A DNA stretch of 64,000 nt from Watersipora subatra (taxonomy: Eukaryota; Bryozoa; Gymnolaemata; Cheilostomatida; Watersiporidae): NCBI RefSeq assembly GCF_963576615.1, contig NC_088710.1:5622001-5686000 (forward strand), read 5' to 3'. A program made the translations under genes and the position numbers. Shown piece after piece: positions 1-64,000 of this stretch (position 1 is the first letter of the stretch; every line of letters begins with the position of its first letter). A model generated the notes under the pieces. That model made no database searches. It saw only the letters and a program-made list of their open reading frames with translations, and was not told the origin of the DNA.

Positions 1-1003
1 TGAGCTCTGCAAAACTCTTAATGTATTAATATAAAAACTGTTACTCCTTTTCATTTATTAGACAGAACATTCTTGGTCCAATCATGCTAGAGTTATAGAC
101 TAGAATTACAGATTATAGAATAAAAATATGGATTTTCCTGAGGGCGTCACTAACCTTGTCGAGAGGTAATGCCTTTAGTATAGGGTGCGTCTAATCCCTG
201 AGAGCTGAACCTGCTCTTTTTAGAGAGCATTGACATTGTAGAGATCACGGACTTCTTATCATCCATATCATGGTCCAAATCAACTATTTGATTGCAAAGA
301 AAAACATATTGAAATAGATGAACATCTAGTGGACATCGCTATTAGCCTAAACCTGCTGCAAAATGATGTATTGAAGTCTTTTTAATAAAACAAATATCAA
401 ATAATTCTCTTTTTAGAAGAAAAGGTCTGTTGGTGTGAAAGCGTCGGGATCAGCCATTTTAATCGTGGCCAGAGCAGCGAGTGAAGCCAATCTATGACAA
501 ACACTCTATACGAGTAAGCATGAGAAGGTGAGGCAGTACATAGCTCAAGTCACTAGACATAGCCCCATGCACTCACTACCACCAAACAGCAGTATCTAAT
601 GTTCCGATGTGTGTAGGGTTCACTTTGCACAAACTAAAGCAGGTGATGGTACAAAACTTAAGCTTCTTTGTAACTACTGCAAAGGCGTGGGTTGCCATGA
701 CTGTACATCATGCTCTCTGATATAAATTATTGTTAACAGTAAAAGTTCAAAACTAAAAGCACTCTTTTTGAATCTAAGTTTCAGTCACTTCCATTGGTAT
801 GATCTAAAAACTCAGATAAGAAAGCAGAGAGCAAAATGTATAATTTCTCAAACAGTTGGGGAGAGCAAAATCAATGGGAGATAAGCTGACAGATGCCGTA
901 GAATGACATGAATGAAACGTACAAAAGATATAAACAGAGTGTTTTTATCAGTAGAAACAAAAATGTGGCTTGTTCTGTCAGCTTGTCTCTTAACTACTAA
1001 CTA
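1..1003. other. 3' flank of the KIAA2012-like gene
   Basis: No coding exon is visible here. The stretch is AT-rich and lies downstream of the stop codon of the minus-strand KIAA2012-like gene, so it should hold its 3' UTR and polyadenylation site. Reverse-complement poly(A)-signal matches occur at 381-386 (ATTAAA) and 54-59 (AATAAA). Neither can be confirmed from sequence alone. Confidence 0.4.
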
Positions 1004-4000
1004 CTAGCCTTGCGAGAGCAGATCAATGCTACTCATTAAACTCCTTGATTGGCTGGAGAGCTTTGTGCCAGCTTCCACTGGCTCAGCAACTGGCTGCCTC
1101 GACAGGCCATCACCAAATCTAGAGTCAGCCAGATCTAAGTTGTTAGTAAGCTTGCGCAAGGCACTGTCACGCCGTGCAGCATTCTCATAAGGGAATGTGT
1201 TAGGTCTCACAGGGAGCTCCACTTCCATGTCGGTTGCATTCGCTAAATCATTCAAGGAAGAGCTGAGTCGATGATGCAGCATGGTGAAGGTCGAGTCGAA
1301 GACTGGTACGGATGCTGGTACAAAAATTGAATCAGCAGGCTGTGTCTGAACTCTCACTGCATCAGAATTGCGCTGCGAAGTGGCATGCTGAAGATTTTCT
1401 GAAACGTCGGACTGACTGCCGCGAGAGCTGGTTTTGGAAGTAGACTTGACAGCCTTTCTTTCAGGAGGGAGACTGAGGACTGCCAGTGCACTAGCGAAGT
1501 GACCATCAAAAGAAAGCCCAGTTTTCTTGCCTGGCTGATCTGTGTCGACGCTTGAAGCCTCGGAGTGGGAGACTGCTGAGTCCATTTCACCTCTTTTCAC
1601 TATAATGATGTAGCCGTAGAAAGGAACAAATGTGACTCAGTCGACTTAGCAATAGTAATAAAGCAAATATTCATGAAAAGTACCTTCTATGAGGAATGTT
1701 AACTATCATTGAACAAACCAGTACAATTTGAATCTTCTGACTTTCAAACAACGACAACTGTACAACTTATGACAAAACCGAAGAGTTTTAGCTTTAAAAC
1801 TATGACAGCAGTCCTTAAAAAGAACTTGTAAAAATTATTTTCAAATCTTGTAGAATTAATTAGACAGTAGCAAAGCCCAATAGAAAGAAATGAATAATAA
1901 GGGGTCTACAACTTATGACATTGATAAGTGCTTAAGACGCACGGCAACTTGAATTTTAGTGTAAGTCGGAAAATCATGCTTAAATTACTCTGCATCTACG
2001 GGAACGTACTTCACCGTGAAGAATAAAATAGAAATATATATATAATATAAAATTATAATATTAATATAAAGATAAAATATGAGAAAGGCCTAAAAAGTAT
2101 TGGAAGGAGAGAAAACGACTCCTTATCACATGAATTGAAAATAGATAATAAAAAAGTTATCAAATGTGTGAGAAAGAAAGAACCAAAATGGTTTATCAAC
2201 AAAACTGAGTGATGCCTCTTCCTCTCCCACAAACACATAATCTACATGCTGAGAACCAGTTCAAGAATGTTTATGTCGCTTATTGACAATAAGATGGAGC
2301 TACATAAAATATTATTTTAGATATTTGCATGGAGCGCATCCGCAACCTTGAAAAAGCCTAAGTAGGGAATGTCGTAAACTGACAACTCCCTGTAAAGAGA
2401 TTTGTTAAAACGAGCTGATACAAATGATGAATAACTCCCATAAAAAATAGCAGAAGCTGAGAATTGAACCCAGGGTATTTTCCTTAAATCTGTTTAGATG
2501 CTTGTCACATCATTGCTTTATTGCGACTTTCTGTACGGCATAAATAAAAAGTGGTAGAAATGTCTCTAGCAGTATAGCAAATGCGCTCTGTCGATTCACT
2601 TTGAAATTTACGCCACAACGAGGTCATCTGAAAGCAGTAATTAATTGAATGAAGACAACTAGGAGGTAGTTGACAGGCCAGCAACAGGTAACGCTGACAG
2701 ACAATGGGTAGCAACTGGGTTTAAGGTTAACTGACAGCAAGTTAAATTATACCTATTTATACCAATATAATTATATTTCTTTTTTAGCAATGATTTTGAT
2801 GTTACAAGAATAAAAACCAGTTTCGGAGACAAAAACATTAGCATTACTCTAAGCAAGCTGTAACTTGAGGCAGCCATTTTTTGAGAAAACACAGACTTAT
2901 CAGGTACGATGTCAACACCCAAGATTAGCCAAAAGGTGAATGCGAGAAAAAAGCACTTTTGTTGGCTGCCATTCTTAAAAATGCTTCCTATCCAGTTGTC
3001 AAGCTATGTTGTTTCGGTTACCCAATATGGCAGATGATAATAATACAAGGTCGAAGCAGATTTCACAAATGCAGAAAATTTTTTTGCCATATTTATATGT
3101 TGTGTTCAAACTTGCTAGTAATGATTCTAGAATTACAGGAACTAGCTTGTGTGGCTCATTGTGTAGAATGCACTAGCAAGAAATTCTTCTTTTACACCAA
3201 TAACAATTTTAAAAAATTGTTCCTGCAAATAAACTATTCTTGGAATTCATCTGTTTCAATCCTATCAGCGCATGCTCTGCTTTCAAGTACATATATAATG
3301 ATTTTGAATGGACAATTTTTAGATCTAGTTCAAAAAGTGGTCGAATGTCAATGTCAGTACAATGTCACAATTATACAGGGTCTGATACATATTTTTTAAA
3401 GATATAAAATTTTTCTGCCCATTTTCATGAATGAAAAATGCTGGTAAAACGTGATATTTGATTGTAATTACACAAAAATATTATCGAAACCTCAGTATGT
3501 GTTGTTATCTTCTGCTGCTAATGCAATAAACATTTGTGGTGTCAGTTAACCTTACAGATACGTAGCAGATATATAAATGTGTAGCAAAGTGTCGAACATA
3601 GAAAAAGAGAGTCAGCAATGTAGAAAAAAATTTAGTTGAAGAAAAACGGCTGTCTGTTGATTTCTAGCAAATTAGATTTACATAAAAAATGAAAGACAAG
3701 ACAAATGCCAGACATAAATAGAAAGAACAAACCCACCTTTGCTGTCAGCTCCTCTGACTTGACTTTTTCTCACATCTATCATGACGTCTGACACAGAGTT
3801 AGAATTGCTAGCAGTTAAATTAAGCTCGTTAGTAGTGCTTTCAGCGAGGCTGATGCAATCACTGGCAGTGAGGCTGACATGACCATGGGCAGCATCTTCT
3901 GGACTCTCTAAAGGAGCAGCTCTAAGCTCAACAATGACACAAGCTCAGCAAGTCTACAGGAAACCGGCTGGTGACTTCTGATATAGATAGAATTGTGTAT

Positions 4001-7000
4001 CTCATTAGCTTGGAAATCAACAGTCTGGTTTCCTATAGCGTGGTTAGTGAAAGCTTCAATTTTCAGCATAAAGCGGGGAGGGAGGATTGCAAGCGAGGTG
4101 AAAAGTAGGAAAATTCTTTAAGAGTAAAACAAGAGCCTGAGGCTATGAAAACACATGCACAAGGGGACGATATGAAACCACATGCTACACCCTATCACCA
4201 TCAGCATTACTTACTACTCTCTTGGTCTATATTATTTATCCATACAACAGTATAAAGTTTATGAGGAACATTCTGGAACAATAATGTTCAAGAGCAACTT
4301 GAATACTTAGCAGCCTTGTGATTAATATACATCTCAAGTGAAAGTACATTGAGATTGACTTATGTATAGTACAACACTAATGTTCTTCCTAGCAATACTG
4401 GGTCTGCTATACACTAGATTACATATATTTAACCAGGTCTTGTATTCTGGATGCCATATACTTAGAAAAGGTTTAAATGACAACCTGGCCTGATGAGCAC
4501 ACAATAAAATAACCAATTATAAAATCCACCCTTCAGCATTTAAAATATTTTTGAAAAAAAGTTGCAATAAATAATTTGCCTTAAAATTGAAGTAATTAGA
4601 AGGATTAAACTAAAACAACTCATGTACAGAGAGTTCCAACATCATGAATGTTGTAATGAGAATTTTAGTTTTCCAAAAAAGGGTCCAGTTTATTTCGCAC
4701 ACAGGTGTATGAGTGACCATTATAAAGTTTAATCATTGTTAGAGTAGATAAGAGTTGAACTTGGAGGTCAAAGGGTCAGCGACATTGCTATAAACAGTTT
4801 AGCCATACTCCTCCTAGTTGAGGAACTCTAACTATTCGATGTACCTCACACATTCAGCTGTGTGGCGATATTCATGTAGATTCACTTTTGGCAGCCCGGT
4901 TATATTATAACTACAGTATATGTAAAATTTGGCCATAAACATGTGAGTCTAGATGCCACTGCGTGCAGTATGTACTAACCTGAGTCTAATGAAACCTTAG
5001 ATACAGACTGCTGTTTGCTAAGTGTAGATGACCCATCAGCAATAGAAGCCAATGGTTTCTCCGCAGCAAGTGCTGACTCTCTCCAGCTGTTATATTCCAG
5101 ATCTTCATCTGCAATGTTTGACCATAAGCCAAATACTCAATGCCTCTTGCGATCAATGTGCCCTTTCTAACAACATTATCACCACTAAAGGTTGAATCAT
5201 GCTGTAAAATGGTATTTGAGTGGCAAGATGAGGCCTCTTAATGCTTAACTTTATATATAAATCTCAGATAAATCTCTCATTTGTCGTCTGTACATCCATT
5301 TACAGTAGATTTAGGAACGCAAAATCTGATTTGCATTGGATTTGAACTCAAAACCTACAACTCTGCAGACAGGCGTACTATCCATTACACTGTGCATCCA
5401 ACTGGCGATACTAATGAATAATTGTGCACTTATTTATTACACCGGTTAAAATATGCATGCTACAAGTGCTTGTGAAGATACTATTGGTTGCTAATATTGT
5501 GCTTGAAAATCATGATTGGGTGAGAGATCATGAAACGTAACAATAATAAGTACAATTACAAGCACAATCTGGCTTCAGACGAACGGACAGCTCTTGTTAT
5601 AGTAAAGATTTAGACTAGCTTAAATTACTCAAATATATTTGGTAATTATTTTATTACCCGCACAAGACTGGGAATTCATCTATTCTTGTATATACAAGCG
5701 TTACCCCTGGTTACCCCTGATCCGAGACAGTATTAACAACTTTCCAATTGCTGTGAAAACCCTTAAATAGTCAATTCCTTTTAAAATGAATATTCTTTAA
5801 AGCTAGCGGATTTGTTGGTCATTCGACTTGAAGCCTCAGAATTATGCTGAGAAGGTATTAAGCAGAAAACAACCAAAGATTTGTAATTCACCGAAAGTGA
5901 ATTACAAAATTTTCAGCAAGTTAACTGGAAGCGGGTGAAAATAAAGCGAAACTACACTGTCAAGTTTTCTAGGGTACAGGAACAGATGATAAAACATATC
6001 CTCAAATTATTTTGGGTCAGGGTTAAAAGTGTTTACACCAAGAGTTGCAATGAGTAGATGACTCCTAGTTTGCTCAGTAATTCTTATTCTCTCTGAATAG
6101 CCAACAAACTCGAGGGAAGCGTTCAATAGTTGACGAATTTTCCTTTAGAAGTTGGAGACATTTTTAGTGATTATAAAAATAATTTTAATGTTCGTTGCTT
6201 ATTTTGAAATAAATGTTACATAACAATAACCTTTACTATAATAAGATTGTGTTCGTCACTCTATTCGAAGTGAGGCTAAGAGGTTACGATGAAAGATCGC
6301 TTTGCCAAAGATCTGAACTTTCAATGTTCAGCTAAGCAGCTGACACTCTAACAACTGCGTCAATCAACTGCCTTCCAGGACTTTTTAATAATTGTGCAGA
6401 TGTAGATGTTACTATCAGTGCTTTATCGCACATATGAGGGTCTCTCACTAGACTGTCATGGTGCTAGTAGCAATAAAAGCAATAAATAATTCAGCAAAAA
6501 ATAATAGCCTTTGATAGAACGCAAATTAACAATTTCTGATACAAACAGCAGAAAAACATAGTAATCACCAAGCAGCTTAGTGATTGGCTGACAGCTGCAC
6601 AAACCAATTAGCATATCATTTGTCAACAAATAAAAAGTGTGTGACTTGACTGAAAGCCAAAGAATCTAGTAGGAGCAACTTAGCCGAATTTGACCATGAG
6701 AACACAACTACCTAACCAGCATGCTGCAAACTTTACAAGCATTCCGATTAAGCATGTAACAATATTTTATTGGCTGTTTATCTAATTTTCAAACCATACA
6801 TAGAGGTTACGTGGCCTGAATGTATTAAAGCTACGCAACTGCAAGTGATTCATTGTAACTGTACGCACCTGCAACAGTAGAAGGAGGGGCTTCATAATGA
6901 GCTGGCAGACTAGGTACGGATGGGATGTGCTCTCCTAGAGTCATTGGTTTAGAGATCTTCTGCTCGACCTTTGTGATTGGAGGGAGGATTTTATGCTTTG

Positions 7001-10000
7001 TGTCGAATGATGACCTTAAGGAACCAGCGGAACCCACTACAATGAATAACTCTTACTTATTGGTTACAGTCATAAGTTACAAGCTGTAGAATCGCAAAGT
7101 GAAAACTGCAACCTGATTTGATCTCTCCCTTATTTGGTGTATGTTTGTTTAAGTACATCATCATGGTGAGGCAGTTTTATGTCCGCATATCCAACACGTA
7201 AATGATGCAACAACTAAAGCTCATTGTGTCGTTGAACACTAGTAGAATGTAACAGTATCCAGATTTGACATAATGTTATAGAGGCTCCAATTTAGTACAA
7301 AATAGCCTCAGAACTGTGATAAACTAGTAGACAGTAAACATTATAAACATAGAAAGTGCTGTAAATTTATAAATCCCATGCTTTATGTAATACTAGTTTT
7401 ATTGGCCATGATCACTACTTGACTATTAATGTAGCCATGAGAAAATGACTCTGGCTGTCAGCAACTAGACGTGGTACACCGTGCTATCTCGGTAATGGCA
7501 GCGCTATGTGGCCACACGAAGGTTTAGTTTTTGACTAATTTAACAGGTACAAAAGCTAACTGAGTGTCAATATATATACCTTTTGTTTGGATATTGAGAG
7601 AGTCATTTGAAACCTACTTGTTCACCAAGGAGTTTGCTACTAAATATTTATCGAATGACCTTGACAGTTTATATTTACTAAAGGTTAACTGAAGACAGAA
7701 CATAGTATTGTGTTAACAATAGCAGACAACATTGCAGAAGTGGTTGCATAATATTTTTGTGTAATTTTTGAACCAAATGTCAGGTTTACCAACATTTTCA
7801 AGTCATGAAAATGTACAGAAAGATTCACTATCTTTGTAAAGTATCGACCAAAACAGTTGTATTACGATTGTTTGTTTTTAAACTGAATTATCTAATCTAA
7901 ATTCCTTGTTCATGAAATCAGAGGATGTGTTGATAGATTTTAAACAGGCAGCGTCAACAATAGCTAATTTTTACAGACAATTTTCCAAATTCCCAATTAG
8001 TGTAAAGGAGAATTTTTTGTCAGTACACTTGAGAGCTGATACGAACAATCTTATTGGTGTAATTCCATAACCGTAATTCTATAACGTGTAATTCTATTGC
8101 TCAAACATTAGCCTCACTACACAGACTTTTCAGCATTAGTAGAATTTGCTTCGACCTGTCATTATAATTATTCGCCATGTTGGGTAACTAAAATGATACT
8201 GTATGCTGTTATATGGGGAAAATCTATCAAAATGGTGACCAACAGAAATGCTTTTGTCTCTCGTTTAGACATTGGCTAATTGTCTGCAGACGACATCGTA
8301 ATTCATATATATATGTTTTGCCAACAAAAGGACATCCTTATGTCCCAGTTTAGAGCTTGCGTTGCGAGTGTTTTTGTCTTTAAAGCTTGTTTTTTTTTTG
8401 CAATAATAAAAGCATTGTTGAACAATGAAATATTGTGCTAACATCAATTAACCTTTAAGAAAACAATCTGAAATTCATGATGTATTATATAGGCCTACGC
8501 ATTAACTTTTAGATTGGTCTATTTTCCATGGAATGAAAATTGCAAAAAAACATCTGACTCACAAGAGCTGGTAGTAGTTGACACTTGAAGTCCAAAACCT
8601 TTCGTGCCACGAAATCCTTTTTTGTCCTTCTTCACTTTCTGTTCTTCAGAGATGAGCCCCTAGAACAAGGTTTACAGGAAGTTTATGGCATGATAACATG
8701 TTACCACAACTGAAAATGCGTAAGTAACTTCTTTTGGAGTACACGGTATCATGAGCTGACAATCTTCAAGTTACTGTATTCAGTTATTCACTTCAAGTAA
8801 ATTATTCAGTCACTCCAAGTTATTGTATGTGCTCAGTAGAAGGTCAAGGTTAAAAGTAGAAATTGTAGGTATTATTGAGCTACATATAGTCACATCTCAG
8901 AAAGGTTACCTGAGGGTCAAGGTTAAAGGTGGAAACTGTAGGTATTATTGAGCTGTCCAGAGCTGTCTGTATTGCATTCATCATATCAAACTCATACAAC
9001 TTGGCACTAGCTTTACGTTTCATCTCCTCATCTTCAAGGTGTTTGGATACCGTCTCTTGGTATTCCTGAGAAAAGTGTATAAACCTGATTGTGTACTGCT
9101 TATAGCATAAGTGTAATGGCAGCGTTATTATGTAACATTATATACTGATGCATTAGTTTTTGAGAAAAGACCATCATGCTGACTTCTTGGCGGCTACACC
9201 GGCTGCTTATGTTTTCATCATCGTAGTTATACAAAACTATAAGTTCGCATAACGCCTGTGTTAGTTGCTTATTGACCAATAGAGTTATCCTTTCACGGAT
9301 ATTTTGAACACACAATTTTTAAGATGTTTTGAACACAATGCTAATTATGGCAATAGCAAATCATAGTTGTCATAACTTTTTAAAATGCAAAACATTGACT
9401 CATTAAAAATATTAATGAGTGAAATGTGAGGAATGAAAAAGTGCTCCAAAAGAACACCAACCTATTTTACCTCGCGATGATACCTTTGAATGAATATGAC
9501 TAATACTGTAGGTGCTAGTGTCAATAACTGACATGTACAGCCAGTTATTCAAGGTGACTGATAACATTATATATATATAAATCTCAGTGTTTGTCATTTG
9601 TCATCCGGATGTCCAGCTATAGCAATAAATTTTTAGAACTAAAAACTTCACTTGGCACTGGGTTAGAATTTGGAACCTCTAGTTCTCCAGCCAGGCATTA
9701 AGCCCACTACACAGCCAATTGGTGCAAGTGATTTATAATTGTGAACATACTTATGCAGCGCTTGTGAAAATACTGGCAAAACTGATGTATGGCGTCATGA
9801 CGCATCGTAAAATTAAGCTGACTTCACATCTCTCATTATAGTAAATATTTAGACTAACTCTAGTTACTAACTTAGATAAATACAGAAAGTAAACAAATAA
9901 AAATTTAACTAAAATTTAAAAACTAAATTTAATATTTAATTAAATTAACTTTCATTTAAAATAAAATTTGAATAAGAATTAATTTTCATTTATATAAATT

Positions 10001-13000
10001 AAAATGAAATGAAAATAGTTGCAAAACCCTTGGTTAAACTAGCAAAACAAGCCTAAATTACAAATATTACTCATAAGACTGGAGATGTTGAAGAGGCATT
10101 TAGCCAGCTGATTTGATGAAAAATTATGAAAATTTACAATTCCGACAGAGCCTCCTATAAGGTAAATGCCTCCTATAAGGTAGTTATATATACAACAGAT
10201 GAACATACATTAGTGCTCTCTACGTGCAAACTGAATAAACAGACTCCTTGAAGTGATACACATTTATATATCAAAACAATAAAGAAGAAATTGTCAAATT
10301 AAACACCGCACAGTTGAAGTAACTATAATACAGTTATAGTTCCGCCGAAAGACATATTAGATCTGCAGCAGCAGACGTCTGATTGTAAACCGAGTACAGA
10401 CCTGATATTCAGCAATCTGGTGAGAACTAAACAAGAGGGAGGTAAGGCATTAGGTCAGTTGTATAATCTCCAAAAAATTAAATAAAAGTAGTTTTAAATT
10501 CGAGATAGAATACAAAGAACCAAATAACGTGTCACTACTTACAAATGTAAGAGAGAGCATACGCCAAACTAAGGCATGAAGTGTAGAAATATAAAGTAGC
10601 TTAACTCAATTGATAAATAGATATACTTGCTGTCAGCCTAATGATTCTAGTATTAATTCGCCATTTCATTGATTCACAAAAACTGGCTATTTCCAACTGG
10701 CTATTTCCAACTGGCTATAAGTTATTAAAAGTACTGGAAAGGCGCCATTTACATATTGGTGTATTGAGAGTCGCCATATCAACATCAATACACATAAAGT
10801 GCATCTGTTAATTTACATACCAAATGGTTTGTCACATTTAAATTGGTTCATACTCTACACTACCTCTACTGTAGTTGTAGAAAAAGTTATATTTAGCATT
10901 GTAAAATACTGAAACAGCAAATTTGCAATATGAAGCATGAATATTTAAGCTGGCTACAAACAAAAAGGCAGTAATCTACATGACACAGGAGTGTAAGCTA
11001 CTCCAAAAGCCAAAATCTTGGATCCAAGAGTCATTTAGTGAGTGATAATTGCGGTATATGAGCAAAGAACAGGCCTGACAAGCTGTAAGAACCATAGTCT
11101 ACACTAGGACTCACGCAGTAACTGAGCAATCACTCAGTTATTATAGCCTTAGCGCTAAGAGAGATGGAGGTAAGCCAAACCTTCTGTTTTTTGATGGCGT
11201 GTGTAATGGCACTCTTCACTAGCAGCTCTGTGAGAATTCCTTCTTTGGTTGAACTGTCCAGTTCGCCGTAGTTTAGCTCTTTGTTGGCAAGGAGACTGGT
11301 GACCTTTATAGAACCTTGACTCATCTCTGACTCCATGCTTACAGGCCTCGGTGTCTCCTCTATCACTGATATACATAAAAGTACAAGAAAATGATAAACT
11401 CTTTGAAAGCTCAAAGACATGATAGCTCTATACATAGCTCTATGAAGGCCTACATAAATGAAGTATTGCATGACATGGACAGGAAGCAGCTCATTGTCCC
11501 TACTCAGATAAACAGTGATGGATAAAATTCAACTGTAAACATTATTCAATCACTCTGAAACAAGTCAGTTTAAAGTGGTTTCAAGCTTGTCTCACTTATG
11601 ATATATTAGATTGAATGACAAAAATCCATTAAAACTGTTTGTTTAGAAAAATAAATAGATTTATTTTTAAACAAACAGTTGCAATTAATGTTGTAAAGGA
11701 TTTTAAGTTGAGGCCTTTTACATGTCTGTAACAAGCCTTAATGCATATATTTTTACAACAAACAAAAATTTCCGCAGACAATGCTTCTAAGACCAAGAAG
11801 TATGTAATCATTGAAGACACACATAGAAAAGGAGGCAATGTTTCAATTTTAGACAGAAGCCTACTAAAATACTGCTAATGCGTATGACTACGTACCCACA
11901 ACAGAGTCCTCCTTAGACAGAGAACCTGGGAGTTTGCTCTGTCGATAGAATGTGTAGCCATCTATAGAACCAGGGGCAAACAACCACTGTCGTAAGATCC
12001 GATAAGGTAGAGGTATTCCTGATACGTCATAATCACTTTTCTTTTGGTAGGGTTGTGGCTTTATGTATCCTGACAACCAAGAAATACATGAAAGATATAC
12101 GGTAAATGATATACAGAGACGAAAGGCTTGAGATTACAAACTTTAAAAGCATCTGCAAGTGCTTTTTTATATCCATATTTAGATACCCGCTAAAATTGTG
12201 CATTCCTATCCATATTTAGACAACTGCTACAGGTTCTATCAAATATCTATATACATGAATATATATATATACAGTCAAACATGGATAATTCAAACTGCAC
12301 GGGGCCGAGTGAAAGTGTTCGAATTATCAGAGTGTTCAAGTTATCAGAGCACTGTCACAAGTGCATGTATTTATCAGTAGATACATGTACATAAACAAAC
12401 TCTACATAAATCAAAAGCATAGATTGCTTGTTGCAAATTAAGAGGCCTCTCAGGTAGTTTTACAAATTTTATCAGAAAGTATAGATACTTTTTTATCACT
12501 TGAGATTTGTTAGTTGTTTTAGGTGATGTGACTGCCAGGACATTTTTAGATTAAACATCCTTTATTAAAAACTTTATTACATGCCATTGTCATAAAGTTG
12601 ACAAAATTTGATCGCGGTTAAATGCTCAGAAAAAGACATCTTTTTTTTCTGAGTGTTTTAACCGAGATCAATTTTGCCGATCAAAATCGAAAAAAGTCCT
12701 GGCAGTCACACAACCTAGAACTACAAGCAAATATCAAGTAATAGAAATAGATAAAAAATCTATTTCTGATATTTTATCCTTAAATATCCGCATATAATCA
12801 CTCTTACAATATTTATTTTGCATGTCGAGTCTATCTTTATTATATTTATACCGCTAATACTTTCTAACATTTATAGTTTGGCCATAACTAAGCCAATGTG
12901 TGAGCAACTCTATTAATCACTTTTTATACGGTTTTTCACTTGATTCCATGATACGGTACAGGAGAAAATATATGTACACTACATACGTATAGGGAGCGTT

Positions 13001-16000
13001 CTCACTAGGAGAGCAAAGTAGTCGCAGCTCCGCGACTAATGAGAATTCCTTTGGAGTAAAACGAACAAAAACCATGTTTTTTCTTTTGGCAAAGAAACTG
13101 TTCGAGTTAATGATGTTGAGGTTGAGTTATCTAAAGCAATTTATCATTTCGTGGGAACGAACCAAACAAATCCATTCGATTTAACAATGTGTTCGAGCAA
13201 TCCAAGGGCAAGTTATCCGTGTTTGACTGTATAGACATAAATGTACTTCTGCAGTTGCACTTTTATATTCATATCTGAACACCTCTGGCAAGAGCTTTTT
13301 ATATCCATCTTCTGCCTTTGTGTTTTTATATACGTTTAGGCACCTGCTGCAGGTGCTGTTTTATAACCCATATCTAGATAGCTGCTGTGGTTGCCCTTTT
13401 ATATTCATATTTAGACATCTGCTGCAGATGCCCTTTTATATCCAAATTTAGACTCCTGCTGCAGGCGCCCTTTTCTGTCTAGATTTAAACACCTACTGCA
13501 GGTGCCCATTCATATAACATATACCTAGTTCTTATAAGACTGTACAAGAACAATTGCTATTCTCATTTGCTGTAAGCAGCAGCCATTAGAGGATGCCTAA
13601 CAAAGAACACTGCGCGCAACTATCTTTAGACTGGATGTGAAAGTGACCATAAAATAGCAGATGACCAAAACGGTCTAACCCTACACACCTTTGTTGGTCA
13701 GTTTGTTTAGGAGGTTGTAATCCCAGAGCTTAGACCAACTTGAGAGATATCGTTTGGCCGAGAAGCCTGGTTTGTATTGTCTTTCATAGTACTTTTTAGA
13801 ACGACTGTGGACAAACCCGAGATATATGCCATCAGCATCCTCCTCATTGTACTTGAATGACTGTAACACACAATGTTGAACACAGTTTGTTATTCATGCT
13901 CTATGTAACACTTCGTGGCGGTTTAGCGTAGATTTTACTGCATCTACGCAGTGTGTCAAAGCTAGACAGTTTCTACTTACGGTACACAACCAGCTAGGCA
14001 CTTAGCGTCGACATGCATGTAGACATTCTTAGATAGATAATAGATAAGGTTGTGTCTATCAAGAAATAGAGCCAATTGTATGTGAATGCCATAGAGAAAA
14101 TACTCTTTAGGCATGTGGAGTCGGTAAAAAAGCCCACGGAGTGCCGGGACTTTTGGTGGAATGTTAACTGTATTGAGCAAATCCCAAAGCAGTCGCTCAA
14201 GGCTGGTTCACGTTATATCACAGTGTGCTGGTGTTCATTGTTGATTATGTGAACCGTAAACCGATGGCATCGACGAAGCAGCGCGGACACATTGGGAAAG
14301 TTTGTAGCTGTCAAACTTTCGTGATATTTTGCCGAACATCGATGACCGCCTGTACAATGTAAACCATGTCAGCGATAGCAATTCGCGATCCCTGATAGCG
14401 TGACTTATTTATTTCCATTTAAGATAGTTGCTGCGGGACTAGTATTCGATTCAAGCACAGGAAAACAAAGGGGTTTCTTCGCAAAAAATGAAAACACTAC
14501 GTCACGGAGTGTTCGCTGATGCAAACGCGAATGGGTATGTGATAGTGTGAGCATTGCTATCATCGATGATCACCGAAGTATTATGGCATCAATGCCGAGA
14601 TACGGCGATGTAGTGTGAACCATCCTTTAGGCATAGCTGCTTCTTTTCTCTAATAAAATGTACACTGAATACGGTGATGGTATACATGTAAGTGACCATG
14701 AGAATGTTATCCGTTAATGGTAGTAACAATGTGATTTACTAGTCTAATCTGTATGCAGGAAAGCTAAAGGAAAAACTTTCTGAAACACAAAAGGCTTTAG
14801 ATAAAATCTCATCAATCTACAGATAATTTTTGAATACAGGTCTATGACAATATCTGATCAAGTCAGTAGCACTAATACTGATGACAGGTGTTAAGCAAAT
14901 AAATTAAGATTATTCATATATGACAATTATATGTATTTAATTTAATGTGTTTCTGATGCCACTATAATCAATAAAAATAGAGATATTCAATGAAGACAAG
15001 GTATATGAATAAGACCTTAACACAAATATTAGACAACATGTCCCGTACGCAGAAATCCTATAAATACTAATATCATGTAAGTCTTTATTGGTGAAACCCT
15101 TGCATAGTATTGTAGCTCGATTTGCCAGCCGGCGGAAAATTGCTGATACACTTACAATAAATATTAATGAGTGAGTGATTTCATCTTTCTCTCACTAATC
15201 AATATCAAGGTTGAGGCCAGAAGACATCATGTCTTCTGGCCTCAACTCTCCTTCTGCGCTACTGAACTAGTCGATATTAGTGTGCAAACAATTTTTTTAA
15301 TAGAGCAAATCTTATACGCGTTACATTTTACACAAATAATGATAAGCATTTAGCCCAAGCACAACTTTTTAGCCTAAAACTAGTCATTCATATAACACTG
15401 TAAATATAGACCGTTTTTTACATACGCAAAGGTATTAAAACCGCGCTAAACAAAGAACCACTATTGGCCTAATACAGATATTAATTATTTTTATAGTGTT
15501 GCTTTCAAAGTTTTATCAAAAAACCCAAAAATCTTTGGAGTTGGATAACGGACTTTGATACGAACAGAAACAATTAAAAAATTAATTGTTATTGTTGATG
15601 TAACCGAGTCATTATTAGTACCATTTTGCGGAAAATTTTCTACTGATCCCTTGCTATTTTTGGTTCGTAAAGATCAAAGAATGTCAAAGTAGTGGTCAAA
15701 CGTTCGATTTAAGGGCGACTCCTATTTTTTAACCCTTCTCGTATAGTGGCGGTCAACTAGAAAAGGCGTTCAAATAAAGGTGGCACTCAATTAGAGGTGG
15801 TGTTCAAATAAAGGTGGCATTCAATTAAAGGTTCTACAGTATATTAAAGATATTTTATTGTATCTTCATCTTAGAAATGTGTAAATGGATGTGCAGGTTC
15901 AGCAGTGCAGACAAACCTAATTAAGAATAGTAATATAGATACGATGGTTAACTTACTACTCTAGTTTAGACTAGATAGAGTTTAACCTAACTTAGCTTAC

Positions 16001-19000
16001 AGATTCGATATTCTTTTTATAAGTAGCAGATTATCATACCTTTATGTTCTAAAGTAACTCTAAGATTAAACATAGATAAAACTCGGAGCCACAAAATAAC
16101 TGCACTAATAGTAATAAAATGAGTAACTGTAGAAACTTAACTGGAAAGTCAGATTTTAGTTCTGAGCGACAAATCTGTTTCGCGGCGTCGCTTGTTAAAT
16201 GTTTTCATTGTCTATGTTTGGTCTATGTTTATGCTAGATATTCGTATGCTTATACATTTTATTTTCACCAGCCATTGAACTGACACTTTTAATATATTGT
16301 TTGTGAAACTCTAATCAACAATTATTTCAGGTTTAGTGTAAAATATTAGTTGAATTTTTACAATATACATGCTGGAGAATTTATATGTTGATATGACGGT
16401 AAGTAGAGGCTTGACTAGATTAAATTTATAATATATCAATACATAAATACAAAAGGTTGGCCATTAACTGCCAAACAAATTCCTTGAAGCCTGCATCTGA
16501 TCTTTAAAAGATAAACAGGCTACATTCATTCTAACCAGAAATAATCGGGACTAAGACCAGAACTAACACATATTTATTAGACTGAGGTCTTAAAACTATA
16601 TTTGCTATTGCATAGAACTACTCGCTATAGCATTCATATAACACATAAACTAGTAAAATCTAGGTGTAGATCTTGGCGCCCAACTAGTTAAAGACAGGCC
16701 TTCCACTCAGTGCCACACAAAGTACAATAGAATAAGAGCTCTAGTTACACAACTACCATAGAACTATAATAACTACAGCACACATAGAACAATAGATGCG
16801 TAATCAATAAGTTATATTAATTACTATGAGCCTATTGATTGTAGGTGACAAACAATCTCGCTACGCAAACCTTGGACGCTCCGTATGCCAATATTGATTT
16901 AGCCAAGTCATCTACAGTACGCAGCTCTGGACCACTGACGTGTTGTTTTTCTGAATTATGCTGCCCAGAGAGTTGTTTGTTGGCGAAGTCCTCAGAAAAA
17001 AGAAGCAGGGCCCCTTTTCTAGTGGTGAATGTTTTGGGCAGATAAACCTTGGACAAAGCCTACAATCAGGGAACTCACTCTATATTTTTATAACTTTACT
17101 GCATCGCTGTATAGCAAGATGAAAACAGCTTTGCCTCATATTTAAAAAACACCACTTTACTTTGTAAAACTTAGCTGGTCTCAACCCTAATACATGTATA
17201 TCCAAAGCTCGTACCTACAAGTTATGAGCTTGAATGCACTTTCAAACAAAAGCAATTTACAGAGCTTCGTACAGATTTAAAAAGATCAAAGACTAATCGA
17301 ATTTCTAAACTATTTGTAGTTAGCCTCTGGTGTTAGTGCTGCCGGTGTAATGTCAAATGTTACAGAATTACATCGGATCGCTGACTACCAGACAGATTGC
17401 CAAATGTCTAATTAAAGGAACAAGAAAGTAAAGGACCTTAGTCTTGATAACAAGATGCCTATTGAAAGTACAAGAGCATACTTGCTTGTTAGCCTAATTT
17501 CTTCTTAAAAGGTACTGGAAACTTACTTTACAAAGCGAGGACATTCATACAATCTAGTGTGTCACCAACTTATGTAGAGCTTCCACAACATGTTGCCTAC
17601 AGTTACTAATGAGAAGAAAGCAGCGGCAGTGATGTGCCAATGATGTTTTAGTAGGCAGTATTAGAACAGATAAAGTGGTAAGCATGATCCCTTCTGACTA
17701 GCTGAGTGAAAGGTGCATACATGTATGTGTTGGAGAACTCTATTACTACCTACTGAGATCTCTATCAAAAATCCTACTATTTTTAATTAGCCAATATTCA
17801 AACCATTCTCAACTCAAGCCACAGTAAACTGATAAAACAAACTTATTGTGTTTATTTCCTACTAACAATTTAAAGTCAAAGAAAATCATTTGTTTTTCTT
17901 TAAAACAAGGAATGTGCAGCTCAATTGAAGACTTATCATTGAGGATTGTTTGCTCTCCTGGATAACACCGATGACCTCTTGCAAGACTCTGACCTCTAAT
18001 TACATTCTGGGTTTGAAGACCTCTCGACTTGAATGGCCTCTTCACAATAACCAACAGATAACTAATAGTCTGCACTGAATTAGCTCACAATGGTTAACTT
18101 CTGGTAAAGGCTGTTACTGGCCTTAGATATGAACTTATAGTTGTTTAGGTGTTATAGGTGTAAACTGCAGATGCCACAATTTGGTATTTGTTGCAGCTGA
18201 ACTAAATTATCACTAGAAACCAAGGTTACTATCTTTTGAACTAAGGCTACTATCATTATGAACCAAGGCTACTATCATTATGAGCCAAAGCTACTATTAT
18301 TATTAACCAAGGCTACTATCATTATGAACTAAGGCTACTATCATTAATAACCAAGGCTACTATTAGTATGAACTAAGGCTACTATATTACAAGCTAAGGA
18401 TACTATGTTATGAACTAAGGCCACTATTATTATAAACTAAGACTACTAGATAAAACTTACTGAGTCATGAGAAGCCACCGGATAGTTCTTGCTTCTGTGT
18501 GTGTCCGAGCCTGGCAAGTGCTGTTTTGACGTTTCATCTTCTTTAAGATGGTGAAACTGGGGAACATTGGAAGACTGAATTGGTGGAAGGATAGCTGGAA
18601 CATTCCAAACTCTCCTTGTATCGTCTAACCAGTTATTATAGTCCTGAGGAACACAGATAGAACATGATAAAACTATTTAGACTTGACATATGAGTAATTT
18701 GGGTGCCGCTAAAAAGAACCATATTGTAAGGTAGCCCCAAAATAAATCATTGATTCCATCGGTATTATGTTATCTGAGCCAGAAACACAACAAATAGCCT
18801 GGGCACCTTAACGTGGCTAAGAGTCATGGGAGCCTCAAACCTGAACAATGATGATACAGAGAAACCAGAAATTAATGAAGGTATAGGAGGAAATTAGAAC
18901 AGAAGCTACAATTGTTAGTCAGCAAAGAGGAAGAAAATCTATGACATGCATAATCTGTGTAACAATCCTTGGATTAAAGAATAAAATATATTAATATTTC

Positions 19001-19277
19001 TTACTTGCAGACTCAAAACGTCAACTTCACAAAAAAATATTTACTTTTGTCAGTATTGGCCGGTGAAGCAAAGTTATGAATAAATAGAATCAAAGATTAG
19101 ATATAAGTAACACAATTCACGTGATTGGCTATGTAAAAGAGTTTTCCTAGTTGAAACTGTTTTACAAGACAATACCTCTGGCTCTAGCTTCACTTCAATC
19201 TTCTCATGGTTGCCAAGTTGCACTTCTCCGACACCTCTACTCAAGAGGGACAAGTTTGTCACTTGGGTAGCACTCAT
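1004..19277 (-). CDS. KIAA2012: KIAA2012 ortholog, uncharacterised conserved protein (12 coding exons, 773 aa)
   Basis: Coding exons, from the 5' end (high to low coordinates): 19176-19277, 18461-18643, 16871-17059, 13689-13860, 11896-12069, 11181-11365, 8910-9065, 8563-8659, 6869-7036, 4980-5108, 3737-3907, 1004-1599. Every junction is GT-AG and reading phase is kept throughout (2322 nt including stop). Conserved blocks match what I recall of vertebrate KIAA2012: LSLLSRG then KLEPEDYNNW (residues about 9-39), LPKTFTTRKGALLLFSEDFA (about 101-121), ILAYG (about 151), GFSAKRYL (about 190) and DVSGIPLPYRILRQW (about 230). The second half (residues about 390-773) is Ser/Thr-rich and poorly conserved; a KILPPI motif is in exon 9. 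Vertebrate copies are longer and have a charged C-terminal tail that is not seen here. Molecular function is unknown. Identity rests on memory, not on a database search. The ATG at 19277 is the only one in frame in its exon. Confidence 0.82.
5248..5680 (-). mobile_element. tRNA-derived SINE-like element, family 1
   Basis: Read on the minus strand, it opens with ATGAATTCCCAGTCTTG and GGGTAATAAAA, has a tRNA-like middle with a box-B-like GAGTTCAAATCC preceded by GTAATGGATAGTACG, and ends with AAATCTC and TATATA. The same order occurs at 33432-33900 and 36104-36500 on the plus strand. It sits in a KIAA2012-like gene intron. Confidence 0.6.
5880..5908. repeat. Perfect 12-bp-arm hairpin
   Basis: TTTGTAATTCAC and GTGAATTACAAA around the loop CGAAA. 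Intronic, function unknown. Confidence 0.75.
9571..9872 (-). mobile_element. SINE-like element, family 1 (head truncated)
   Basis: It shares the TATATAAATCTCAG tail, the tRNA-like middle (AGCCCACTACACAGCC on plus) and the AGTAAATATTTAGACTA segment with the copy at 5248-5680, but lacks the conserved head. Confidence 0.55.
10735..10890 (+). repeat. Dispersed repeat, copy 1
   Basis: About 150 bp shared with 19460-19620: TTGGTGTATTGAGAG, TGCATCTGTTAAT, GTTTGTCACA and CTCTACTGT appear in the same order and spacing. Just upstream CTATTTCCAACTGG is repeated (10684-10722). Confidence 0.5.
12272..13229. mobile_element. TIR DNA transposon (pogo/Tigger-like, non-autonomous) with TA target duplication
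   Basis: The left end is CAGTCAAACATGGATAAT (from 12272). The right end, reverse complemented, is CAGTCAAACACGGATAAC (to 13229). TA flanks both ends (12270-12271 and 13230-13231). The TIR form and the TA target fit the Tc1/mariner superfamily, pogo/Tigger branch. No transposase reading frame is seen. The element interrupts the 41-bp tandem array and carries another inverted-repeat element inside. Confidence 0.75.
12480..12765. mobile_element. Fold-back MITE (family A) nested in the TIR transposon
   Basis: Left half ATCACTTGAGATTTGTTAG then GTGACTGCCAGGAC; the right half is its inverse (GTCCTGGCAGTCAC then ATATCAAGTAATAG). The inner arms around TTTGATCGCGGTTAAA and TTTAACCGAGATCAA also pair. 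Relatives lie at 27940-28080 and 48800-49275. Confidence 0.65.
14199..14638. mobile_element. Putative TIR element, about 440 bp
   Basis: Left end AAGGCTGGTTCACGTTATAT; right end reverse complemented AAAGGATGGTTCACACTACA. There is no reading frame of note. The target duplication is unclear. It lies in the intron between KIAA2012-like exons 3 and 4. Confidence 0.45.
15210..15246. repeat. Perfect 18-bp-arm hairpin with a 1-nt loop
   Basis: GTTGAGGCCAGAAGACAT (15210-15227) and its exact inverse (15229-15246) around a single C. It is isolated in the intron between KIAA2012-like exons 3 and 4. Confidence 0.85.
15740..15845. repeat. Short direct repeats resembling a transposon terminus
   Basis: Copies of TTCAAATAAAGGTGGCA and TCAATTAGAGGTGG alternate and run up to GGTTCTACAGTATA. 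Such subterminal repeats next to a CTGTAGAACC end are typical of TIR element ends. The opposite end was not found. Confidence 0.35.
18222..18450. repeat. 22-bp minisatellite, about 10 copies, next to a splice donor
   Basis: Unit AACYAAGGCTACTATCATTATG, diverged. It begins about 10 nt past the donor of KIAA2012-like exon 2 (donor at 18459-18460, minus strand). Confidence 0.8.
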
Positions 19278-19340
19278 TACGCTAAACAACCAGATTTCCT
19301 TAAGAAGTGTACCATACTAAATTCAAATGAATCGTTCACT
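19278..19340 (-). other. 5' UTR part of KIAA2012-like coding exon 1, with upstream 3' splice site
   Basis: On the minus strand a strong acceptor (pyrimidine tract followed by TTTTTGCAG) lies just above 19340. This implies that the exon with the start codon begins at 19340 and that an untranslated first exon lies further upstream, towards 20 kb. Confidence 0.5.
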
Positions 19341-19459
19341 CTGCAAAAAGAGTAAATGTTAGTTTTGCAAATAAGATGAATGTGAATGGTAAAATTGAAG
19401 CAGATAACTTTATAAAAACACACGCATCTGGTTTTTCATGATTCATTAAGCATATCACA

Positions 19460-19620
19460 AAGGTTGCATTGAGATCTTGGTGTATTGAGAGCTTCAGTAT
19501 GAACTTCAATACAAAATAATTGCATCTGTTAATGTATTAAACAGAATCGTTTGTCACACTAAAATTGGCATACGCTCTGCACTGTCTCTACTGTGATTGT
19601 GAATAGTCTGGTATACAGCA
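19460..19620 (+). repeat. Dispersed repeat, copy 2
   Basis: Same block order as 10735-10890. It lies upstream of the KIAA2012-like coding exon 1, in its presumed 5' UTR intron. Confidence 0.5.
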
Positions 19621-20189
19621 CAGCAAACATAATTTGTACTAAAGCATTATACTTTAATTATCTTAATATTTGAAAGCATTTTAAAAACAATATTTTCCGC
19701 AAACTGCGATATGGACAAAAGTACTAAATATAATAAATTATACAAGTGAAAATACACGAAAGACACACATAAACTATGTAATCCTGAAACAAAATTTTAT
19801 CGTCCCACATGTTTACATATCTCCACTAACTCAGCGGGTAACTTATTCAATTGATAACAATGCATAGCTATCCAGCTTCTAGGTCGTATAACGCATTAAA
19901 ACATATAGATCTACTAAATCATGTAAACCCTATGAAATTAGGTATTGCGACACCATAACATTGCAACTATTGAGATGACAACAGTTGACAGCAATTTATT
20001 TTTTTAACAAATTAATGCAGGTAAGGAATTAAAAAAACGAAGCTATAAAAACGATACAAAGCACCTAAACGTAATGTACTTTTGAGAGATCACATGGAAC
20101 GTAGCTAAGTAACGTGACCACAAACTGAATTTCCACAGTTAAGAATTCGATGGAGAAGCATGTACGGAGAGTGAAGAGATCAAAAGCGG

Positions 20190-20310
20190 AAACTTTAATA
20201 CGCATGCGTGTGCTTCATATTTCCAAGTTACGAAGCGCTGAACAAAAGTTAACTGATGGCTATGTAGCTACACCAAATCTATAAAGAAAACGCTGTTTCT
20301 AAAGCGACAA
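20190..20310. promoter_or_regulatory. Candidate bidirectional promoter core between the KIAA2012-like gene and RPGRIP1L
   Basis: This is a relatively CpG-containing patch in an otherwise AT-rich spacer. It holds the palindrome ACGCATGCGT (20200-20209, NRF1-like) and GTTTCTAAAGCGAC (20295-20308), which fits the degenerate RFX X-box pattern RYYNYY-N1-3-RRNRAC. RFX sites are known to drive ciliary genes. The X-box pattern is loose enough to occur by chance, so the assignment is tentative. Confidence 0.3.
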
Positions 20311-20590
20311 GGTTTGGTTCAGCATAGAAAAATAATACCAAAGAATGAATAGTAAAAAATTTAGCAAAAACTCGATTAATTTTTTTTACAAGTTTCCTTA
20401 TTTTGTATTTATTATATAGCCTTCGCTTCATGCGATTCAACTCGCACAATTTGTTAGTTTTGCATGCAATTTAACTGGTCTGTAAGTCGTTATAATGCTA
20501 ATGTTCACTACAAGCATTGGACGAAATTGCTTTTTCGACACCTGCACTGTTCTGGTGGTCAATCAAAGATTGACTTTTATCACTAAAACC

Positions 20591-20636
20591 AATGATATAC
20601 AGCCTCCCAGCATGGGGGGGGGGGCTGTATATCATT
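20591..20636. repeat. Hairpin with 14-bp arms and an 11-G run in the loop
   Basis: The arms AATGATATACAGCC (20591-20604) and GGCTGTATATCATT (20623-20636) are perfect inverted repeats. The loop includes eleven consecutive G (20614-20624), running into the right arm. It sits in the divergent intergenic region. Confidence 0.8.
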
Positions 20637-21131
20637 GCTAAAACTCTCAATGTATGAAGCCGGTTAATGCATTTTCACCAATGTCGAATAGAAAACTAGG
20701 CGAAGCAGGCTGGGTCGTTTGTAGCGTTAGTAACTAGTGCTTATAACATAATGCACTTTTTATTGGTTTTCATGTTGCACAACAGTTGCCTACTGTCAAT
20801 TTTATTAGGTTTGCAATGTAAGTGAAAACCGAGAAACTACAAATGCACTTATTATTTTTCAAAAAATTGTGTAACATTTTTTGCAGAGCTTGTAGGTTTA
20901 TACTTGAAATGATAATAGGCAGTTGATATTTTTGATATGTCACATGCGTTTAATAACTATGATAATATTTGCTAGCTGGTCATTTCTAGTTTTATCGCTG
21001 CTCAAATTGTTACACTGAAATTCAAAAAGGTATTTCCATTGTTACTGTAATGCAATTTTGCACACATTCTAGCCTGCACTGTAGCCATTCTATATTATTA
21101 ATGAAATATAATTTTCACTGTAAAATTACAG

Positions 21132-21146
21132 GCGACGAAAAGAACA
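21132..21146 (+). other. RPGRIP1L 5' UTR segment after a 3' splice site
   Basis: TTACAG ends at 21131 and is followed after 15 nt by the start codon in the context AACAATGG. A non-coding first exon is therefore expected upstream. Confidence 0.5.
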
Positions 21147-24100
21147 ATGGATAGTTACCCTGTGCCAGATAAAAGTGGGCCATCTCGGCCTAAGAGACAG
21201 GCAACTTCTAACACCCTCTACAATGTTGGTACGGCATTTTTCTGCACTTGAACACACTATTGTAGGAATCCCATATGACAACTTATTGTAGTTATTACCC
21301 CAGACTGTAGGAATCCCATATGACAACTTATTGTAGTTATTACTCCAGACTGTAGGAATCCCATATGACAACTTATTGTAGTTATTAATCCAGTTACTCT
21401 ATTACAACTTTTGGAGATTTAAACCACTTTCCTGCTGCACCAGTATTTGGCTCTCAACTGTTGCTCATCTTGGTATCTATTGGTAAGTCTGACCCTAGTT
21501 TTAGTACTGCATCACTATATGTGACTTTTTATTGTCTGAAGTTTGACAACTCCTTAGTATAAACTATCTGGTAATATTGAGTTCTGCATGGTGCAGAAGG
21601 TTATGCACTGTTTGGCCTCATTTAATATTAAATATTTTTACCTAATTAAAAACGTCGGTAATTTTCTGATTTATTTATACCAATGAGAAGATCGTCTAAA
21701 ACTGGAACACAAATCATTGGACTTTTGATTGATAAGTTTCTGATTGGCTGATACTTGAAAGATTTTTAGTTTGACTGGCTAATCTGGTTTTCATCAAAAT
21801 CTGTTTGATAATTGGCTAGGGTACACATAGTTCAACCATAGCTTTACAGCTTGGTCAGTAAACTCTGATCTTTTTGTGTAATCAGTAGACTCTGTGCTTC
21901 ATTAGAAATAAAAACAAAAGAGTCTACTCTCTTTTACAGTATGGGTGTCTTAAATTAGTTGAAGGCTACTGAAAATCGGTGCAGAAATTAGTCTAATTTT
22001 TATAGATTGTTCCGATGCAAATCTTTTCATTTCCTACTTCAATCACAGACTTGATGTGCTCGTCTTTATAATGCTTTAGATCAAGTGGAGCAGCAGGCGA
22101 TTAGAGACCGGCAGCAGATAAGCCGATGGGATAGAGATAGTCTTGAGGATAAGTACTTGAAGCTTCAAGAGGACAACCTTCTTCTTAAGAGACACTCTCG
22201 CAAGCAGGAAGAGAAACTAAAAAGGTGACTCAGACATAGAGATAGCATTCTGTTTTTCTTTATTCCATCTATAGGTATATGTCTATGAACAACATCAAGC
22301 AGAATCTTATTAACTGCCAGCAAGAATCAACTGTGAAAGCAAGTTTCATTTTATTCCTAGAGGTCACATATCCTGTGCGTGTTGTCTTAGTTGAATTAAC
22401 CAACAGTTTTGTCTTACCTGTAGGTTTGCAGTGAAGCTGGTAAAACTGAACACGGACAAGAGAAAAGCTGAGGCAGCAGGTGTGTCAGCGATATTTATAT
22501 GGTTCTGTGTTCTCTATTCTTTATTTTCTTTTAAGATTTGATCAGCTTTTGTTTTTACCCTAGCAGCTGGTAGGAAGCCAAAATTGGTAGAAGTTAAAAT
22601 AAAATATCATCGGTCAGTTGCTATGGTTACAGCAGCAGTGTACTAATAGTGACATCTGTTTTGTATCACTAGTACACTGGCGGTCCCGTGCGCCGTGAGA
22701 GATCGTCATGTGTAATAATTATGTGCACAGTTATTCTATGATGCAGCAAGGTGGTGTGGTGGTAGCGCGCTTGTCATCAACTCTGAATATCATGTGTTCA
22801 ATTCACGTGCGGTGCAATCATTTTGTGTAATACTCTTGGCACATGGCTCTTATTATAGTAAAAATCTGTCGCCTGAATAGCATTATTATAGATCTATTTT
22901 AGGTAGAAATATGGTGAATAATGGCATTGTCTATTTTGATAAGATATTTTTTCTTAAACGAAATATGTAATTTTGCGCCTAATGCCACCCGTGACTCCCC
23001 TACCAATTGAGGCAGACTTATATCATGAAGGAAAGTAATTGTAGTACAACCTGCAGTGCCTGTCAGTGTGGTTCCTTCGATTGTTGACTTGAAAACTATG
23101 CTGCTGTAATACTGCAAAATAAGACTGTCTTGTGATGAATAGATTTTGTGGCAGTAATTTTGAAATTTTTAGTATGCAGTTTGTTTCCTAGTTTTGCGAT
23201 CATTTATGGATCTATATAGGCTTGGTTTGTCACTCTGGAAGAACTGAACAGAACTGATGCTGTTGGATACCTCTATAACTCTCAATGCTTCTATTTATTA
23301 TACCAAACCTTATATTAACTTTTAGTTTTGAACCAATAGAGTTTTGTTAGCATCCAAAATTTCAACTCAAATTCCTTCAAACTACAGACCTTAAATTATG
23401 GGCTCCTATCGTGCACTCATTTTAAACAAGATAAAGTTTCTGTAGCAGTTCAAAGCACTGCACCATGGAGCCTTTTCTGTTCTTAGACTGCTGCTCGGAT
23501 GCCTCGGATTCAAATCAAAAACTTATGGTTTTATAAACTCAGCTGATTGTTTTAACTATAGGTAAAATTCTTTTCAAACGAAAGTTGTTTTATATCTAAA
23601 ACTATCTTTCTAACCAGCGGCAGCATCTGGAGTGACCAAAAAGCCGCTAAGAGATGTCACGTCGTATGAAGACCAGATAGAGAAGCTGACGATACAGCTA
23701 CACAATGCGGAGACAGAGAAGGCCGCCCTGAGTCGTAATGTTCATCTCCTGCAGAGCCAACTCGACATCTCTGGGCACAAGCCTCTTGTCACCACTGATG
23801 TGCAGTCTCGCATAGACACAGTAAGTTGGCATGTGCGAGATTATAATGGGTGCGAAGTGTTGTTATGCAAGGTCTGTGTCAGCAAAACTGTAATTTTACA
23901 GACTTTCCAATGCTCTGCCGTGCGTGTCAGCCATATGGTTGTATAGTAAAGGCTATCTTTACAACTCTGACCAACTTGTCATTGACCAGTGCTTTTAAAT
24001 TATTATTATCAAACATCACATGGTTTTTAGTTCCCAATATTGGCTGCATTCCCAAGGACATTCTAGTATTCGAATGTTTCTAAATTTCAATTGTCTGCAT

Positions 24101-27100
24101 TTCTGATGAATGCATGCTCACCATGTTTATGCACACAATGTCTGAAGGACACATGAGTGGCATGTTGCAACTCGGGCTTGCATTCCGTTCAATACGAGCT
24201 GAAAATTATATAAATTTGTTTCTTGGTTTTTTGCGATCCAGTTTTTGGAGCAAAACATTCAGGTAACATACACTTACTCAAGTTTCCTTTGAATGATGCA
24301 TTCATTTTAAACAGTTGAGTTTAAACTTTTCAAAAAACATTCTAGACTCAACTCCTTACAATGAATGCAACTAACATAATTCCAAGAACTGTAGTGTTTG
24401 TATAACAGAAGGGCCAGTGATACCCCAGGAACATAGGCTAATTGACTCCATGTTCATATTGTTTAACTATTCTTTGACTGTAAAGATGACATATTGGGGA
24501 TGAGCTTTTATCTATGATAGAGTCAGCGCAGAGAAACCTTTCCTATATGGCATGCGAGGCAGCCTCTGACTTTTACAATCCAATGAATATGCCTTTGTAT
24601 GCCTTCTTTCTAGGGTATAAAGAAGGATGGTGTGAAGCGGAACCTGAGAGTTGTTGGACCTCCAACAGCAAGGGGCGTTACAAAACCTTCCCCTGGCAAG
24701 TTCCCTCAGTATGGCCATGGTCTCTTGGAGGAAGCCAGACAAGCTAATTCCCAGCTGTATGTAGTGTTCACTTTATCCTGCTCAAATGCTGATGTTTCTG
24801 TAGAGGCTTTTGATCAAAACTAAAGGTAGTTTTGGATTGCCTGCATGTACTGGTAAACCTGAAAATATTGGTCATTACCTAGGTAGTACGATGAGTGATC
24901 ATTGAGGTCTATGAATGCCCCTGAACTTCGGAGTTATCCTCTCAATAATACTTTAAGGATATTTCATTGATTATTGGTTATAGGAAAATTGATGAACAAA
25001 TCTCATAACATCATTTTTAGCATTGACTAAACGCATTTGGAATTTGACAAGCGGCTAGTTAGGGTAGCTTACAAATATTAAACATTGGAGATCACAGACT
25101 ACAGTTTTTAACAACTCATCGGAAAGGTATCCCTGACATCCATTATTAAAGGGGCCTAAATGATGGCATATCATAATGTATGCCCGCCAATGCAAAGACT
25201 GTATAATTCTTTGGCGGCTTATGAATATGTGATTGACATGCAGGAAAATCCAAAATCACCAATGTGAACGGCATGTTTTCTCTCGATGTTTTCATCTCCC
25301 TGCTAATAGATATTTGAGACATTTTCCCTGCTAACATGTTTAATAATCAATTGATTAAATATGTTTTTTATGTGTGGTTGAGTTTGTTAATATGACTTAC
25401 CATATATGTCACGTCTGTAGCTGTCCATTACCTAGAAAATTATTTTTGTATTCGCTTTCGCATAAGCCAATCTTCTTTTCTGATTAGAGGAGCGGTGTTG
25501 GTCACTGTGTCTGTCAAAGTGTATTGGGTATAACCTACCGGTGAGTTCATTTGCAGGAAGAGAGGCACTAGGTTTGTATACCTTCCTCAGTGTGCCCAAG
25601 TGCAATCATAACCTGGTCGTGTGCTCCAGCTTGATTTGCTCGTGAATAATAGCTGTCAGATGGCAGCATGTGCCTTACGGTTGTAGGGTGTGCTGTTGTA
25701 ATACAAATTTAGAACAGCTAGTAGACAACTATGTAAATATAATATTACTCTGTTGAATGCTGGAAACATCTGGATGTTATTACACAACCAGACATTTTGT
25801 AGACGAACTGACTGGTTTTACCTTCTGTTCATGCTTCTTACCCATGGCATTATATGAAAATGTTGTGAGCTCAGCATGTCATGTGTCATGATACCTTTCA
25901 ATTGTGATTACAAAGTGACATATGGCCATTCCTTTGAGTATCTTCTATCATATGTCACATTATATGCAACCTATGTTGCGTAGTCTAGTACGCTGATCAT
26001 AATATCTTGAGGAAGGGGACCTTTGGTTGACTTGTAGCAGTTCTTCATGTATCCCTCCATTAGCAATACTAAGTAATATTGAAGGTACATATGCAAATTA
26101 TGCATTTAATCGCCCCAGCCCCGTGATACTAGAGAACACAATCTATAATAGTTAAAAGGTCATGGTCACTGCTCAGATACAAGCCAACAGTTGGTGTAAG
26201 ACAAACAGAAGGCACTCTTGATCAGATTCTGGGGTTTAGTTTTGCTGATTCATCATTAGCTGATGTAATATCATGGGTATGAGTGCACTGGCATGACATC
26301 ATGGGTATGAGTGCACTAGCATGACATCATGGGTATGAGTGCACTAGCATGACATCATGGGTATGAGTGCACTAGCATGACATCATGGGTATGAGTGCAC
26401 TAGCATGACATCACTCAACTTTCTTCTTTATATACAAATTTCAGTTGTGTGATTAGATCTAGATTTCAGTGATATTATACTGTAATTTCACATGCTCACA
26501 ATTCATACGCAAAACAACTTTCATGATTGTCACTGTCAACATCGACATATTGTCACTGTCAATATTCAACTGTCAATAAAGAGGGTCATACTTACCCTTA
26601 GCCCACGGCTCATAAAGTGGTAGTATAACTTTTCACATGAGGAAATCTGACACCTGTTGAATCTTTGTACAACAATTAACTGCTGATATAAAAAGTATAA
26701 TTATTTTATAAATTGTACAAGAGGTTAATGGGCCATATTTTTAATGCATCTGTGACCTAAGGAAGCCATTTTGCTGAGAGTCTATGTAATAAACTATGTG
26801 AATGTTGGCTTTAACTCTGCTCTCTTATATTGTGTCTTGTTTTGTAACTTACCTTTATTAACATGAGATGTGTGGCTGCCTGTTGACTGCTTGCTTTTAG
26901 CTCCTCACCTCTGCCTGCTACTCATCCAAACACAGGAGTGTCTAGATCCATGTGCAGTAGCATCGGTATGCTAGTTTAGACCAGCTCATGCTAGGTTATC
27001 GTGACATGAAATCTAACTGATATCCAAAATAGATTTTCTGTACGCATTTGTGACCAAAACTGTCAGCTAATGGTCTGACCTTGACTCGTGTGATGTTCTA

Positions 27101-30100
27101 CAGAGCCTATGAAATAGACCAGCTAAGAGGAGCCCTGAGGAAGAAGGATATGGAAATAGAGCAAATCCATGAACAGGTTAGTATTGTAAGTCGTCTGCAG
27201 GTCACAGCAGCCAATCAGTCGCCTGCCTGGTCATGGCAGCCAATCAGCTGCTTGCCTGGTCATGGCAGCCAATCAGTCGCCTGCCTGGTCACGGCAGCCA
27301 ATCAGTCGCCTGCCTAGTCGCGGCAGCCAATCAGTCAACCGCCTAGTCACGGCAGCTAATCACCACAAGCTATTCGCATGATGACTCAAGTCTTGCTGTC
27401 ATATTTACCTAGTAGATTCAATTTTCTATGACTGAGTGCACGACAAAATGACAACATAATTTGAACCCAGTGACTATTTGACATTGTGTGCTCCACATTC
27501 TTTTACAAGGCATTCCTAATCTAATATACTGTCGATGTAGCTCCTGTATGTTTGTTCACAAATTCCTTATAAGGTTTAAGAAATTGGCCTTTGCGGTTGT
27601 ATCTATTATGAGCCAACAAAGTAATTGTTGGCTTAGAATAGAATAATTGTTGCAAGTACCTTGTACAAAAGTACAAGGTACTTACATAGTATAGATGTGT
27701 ATAGTATATTAATAGTACCTTAATAATATGTTAATAGTATGTTATTAGTATGTTAATAGTATGTTATTAGTATGTTATTAGTATGTTAATAGTACGTTAA
27801 TAGTACGTTAATAGTACGTTAATAGTATGTTATTAGTATGTTAATAGTATGCTAATAGTATGTTAGTAGTATAGGTGTGTATATTCGTAATATAGATGTG
27901 TATAGTATATTGATATTATAGATGTATACAGTTTTCATGAAAAAGTATAGAGATTTTTCTATCACTTGAGATTGGTTTGTTGTTTGAGGTGATGTTATTG
28001 CCAGGACGTTTTTCAGATTGACATTGGCAAAACTTGATCGTTGTTGAAATGCTCAAAAGAAAAGACATTTTTTTTGAGAAAGACAGTTTTTAGGGTTTAT
28101 ATCCTTTGGATTTAGATGAAAATCATTCAAATGGTAGCATCCAAACTTTTTAAATAAAATATATCAACACACTATACGCATCTATATTATCGATATACTA
28201 TACACATGTATAATATCAATATACCATACATATCTAGATCTGTGCTATTAATTAATATACTATACACACATGTACTATACACATCTATACTATGAATATA
28301 CTGTATACATCTATAATATCAATATACTATACACATCTATATTACGAATATACACACCTATACTACTAACATACTATTAACATACTATTAACATACTAAT
28401 AACATACTATTAACATACTATTAACGTACTATTAACATACTATTAACGTTAATAGTACGTTAATAGTATGTTAATAGTATGTTATTAGTATGTTAATAGT
28501 ATGTTAATAGTATGTTAGTAGTATAGGTGTGTATATTCGTAATATAGATGTGTATAGTATATTGATATTATAGATGTATACAGTATATTCATAGTATAGA
28601 TGTGTATAGTACATGTGTGTATAGTATATTAATTAATAGCACAGATCTAGATATGTATGGTATATTGATATTATACATGTGTATAGTATATCGATAATAT
28701 AGATGCGTATAGTGTGTTGATATATTTTATTTAAAAAGTTTGGATGCTACCATTTGAATGATTTTCATCTAAATCCAAAGGATATAAACCCTAAAAACTT
28801 GATAGATTATTGTTATGCCATATATCTATATATCTATATATCTATATATCTCTGTTTGTCTCTCGTTTGTCCAGTTATTAATGTTTTGGCAAAGAAAAAT
28901 CACCTTCGTGCCATTGTTTATTTTTTCTTTTAATTTATTGGATCTTAAAAACACTTTTCTTGTGATGTGAAGTTTAAAAGTTAGAATAGTAAGTGTTGTG
29001 TATATTAAATAAAAGCAAGTTTTTTGCGCAAAGACTTTTCTACTACCCGGGCAATGCCGGGCATTCATTTGATTAGATTTCATTTGTCTTTTCATCCTTT
29101 GCACATGCATAATTGTAAATACAAGCGCAGTCTGATATAATAACGGCGCTATTAGATAATCAAATTTTATTTCAAAGTATATATAGGCGGCAATAAAATT
29201 GCAGTTTATAAATTAGAACTAAAATGTTGACATGTTTTTTTGCAAAAACATGTCAACGCGTAATTATCATTGTTAACAGTGTACTTATTCAACCTATTTA
29301 GAGACCTCATACTTTCAGTAATATTTGCTAAGATTCATTTTGACAGCGTCAATGCCAAGTCATCGGCTCTCTGTTGCAGATGCGTATGAGGGAAGTGCAG
29401 TTTGACGAGGATATCCTTGAATTGAAGCGGCAGGCAACTGGCCAAGCTAGGTCAAACCTGCAGGAAAATATTGACCTCATGCGTTTACAGCGTGAGGTCA
29501 AGGACAAGTCTACTAAACTCTCTGCTGTTCAGGCTCAATATGAAACTCTCAGTTCGGTCAGTATTTCACATTACTAGATTTCTGGTGGTTTCATGAATCC
29601 TAACGAACATGTTCTCACTTTAGCCAGTTTCCGTTCCAGGCATCTAAGTTTTAAATGTTGTGTACAGTTGAAAGAAATAGTGTGGAACCACTCACAATAA
29701 TATAGTATTTCTGAAATTTCTATAACTAGTTGTAAGTTGTTTTGAAAAATGAACAAAAAAAAACAATACTATAGAAACACGGTATCATTTTAATACTCAG
29801 AATCGCTTCTATCTGTTTTTCTTATCTTGTAGTCTTTAAAAGCAATCCTCTGGCTGTTATGTCCTTAAGCAGTGTTAGGTGTGAATATATTTTCACTAGA
29901 TGCTGTTTTGTGAAATTAATGCTTAAACTGTCAAAATGATGAATTAACACCAATTAACCTTTGTTAATATTTCATTAATACAGAGCAAATCTCAGTGAGT
30001 GAGAGTAGTATGCAATTAAGATAATTAAAATTTGACATTGTAAACAATACAACATTATCACAGAAAATAGTACATTTTACGAATAAAATACGTAACTTTG

Positions 30101-33100
30101 TTATATTTTAGTGATTGTATCGGGCTTATTTAGTCCTAAAGTTCAAATGTACGGAAAGTCTGCAAATTATAGGGTCGCTCCATGCTTTTGCACATGTGTC
30201 CATCATACACTAAACAGCCAACAGCTGAAGTTGGATCGTGTTAGTCACCAGAATCAAAGAAATATTCGAAAGAGTTGTATAATGTAATTTATGTCTGTCA
30301 ACATGGCCTACTGGCTCTCATCATGGCCTTTTCTCCTATCAGACCTGGAACTTTGATTTATGCTGATGCTGAAAATATATTATGACTCCGGCTGTTCACT
30401 CGTCTAATTGTATCAAACTGTAAATGTGGGGGAGGGTCAAAACATTCCGTTAGTACTATAAGGGTTCACTGTTTGTATGCGATAGAAATGTGCACATTGT
30501 ACAAGCTGTCGTGGATGCTTGGCAAACTATCAGAAAGGTTTGGCAGCTGCAAAACTTCTTGATGCATCTACATTGCCTTGACGATGCCATTGGTTTACGA
30601 CGCACATAGTTGCCGAATACTCGCCAAGAGAATAACGTGGACATGTATGAACTATGCCTTGAGAAAGCTGGTACTAAGTAATTAAGCTTTAAGTGTTTAC
30701 CAATGTGCCCGTATTATTCAATTTGACATCGACCAACGAGCGGCAGCAAGAGCTGCACTTTTTCTCATCAACTTCGTAGAATAACGCTTTCTCAAAAGGT
30801 TTTTTATTGGTTACTTGCAAAAACGGTCATTAAGTTTTGCTGACCCAGTTTATAGTAAGGTTACCATGTTTTGCCTTTCATAGAACTTGACCCACATGAA
30901 AGGCAGCCATGACGCGCTGCTTCGGCAGCTTGAAGACTCCAACAATCAACTCAAGCAGGAACAGTCGAGGGTTGTCGCTCTGCAGTCTCAGATGAAGAGG
31001 AGTCCTCCTGATGCAAACCGATTGGTTGAGTTGGAAGAGCAGCTGAATGCAATTGGCAGGGAGAACGCCATCCTTAAAGAAGCCAATGAGAACCTTGTAA
31101 ACAGGCGAGCATCAGTAGTCTTCTCTTTGTAGTGGATGAGAGAGAGAGAGATTAACTTCACAGTTGCTGCTAATCAACTTCTTCCAGTGCTTCCTCTGCA
31201 TAAGAGGCTCAGTGATTATAAGTTTGCTAGTCTTGTTTCAACTTGAGTTCTTTCCATGAGAGGTTCAAGTCTGATTATTAGTCATGTGACTTTGATCGCT
31301 ATTTAGGAGGAGTAATAGTCACCCACTAGTAGGAGTAGAGGAAGTGAAGGTGTGGGTATATTGTGTACTTCTGGATGTTTATAACCATGCTGTTGATCGC
31401 TGTTCTGAATCCAGCCATACCAACAAGCAGCATCCAGTCTCTGCTCTCTATTAACCCGTCTGTAGCCAAGTGATTAGTTTCTACTCTTGTAATAGACACC
31501 GAATGGACATATGATGATAGCATATCTGTATATTATAGTGCATTTGATATGGAGAGGGAGAGGGAATGGAGGCAGAGAGAAAATGCTCTCAAAGTGCAGA
31601 TTGCACAGCTTGAAGCAACACTCAAGGCAGACCTTGGTGAAAAAGGTAGCTTATTATTCCCTATATCTGTAGTACTATTAACATAGATGGATTGATGGAC
31701 TAATATATAGGTGAACAGATTGACCATTAGATAGACAGGTAGATAAATAAACAGATGAATATGTAGTTTGACACATAGATGTATAGGCAGATAGATGGTT
31801 AAAGAGATAGATAGAGAGATGCATGTGCAGTAGATGGATAGATAGAAATATAGATGGATAGACACATATAAAATATGTTATAAATAGATAGGTAAATATA
31901 TATTTTTACGCGGCTGTAACCTTCCGAACATTGACAATACAGGCCATCACACACTGGGGAGTGGATCAGCAAAGACTAACATACAAGTGCAGCTGGTTTT
32001 TAGTATTCACTTTAAGTTAATATATATAAAAAGAAATGACAATGGGTTAATATATATAAAGAGAAATTACAAGATGCACGCACAGACAGATTGACAGACA
32101 AACATATGATTAAAGCGATGCGGATATAATAAGCATAAGATATAATAATATATAATAGGATTAATAGACGAATACTGCAGATACAAACAGATGAGATATA
32201 CATATAAAAAGTATTCTGTCGGCTAAATATGTTGTTCAGTCAGCCGCTAGTTTTTTGTATCTGCCTGGAGATTTTATGCACGCTCTTTGACATCAGTCTA
32301 GCCTGAGTTTTTTGGTATACAGGGAACATACTGGACAGGCTGACAGCAGAACGGGAGGCTACTGAGCGACAAGAAAAGCAGCACCGGGAGTTGCAGAGAG
32401 AGTATTACAAACTCAAAGAACAGCATGACGAACTCAAAGAGAAGATGAAATTCTTCACAAAGGTTCTGTTCTGTTAGTGCTGCCTTGTCCGCTGCCCTCA
32501 CAGCTGGGGAGAGTTGATTGTTTGTTGCCCTCTCTCTCCTCTCCCCCTCTCTCCCTTTCTCCTCCTAATCTTTTAATATGCTGATTAATATGCTCAGATT
32601 AGATTCATGTGTAAAACATCGTTCTGCACTATTGACCACACATGCCCAGAATAGGAGTCTTCTCCTCATGATGATGGCTACTCAGTTGAAAACTACTAAG
32701 CTAGATAGTTTTAATAGAGAGGTCTGGTAGGTCCTGTCTCTACGCATAATGTATGAAGATACAATATAACTTATCGCTTTTCAGGAGTCAGCTGTTGACT
32801 TTACAGAGATTGAAGAAGCTCTGGTCTTGGTGAAGCAAAGAAAGGAGAGGGAAGAAGACAACCTGGACTTCCTTCATAAAGTCTCTGATGAGAAAAATAA
32901 AGGTAGGTTATGTGTTACGGTAATTATTTATTCTCAGCTATGTCTGTTATTAAAATATCTAATACTTTCATCGCAGTTCTCGGTTAATATTTCATTGGAA
33001 CCTTATTAAAAAATCTGTAATGTGTCGGTAGTCATCAATTTATACCGGAGCTTATTAGTCCCTTTTTAGTCAGCTGAAGGTTTGTTTGGGTAGTTTGTCA

Positions 33101-36100
33101 GTGATTTGATGATATGTAGTCTAAGAAGCTGGGCAACCACTTACACGATGTTTGAGATTTTGCAACTGCTGACAGATACCTGCAGCTGCTGACAGGTACT
33201 GGCAGCTGCTCACAGATACACAACTGCTGACAGACACCTGAAGCAGCTGTCAGGTCCCTGCAGCTGCTTACGGATACCTGCAGCAGCTTTCTGTTTATAA
33301 TTAATTGGAATAATCATTAATGTTTTGTAGTCTGACTTTTGAGCTATTTATACAAACAGATGTTTTATATTCTGAATTGAATTTCTTCCCATTTATATAC
33401 ATTTGAGTAGATTAATAGATAGTTTATCACTAAATGAATGCCTGGCATTGCATCAGTAATAAAGTAAATTTTTGCATGAAATGGTTTTTTCAGTTTAGTT
33501 TTTTTATTCAATGATTTTCAGTAACTTGAGCTAGTCTAAATCTTTACTATAATAAGACCCGTGTCTATCCTTCTAAAGCTGGCAATAGAAAAGAAGATTG
33601 CATCATAATCTTTCACGCAATCATGATCTTTAAGCATGCTAGCTGAAGGGTGCTATTTTAAGCAAACCGCATTAAAGATTGTCAGGTGCATAAGTATGTG
33701 CATAATGATTCCATAGTAATGCTATTTGGACTCGTAGTGAAATGGATAGAGTACCTGTCTGCAGAACTGGACGTTGAGAGTACAAATCCAGTGCTTTTTC
33801 ATTTATCGGTTATTCAGTGGGTTTTTCATTTATAGAATTTTATCACTATAACTTGACACATGAATGAAAGACAAACAAACACTGCGATTTGTATATATAG
33901 TTTTATTATTTATGTCCAAATTTGCTTTGTTCTGCCACATTTGTTAGCATTAGCACCACCTGATGCGCTGTTTTTTCTTCCATATTCGATAGCCCTTCTG
34001 GAAGTTTCCAGCAGTAAGCCATTTTATAAAATGTTTCCCAAGCCAGGCACCCATAGCTCTGTTATATAATTGATAGTTTTAATGGTATTATATGGGATTA
34101 CCACTGTTTAGACCCTGCTTTGAATAACTACTTTATTACATGGTAACACTGCTAAATTGTCACTACAGACTTAGAGAAAACTCTCAAGATGTTAACAGCA
34201 GACCACGCTGAAACAATCGAAGAGCTCGAGAAGACGAGGAACATGTTGATAGTCCAACATCAGATTAACAAGGACTACCAGCAGGAGGTGGGTCAGCTAA
34301 GTTCTGGTCTCATCCGTATATTATCAGACATACAACTCTATTGGCTATCTATGTATGAATAATCGAGTCTTTAAAGCCTTCAAACTAAGCTCAGATGCCT
34401 CATCGCTGGTATTTGGGAGCATTTATAGACTGATAGCCTGAGTAGGAGTTGCACATTCAATAGTGGAGTACTGTTATTAGTACCAATGGTAAACCTGCAG
34501 CAACTTGTGCGCGTTCAACCGATATCTAATAAAAATAGGTTTTTCAAGATTATACAACTCCAGATTTACTTGTGGTCTCTTGTCTCGTTTCAAAGATGGA
34601 TATCAGTCAAACCATAAAATAGTTTCTGTTTATGCGAATCAGTCTATTGAAAAACCCGTTGGACTAGGTCACAGATGTGAGTATTAGTAGGTATACCATT
34701 AGTTCCATCCTGGTAGGGTAACCAACAAAGTATGCCATTGTGTCCTGGTTGGTCAGAGCAACTTTGTCCCTTAAATCATGCCTGTTTACTTGTAATGCAA
34801 ACTGATTTTCTGCGGTATAAGATGATGAGATCTGTCCTTTAATAGGTGGATGCAGTCAACCTGAAGATGGAGGAGAACAAGGTGGAGTATGAAGCTAAGT
34901 TAGATGAATACGCACAGCTGCTTGATATTCGGGCAGCACGGATTCGAAAACTCGAGTCTCAGATGAAGGATGTGGCCTATGGTACCAGACAGTACAGTAT
35001 CAAGCCTGATGATGAGCCCATGGGGGTAGGTTTATAGCCTGAGAACTATGTCACGGTATCGTGTCTCTGTCTCCATACCATGGACACTATGCAAGATATC
35101 TTGTATAAGATTGCATATTGGTATATTGGTCATATTGGTATACGATGTGATCTATGTCATCATTTTATTAGTACTTGGAATGGTTTGCATCTTTACGCTC
35201 TAGGTGTATTTACGTGACTGTCTGGTACACAGGCTCATTGCTGATGTGCTGACACTTGAGTATATTTAAATGTAACTTTATGGGTTGTAAATTGCAGTCA
35301 GACACGGAAGAAGTGGATGAAAGTGTCCAGTTGGAGAGAGGGCAAAACTTATTTGAGATTCACATTGGTGAGTTAATCTAACTAAAGTATAATGCACTTA
35401 CTATGTAACTTTAAATAGTGACCCGTCGTCTGCTGAACTTCTAGAGCTTTCTGATATGTATACACATGTATATATCTAGTATCACAGACTATAAATTGCC
35501 TTAGCTCTCTTCATATGAGAATACCTGCAGACTGTTATCAGCATGTAATCAGATTGATTACATCAATCATAACTAATCATAACTAATCAATCAATTACAA
35601 TGCACTGTACCTGACTACTGGACGCTGTTCAACAGGAGAACTACTCCTTAGATTATATCACTTTAATATATAACACATTAATATAGTTCATAAAGATTTT
35701 ATGTGAGGCGAGCTTACCTCTTTGATTATCTTCTAAAATGCAATCCTTAAGGATAGCTGAAGGTTATGTCTCATGTGCATAGGAAGTAATCTGTCATTTG
35801 CATGGGTGAGCCATGGACTGCTTATCTAGTTAGGTATTGTATTGCTAGTATTCTAGTGTTTGGCTGCATCTAATCCTGTACATTGTCTACGACTGAAAGG
35901 CCCTTCAAGTTAGCTCTAGCACCTGCCCCCATTCATTGTAGGTAAGATGGACTTGTCTAAGGAAGGTCTGAAAATCATAGGGGATGAGGAACCGTCTCTC
36001 TTCTGCACCTGGGAATTCTTTGAATATGAAACACAGGCTACACCCGTAGTCAAGTCATCTAGGTAAAAGGCTTAATCATTTTGTATCTCCATCAATTACT

Positions 36101-39100
36101 AAATGAATGCCGAACGTTGCATGGGTAATAAAAATTTTTCCATAGAAAATCTAATTTTAATTGCTGCTAAGTTTCTTTACCCAATTAATTTGAGTAACTT
36201 AAGCTAGTAAATAAGAGCCATTATTAGAAAAGGAGTTAGAAAAAAGATTGTATCATGATCCTAAAGTCTTCTAGCTAAGGCATGAGTATCTTAGCCAATC
36301 GGCGTTAAAGATTGCTTTTACAATTGAATAATTGCACATCATACTTATTACACCTGCCAATGTATCCGCTTCGCCTAGTGATTTAGCACATCTGTCAGCA
36401 GATTGTGCAAAATCTAGTACAAAGCGCATCTTTCTTTTCTAAAACTTTTCGCTGTAACTTAACACGCGAACCACTGAGAAACACTGATGTTTATATAGGT
36501 ATGTTAGCTGAATGCCTGGCGTTTCCCGGGTAATAAAAGTCTTTGCACAAAAAATTTATTCTTATTTAACATATAACAAAAGTTAGCATTCTAACTTTCA
36601 AATTTCATATCATGAGAAAAGTGTATTTGGCAGTTTAAATAAATTAAGAGAAAAAATAAAGCAACTATAGAGGTTTTCAAACTTTGTCAAACAATTGTAA
36701 CTTTTAAACTTCATATTAAGAGGAAAATATTTTGCCCTGGTCAAATAAATTAAGAAATAAAATAAAACAACGATAAAAGTGTTTAAAAGTAAATGTGAAA
36801 TAATTAGTAAGTAATAGATAAATTGAATCTGTTTTGTTACGATTACAATAAAAGATGACTCGGTAATGATACAATTAATACGAACTGAAAAAAACAAAAT
36901 AAAAATCCTGAATACGTTGAATTAATAATAACAATTCTTGCATAGAAGTGTGTGTATAAAAAAGGTTACTGTTCCACCAGAAGCTATCCATCAAAACTTT
37001 GAATACGATGATACTGGTACCTCTCGATACTGGTACAGATGTAAAAAGGAGATATTGGACTGTCTTTGTCTGACCGAATAGAGAGAGAATGTAGAGGCTA
37101 TTCTTACTCGAGATAATACAATTGTCTCTGTGAAAAGCCTTGACCACGATTTAGCAATTGAACCTTATAAAAAAGCCGGAAATAAAAGTTCACGAAAACA
37201 CAAGAAAAGCATCGCGTTTCATAGGGCTTCAATTGATACGTCATTTAGAGCCTGCAATCGAGAAAAGGATGTATGCAATGTATAGTAAGAGCTATGAATC
37301 TTAAGAGCCTTCGTAGACCAATGGATTGCAATTGGATTACTAACCTTCGGTTGCGTTCTTAGTGAGCTCAAATCCAGCAGAATGCGAGCTTCTAATTCCA
37401 ACTTTTAATAGCTCTAACTTGACATACCGAACCACACACATACATACAGACAGATGACAAACTTTAAGTTATATATAGATTGACAGACTATTTCAATTTC
37501 TCATGCAGGGTATTTACAGGCTAGGTTGGACAGGTCTTTGAAATGTACTTTTACCCATTGCTGGTTATAAAAAGAGACTGTACAGAGTTTATATGAACTG
37601 GTCTTGCAACGCTGGTTGAGGATTTTACATTTTCATGTTAGTTGTTGCTCCACTTCATTGAAGGCTCACGCTGCAGTGCCACACTGACATATTACTGAGG
37701 ACTGATGCTGCAGTGTCACACTGAGATAATGATTGACAGTATAATTATGAGCTTTTATATCTATTACATCATCCAACTTTCTTCCATATATTTTTACTGA
37801 CAGCATACCCTCATCCATACTGGGCCACACTAGGGTTTTTCAAGTTTTAATTGAGTTATCTCCCTTTTTCTTGTTACCTTCTTATGTAACATGTGTTTCT
37901 ATTCCAGTCCCAGATTTGAGTTCACCTCTCAGTACATCGTCAAAGTGGATGATTTCTTCCTTCACCACCTTCAGAAGGTTTGTTTTCTCATTTTTACCTT
38001 CTTCATTTCGCATCACCTCTATTGATCACCTCTATTGATCACCTCTATTGATCACCTCTATTGATCACCTCTATTGATCACCTCTATTGATCACCTCTAT
38101 TGATCACCTCTATTGATCACCTCTATTGATCACCTCTATTGATCACCTCTATTGATCACCTCTATTGGTCTGAAAAAACAACACCTGGGCAATCTCAATC
38201 TGTTAAAAACATTATTTCATGGTTGCAGTTGTTTCCAGATATAGATTGATAACTCTGGTTTATTTTTTATCAAATAGTATTTTATGATTGGCAGTCTCGT
38301 AATAAAATCATTTGCACAAGTCCTTATGGCCCAATGAGGGTACTTTTGATCTGATTGCGAGAAGTGGAATTTCAGATACCCATGTTTGTGGCTTCATTCA
38401 GTTTTTAAAAACTGAGAGTGATGAATAAGGAAGCCAAGCGAGATTGTTTAGACAACATTATAAGGAGTAACTTTCTCTTGTTTATGGCCAGGAATCAAAT
38501 ATACTCGAGGTCCACCAGGCACTTGGTACCGACTACAGAACTATTGCCTCCTGCAAACTAAGGTTCAGGGACATCTTTGACAAGCCGCATGGCCGAGTGC
38601 ACGGCGTTGCTGATGTCATCAGTAAGTCAATGTTTCCTACAGCCTCTGCTTCTGAATACTGCTCTTGTACTACATGTATTTCGTGCTGTTTACCTTGAAC
38701 TCGCGCTAACTTTTCAAGTAACAATAGGCATGTTAATGTCACATGTGTATTGCCTTGTATAAGGTTTTGCTTTTAACGAAATTGTAATCTTTCGTAAGGG
38801 GTTTCGACAAATTCAATGCATTTTATTTTTTATGCAGTTTAATCAAACCTGACTAGAACAGTAAGTGCAAGTAGCAAGTGTATTAAAGTATGAAACATTC
38901 TCCAATGACATGGTACCCAGGCTAATGTTGTTCAACAGTTGTTTGCTATTCTCAGGAGGCCATCAAACTCTGAAGGTTTTTGTAGGTTTAGACAGGAATG
39001 GTGCTGTGCTCGGTACTCTAGCATTCTGGGTGAGGCTTAAAGTACCGATGGACCAGGCACTCCGTCTGTATAAGGTGAGTTGCTGAAGTCTTCTTGTAGA

Positions 39101-42100
39101 CATACCATATTAGTATGTGTTTTCTTATGTTCCCTTAGTACTCAGGCTATTTCTGCTCATGGGTGTCTAAGGACGGGAGCATTGCTTCCTCTAACAGTAT
39201 CAGTAGGTATTCAACGAATTGCAAATACCAGATTCCCTGTTCATATGCGAACAAGTACCTCTATAAAAGTTTAATTTGGATCATGTCTATCTTTTCAATG
39301 GTGGGACAGAAAACAATATTATTCAATAGGAATGTGGAATGTTCATGGGCAATGTCTATGAATAGCTTCATGCACAAACTAGAAGCTAGAAACCTGGTCT
39401 ATTTTTCAGCATAAAAATGAAGTAAACCCACTTATAATTGTTTTGAGTAAGGTGGTAGTTTGATAGTTATGATTGTTAGTAACTTGCTAAAGCCAATAAT
39501 AGAAAACTCAATCTGAGTACATATTTCTTAGAGGAGATTTGACATTCACCTAGACAGGCTGTCAGGTAAAATTAGCCAGAATATATTATGAGCATCATTT
39601 TAGCATGACTATTTCTATAATTTTTCAATTGAACTAAAGATTATGCAGTACTTTATCGTTGCCGCCATGCATTATACAGGAGAGAATGAAAGCTCTTGGC
39701 TACATTAGCTCTAATGAGCGAGGTGAGCAGACGACCTTGAAAGCATTGGATGACAAGGCTCATTTGAAACCTCCAGACAATGTCAACCAGTTGCATGTCA
39801 AGGTCATTCGAGCCAGCAATGTTCATTCGAGACAAGCGGGTGAGTTTAGAAAGCTCGTAGTATGATTTTATGTATTTCTTAGAGTGATTTTTATACTACG
39901 AAAGCTGCCGGGTAGAGTGTGAATTCCCATTTATGGCACTTTATAGTTTATGAATGATGTGCATGAATCTATGGCTGATTCTTTAAAGATTGACTTGCAA
40001 CAAAATTCATATTACAGTTATTTGGTATCAAAAGACTCTCCATGTCTGACTCTGCTGTGTTGTAGGTGCAAAATATGTGGAACTGTGATTACAAGCTTTT
40101 TAAAGCTCAAAAACGGACAGATTTGAGCTCAGATTTGTCTGCTCAGATTCACCATGTCTGACTCTGTTGTGTTGTAGGTGCAAAATATGTGGAACTGTGA
40201 TTACAAGCTCTTTAAAGCTCAAAAACGGACAGTTAATCGCAGCCATCATGAAACTGCCGTAGATCGGAATTATTTTATTTTTCTGACATAGTAATTACAT
40301 TTAGTTATTGTCTTGTCATGTGATGTTATCACTGAATTGAAAGGCCTATAAAAGGCTCAATATAAAACTTTTCATACCACTAGTTTCTGACAAACACTTT
40401 GGGTTTTACCAAAGAGCCCTTACCAAATATAGATGCTCGCGACTTTACAGTTTTGTTTCGGCTTGGTCTAATCATCTAGTCGTAATCTGATCATGTGACC
40501 AATACTTCGCGAACAATTTCTGCAGCATTATTCGATTATCACAGGTGACCAACAGGCTTGTCATGTTTATCAGACAATGGTATGTACTCCTTTGAGGTAA
40601 GGTTAAAAAATTAAACGAATTTTTACGGTAGGTTATAAGATATCAGTGCTGAACGTGACAGTATTACAATGACGATTGAATAGACTCTATTCTATCGTCA
40701 TTGTAATGCTGCCACTTTACAATGACGATAGAGTAGTCATTGTAAAAGCAATAGAGCAATAGACATGGTTTTATTGAATGCGTGAAGTATATTTCTGAAA
40801 ATATTTCGAAGAATGAGGTTGCATGAAAGTGTAAACAGAAGCCATGTTGTACAATTACGTCCCATTTGAGCCGTTTTGGAAAGAGATTCTAATCTATGGC
40901 GGTTTTGTGATGGATGCGATTACCGTAACTGTTCGTTTTTGAGCTTTTCAGAGCTTGTAATCACATTTCCACATATTTTGCACCTACAACACAGCAGAGT
41001 AAACCATGGTGAATCTTTTCATATCAAATAACTGTGACGTGAATTTTGTTGCAAGTCAACCTTTAAGTATTTGAACCTTTAAAGCCTTCCTGGCTTTTAG
41101 AAAATTTAGGAATGATAGTAAGAAACTTAAAGTACGGCCATACGCAACGAATTATTCGTTGATTTGATCGAATTCACGAAATTCACAGATTCATTTGGCC
41201 GAATTTCACAGAATTATTTGAGCTGTGCATGCACACTGAATTCGTCGATGAAACGCTTTTAATTGGCTGAACAATTTTTATAACTGGTGGTGCATCCACG
41301 GCAATTGTATTTGTAACAAAATCGCTCTTCCAACAGGCAGCATGTCACCGGTTGATGTTGGAATGAGTAAAACATAGGATTTGCTGTTATAAAGTTTGTT
41401 GAATAAAAACTGCATAGAAATTGGAATCGTCTGCTCTGGCTTCCTCAGTATCACTCTTAGTGCAGTTTCTGGTTCAGTTCCACCAGTGGAAGGCCGCTGC
41501 AGCATTTGCTGCAGACCTGTTGTTTGAAGGGGCTCAGTTGATATAAACACTAGAATAGGAGCTGACACGAGCATTTCCCAGCTCCTTGACTTTCATCATG
41601 AAGTTTTAAAAAACCAACATTCAAGAATAAAATGCTATGATTACTGATAATCATTGATTATTGGCATGGGTTATTGATAAATTTGACTGTCTACCAAATG
41701 AACAGGAGTTGTGCATATTTATAGTGTAATTCTAAATTGTTCTCTTGTATTTGAGTTTCTTTGTTTTGAGTCGTCCAAAAGATCTGCTACTTGACAAAAT
41801 AGAGTCTTAGGACTCCCGGGATGCGAGTCCACAAAATGTTTCTTTCTTGCAGATGTACAGCCTTGTCCGTACTGCGTCTATAAATTTTTTGACTTCCCTG
41901 ATCATGATTCGCCGACCATCAACAACTCCAACTCACCTGAGTTCAATGACCTTCACACCTTCCCTGTCACTATGGCTGCTGATCTTGACAGCTATCTCAA
42001 GTCGTCCGAGCTTGAGGTAGGGCTACACTTTCCTCTATACCTAAAACACTCTAGCTAACATCAAATGTTTAATTACTACAATGAATGATTGAGAGAGAAA

Positions 42101-45100
42101 GTAACTCTGTTTATGCTTTAGAGGTATATTTTAAATGGATGCAAAAAAGTCTACAAATGCATGCCGATTGGCTGGAATCTTATGCAGTCTTGCTGTTTTT
42201 CATAGGTGTATGTGTTTGACGATACGGACCCAGAGTTGGCATCGTACCTTGGTTTAGCCAGAGTTCCTCTCCTAGCCTTAGCTCATGACAAGGCCATCAA
42301 AGGCACATTTGAGTTGCACCAGGTGGGCAAGTTCATGACCTCTTGCACAGTTTGTTCTCTTTTTTTATAAAATTATTTATCCATCAGTTGTCTGTCTGTC
42401 TGTCTGTTCTAGAATTTGCTAAGATGAGTATCCAGCTTAGCTAGTAATTTTTTATCTATACTCTATATTTCATTCCTTTTAGCCGGATGGAAAGGTGAAT
42501 GGTACACTTGATCTCTTCATCAAATGGCAGTACACTTACATGTCTCCTCCCGTAGGTACTCAGGTTAGAACTCAGGTAAGTTATCATCTAAGAGTATAAA
42601 TATTATTTTTTCCACAATTTAAAGTAGTGTTACCAATGCTGCCCAGTGAACTGGGTCTTAGTTGTATTGCAACACAAAGTCTGTCTCACAGGTAGTGCAC
42701 ACAACTCCTAAAGCCAAGGGGAGCAGCTTGGCAATGATGCCCGGAGAGAGTCTAGATTCGACAATAGAGAGAGAAGGTGTCTCAGTTCCTCCGGCTGCAC
42801 CTTTGCCAGCTGATTTTCATGATGACCTTCACCCCAGGAGTGCTGCTAGAGTGAGTCATCAGCAATATTGGCCAATAGCTGCCATATAGGAAATTATAGT
42901 TACATTATTAAATTTTATATTAATATGTTGTTCATAATGCCAACTTATGTAATTCATGTACAGCAATCTCTCACTACTTTGCAGTTCAACTTTCCCAGCT
43001 TCAGTACTTCGCGAGGTAAGAATATTCATAAAAAATTAAAAATCATTAATAAAAAAGTTTGAAAAATACTAAAATACATAAAATAAATAAATCTCTTTAA
43101 TACTCTTGTTTAGAGCAATTCCAATCATCACAGTTTGCTGTTTTTCTTTTACGTTTTGTAAAGTGCCAAGGTGCAAAATGCTCCATCATGCCTCTTAAAT
43201 GTTGTCGACCCTCAAAGAGGACAATGTTTACGACTAATGGAACAATGACTTTATGAGCTACGAGCATGTTAGCCTTTATTTTCCAGATTTTCAGTTTTGC
43301 GGGGCGCTGATCCCGATTAATAGCTAAAACAGGGCTACAATTACTGAATGTTTGTTGCATTTTGGTGTTTGATACTTAGCTACTTGATAAATGTCATTGG
43401 AACCATGTTTCTAGTCGTATTGCTACTGGTCAAGGACTAGGTTCTCAGATTGGCTGGTCATTCAATAGGAAAAAATTGTCATACACGACGTCTCACGTTT
43501 TATCAATTCCGCAAAGTTTCTGCTTGCATGATCTCTTACAGCTGAATATGTGACTGCAACAGTAAAAGTAGTGGAGAATTCGTAGAGTTTGTTTCGTGGT
43601 CGACATGAATGTAACACTGTTGTATATTACAACTTCTGTCCTATCTTAAGTAGGCAGTGTGGTAAGGTGTTGTTTTATTGTTGACTTCCGTTATAGACTC
43701 AGTCTCCGCCCACCGCCATGCGAGATTCTCCGCCCACTGTTATGAAAGATTCTTCTCCACCCAACGCAATGAGAAAGTCTCCGAAAGGGAAGAAACTAAA
43801 AACTGTAGAATTCAGTGAACAAGTTGTCATGGCTGAAACACCTGAGGGTTCCAAGAGCGGCAGCGGGGAGACCTCACCTTCCAATACCGCTTTTTCACAA
43901 CCGCAGGTTCTCTCTGTGCACGACAGCACCCCATCGACACCTCAGGATACATCTTCATACTCTGTAGCCTCTGCTCACACATCTTCGGCTGATGGTCAAG
44001 CGGCGCGAGTGCAGAGTGCCACACATCAGCAAGGTTAGTTATGGATATAGTCTACGGTCGACATGTATATTCGGTACAGCCGATGCTATATGGTAAACGT
44101 TTAGTTTCAAATGAAATAACCAGTACATTATCATAAAATAACATATTATCATTTTGCGTGAAAACTATGAAGCTTTGTGGATATATAAATCTATGGCTAG
44201 ATATAAAGGATTATTCTCTCTGATTATTATGACAAATAACCTACGTCAAGGTAACCAGATGGCAATCACCAATCTCAAGTCATAGTTCTATGCGACAGGT
44301 TGTATCCATATTGCGGCGGTAACGCTATCAACCATGTGTAAGAGTACTACTGTATTTTATTATATAAATCAAGACATCTGCCCTTTAGTCGTAAATCTCG
44401 GCTTATTTTGCTAGAGATATGATATTTATGAAAAATTTGAAATTCAACTTTGATGACACGTTGTATCTTTTTAATTGACTTTAAAATCGGAGATGAAGTT
44501 GTTAAATAATGTGGGCCGGAAGAATGCAGCAAACTTTATGCAGTAATAACCTTTATACAGTAATAACCTTTGTACAGTGGTAACCTTTATACAGTGGTAA
44601 CCTTTATACAGTAATAACCTGTATACAGTAATAACCTTTGTACAGTGGTAACCTTTATACAGTGGTAACCTTTATACAGTAATAACCTGTATACAGTAAT
44701 AACCTTTGTACAGTGGTAACCTTTATACAGTGGTAACCTGCATTAATACAGTAATAACCTTTATACAGTAATAACCTTTGTACAGTAATAACCTTTGTAC
44801 AGTGGTAACCTTTATACAGTAATAACCTTTATACAGTAATAACCTTTGTACAGTGGTAACCTTTATACAGTAATAACCTTAATACAGTAATAGTCTGTAT
44901 ACAGTAATAACTTTGTATACAGTAATAACCTTTGTACAGTAATAACCTTTGTACAGTAATAACCTTTGTACAGTGGTAACCTTTATACAGTAATAACCTT
45001 TATACATTAATAGTCTGTATACAGTAATAACTTTGTATACAGTAATAACCTTTGTACAGTAATGACCTTTGTACAGTGGTAACCTTTATACTGTAATAAC

Positions 45101-48100
45101 CTTTATACAGTAATAACCTTTATACATTAATAGTCTGTATACCGTAATAACTTTGTATACAGTAATAACCTTCGTACAGCGGTAACCGTTATACAGTAAT
45201 AACCTGTGTACAGTGGTAACCTTTATACAGTGGTAACCTTTATACAATATAGTAATCAAAAGATTAAGATCAAAAGCCATAAGACATGTGCTATGTGAGC
45301 GGAAAAGTGAGAAAGTGCGAGAGAGGCAGAGAAGGGTGGAAGGGGAGAGAAAGAGAGATAGAGAGAAATGGGAAGTGGGGGGAGAGAGAGGAAGAGATGG
45401 AGTAGGTGGAAGAGGAGGGAGGAGGGGGAGAGATACAGATACAGATCACACCTTTTTGGTATAAACAAAACCTTTTTGCCGTATGGGTTATGTGTATTTC
45501 ATCTCTTGCATGTGGCCAGTTAAAGCCAAATGGTTATGCTATGGATGTTTGCTTTATAGATAAGGCCTCTTCAAAGCACCAGGTAGCTACTGAGAAAAGA
45601 CAGACAGTTGCTGCAGAAGTACACCAACCACCTGCTGTCACTCCCCAGCCAATACCCAAACTTAAAGGTAGGTTCAGGAAGGTCCTTTGAATACACAGCA
45701 GCAATTATAGTTAACACTAGTCTTGACTGATAATGCTTGCCTTAACGTCACTAGACTCTGGTGAGCTTTCAGAAGACCAAACTGATCATGGAACGTCAAA
45801 AAATTCTGGAGTTTCCGGTAACTATGTTCGTTAGTCATTTTTTGTGTTTCGTTCATACGTCAATCTTCGTCACTCTCATAGACTTATTCTTTACTCGTGT
45901 CTCTTCTTTCACTCAAGTGTGGCAGTTCGCACACAAATCCATGATACTCTGAACAAGTCAATTTGAGAGGCTCGATAGCAAAATCTCTTTCCAAAAACTG
46001 ACATTTCAAGACTCAAAGTAAAAGCAGAAATAACATGCTATATTATAATAAAATATATATATATCACATTTTGTCTAGTGGCAGTAACATTATCTACTTT
46101 AAAATGTACATATATAGGCTATGGATGTTATTATACTGCACTATACTATTTATAGGTAACATAATTATATTATTGAGTTATTTATAGGTAATGTATTGAT
46201 CACATTATAGGTAAAGTATTACATTGTTGATAAGATAATTGTTAACACTGTTTATAGGTAATGTATAATATTTAATCGCTCTACACTCATGGTAATTTCT
46301 ATGTTGTTGAGGTGACGGCGCTTGTCTTTCATAGATGTAATTGTTATTCTACATACTTAATATATTACCTAAATTTGGTGTTATATAGGCATTGTTATGC
46401 ATCATACGCTGATGAGCTAAATGCTTTATAACAATCATAGTGATTCCAATTGAGTATATACGCTTATCATAGTACAGAATAGCACGAGTTACTACTACAT
46501 TGGTACATGGCTAGGACGAGTTACTACTACATTGGTACTTGGCTAGAATAAGTTACTACTACATTGGTACATGGCTAGGACGAGTTACTATTACATTGAT
46601 ACATGGCTAGAATAAGTTACTACTACATTGGTACATGGCTAGAATGAGTTACTACTACATTGGTACATGGCTAGGACTAGTTACTACTACATTGGTACAT
46701 GGCTAGGACTAGTTACTACTACATTGGTACATGGCTAGGACTAGTTACTACTACATTGGTACATGGCTAGGACTAGTTACTACTACATTGGTACATGGCT
46801 AGGACTAGTTACTACTACATTGGTACATGGCTAGGACTAGTTACTACTACATTGGTACATGGCTAGGACTAGTTACTACTACATTGGTACATGGCTAGGA
46901 CTAGTTACTACTACATTGGTACATGGCTAGGACTAGTTACTACTACATTGGTACATGGCTAGGACTAGTTACTACTACATTGGTACATGGCTAGGACTAG
47001 TTACTACTACATTGGTAAATGGCTAGGACGAGTTACTATTACATTGGTACATGGCTAGGACTAGTTACTATTACATTGGTACATGGCTAGGACTAGTTAC
47101 TACTACATTGGTACATGGCTAGGACTAGTTACTACTACATTGGTACATGGCTAGGACTAGTTACTACTACATTGGTACATGGCTAGGACTAGTTACTACT
47201 ACATTGGTACATGGCTAGGACTAGTTACTACTACATTGGTACATGGCTAGGACTAGTTACTACTACATTGGTACATGGCTAGGACTAGTTACTACTACAT
47301 TGGTACATGGCTAGGACTAGTTACTACTACATTGGTACATGGCTAGTTGTTGGGAATATACAATATTATTTACCATAACTATGCTTGTACTTCGATTCTT
47401 CAAACTTATTTTTTGAAAAGAGAATTGTTTTGAAGTCCTTTTTTATTTTTTGAAGCCCAGCTGTTCAACAAGTGCTTTACAATAATAACTGGCATTTCAC
47501 AAAAGAAAGTTGCTAATCTAATAACACAACTTGTATCTCTAATCTTTCTATTCTTAACTTCATCACTAGTCAATCTTCCCCTGTACAACCTGTTTTATTA
47601 GAACTACTTTTCCCTGTCCAATCTGTTTCATTAAAATTACCTTCCCCTGATCAACCTGTTTCATTAGAACTACTTTTCCTTGTCCAATCTGTTAAAACTA
47701 CCTTTTTCTGTCCAACCTGTTTTATTAGAACTATCTTTTCCTGTCCAACCTGTTTCATTAGAACTACATTTCCCTGTCCAACCTGCTTCGTTAGAACTAC
47801 CTTCCCCTGATCAACCTGTTTCATTAGAACTACTTTTCCTTGTCCAATCTGTTAGAACTACCTTTTCCTGTCCAACCTGTTTCATTAGAACTACATTTCC
47901 CTGACCAACCTGCTTCATTAGAACTACCTTCCCCTGATCAACCCATTTCATTAGAACTACTTTTCCTTGTCCAATCTGTTAGAACTACCTTTTCCTGTCC
48001 AACCTGTTTCATTAGAACTATATTTCCCTGTCCAACCTGCTTCATTAGAACTACCTTTCCCTGTCCAACCTGTTTCATTTGAACTACCCTACTAGTCAGT

Positions 48101-51100
48101 GTATTATAGTGATGCAAGTCCTACTAGTTGAAGCTGGTGTCTGATGATTATTTCTTCGTGTGCATTTGCTTGTCCATGGTGTTGTATACATACCACAATG
48201 CTGATTAGCTGATTAGTGCTAAACTTTCACCAATACAGACTAAATGACCTTTTGAGTTTGAAAACCATTAATAGCTGAAAAGCCCCTAGCCTAAGAGCTA
48301 ATCTACATGTATGTTAACGGCCGGCTGCGTGGTGAAATTTCAAATGTTCAAAATCATATTTACATTGGTCATTTTACCTTGGTCATTGACCTTCGCTACA
48401 ACCTTTTGACACGTATACTTTATTTAGTTACCAAGCCGTCAGTGGGCAGTGAAGATGGTGATGCAGCAAAGAGGGAGGAGGTCTTGAGTAGCACTGCCAG
48501 TGGTAATCAAGAGGCTGAGGACGAAGACACAGCGTTTGATTCATCCAGTAAGTTCTGATATGTTCTGATTTTAGGAGTAGCATCTCTATAGGTTTACCTG
48601 TTAGATGTTACCTGAGGATTACTGACAAGTAGGTTTACCTGTTAGATGTTACTAGAAAATTACTGACACATATAGGTTTACCTGTTAGATGTTACCAGAG
48701 GGTTACTGACACATGTAGGTTTACCTATTAGATGTTACCAGAGGGTTACTGACACATTTAGGTTTACTTGTTAGATGTACATTTTTGTAAAATTGTAGAT
48801 TTTATTAGAAATTATTGACATTTTTCTATCATTCTCCATTTTTTTGTGTGTTTGAGATCATTTGACAGCTATGATGTTTCCAGATTAAAATCGACAAGAC
48901 TTGATCACACTTGAAACATTCAGAAGACAAATACATGCGAAATGACTTCACGAATTGTTTTCATCGCAGTAGTTGATATAGACATTTGCTATCAAATTGA
49001 AGTGTTATGTGTCTCTATTGTCTGTCTCTGTGCAGTTATAGACATCACAATCATACATTCGCTTGATCTGAGCACTTCAAATGAGATGAAGTTTTATCGA
49101 TTATAAAACATCCTGTTGCAGTCAGATCACCTTAAACCTTAAATCTGAGTGTTTTCATCGCGATCAAGTTTTACCAATTTTATACGTGAAACATCTCGGC
49201 AATCAGATCACCTCAAACATCAAAAACAATTACAAATGATAAAAAAATACTGATCACTTCTAATAAAATGTACTAAAAATCTTGTGGAAGTTCACCTTTA
49301 GTTATTCCAAACATCTTTTAGCTGCCATCTCAATTCTGTCAATGAGATTTCTGATGAATCTATGAATGGTTTTACACTTTTAACTTCAAATGCAAATCAT
49401 CATTACATAGTGTCTATTAGCATAGTATGACTTTGGTGTTACATCTATTAGTAGTTTGACTAGTTGAGTCTCTTCACGCTTATATCTGTCTATAGTCACC
49501 GACATGGAAGAGGCAGATTCGCTCACCTTAAACCCTGAGTCGAGCACTCAAGGAGGTACGTACTTTGAAGAGTCTGATGCTGGGTCAGGCTCTCTAGATG
49601 AGGAAGTGGAAGAAGAGATTGAAGAGGAGGTGGTTGAAGAGGAAGGAACAGGAGAAATGAGTGGCAGCGATAGTGAAGGAATCATGATGCCACAGCAGCC
49701 AGACAAGCAAAGTCTGAATGCTTCAATGCAGGTGCTCTTGCTGACTCTACATTGAGTCTGTATTTCTGTCATGTTCAATCGTGCCTGTCCTCAAATGACT
49801 GTCCACCTTTTTGCAGAATTATGGTACAGCCACGCGTAACGATTTTATCATTGGTTCTGACTGAAATCACGGAATGAACGAAAAACACAGAATTGTTCGG
49901 CTGAAATTCACAGAATTGTCTGAGCCGTGTGTGCTCACCGAAATTGTCGACGCAACGCTTTTAATTGGCTAAACAAATTATTAGCAAGCACTATTCTAGC
50001 AGCTTTTGATAATTATATAGTCCAAGACACATAACGTGACACGCAAAAAATACTAAGCCGATTTGTCATAGTAAATACGATGCAACTGACTTAATTGCGC
50101 TAAGGAAGGCAACTCTTTTTATAACGGAACTTTTGTTACTAAAAAGAAATTAATATTATTAAAAAAGAAACAATTTGTAGCCATGTTGTCCAAACAATAA
50201 AGAACCAACAATAGCGCAATCAAGTTGGTTAAATCGTATTTACTATAGCAAATTGCGTCAGCATTTTTCTTGTGTGTTGTGCTACGTGTTTTGGACTATA
50301 TAATTATCAAAAGCTGCTAGAATCGTGCTTGCTAATAATTTGTTTAGCCAATAAAAAGTGTTTCGTCGACGATTTTGGTGTGCATGTACAGCTCCGACAA
50401 TTCTGTGAAATTCGGCCGAATAATTCTGTGTTTTTCGTTCATTCCGTGATTTCGGTCAGAAACAAAACGCTAAAATCGTTACGTGTGGCCATACCTTTAC
50501 GAGTCATGTTCAAGTCTTCCGTCGTTACAGTCGTTGTGTTTCCTACTTGTGATATTTCATAGCTTTTCTGGCTTGTTACCACAGCTTTTCAATGGTAGGT
50601 CTTGCTTAGCATTGACATCTTCCCTATGTTTGTGGCAGGAGACTTTGGGTCAGTCGGTAGTAATAGGAGCTGATAACTCCTCATCACCCATGGTAAACTG
50701 GTGGAGTTATCCCGATTGTAACCCGTAACCCTTGCCTAACTCTACCTTACAATTACCAGTTTGTCTCATTACTATGCCTTTGCACTAGATTCACACTTTT
50801 CGCACGATTCTCTGAAACAAATGTCTGTCTGCTATTGATGTGAGGCTGGCTTACTTTGTCAATCTCCATGTTTGATTTTCTCATAAGCTTATTCATAATC
50901 TTACAATTATTTATTTTTGAAATGCGTCCTTTTAAATCAATTTTACTCCCTTTGACACGAAGGCTTATGCGTGTCATCTGTAACGCATTGTCACTTTGAC
51001 ACCTCGCAGACGTAAGGACCTGTAAACTTATGATTGACAGCTTGGGGAGATTGTGGTTGTCGAAGTGTCGCACTTAACCATAAGAGAAGATGCCCAGCTT

Positions 51101-53771
51101 ATGTCAAACCCGGACATCAGGAGACTTTTTGTGGCATACAATTTTCTCGCCGTCAATCCCGCTGACCTGGAGACTCCTATTTCTTTGCCCAAACCAAAGA
51201 AGGCAGGACAACAACTCACATTTAACTTTAGAAAAGGTATTTCTATTTGTAAATGTTTTACAGATGTGTTCGGTCATGTATTAACTGTAGGAGTGCCTTT
51301 AGGGGCTATTATGTTGAGTCTATCTGCTTGTCAAGCATGCTTAACTTTTCACCTTCAATCCATTTTATTTTTATCAGTCATCTAATTTTAGAGCTTTTCA
51401 TATTGATTTGAAAAGAACCAATGAGCATCCATTCATATCTGTGCCATCGATCTGTAATTAGTCCCTGTATAAACCTTTGTAAATACCTGCGCAGTTTTCA
51501 CAAAGTTTAGCGCTAGCACAGGATTTCTTTAATCTTCAACTCAAATTGTTTCACAACAAAAATCCACGAAAGCGTTCATTGAGGACAATTGTCCTTAATG
51601 CATGCGGAAATGGATTCTTGAGTTTTTATTGGAGAGATCATGGCACATCTATACGTTACATGAGGGTTGTACGATTTCCAATTGATCCCGGCATTGCTTG
51701 AAGTGGACCTCTGAGAGGCCGAGACCTGTAAGTCACCTCTTATAACATTTTCTTCATAAGAGAAGGCAATTTCCTAACATCACCAAACATCACTCTAATT
51801 ATAATAAACTTATTCTTCAACTATGGAGTGAGGTCGCATGGATATGTTGTTCGTCTGCCTAACAGAAGGTTATGATTTCATGACCTGTAGATAGAATTAT
51901 TTTATCAAGCACCTTAATTACCATATATATCATTTCTTCAGTGCGACAGTTTCGAGATTACAATATGAGAGTTTCATTATGAGGTAGGTATAAAAACAAT
52001 TTGATCGTATTAACACTTTGCTGTTTTAATCCTAAGTTTTGCATCATTGGCATTTCTTTTAGTGTTCCATGTGGATACAGAGAGCAATTATGAGAGAAGA
52101 CAGTATCTGGCAAGCATGCTACTTCCCAACTCCCCTGACAATGGCGGGTCAGTACTTGTTTAATATTGACACTGGACTAGTGTTTAGTTTGGTTAAGTGA
52201 TTACATATCCTGGCCAGTTTGTGCTTACAGCTGTCTCACTGGCCTGACTTATAGAACCAGCATAGACATCTCATGCCAATATAATTTTAGTTTATTGTTT
52301 AGATAATCTATTTGCTGATCAAAAAGGCCCGTGGCAGTACTTCTCTCAATTCACAAATAGAATATGAATAGATACATCTATTGCTTGGGCTAATAATTGT
52401 TCCAATAGTTTTGCTGGTTAATTAACTAGAGTTGGAGGGCATAAGATCTGCCCTTTAATGAGGCCAAGGTTTGAATATGCTGCAGGCGCAAAAAGCCTGG
52501 TAAAATTATGTCTTGTCGCGACCACTCTATGAAACACAATAGGTTCATGACCACTCTATGAAACACAATAGATTTATGACCACTCTATGAAACAAATATA
52601 GATCACTCTATGAAATGGAATTGAAGCAAAAGATTTTTGGGGAACTTTGTGTCACGGCCTTCCAGCATATCTGCTTTTGTTTTAAAGCTTTCGACAAAAT
52701 GAGACTAGTCCCTTTTGTTTAATATTTATCTAATTCACCGTTTAAATATGGAATTTACTTGAGATCACGTTGAAATTTTGATGTACATGTAAATTGGTTT
52801 TTAATTTACAAGCAAATCTCTATTGATCAGTCCAGTAATGACAACGAAGTGTCACTATCAAGCACGGTTAGTGAAGATCAGCTCACCAGACCCATTACTC
52901 ATTTGTATCACACCTTCAGTTATTTGGGAGTTTTTCTCATATTCTTACAGCTTTTTTCAATATTCTCGTAGATGTAGTTTTTTTAAATTTTAGAATTGTG
53001 TTCAACCTTGTCTGTGAACCTCCTGAGGAGGATGATGATGCCGATTGCTTTGACATAGGCACTGCTTTTGTCTCACTCGTAGACGCTCTTAAAGCTAAGA
53101 AAGACATCACCGAGGCGAACATACCAAGTAAGTGTTACCTCTCAACGCTATATGGATCTCACTTTCCTCTCTCGTTCTCTTCCCCCTACCTCATTTCTTC
53201 TCTCTCTCCTTTCTTCTCTCCCTCTCTCTCTTTTAGCCTTTTCTCTTTTTCCTCCCTTTCCTTCCTCATCTCTCTCTTTCTCTCTCCGTCTCCGTTTATA
53301 AATAATTATTGCTGCTAAGTGTGCCTTATTTTGTCAAATGATGTAGAAACAAATTGTAGGTTTGACTTTTTGCTTCACTCCTAGTCATCATTCCTAGCTG
53401 TGATCATGTCAGATGTTAGCTCAAGGATACTAAACATTGCTGAAGATATAATCTCTAAAAGTTACCTACTGTTAATTCTGCGTGAAGTTAATGATACAGT
53501 TTTTAGCTTTAATGAGGTTCTGTAGGTTTAATGGGAAGGCTGCTTCATTTCTTCATCTATGATGTTTTATTGATTATCAGCTTCTGATGAGGAGTTACAT
53601 GTCTGTTACTTTCAATATCATAGCCTGTAATTGTTCACCAGCTCTCATCGCTGTTTTATAGTATTTGACATTGATGACGAGTCGACAGAGATCGGTACGC
53701 TGACTGTGTCAATTGAGTGTGTGGCAGCACTGCAGGCAGTTAAAGAAGAGCTGCCGAGTGACATCGCTTAG
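21147..53771 (+). CDS. RPGRIP1L: RPGRIP1L ortholog, ciliary transition-zone scaffold (33 coding exons, 1469 aa)
   Basis: Coding exons: 21147-21228, 22080-22224, 22424-22479, 23618-23820, 24614-24756, 27104-27176, 29380-29556, 30884-31104, 31539-31645, 32323-32462, 32785-32902, 34169-34287, 34846-35025, 35298-35367, 35942-36062, 37908-37977, 38492-38621, 38956-39074, 39680-39839, 41853-42016, 42206-42322, 42483-42575, 42692-42850, 43697-44033, 45560-45667, 45755-45817, 48428-48547, 49496-49731, 50639-50692, 51041-51236, 52063-52147, 52994-53127, 53662-53771. The phases chain to 4410 nt with one stop. Diagnostic blocks include [49 protein letters not shown] and VYKFFDF. Order: coiled coil (about 35-570), first C2 (about 600-758), second C2 (about 788-930), acidic Ser/Pro-rich linker (about 937-1295), C-terminal RPGR-interacting C2-like domain (about 1296-1469). 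The family anchors the NPHP-MKS module at the ciliary transition zone. Least certain are the small linker exons 26 and 29 and a possible extra N-terminal exon. The ATG follows a 3' splice site at 21131. Confidence 0.96.
21252..21395. repeat. 47-bp tandem repeat, 3 copies
   Basis: Unit starts TGTAGGAATCCCATATGACA and ends in TTATTAC-CCAGAC; nearly identical copies. It lies in RPGRIP1L intron 1, about 25 nt past the exon 1 donor. Confidence 0.85.
22672..22880 (+). mobile_element. tRNA-derived SINE-like element, family 2
   Basis: It shares TGATGCAG-AAGGTGG, CCGTGAGAGATC and ATCTTATTATAG-type blocks with 54540-54775. The core (GGTGGTAGCGCGCTTGTC, then GTGTTCAATTCACG) resembles a tRNA D-arm and T-arm (box A and box B). 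Confidence 0.6.
26270..26411. repeat. 28-bp minisatellite, 5 copies
   Basis: Unit ATCATGGGTATGAGTGCACT plus AGCATGAC, near-identical. In RPGRIP1L intron 5. Confidence 0.85.
27200..27362. repeat. 29-bp minisatellite, 5-6 copies
   Basis: Unit GGCAGCCAATCAGTCGCCTG plus CCTGGTCAT. It starts about 25 nt past the RPGRIP1L exon 6 donor (27177). Each unit contains a CCAAT box. The exon frame would read into it if the intron were retained. Confidence 0.8.
27690..27935. repeat. Direct copy of part of the palindrome right arm
   Basis: TTAATAGTATG/TTATTAGTATG units followed by GTATAGGTGTGTATATTCGT, as at 28450-28590. Confidence 0.7.
27940..28080. mobile_element. MITE family A, left-half relic
   Basis: TATCACTTGAGATTGGTTTG, GATGTTATTGCCAGGACG and AACTTGATCGTTGTTGAAAT match the left half of 12480-12765. 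The right half is missing and is replaced by the large palindrome. Confidence 0.55.
28085..28799. repeat. Large fold-back palindrome, arms about 355 bp
   Basis: Left arm 28085-28447, right arm 28448-28799, meeting at TTAACGTTAA with no spacer. Outer ends AGTTTTTAGGGTTTATATCC and its inverse. The arms are nearly identical apart from small length differences in the TTAATAGTATG repeats at the centre. In RPGRIP1L intron 6. Confidence 0.9.
28805..29090 (-). mobile_element. Family-1-related element, partial
   Basis: On the minus strand it starts with AAATGAATGCCCGGCATTGC and GGGTAGTAGAAAAGTC, followed by the same AT-rich module as 36512-36750. It ends in TATAGATATATAGATATA microsatellite. It directly abuts the right arm of the large palindrome. 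Confidence 0.5.
31690..31910. repeat. Degenerate GATA/GATAGATAGATGGATA microsatellite
   Basis: Irregular GATAGATAGATGGATAG stretches in RPGRIP1L intron 9. Open frames on the opposite strand here are low complexity only. Confidence 0.7.
33160..33295. repeat. Diverged tandem repeat rich in CTGCAGCTGCTGACAG
   Basis: About five units of GACAGATACCTGCAGCTGCT with variants; in RPGRIP1L intron 11. Confidence 0.65.
33432..33900 (+). mobile_element. SINE-like element, family 1
   Basis: Head TGAATGCCTGGCATTGC and AGTAATAAAG; middle with a tRNA-like stretch (GTAGTGAAATGGATAGAGTA, then GAGAGTACAAATCC); tail ACTTGACACATGAATGAAAG. It lies in RPGRIP1L intron 11. Confidence 0.6.
36104..36500 (+). mobile_element. 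SINE-like element, family 1
   Basis: Head AATGAATGCCGAACGTTGC followed by GGGTAATAAAAA; degenerate tRNA-like middle (TCGCCTAGTGATTTAGCACA); tail CTTAACACGCGAACCACTG. It lies in RPGRIP1L intron 15. Confidence 0.55.
36512..37480 (+). mobile_element. Second, longer family-1-related element or composite
   Basis: It opens with TGAATGCCTGGCGTTTCCC and GGGTAATAAAAGTCTTTGC, contains a duplicated AT-rich module (AAATAAATTAAGARA at about 36640 and 36743), and near its end carries a tRNA-like stretch (GTAGACCAATGGATTGC, GAGCTCAAATCC) and the CTTGACATACCGAACCAC tail. Several insertions may be merged here. Confidence 0.4.
38017..38167. repeat. 13-bp minisatellite, about 12 copies
   Basis: Unit ATCACCTCTATTG, almost perfect. 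It starts about 40 nt past the exon 16 donor (37978) of RPGRIP1L. Confidence 0.9.
39987..41062. mobile_element. TTAA-flanked TIR element, about 1.08 kb
   Basis: Ends AGATTGACTTGCAACAAAAT and (reverse complemented) AGGTTGACTTGCAACAAAAT, flanked on both sides by TTAA (39983-39986, 41063-41066). The arms extend about 200 bp and include GCAAAATATGTGGAA and its inverse. A direct duplication of about 90 bp sits in the left arm (40040-40110 and 40150-40220). An internal palindrome around CAATGACGATAGAGT is at 40668-40745. No transposase is seen. The TTAA target suggests a piggyBac-type mobiliser, though the TIR does not start with CCC. Confidence 0.7.
41131..41285. mobile_element. Truncated end of a Harbinger-like element
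   Basis: GGCCATACGCAACGAAT, AATTTCACAGAATTATTTGAG and AACGCTTTTAATTGGCT match the arm of the element at 49822-50496. No opposite arm was found nearby. Confidence 0.55.
44535..45252. repeat. 16-bp minisatellite, about 44 copies
   Basis: Unit TACAGTAATAACCTTT, alternating with TACAGTGGTAACCTTT, with higher-order order of the two variants. In RPGRIP1L intron 24. Confidence 0.9.
45296..45440. repeat. Polypurine tract
   Basis: About 145 nt almost entirely A and G (GAGAGAGAGGAAGAG-type) on the plus strand, 120 nt before RPGRIP1L exon 25. Confidence 0.85.
46488..47346. repeat. 32-bp minisatellite, about 27 copies
   Basis: Unit GGACTAGTTACTACTACATT plus GGTACATGGCTA. Central copies are identical; variants (GAATAAG, GAATGAG, GGACGAG) cluster at the 5' edge with one more near 47030. 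In RPGRIP1L intron 26. Confidence 0.95.
47570..48085. repeat. 33-bp-period minisatellite with long open frames
   Basis: Unit like CCTGTTTCATTAGAACTACT plus TTTCCCTGTCCAA. The period is near a multiple of three, so one frame stays open and reads as repeats of [10 protein letters not shown]. It lies in RPGRIP1L intron 26, outside the spliced frame. Confidence 0.85.
48591..48780. repeat. 44-bp tandem repeat, 4 copies
   Basis: Unit starts AGGTTTACCTGTTAGATGTT and ends GGTTACTGACACAT. It begins about 45 nt past the exon 27 donor of RPGRIP1L. Confidence 0.85.
48800..49275. mobile_element. MITE family A, longer copy
   Basis: Left TTTATTAGAAATTATTGACA and CTTGATCACACTTGAAACAT; right end is the inverse (GTGTTTTCATCGCGATCAAG, ATCACCTCAAACATC, CACTTCTAATAAA). 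It has the same inner pairing as 12480-12765. Confidence 0.55.
49822..50496. mobile_element. PIF/Harbinger-like MITE with TTA target duplication
   Basis: Ends GGTACAGCCACGCGTAACGA and (reverse complemented) GGTATGGCCACACGTAACGA. TTA lies at 49819-49821 and again at 50497-50499. The arms are about 250-300 bp long and highly similar. No coding capacity. It inserted in RPGRIP1L intron 28, close to exon 29 (50639). Confidence 0.8.
51041..53771 (+). other. RPGRIP1L: RPGRIP1L exons 30-33: C-terminal RPGR-interacting (C2-like) domain
   Basis: These exons encode residues about 1296-1469: [47 protein letters not shown] and [17 protein letters not shown]. They align with the recalled C-terminal domain of the family, which binds RPGR in the paralog RPGRIP1. 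The stop is TAG at 53769-53771. Confidence 0.9.
53158..53295. repeat. Polypyrimidine tract
   Basis: C/T-rich stretch (CTCTCTCTCCTTTCTTCTCT-type) starting about 30 nt past the exon 32 donor of RPGRIP1L. Confidence 0.85.
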
Positions 53772-53997
53772 AGCAGCACTACCATATGTCCACTGACATC
53801 AACAAACACTAATGTGCTGTCATAGTCACTGTTCTAGTGGAGTTGGACAATCTTACATAGAAATGTATTGTGATACTTTTATACAAATGACCTCATCAAG
53901 CTAGTACTTCCTGTCAGTATTCTTTTTTTCATACTGCATTTTTTCCCTCCCAACCGTCCTTTTCTTGCTATCATATTGTTCTCGTACGACTGTAGGT

Positions 53998-54003
53998 AAT
54001 AAA
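53998..54003 (+). terminator. RPGRIP1L polyadenylation signal AATAAA
   Basis: An exact AATAAA lies 227 nt after the RPGRIP1L stop codon, a normal 3' UTR distance. It is the first canonical signal after the stop. Confidence 0.65.
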
Positions 54004-54539
54004 TGCTCATAGATGAGAAAACCCTGTCTAGATTTTTATTTGAAAACTTTCATTTTGAGATCAGAGGTCAATACTTCAACAGTTACAAGTAGTAAGATGT
54101 TTAAACTCAGGCTTTTGGCTGGATTTCAGGCTATAACGCATATCTGAGTTGGTATTGACACAGTTATAGCACACATTTTTGTCATGCCTGTAAAGTTCCT
54201 GCTGCAAAAAGATCTTATTAGCTCGAGTTCCAATCTGGTGTTCTCCGTGGTTTAATTTAAAGTGACACGACCCCTATCTGGCTTCTGCTGGCTGTTAGTA
54301 GAACCCAATAAATATTATTTTTTTCAACTTTTAATATTGAGCCTCGATTGCTTGTACACAAAAACAAGGTTTCGGTTTCAAATATTGGCATAAATTGTAA
54401 AGCCTGGTTTTTATGCAAGTTTTTTTAGAAACATTAGTAAATTTATCACAGATCATGGAGCGCTGTGCACTAAACTCAATTGACCAAGGATCTTTTCTGT
54501 TAGTACCAAAGCTATGCCTTGTGAAATCATTAAAACTAG

Positions 54540-54775
54540 TATACTAGCAGTTCTGTGCACCGTAAGAGATCATCATCTGTAGTAAGTATGTGAACAATTA
54601 TTCTATGATGCAGTAAGGTGGTCGAGCAGTACAGATGGTATTGTGTTTGGCTGGTAAGCTGAATATCTGAGTTTGGTTCCTGTGCAGGGCAATCATTTTT
54701 CCTAAAGCACTTAGTATGGCTTTGAACGAATGTGAATCTTATTATAGCAAAAGCTCCTGAAATTGAATCTGTGCA
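54540..54775 (+). mobile_element. tRNA-derived SINE-like element, family 2
   Basis: Second copy of the family at 22672-22880, with common blocks TATTCTATGATGCAG, AAGGTGGTCGAGCAG and a box-B-like GAGTTTGGTTCC. It lies in the convergent intergenic region. Confidence 0.6.
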
Positions 54776-55602
54776 ATCATGTGTGCATAATAATGGCCAG
54801 TTTTACCGCCATTGATAGAATGCGAGTGAACCTGGTCTCTGTCGTCACGGGACCAGCTCCCATTGAATGAAAGATAACATATACAATCGGTAAGACTTAA
54901 GTGTTGCTTCTTGAAAGAAATGATATCATGCTTGTGGTCTATGAAATGCTTGCGTTAACATCATGTCAGCATAATGTAGACAAGGTAGCCTGCTAGACAG
55001 CCCGGCAGCAATTAGAGCTGAGCATGACTCAAGTTATTAATGCTACTAAAAGTCCTCATCATATATGGCGTTGGCATTCTATGTACAGTGAGAGACAGCT
55101 TAGGCAGGTGCTTGTGACAGTATGTCTTATTTGAGACAGCTGTACAGTCTAAATATGTCAAATCCTATAGGGATATATTTTCGCAAGACGCATAGTAAGT
55201 TGATTAGACAGAGTAGCCTTAAAACTATCAATCACTGTGTTTGCTACAAGAGTTAGTAGTTGCCTTCTTCGTGTGTTTTTGTGTCTTTTCTACATTAATT
55301 TGCGATTTCTATTGGTGTCTTAATAATAATTATTATAATAAAAATTATTACAATGATAACACACTAACCTAATAGCAGTTATTATTATATAATAATAATT
55401 ATTATTAGGTTAATATAATTATAATAGTTATTATTATTGCACTAACCTCCGAAAATAGATAAAGCAATGAAGTAAGCAATCTGTGAGCCAATTATATTTA
55501 TAGGCTCAAATAAAAAAAAGTCACATTCTAAGCTGCCGTTTATAAAGCATGGACTCCGTAGTAAAAACTTCTAAACTAAAAAATTACATTAATATTTTCT
55601 TT

Positions 55603-55608
55603 TTTATT
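55603..55608 (-). terminator. Polyadenylation signal of the lectin-like gene
   Basis: AATAAA on the minus strand, 67 nt after the stop codon of the lectin-like gene and the nearest canonical match. Confidence 0.55.
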
Positions 55609-55675
55609 GCAAAAAGGAACAATGTTCAGCAAAGCTAGCTTTTCTCTAGCGTTGAATAACTCAAGCTGTAATCAG

Positions 55676-58600
55676 CTAATACAGCAGCAGTGCTGCCAGC
55701 CAAGCAAAAGAAACAGAGAGAAGAGGAGAGAGATAGGCAGCACTGGAGGAAACCTGATAGCCAGCTCCACTGCTGTAAGAGTGGCTCTTACCATTTGATT
55801 TTCCACCACTCTGATGTCCACCTCCCCCCTGGGCATACCCTCCTCCCTGGGCATACCCTCTTGAGTCATCATAGTTACGACTTGTTCCCTTGCTCCCATT
55901 TTTCTCCCAAGAATTCTTGTTGTGGCTCTCCTTGGATCTGTATCGGTCATTGCTTTTGGAGTTGTAACCCTTCCTAGTTTCTTTCGATTTCCTTGAATCC
56001 ATGTGATGGTTATGGCTTGAATGGATTTTTCCATGTTTGCTAGGGTAAAGCTCTATGGAGTCGACACCATAGATTGATCGACGATAAATTTTTCCCTTCG
56101 GTGCTGAAATGATACATCATAATGAGATGATGATCATCATCAATTGACACTCTATTCAATGTCATTACAAAAACTAATTACACAGAGAAAAAGGGATTAT
56201 TGCTTTTGTTAAAAAAGCATGAAAACAACAAATTTGCAGAACAGGAAACCTGTTTTAATCGGGAATAAGACTTTTAATAACTCAGTGATTGAGTATATTA
56301 AGAGTCAAGCTGTTTCTTACATTTTATGATTTTCCTCATTTTATACGACTTTTCTAACATTTACTGAATATATGGATCTTCTAATTCTAGCCAAAGAGCT
56401 GACGAATCGTTACCCAACTTCCTTTAATTGAACATTTTACCTCTATTGTTGTGAAAGCTGTAAACTATTTTTGGCTATTATAACATTTTCAACTACTTTA
56501 CAAGTTAACAAACTGATAACATATGCAATAAATAGCTCGTTAGCTTGCCAGCACTGTTCACTGAAGACTGTTTCAATTTTACACAAAAAACAAAAGTTCT
56601 ATATAAATATTATCTTAAAATTAAAAGTAGCCAATTTTTCCAGTTTTATGGTATGAACGGATGTACAAAAACTGCTAATACAGCCGCGCTGTTGTCCACC
56701 AGGCCTCGTTTCATTGAGCATCGTGCAAATGGCAGAATAGAGGAGACAAATCCAAAAATATCCCACATTCTATTCATCTGATGAAAAAGAAGCTTCTTGA
56801 TAAATATTGTTGGATACTTATTTATACAATCTCACCTAGTGCATAGGATAATATGAACTTCACAAAAATTTGTAGAATTTTTCCTTTTGGTTGCAGTTAT
56901 GCGGTGCTTCAAATAGTATTAGCATAAGTTCCACACACTCAACATGGTCAGCGCCATATTGACTAAATACCCATATCTTTTTGTATGGATTTGACTGAGG
57001 AAACACTTTGCTACAGGGTAACCATTGACAAAAGGCTAAAAGAAAAGCCTACAGCTATAATTCAATTCTGAGAAATAAAATTTAGCATTTCTTCTCTGTA
57101 GAGTCCTTATCTATTAAACTGATAGTCCAGGCTAAGCAAACTACAGAGTTGAAAGCACTAAAATCCCATTGAAATGCATAGAGCGATTTGATAGCAAAAC
57201 TGATGGACTTTTAAAAAGCTCAAATAGTTGACTAAAAGAAGTCAGATGAGCTCACAGCTAAAATTTCCCTCTATACCAAAAATACAGTCATTTGAAACAA
57301 GCTTGCACTTTCACAACTATAGCCCTGGAATGAGAACAACTAAATGAAAGCTTATAAAAAATGTAAGATGTCCTCACCAGAGCATTGAAGTCTAACTTCA
57401 ACAGCGTGCAGTAAGTGTGTGTTGGCACAAGCTTTGGTAGGGTGCTTGGAGACAGGAAGGACGATGTGGCACTCCTCTCTGTTCACACATTGAGACTGCA
57501 TATGTTGGCCCAACCCTTGCCATTCCATTAGCCTGTGCTCACTGCAGAAGTCTTGGCCTACTTGTGTGAGCTTGCTGGTCTTGCATGGAGTTCTACAAGC
57601 ATGCAATACATTGTTTTATCAGAAGGTGTTGTAAAAATCTATAGTATGGCAGTTTTTTCTTCGCCACATTGTTCGTGAGCACAAAATGAGTTTGTTTGCT
57701 GTGCTTGAGAGAAGAAAAAGACCAGCAATACAAACCTTTGACACTTTGTGAGTAAATAGCGATGGCAGCGAGTGGCAGCACATTGATGATGAAATACAAA
57801 ACTATGCGTCAGCGACTGAAACTACAAACGTCACCAGAATAAGCTAGTAATAAAATTAAAGTTCTATAAATAGAATTTGTCTCAACTGCGGCAAAAAAAC
57901 AGAAATAAGAACTTAATATCATTATCTAAGCTGATACATGTATAGGATGATACTAAATACGTGGGCTATACAGGATTATAAAATATAACTATAATTTGTA
58001 CTTGAAGCCGTTATTGCAGTATGTCATGAAAAAAGTAAAAACCTTGCTAGACCTCTTGGTAGTAACAAAATCCCTAAATAAGATCAGCTGTAACACATTT
58101 GTACAAACACCTTTACAGCCAAACAGCCACCAAGTTTAGTTATATCGCAAATGTTGAAAAGAAGGAAACCAAATAGCTTTTGCCATACGCTATTAGATTT
58201 AAAAAGGTCAAACCTAACCTCTTGTATGATTAGACAATAATTTTTAGCTAAATACAATTGTCTCTTTTTATCGTAAACAACCTGTTCAATAGCGTTGTTT
58301 TCTTTCAGACAGGAAATAGTGTCAACAAAAGTACAACATAATTTGGCATGAGTATTTTGACACTATTAATGTAGCAACACTTTTCAACACCTGCCAACGC
58401 TTGTCAACAAGTATAGATAACTATAAGATAAATTACTATTAGCTAAAACAATTTTTAAATTATTTTTTACATTTTTGTGGCCAACGTTTATGTAACAAAC
58501 TTGGCTATTCTGATTGAAGTCTGAGATCCTCAGATTGCCTCCTTTTTAAGGCAGTCAAAATAGACAATGGATATGCAATTCACCTAATTGGAAATGCTGT

Positions 58601-60146
58601 TGGTATGCATGACAAAATGCCCTATACTTGAGATCTCTTGATGACTAACAATAGATACGAAACTATCAAACTCTCTTTGTTATAACATGACTACCTATAT
58701 ACCTATTACCATAAATTGTAGATTGAAGCAGGAGGAATGAGCCTGCATTGGTTCATGCAAAGGAAGTACAAACTGGGTGTGTGATTGTGGCTAATTAATT
58801 AGCAAGCAGTAGAGCCGCCCTTAATGACAGAACAGTCGAGTGATGTTTTACTTAATTTAGCAAAGTTCTATACAGGCAATGTTAGTTAAATTAAAGGCAC
58901 CATGACATTTCTTCCCTTTCTACTTCAGAACATTCTCAAGAATAGGTACAATGAATCGGTACACTGTATGCTTATTAACATGCTGTGTACTGATCTGTAA
59001 TACAAGTGATTTTAGGAAAAACACCTGTATTACTGTTTTAGGTAGACTATGTTGCTATGAACATACAAAGAGACTTCACCTCTATATTGCTGTACTGTAA
59101 CTATTTATAGAGACACTTACACATCAGCAGAAGTGTAGTATGCATAGGCATCAAGTGAAACAATCCTTTTGTTGCCAGAGCATCTGATCGTGACTTCCTG
59201 TCCGGCACAGAATGTTTTTGTTTCTACTCCAACTATCTCTTTCCTTTTGGTAGCACTGACCTCTTTAATAAGAAATAATAAAATAATAACATAGAATTAT
59301 TAGCTATATAGAAACTAGTCAAAAATAATGAAATTTACATATGTTGAAGACCATCAAAATGTTGGACTGCATAACTGATAGAATGACTCATAGATAGGGT
59401 TGATGCGTTTTGTTATTTTTTTAATTGGATCCTCGCTATTACTGTGATATTCAACTGAAATAAACTAGACCCATTTGTTGGAAGACCAAAATTCTCATTT
59501 ACGCCACTGATACTCATTATGCAATTAGTTAATAACCATAAATTATATATTAAATTAATCCTCATTTTGTCATGATTTCAAATATGTAAACCAAACATCT
59601 GTAAACTTGTACGTATTTGAATGATTGTATAGGCTTAATTTTGAACATTTTTTTAATGGTTGAAGATAACAGTCTGTACGGATATGATCACCCTACATAT
59701 ATTTTTATTTGCTGATTTTAAATCATATAGGCCTACATGCATATAACTTGAAATAAACAGATTTCACACACCTCTACCTGTAAGATTTTATGCTTTTTAT
59801 AACAGTTAATCTGCATGAATATAGTTCATAAAGTTTTCCCTTTAACTTTTTTCCAAATGCATGAAAAGTTAAAAAAATTTGAAGTCAGCTGGGTACCAAA
59901 AAGCCACAAATGCACAGCCCAATGGGGATGTATTGCGCAATAAAAACTCTCATAGATGCATGTACAATAGAAGACAGAATTAACCGAGTTAACAAAATGA
60001 ATAGACAAACGATAGCCCTAATTTGTAGCAGATAGGTACACATATACAGTGTAAAATAAGCATGTTTACAATTTACCTGAAAAGTAAATAGCATTTATCA
60101 CTAGAAACGCTGTCCAAACTTTCATAATGCCAATTTTCAACTGCAT
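55676..60146 (-). CDS. Secreted, probably GPI-anchored SUEL-type lectin-like protein (4 exons, 284 aa)
   Basis: Exons from 5': 60077-60146, 59121-59262, 57378-57592, 55676-56103, all GT-AG and phase-consistent (855 nt). Residues 1-23 form a signal peptide; a second in-frame Met at residue 8 (MKVWTAFLVINAIYFSG) gives a more typical one. Residues about 37-143 form a cysteine domain with the order of SUEL/rhamnose-binding lectins: FCAGQ, IRCSG, TPCKT, DFCSEH, QCVNREEC, KACANTH, LQCSA (eight Cys). The YGR and DPC motifs typical of sugar-binding members are absent (YYTS and KAC occur instead), so L-rhamnose or galactose binding is doubtful. Residues about 160-255 are a Ser/Gly/Lys/His-rich hydrophilic linker with two GYAQGGG repeats. 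The protein ends in a hydrophobic tail (LSPLLSVSFAWLAALLLY) directly before the stop, as in GPI-attachment signals. A short single-pass membrane protein is the alternative. Ligand and partners are unknown. Confidence 0.78.
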
Positions 60147-61436
60147 CTCAGATGCCTTGATGTGATTCTTGGAGTATACTGCAGACTGAAGATGCTGAAG
60201 ATGGTGCGTATTATTATATCATTCAATATCAGTTGCCATGGTTACAAGCTCTAATGTATTCATCTATTACGTAGACCCATAAGGCTGGACATGTTACACC
60301 CAAAGTAAACGGTGAACACCTAAGAATGTTGATAAAATATTTATTGCCTTTCATTGACCTTGGCTAAATTTAGCCAGACAGTGAATAACTATTGAGAAGA
60401 CTTTAGGGAGTTGTGAATACATAACACTAAGTCTGAACAATAGATGTAGATTCTCAACATTTTTATATTCACTGCTGAGTTGTTGGTGTCTATGCAATGT
60501 TCTCTAAACTTTGTTAGAAATAGTTTCTTGACCTCTGTTTTTATTTACCTTTTAAAGTTATTCTCTAAATATTTGAACATGCATCAGTTTCGTTTTACAA
60601 TTTTTTATAGAAACCTAGCTTGTGGAACCACAATTGAGGCTAATAACTTAAAATGTTCCAAAATATCAAAATGCTCTTGTGAAGTGTATATTTTAAAGGA
60701 TGCCAAGCGACGACATTACACTATTTATAAAGCTGGGAGTTGTCCCACCATCTATGCATGATAGAATTCAAGACTCAAATATGAATAGCTGTGGTTGATT
60801 AAAATATTTACGGTTCAAAACATCACTGAGACAATTCTTTTTAATTGTCAGCTAGCTACTCATACTTCCAGAAAGTTACCTGATCAACATTTTTCATAAA
60901 GCTTAGACTGTGCTCATTAGCATTCTTAATATTCAATCTATTTTCAGTATAAATTCATTTACCTCTGTAATCAGTTTACAACCAACCATGTTAAGTTTAC
61001 AAAAGAATTATTGATGCTAACGCAACACCGACCACCATATGATTTCAACCATAACATGAACTATCTTATGGCAAAACTTAAAAACATAATGTAAACAACT
61101 AGTTTGTGAATTTAAATCCAAGTTTTATTTAAGAAAAGCCATGAAACATTGGATTAGTTTAAAAGTTGATGATTCTCTGACTCCTTATACTGGGAAGGTT
61201 GCTATAGAAGAGAGGTTTGCGCATTTAGTCTGTTTTACAAAAGCATAATATGTGTGTTTTCTTTAGAATCATTTTAACTATTTGTCAGATGCTTGTCATG
61301 AATAGCTTAACTGGTGCATAAGTTTACTCTCTATTGTGTGAGTACAAAATAACTTGATAATTGACTAAACAGCATCAGGTGACCGTGAAACCTAGTAGCA
61401 CAAGCATGAGCAATTTGCTCTTGAGGAACAGACAAA
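60147..61436. other. Divergent spacer between the lectin-like and ankyrin-like genes
   Basis: AT-rich, with no convincing exon. It should contain the promoters of both genes. Apart from the X-box-like motif at 60232-60245 nothing specific is seen. Confidence 0.45.
60232..60245 (-). promoter_or_regulatory. X-box-like motif upstream of the lectin-like gene
   Basis: GTTGCCATGGTTAC has a perfect left RFX half-site (GTTGCC), the AT spacer and a right half differing from GGCAAC or GGTAAC at one or two positions. It lies about 86 bp upstream of the ATG at 60146, within the range usual for X-boxes of ciliary genes. A weaker relative, GTTGCTATGGTTAC, occurs inside RPGRIP1L intron 3 at 22617-22630, so chance occurrence is possible. 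Confidence 0.3.
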
Positions 61437-61456
61437 ATGGCTGCCAACACTGGTGA
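61406..61456 (+). other. Possible upstream ORF overlapping the ankyrin-like start codon
   Basis: An ATG at 61406 opens a 16-codon frame that ends at TGA 61454-61456, overlapping the main ATG (61437) in another frame. If transcription starts upstream of 61406, it could reduce initiation at the main start. Confidence 0.3.
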
Positions 61457-62720
61457 ACTAGAGAGTTTAGTGAAAAGCTACATCAAAGCTAGCAAGCCGG
61501 CGAGCTTGTCATTTAGAAAGAAGATGAAGACGACACCCGCACATCAAAGATATGAACTCATGAAGATAGGAAGTGGATATGACACCGCTGCATTGGTAGG
61601 AGCTTGGATCCACGATCTTGACGGTTTGACATGCATGATGAATGGACTATCTCCAGATCAGAAGTATGAGATACTGCTAAGCAGGAATATGTATAACTCT
61701 ATTGTTTTAGAGTGCGCAGTTGCAAACAGAGGTACCTATGACACTGAGTACACAGCTAAAGAGGTAGCGAAATATCTAGTAGGGGATCTGTCTAATGAGC
61801 AAATATTTGAACTACTAAAAACTTACAACGACTTTAAAAATACACCTTTACACTCTGCAGTTGCAGAGAAGAACATGCAAGCGGTCGTATATCTTTTGAA
61901 GCGGTGCACAAAGGAACAACAAAGCATGCTGCTAAAGATGAAAAATGGAAAGGGCCAATCATTACAAAGCCTTTCAGTATCAGCAACAATTGGCACTACC
62001 GTAGGTCAATACTCTTTGCAATGGATCTACACTGACAATTCGTAGGGCAATGGAACAAAGCTGAGCTTGCATTTATAGTAGGAGTTCATCTCTACTAGTA
62101 GTTGCTGGTAACTAGCTAGATGCAATATTTACTAATTTAAGAAAAATAACACATTTCCTCTTTTTACTAAAATAGTGACAGCAAAAGAAAAACTGCCCTC
62201 GTGACTTAGGAACAGTTAGCTTATATACATGTACATAGATACAGGTATATAAGCATAGATAAATAGGTTTATATCGATGCTTATAGCAAACTCGCCCACT
62301 GAGCCGAAGAGACAGTAGTCTGCAGAAACAAGGCAGCATAGCCTTACTAAATTACTTGCTACTATCAATGATTTTTTTATTCCATGATAACTTATTATTA
62401 GGTAGTAACACATTATACTTCTTATTCATCGTCAACGAGAAATTGTTTCTACTTTGTCTTGCACAACAAAATTGGGTAGACAATTACTGCTTAACAAGTT
62501 TTGATGGTAGTCTGATCATTTTGTTGACAAAATTGTTTTGCATAAATCAAAAGCTGTGAGAGTCAACATACATGTAACAAACCTATTGCAGAGCAGATAC
62601 AAGAAATCACTCAACTGCAAAGAGATAGTTTAGAACAGCAAAGAAAGATTTTGGTTGAGGAGAAGGTGAAATCTGATCTAAAAATGATGCTGGCAGAGCA
62701 AGCAGCTCAGCATACACAAG
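61437..62720 (+). CDS. Ankyrin-repeat-like protein with downstream coiled-coil exon (partial, runs off the window)
   Basis: The first exon opens with ATG at 61437 in good context (AAAATGG) and stays open to TAG 62043-62045 (202 codons). It encodes ankyrin-like units: NTPLHSAVAEKNMQAVVYLL (residues about 135-155) is a clear ankyrin repeat, and it is preceded and followed by linkers of the form GLSPDQKYEILL, DLSNEQIFELLK and CTKEQQSMLLKM, so the unit appears to recur about three times, the outer copies degenerate. No AATAAA follows the stop closely. An in-frame splice is possible from GTAGGT at about 62000 to 62594-62720, which encodes a Gln/Glu-rich coiled coil (EITQLQRDSLEQQRKILVEE) and ends at a GT in phase 1. 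The protein would then continue beyond 64000. The first exon as gene is well supported; the junction is inference. I do not recognise the family. Confidence 0.6.
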
Positions 62721-64000
62721 GTGTACTTATTAGAACTAAAGTCTGTAGTCTTTACTATAATAAATCTGTGTTCGTCCATCTCTATGAAGCCACGCTTAGA
62801 GCGTCAGAAAAAACTGCTATGCACAAGAGTCGAACCCAGATATTTGCATTCGAAACCAAACACGTTTTGAATGCTTTGTACTTTTGATCGTTCATTACTA
62901 AGAATTTTTATTAGTATATCATTAGAAACTAACGTCACAATTGCAGTTTTTTTATTTCTTAGCTGGTTACAAGTCCCCTCAGTGTTTTGGCAATACCTCA
63001 AGAACTAATAGTCCAATTGAATTATATTTGGGAAATAAACTGGAAACATTTATCACACAGAAATTCAAATTTTTTGTAATTCTATGTACGCTGAAAGTGT
63101 AGAAAAAGAATGCAAAGAACAATTCTGAGTTTACCAGAGTTTGGGATTACATGAAAAAATATATTTCCTAAATATCTTGGCCCCAGGCTTCAAAGTAATA
63201 AAAGCTATACAAACATTAACAGTCAATATATTAAGTGTCAATATATTAACAGTCAATATATTAACAGTCAATATATTAACAGCCAATATATTAACAGTCA
63301 ATATATTAACTCTCAATATTTAACAGTCAATATATTAACAGTCAATATATTAACAGTCAATATAGTAACAGTTAATATATTAACAGTCAATATATTAACA
63401 GTCAATATATTAACAGTCAATATATTAACAGTCAATATATTAACAGTTAATATATTAACAGTTAATATATTAACAGTCAAAATATTAACAGTCATTATAT
63501 TAACAGTCAATATGTTAACAGTCAATATATTAACAGTCAATATATTAACTGTCAATATATTAACAGTCAATATATTAACAGTCAATATATTAACAGTCAA
63601 TATTTAACAGTCAATATATTAACAGTCATTATATTAACAGTCAATATGTTAACAGTCAATATATATTAACAGTCAATATATTAACAGTCAATATATTAAC
63701 AGTCAATATAGTAACAGTTAATATATATTAACAGTCAATATATTAACAGTCAATACATTAACAGTCAATATAGTAACAGTTAATATATATTAACAGTCAA
63801 TATATTAACAGTCAATATATTAACTGTTAATATACTAACAGTTAATACATTAACAGTCAAAATATTAACAGTCATTATATTAACAGTCAATATGTTAACA
63901 GTCAATATATTAACAGTCAATATATTAACAGTTAATATATTAACAATCAATATATTACCAGTCAGTATATTAACAGTCAATGACCATTAAATTGTTGTGA
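62721..64000. other. Presumed intron or 3' flank of the ankyrin-like gene
   Basis: No further coding exon is recognised. The last 0.8 kb is a 15-bp minisatellite. Confidence 0.4.
63205..63980. repeat. 15-bp minisatellite, about 50 copies
   Basis: Unit AGTCAATATATTAAC. It forms long open frames on the minus strand (VNILT repeats). Some units vary (CATTATATTAACAG, CAATATTTAACAG). It nearly reaches the window end. Confidence 0.95.

What the first reader, a model, noticed from the sequence alone, without database searches (positions are those of the whole stretch)
1004..53771. Head-to-head pairing of RPGRIP1L with a KIAA2012 ortholog
In vertebrates RPGRIP1L is divergent with FTO, and KIAA2012 lies on another chromosome. 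Here RPGRIP1L shares a 1.87-kb spacer with the KIAA2012-like gene, and both have a splice acceptor just upstream of the ATG. A shared promoter would suggest KIAA2012 works in the same programme (cilium or centrosome), which would be a functional lead for an uncharacterised human gene.
Basis: partly seen in the sequence, partly recalled or inferred. Interest (0 to 1): 0.72.

Follow-up and report, generated by a model that had tools for sequence, protein, structure and literature searches.

The report
Two cilium genes back to back
In what is probably a bryozoan genome, the cilium gene RPGRIP1L lies back to back with a relative of the little-studied human gene KIAA2012, whose protein was recently seen in motile cilia; whether the two genes share a switch is not shown.

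Summary
The observation largely holds. The + strand gene 21147-53771 is a complete RPGRIP1/RPGRIP1L-family gene (Pfam C2-C2_1 3.5e-57, RPGR1_C 1.7e-45). The - strand gene starting at 19277 is most likely a KIAA2012-family gene, but it does not end at 1004: that TAG lies behind a good GC donor, and coding exons run on about 36 kb past the window edge to a coiled coil matching Pfam DUF4670 (3.2e-12, above cut-off; 0 of 3 block shuffles match). The genes point away from a 1,869-bp spacer. Assembly size and chromosome 3 length point to the bryozoan Watersipora subatra. The guess that KIAA2012 is ciliary is borne out by others: human KIAA2012 was placed in motile cilia in December 2025 (PMC12772120). 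A shared promoter is not shown. The spacer has two near-matches to the RFX X-box (uncorrected P 0.05) and a CpG-rich stretch that 8.5% of local windows equal; coding gaps of about 2 kb on the outer sides make the spacing ordinary here. Conservation of the pair in other animals could not be tested.

The parts
155..19277 (-). KIAA2012-family gene, the part inside the window; 13 exons 19277-19176, 18643-18461, 17059-16871, 13860-13689, 12069-11896, 11365-11181, 9065-8910, 8659-8563, 7036-6869, 5108-4980, 3907-3737, 1599-1009, 283-155; continues to about -35591 (contig C3 about 5,586,410)
   Evidence: exons 12069-11896, 1599-1009 and 283-155 were set by hand, and small low-scoring exons of the script's models were dropped
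16871..19277 (-). exons 1-3, start of the conserved N-terminal region (LSLLSRG..., VYLPKTFTTRKGALLLFSED)
   Evidence: collinear blastp with recalled human KIAA2012, 96 bits over exons 1-5; tblastn on the raw window 1.9e-9 for exon 3
11896..13860 (-). exons 4-5, rest of the conserved N-terminal region (GFSAKRYL..., GYIKPQ...VSGIPLPYRIL)
19278..21146 (.). intergenic spacer between the two start codons, 1,869 bp
20101..20113 (+). X-box-like site GTAGCTAAGTAAC, one mismatch to GTNRCC-N-RGYAAC
   Evidence: two such sites in the spacer, 200 shuffles mean 0.36, P(>=2)=0.05, uncorrected
20721..20734 (+). second X-box-like site, one mismatch
20573..20645 (.). dispersed hairpin repeat (19-nt arms 20590-20608 / 20619-20637) inside the spacer
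   Evidence: 39 other places among 40 scored of 111 candidates
21132..21146 (+). 5' untranslated end of the first RPGRIP1L coding exon, behind a strong splice acceptor
21147..53771 (+). RPGRIP1/RPGRIP1L-family gene, complete coding region; 30 exons kept of the script's 38
35298..39074 (+). exons coding the first C2 domain (C2-C2_1, residues 594-733)
   Evidence: E 3.5e-57; exon-residue map
51041..53771 (+). exons coding the C-terminal RPGR1_C (RPGR-interacting) domain, residues 1206-1369
   Evidence: E 1.7e-45, PDB 4qam 1.7e-28

Best explanation
This is a divergent pair of two cilium genes in an invertebrate, most likely the bryozoan Watersipora subatra. RPGRIP1L makes a scaffold protein of the ciliary transition zone; the KIAA2012-family gene makes a long protein with a conserved N-terminal region, a low-complexity middle and a C-terminal coiled coil, and its human relative sits in motile cilia. 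Shown: RPGRIP1L identity, DUF4670 match, orientation, 1,869-bp spacing. Inferred: that the N-terminal and DUF4670 parts are one gene; that both genes are switched on in ciliated cells by RFX/FOXJ1-type factors, with both promoters in the one spacer. Some co-regulation through the spacer is about as likely as not.
For: RPGRIP1L: Pfam C2-C2_1, RPGR1_C, C2, PDB fantom and RPGRIP1 chains. KIAA2012 family: DUF4670 47 bits against cut-off 27; a 275-residue piece 52.3 bits while 0 of 3 block-shuffled copies match anything to E 1; recalled human N-terminus collinear over exons 1-5, 96 bits, and on the raw window 50.1 and 33.5 bits against at most 25.8 for 40 shuffles. A published human peptide PQDKNNASQHSWSLFLPK (PMC10469356, passage) agrees with what I had recalled at 14 of 18 positions. 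Human KIAA2012 in motile cilia of five tissues (PMC12772120, passages). RFX2 binds Rpgrip1l in mouse testis (PMC4498915, passage). Spacer: two near X-boxes, P 0.05; CpG o/e up to 1.13, falling to 0.11-0.41 on the left and 0.17-0.20 just to the right.
Against: The 294-residue coiled coil alone scores 26.5 bits, just under the DUF4670 cut-off of 27. Four X-box patterns and one FOXJ1 pattern: strict none; loose 3 matches (two sites) against 2.41, P 0.42; vertebrate-like 2 against 0.65, P 0.18; half-site 2 against 1.10, P 0.30; FOXJ1-like 2 against 4.90; so the P of 0.05 is one of several tries. 8.5% of 1,828 overlapping 1,200-bp windows in 184 kb have an equal or higher CpG ratio; the spacer is one of 26 peaks at 0.9 or more. 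Coding gaps on the outer sides are about 2 kb too. Transcription starts unknown. Rpgrip1l is not among the transition-zone genes said to change in Rfx2-null testis, and Gm973 (recalled as the mouse KIAA2012) is not mentioned there. The two proteins belong to different cilium parts. No other species compared.
Confidence: 0.47

Rival explanations
1. The two genes are chance neighbours in a locally compact stretch. Each has its own promoter in the 1.87-kb gap and nothing links their expression beyond both being cilium genes.
For: Neighbouring coding gaps are similar: about 2 kb from the KIAA2012 gene's stop to the next ankyrin-type frame, about 1.9 kb from RPGRIP1L's stop to the next - strand open frame, itself unproven as a gene. 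CpG and motif signals are weak. About 10% of eukaryotic genes are head-to-head within 1 kb (PMC4089025, abstract).
Against: A cilium gene beside a cilium gene is not the commonest chance outcome (inference); two near X-boxes in the spacer.
Confidence: 0.43
2. The - strand gene is not a KIAA2012 relative but another coiled-coil protein; the resemblance comes from composition and from biased recall.
For: The part in the window alone matches no Pfam or PDB family; the human N-terminus used was recalled after the window frames had been seen; the coiled coil alone is just under the DUF4670 cut-off.
Against: DUF4670 is the only Pfam family listed for the extended protein up to E 1, above its cut-off, and is lost in 3 of 3 shuffles; RPGRIP1L's own coiled coils do not hit it; a published human peptide bears out the recalled text.
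Confidence: 0.04
3. Two genes lie on the - strand: a short one ending at 1004 with the N-terminal region, and a second, further left, with DUF4670.
For: An in-frame TAG at 1006-1004; the join needs a GC donor, or one of two middling phase-1 GT donors further back (1416, score -0.6; 1113, score -0.4).
Against: The GC donor is in the top 1.2% of GC sites; the join to exon 283-155 is in frame; coding exons continue on the same strand to the DUF4670 end; in human both regions are in one protein (recalled).
Confidence: 0.08

Closest known systems
Human RPGRIP1L-FTO divergent pair (16q12.2)
   Different: The partner here is a KIAA2012-family gene. That FTO is limited to vertebrates and marine algae is recalled; 11 papers hold FTO and the phrase 'vertebrates and marine algae' (listing only). 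FTO in this genome was not tested: the search did not complete.
Human KIAA2012 (Q0VF49)
   Same: DUF4670 coiled coil and, by recalled sequence, the N-terminal region.
   Different: The middle was not compared. In human the gene lies on another chromosome than RPGRIP1L (recalled: 2q33); a table lists KIAA2012 and CDK15 for one locus (PMC6425012, passage).
Head-to-head gene pairs with bidirectional promoters
   Same: Orientation.
   Different: Usual definition is under 1 kb between transcription starts (PMC4089025, abstract); here 1,869 bp between start codons, starts unknown.
TMEM138-TMEM216 cilium gene pair (recalled)
   Same: Two neighbouring cilium genes proposed to share regulation.
   Different: Head-to-tail and tested at the bench (recalled; one search looked for it and gave no paper about the pair itself); nothing tested here.

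Membership tests
RPGRIP1/RPGRIP1L | RPGRIP1-type first C2 domain (C2-C2_1) | tested here: met
   PF11618 3.5e-57, 192.8 bits, cut-off 29.2
RPGRIP1/RPGRIP1L | C-terminal RPGR-interacting domain | tested here: met
   PF18111 1.7e-45; PDB 4qam 1.7e-28
RPGRIP1/RPGRIP1L | N-terminal stretch like fantom (residues 40-93) | tested here: met
   PDB 7yfv, protein fantom, 2e-12
RPGRIP1/RPGRIP1L | RPGRIP1L rather than RPGRIP1 | not tested
   No tree with vertebrate copies; named RPGRIP1L by usage
KIAA2012 | DUF4670 region | tested here: met
   PF15709 3.2e-12, 47 bits, cut-off 27, 52.3 bits for the 275-residue piece, 26.5 for the coiled coil alone; that DUF4670 is KIAA2012's domain is recalled
KIAA2012 | Conserved N-terminal region | tested here: inconclusive
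   blastp 96 bits, but against a recalled human sequence
KIAA2012 | Reciprocal best hit with human | not testable with these tools
   No human proteome on hand
Bidirectional promoter | Transcription starts within about 1 kb | not testable with these tools
   No RNA data; start codons 1,869 bp apart
Bidirectional promoter | Shared regulatory signal (X-box, CpG) | tested here: inconclusive
Conserved gene pair | Same pair in other species | not testable with these tools
   No other animal genome held; scans of viral and prokaryote contigs with the first 335 residues of the KIAA2012 gene and of viral contigs with 390 residues of RPGRIP1L gave no relative

The most novel reading that the evidence does not exclude
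KIAA2012-RPGRIP1L is an old bilaterian divergent cilium unit driven by one RFX-dependent promoter; vertebrates broke it up, moved KIAA2012 to another chromosome, and FTO took its place as RPGRIP1L's partner.
Probability: 0.1. Interest if true: 0.6.

Novelty: new member of a known kind. Interest (0 to 1): 0.36.

Why it matters
KIAA2012 has no known function (rated FE5, the lowest evidence class, in PMC12772120, passages). A neighbourhood with a transition-zone gene, added to its published place in motile cilia, makes it a clearer candidate for work on motile-cilium disease and shows that the gene reaches back to a lophotrochozoan, where it can be studied in ciliated larvae and tentacles. If the pair proved old, it would also bear on how RPGRIP1L came to be beside FTO.

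Tried and rejected
Pfam and PDB searches with only the in-window part of the KIAA2012 gene: no hit; the family match lies outside the window. Related loci in viral and prokaryote collections: none. Papers holding both RPGRIP1L and KIAA2012: 0; DUF4670: 0; RPGRIP1L + FTO + 'bidirectional promoter': 0; mouse name Gm973: 21 papers, 20 listed, listing only; KIAA2012: 28 papers, 26 listed, passages seen in five of them. CpG peak as proof of a promoter: rejected, since 8.5% of local windows equal it. X-box patterns: strict none, three looser forms not significant, one-mismatch P 0.05 uncorrected. The published peptide alone against the window: no meaningful hit. Genome-wide counts of DUF4670, C2-C2_1, FTO and the KIAA2012 protein: not completed. 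A first hand-joined model was off by one base in its last two exons; the mended set is open. My second notebook entry gives the hairpin repeat 45 or more copies; the recount is 39 other places.

Full report
What was checked. The window is animal DNA with introns. I built splice-aware gene models with a small script trained on clear RPGRIP1L exons. The one answered genome query placed the window at C3:5622001-5686000 of a 783,720,542-base assembly of 239 contigs. A genome note for the bryozoan Watersipora subatra gives 783.70 Mb, a 14.14-kb mitochondrion, 11 chromosomes, 240 scaffolds and a chromosome 3 of 75.93 Mb with 36.0% G+C (PMC12902671, passages); contig C3 is 75,923,518 bases. The fit is close though not exact (239 against 240 sequences, 75.92 against 75.93 Mb), so the species name is an inference.

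RPGRIP1L. The + strand gene runs from ATG 21147 to the stop at 53771. The script's model has 38 exons and 1,547 codons; I kept 30 exons and typed a protein of 1,375 residues. It matches Pfam C2-C2_1 (3.5e-57), RPGR1_C (1.7e-45) and C2 (4.3e-9), with two further families below their cut-offs, and PDB chains of human fantom (1.1e-38, 2e-12) and RPGRIP1 (1.7e-28), with a weak MCTP2 C2 match (0.0032). From recall, invertebrates have one such gene, co-orthologous to vertebrate RPGRIP1 and RPGRIP1L; I made no tree.

KIAA2012-family gene. The - strand gene begins at ATG 19277. Inside the window I count 13 exons, 815 codons without a stop. This part has no Pfam match up to E 1 and no PDB match up to E 10. 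With 60 kb of left flank the gene goes on: after exon 1599..1009 (GC-type donor CAAG|GCTAGT, top 1.2% of GC sites; phase-compatible GT donors at 1416 and 1113 score -0.6 and -0.4) come exon 283..155 with a normal donor and many more exons, ending in an exon with a stop at about window coordinate -35591. The two script models have 48 and 43 exons, of which I left out small low-scoring ones. The extension matches Pfam DUF4670 at 3.2e-12, 47 bits against a cut-off of 27, and no other family up to E 1; the coiled coil alone scores 26.5 bits, just under the cut-off. A 275-residue piece with the acidic stretch before the coil scores 52.3 bits, and 3 of 3 block-shuffled copies match nothing (five copies were made). 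That DUF4670 is the KIAA2012 domain is recalled. A recalled human KIAA2012 N-terminus aligns over exons 1-5 in order, 96 bits, 80 of 252 identical; against the raw window its best hits are 50.1 and 33.5 bits, while 40 shuffles reach at most 25.8. What I had recalled agrees at 14 of 18 positions with a human peptide printed in PMC10469356 (passage).

The spacer. It is 1,869 bp, 33% G+C. The acceptor 15 bp before the RPGRIP1L ATG is strong (top 1.5%); for the other gene the strong acceptor is 63 bp before the ATG, and the closer AG is ordinary. Both genes probably have a 5' untranslated exon in the spacer, so true start sites are unknown. The CpG ratio is 0.85 in the spacer against 0.54 and 0.51 in the two gene bodies, with a peak of 1.13, but 8.5% of 1,828 overlapping windows of 1,200 bp in the surrounding 184 kb do as well as the spacer's best. 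In one search the strict X-box is absent, and a loose form (3 against 2.41), a vertebrate-like form (2 against 0.65, P 0.18) and the half-site (2 against 1.10, P 0.30) are not significant; FOXJ1-like sites are fewer than expected (2 against 4.90). One-mismatch X-boxes are 2 against 0.36 in 200 shuffles, P 0.05, and against 0.55 from local density; this P is not corrected for the several patterns tried. In 184 kb there are five exact matches, none in the spacer; one lies at 22617 in the third intron of RPGRIP1L and one at 60232, about 1.2 kb before an ankyrin-type gene. A hairpin repeat with 39 other places among 40 scored candidates (of 111) sits in the spacer.

Meaning. Human KIAA2012 was placed in the cilium of motile ciliated cells across five tissues, in a cluster of motile-cilium proteins, with no known function (PMC12772120, passages; RPGRIP1L is not mentioned there). 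Rpgrip1l is listed among transition-zone genes bound by RFX2 in mouse testis, but not among those whose expression changes without Rfx2 (PMC4498915, passage). So both genes are cilium genes on independent grounds. In human, RPGRIP1L lies a few hundred bases from FTO in the opposite direction (PMC4671217, passage). Coding gaps of about 2 kb on both outer sides show that this stretch is compact, so the spacing alone says little. I hold shared regulation as about even, slightly lowered (0.50 to 0.47) after weighing the Rfx2 expression result, and an old conserved unit as possible but unlikely on present evidence. No paper in the library held both gene names.

Noticed in passing
window 61437-62003 (+); window-relative 66890-67441 (+) and -37561 to -38139 (-): Three related ankyrin-type frames (the other two 34% and 37% identical to the first) flank the pair on both sides, two to the right on + and one to the left on -, in mirror order.
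   Followed up: partly
window 20573-20645: Hairpin repeat inside the spacer; 39 other places among the 40 candidates scored of 111; probably a small mobile element.
   Followed up: partly
window 55676-56116 (-): Open frame rich in Gly/Ser/Lys with a hydrophobic end, perhaps a lipid-anchored secreted protein; no Pfam family above its cut-off.
   Followed up: partly
window-relative -53243 to -46302: Looks like an LTR-type mobile element whose two ends carry a tandem repeat that reads as a repeated peptide on both strands; the ends agree in the 160 residues listed. Not tested further.
   Followed up: no
window 22617 and 60232 (- strand reading): Exact X-box matches (GTAACCATAGCAAC, GTAACCATGGCAAC), one in the third intron of RPGRIP1L and one about 1.2 kb before an ankyrin-type gene.
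   Followed up: no
window 63215-63981; 46480-47346; 44534-45246: Long tandem arrays with periods of 15, 32 and 17 bases; the 15-base array has open frames on both strands.
   Followed up: no
window 1008-284 (-): Probable GC-AG intron in the KIAA2012-family gene.
   Followed up: partly
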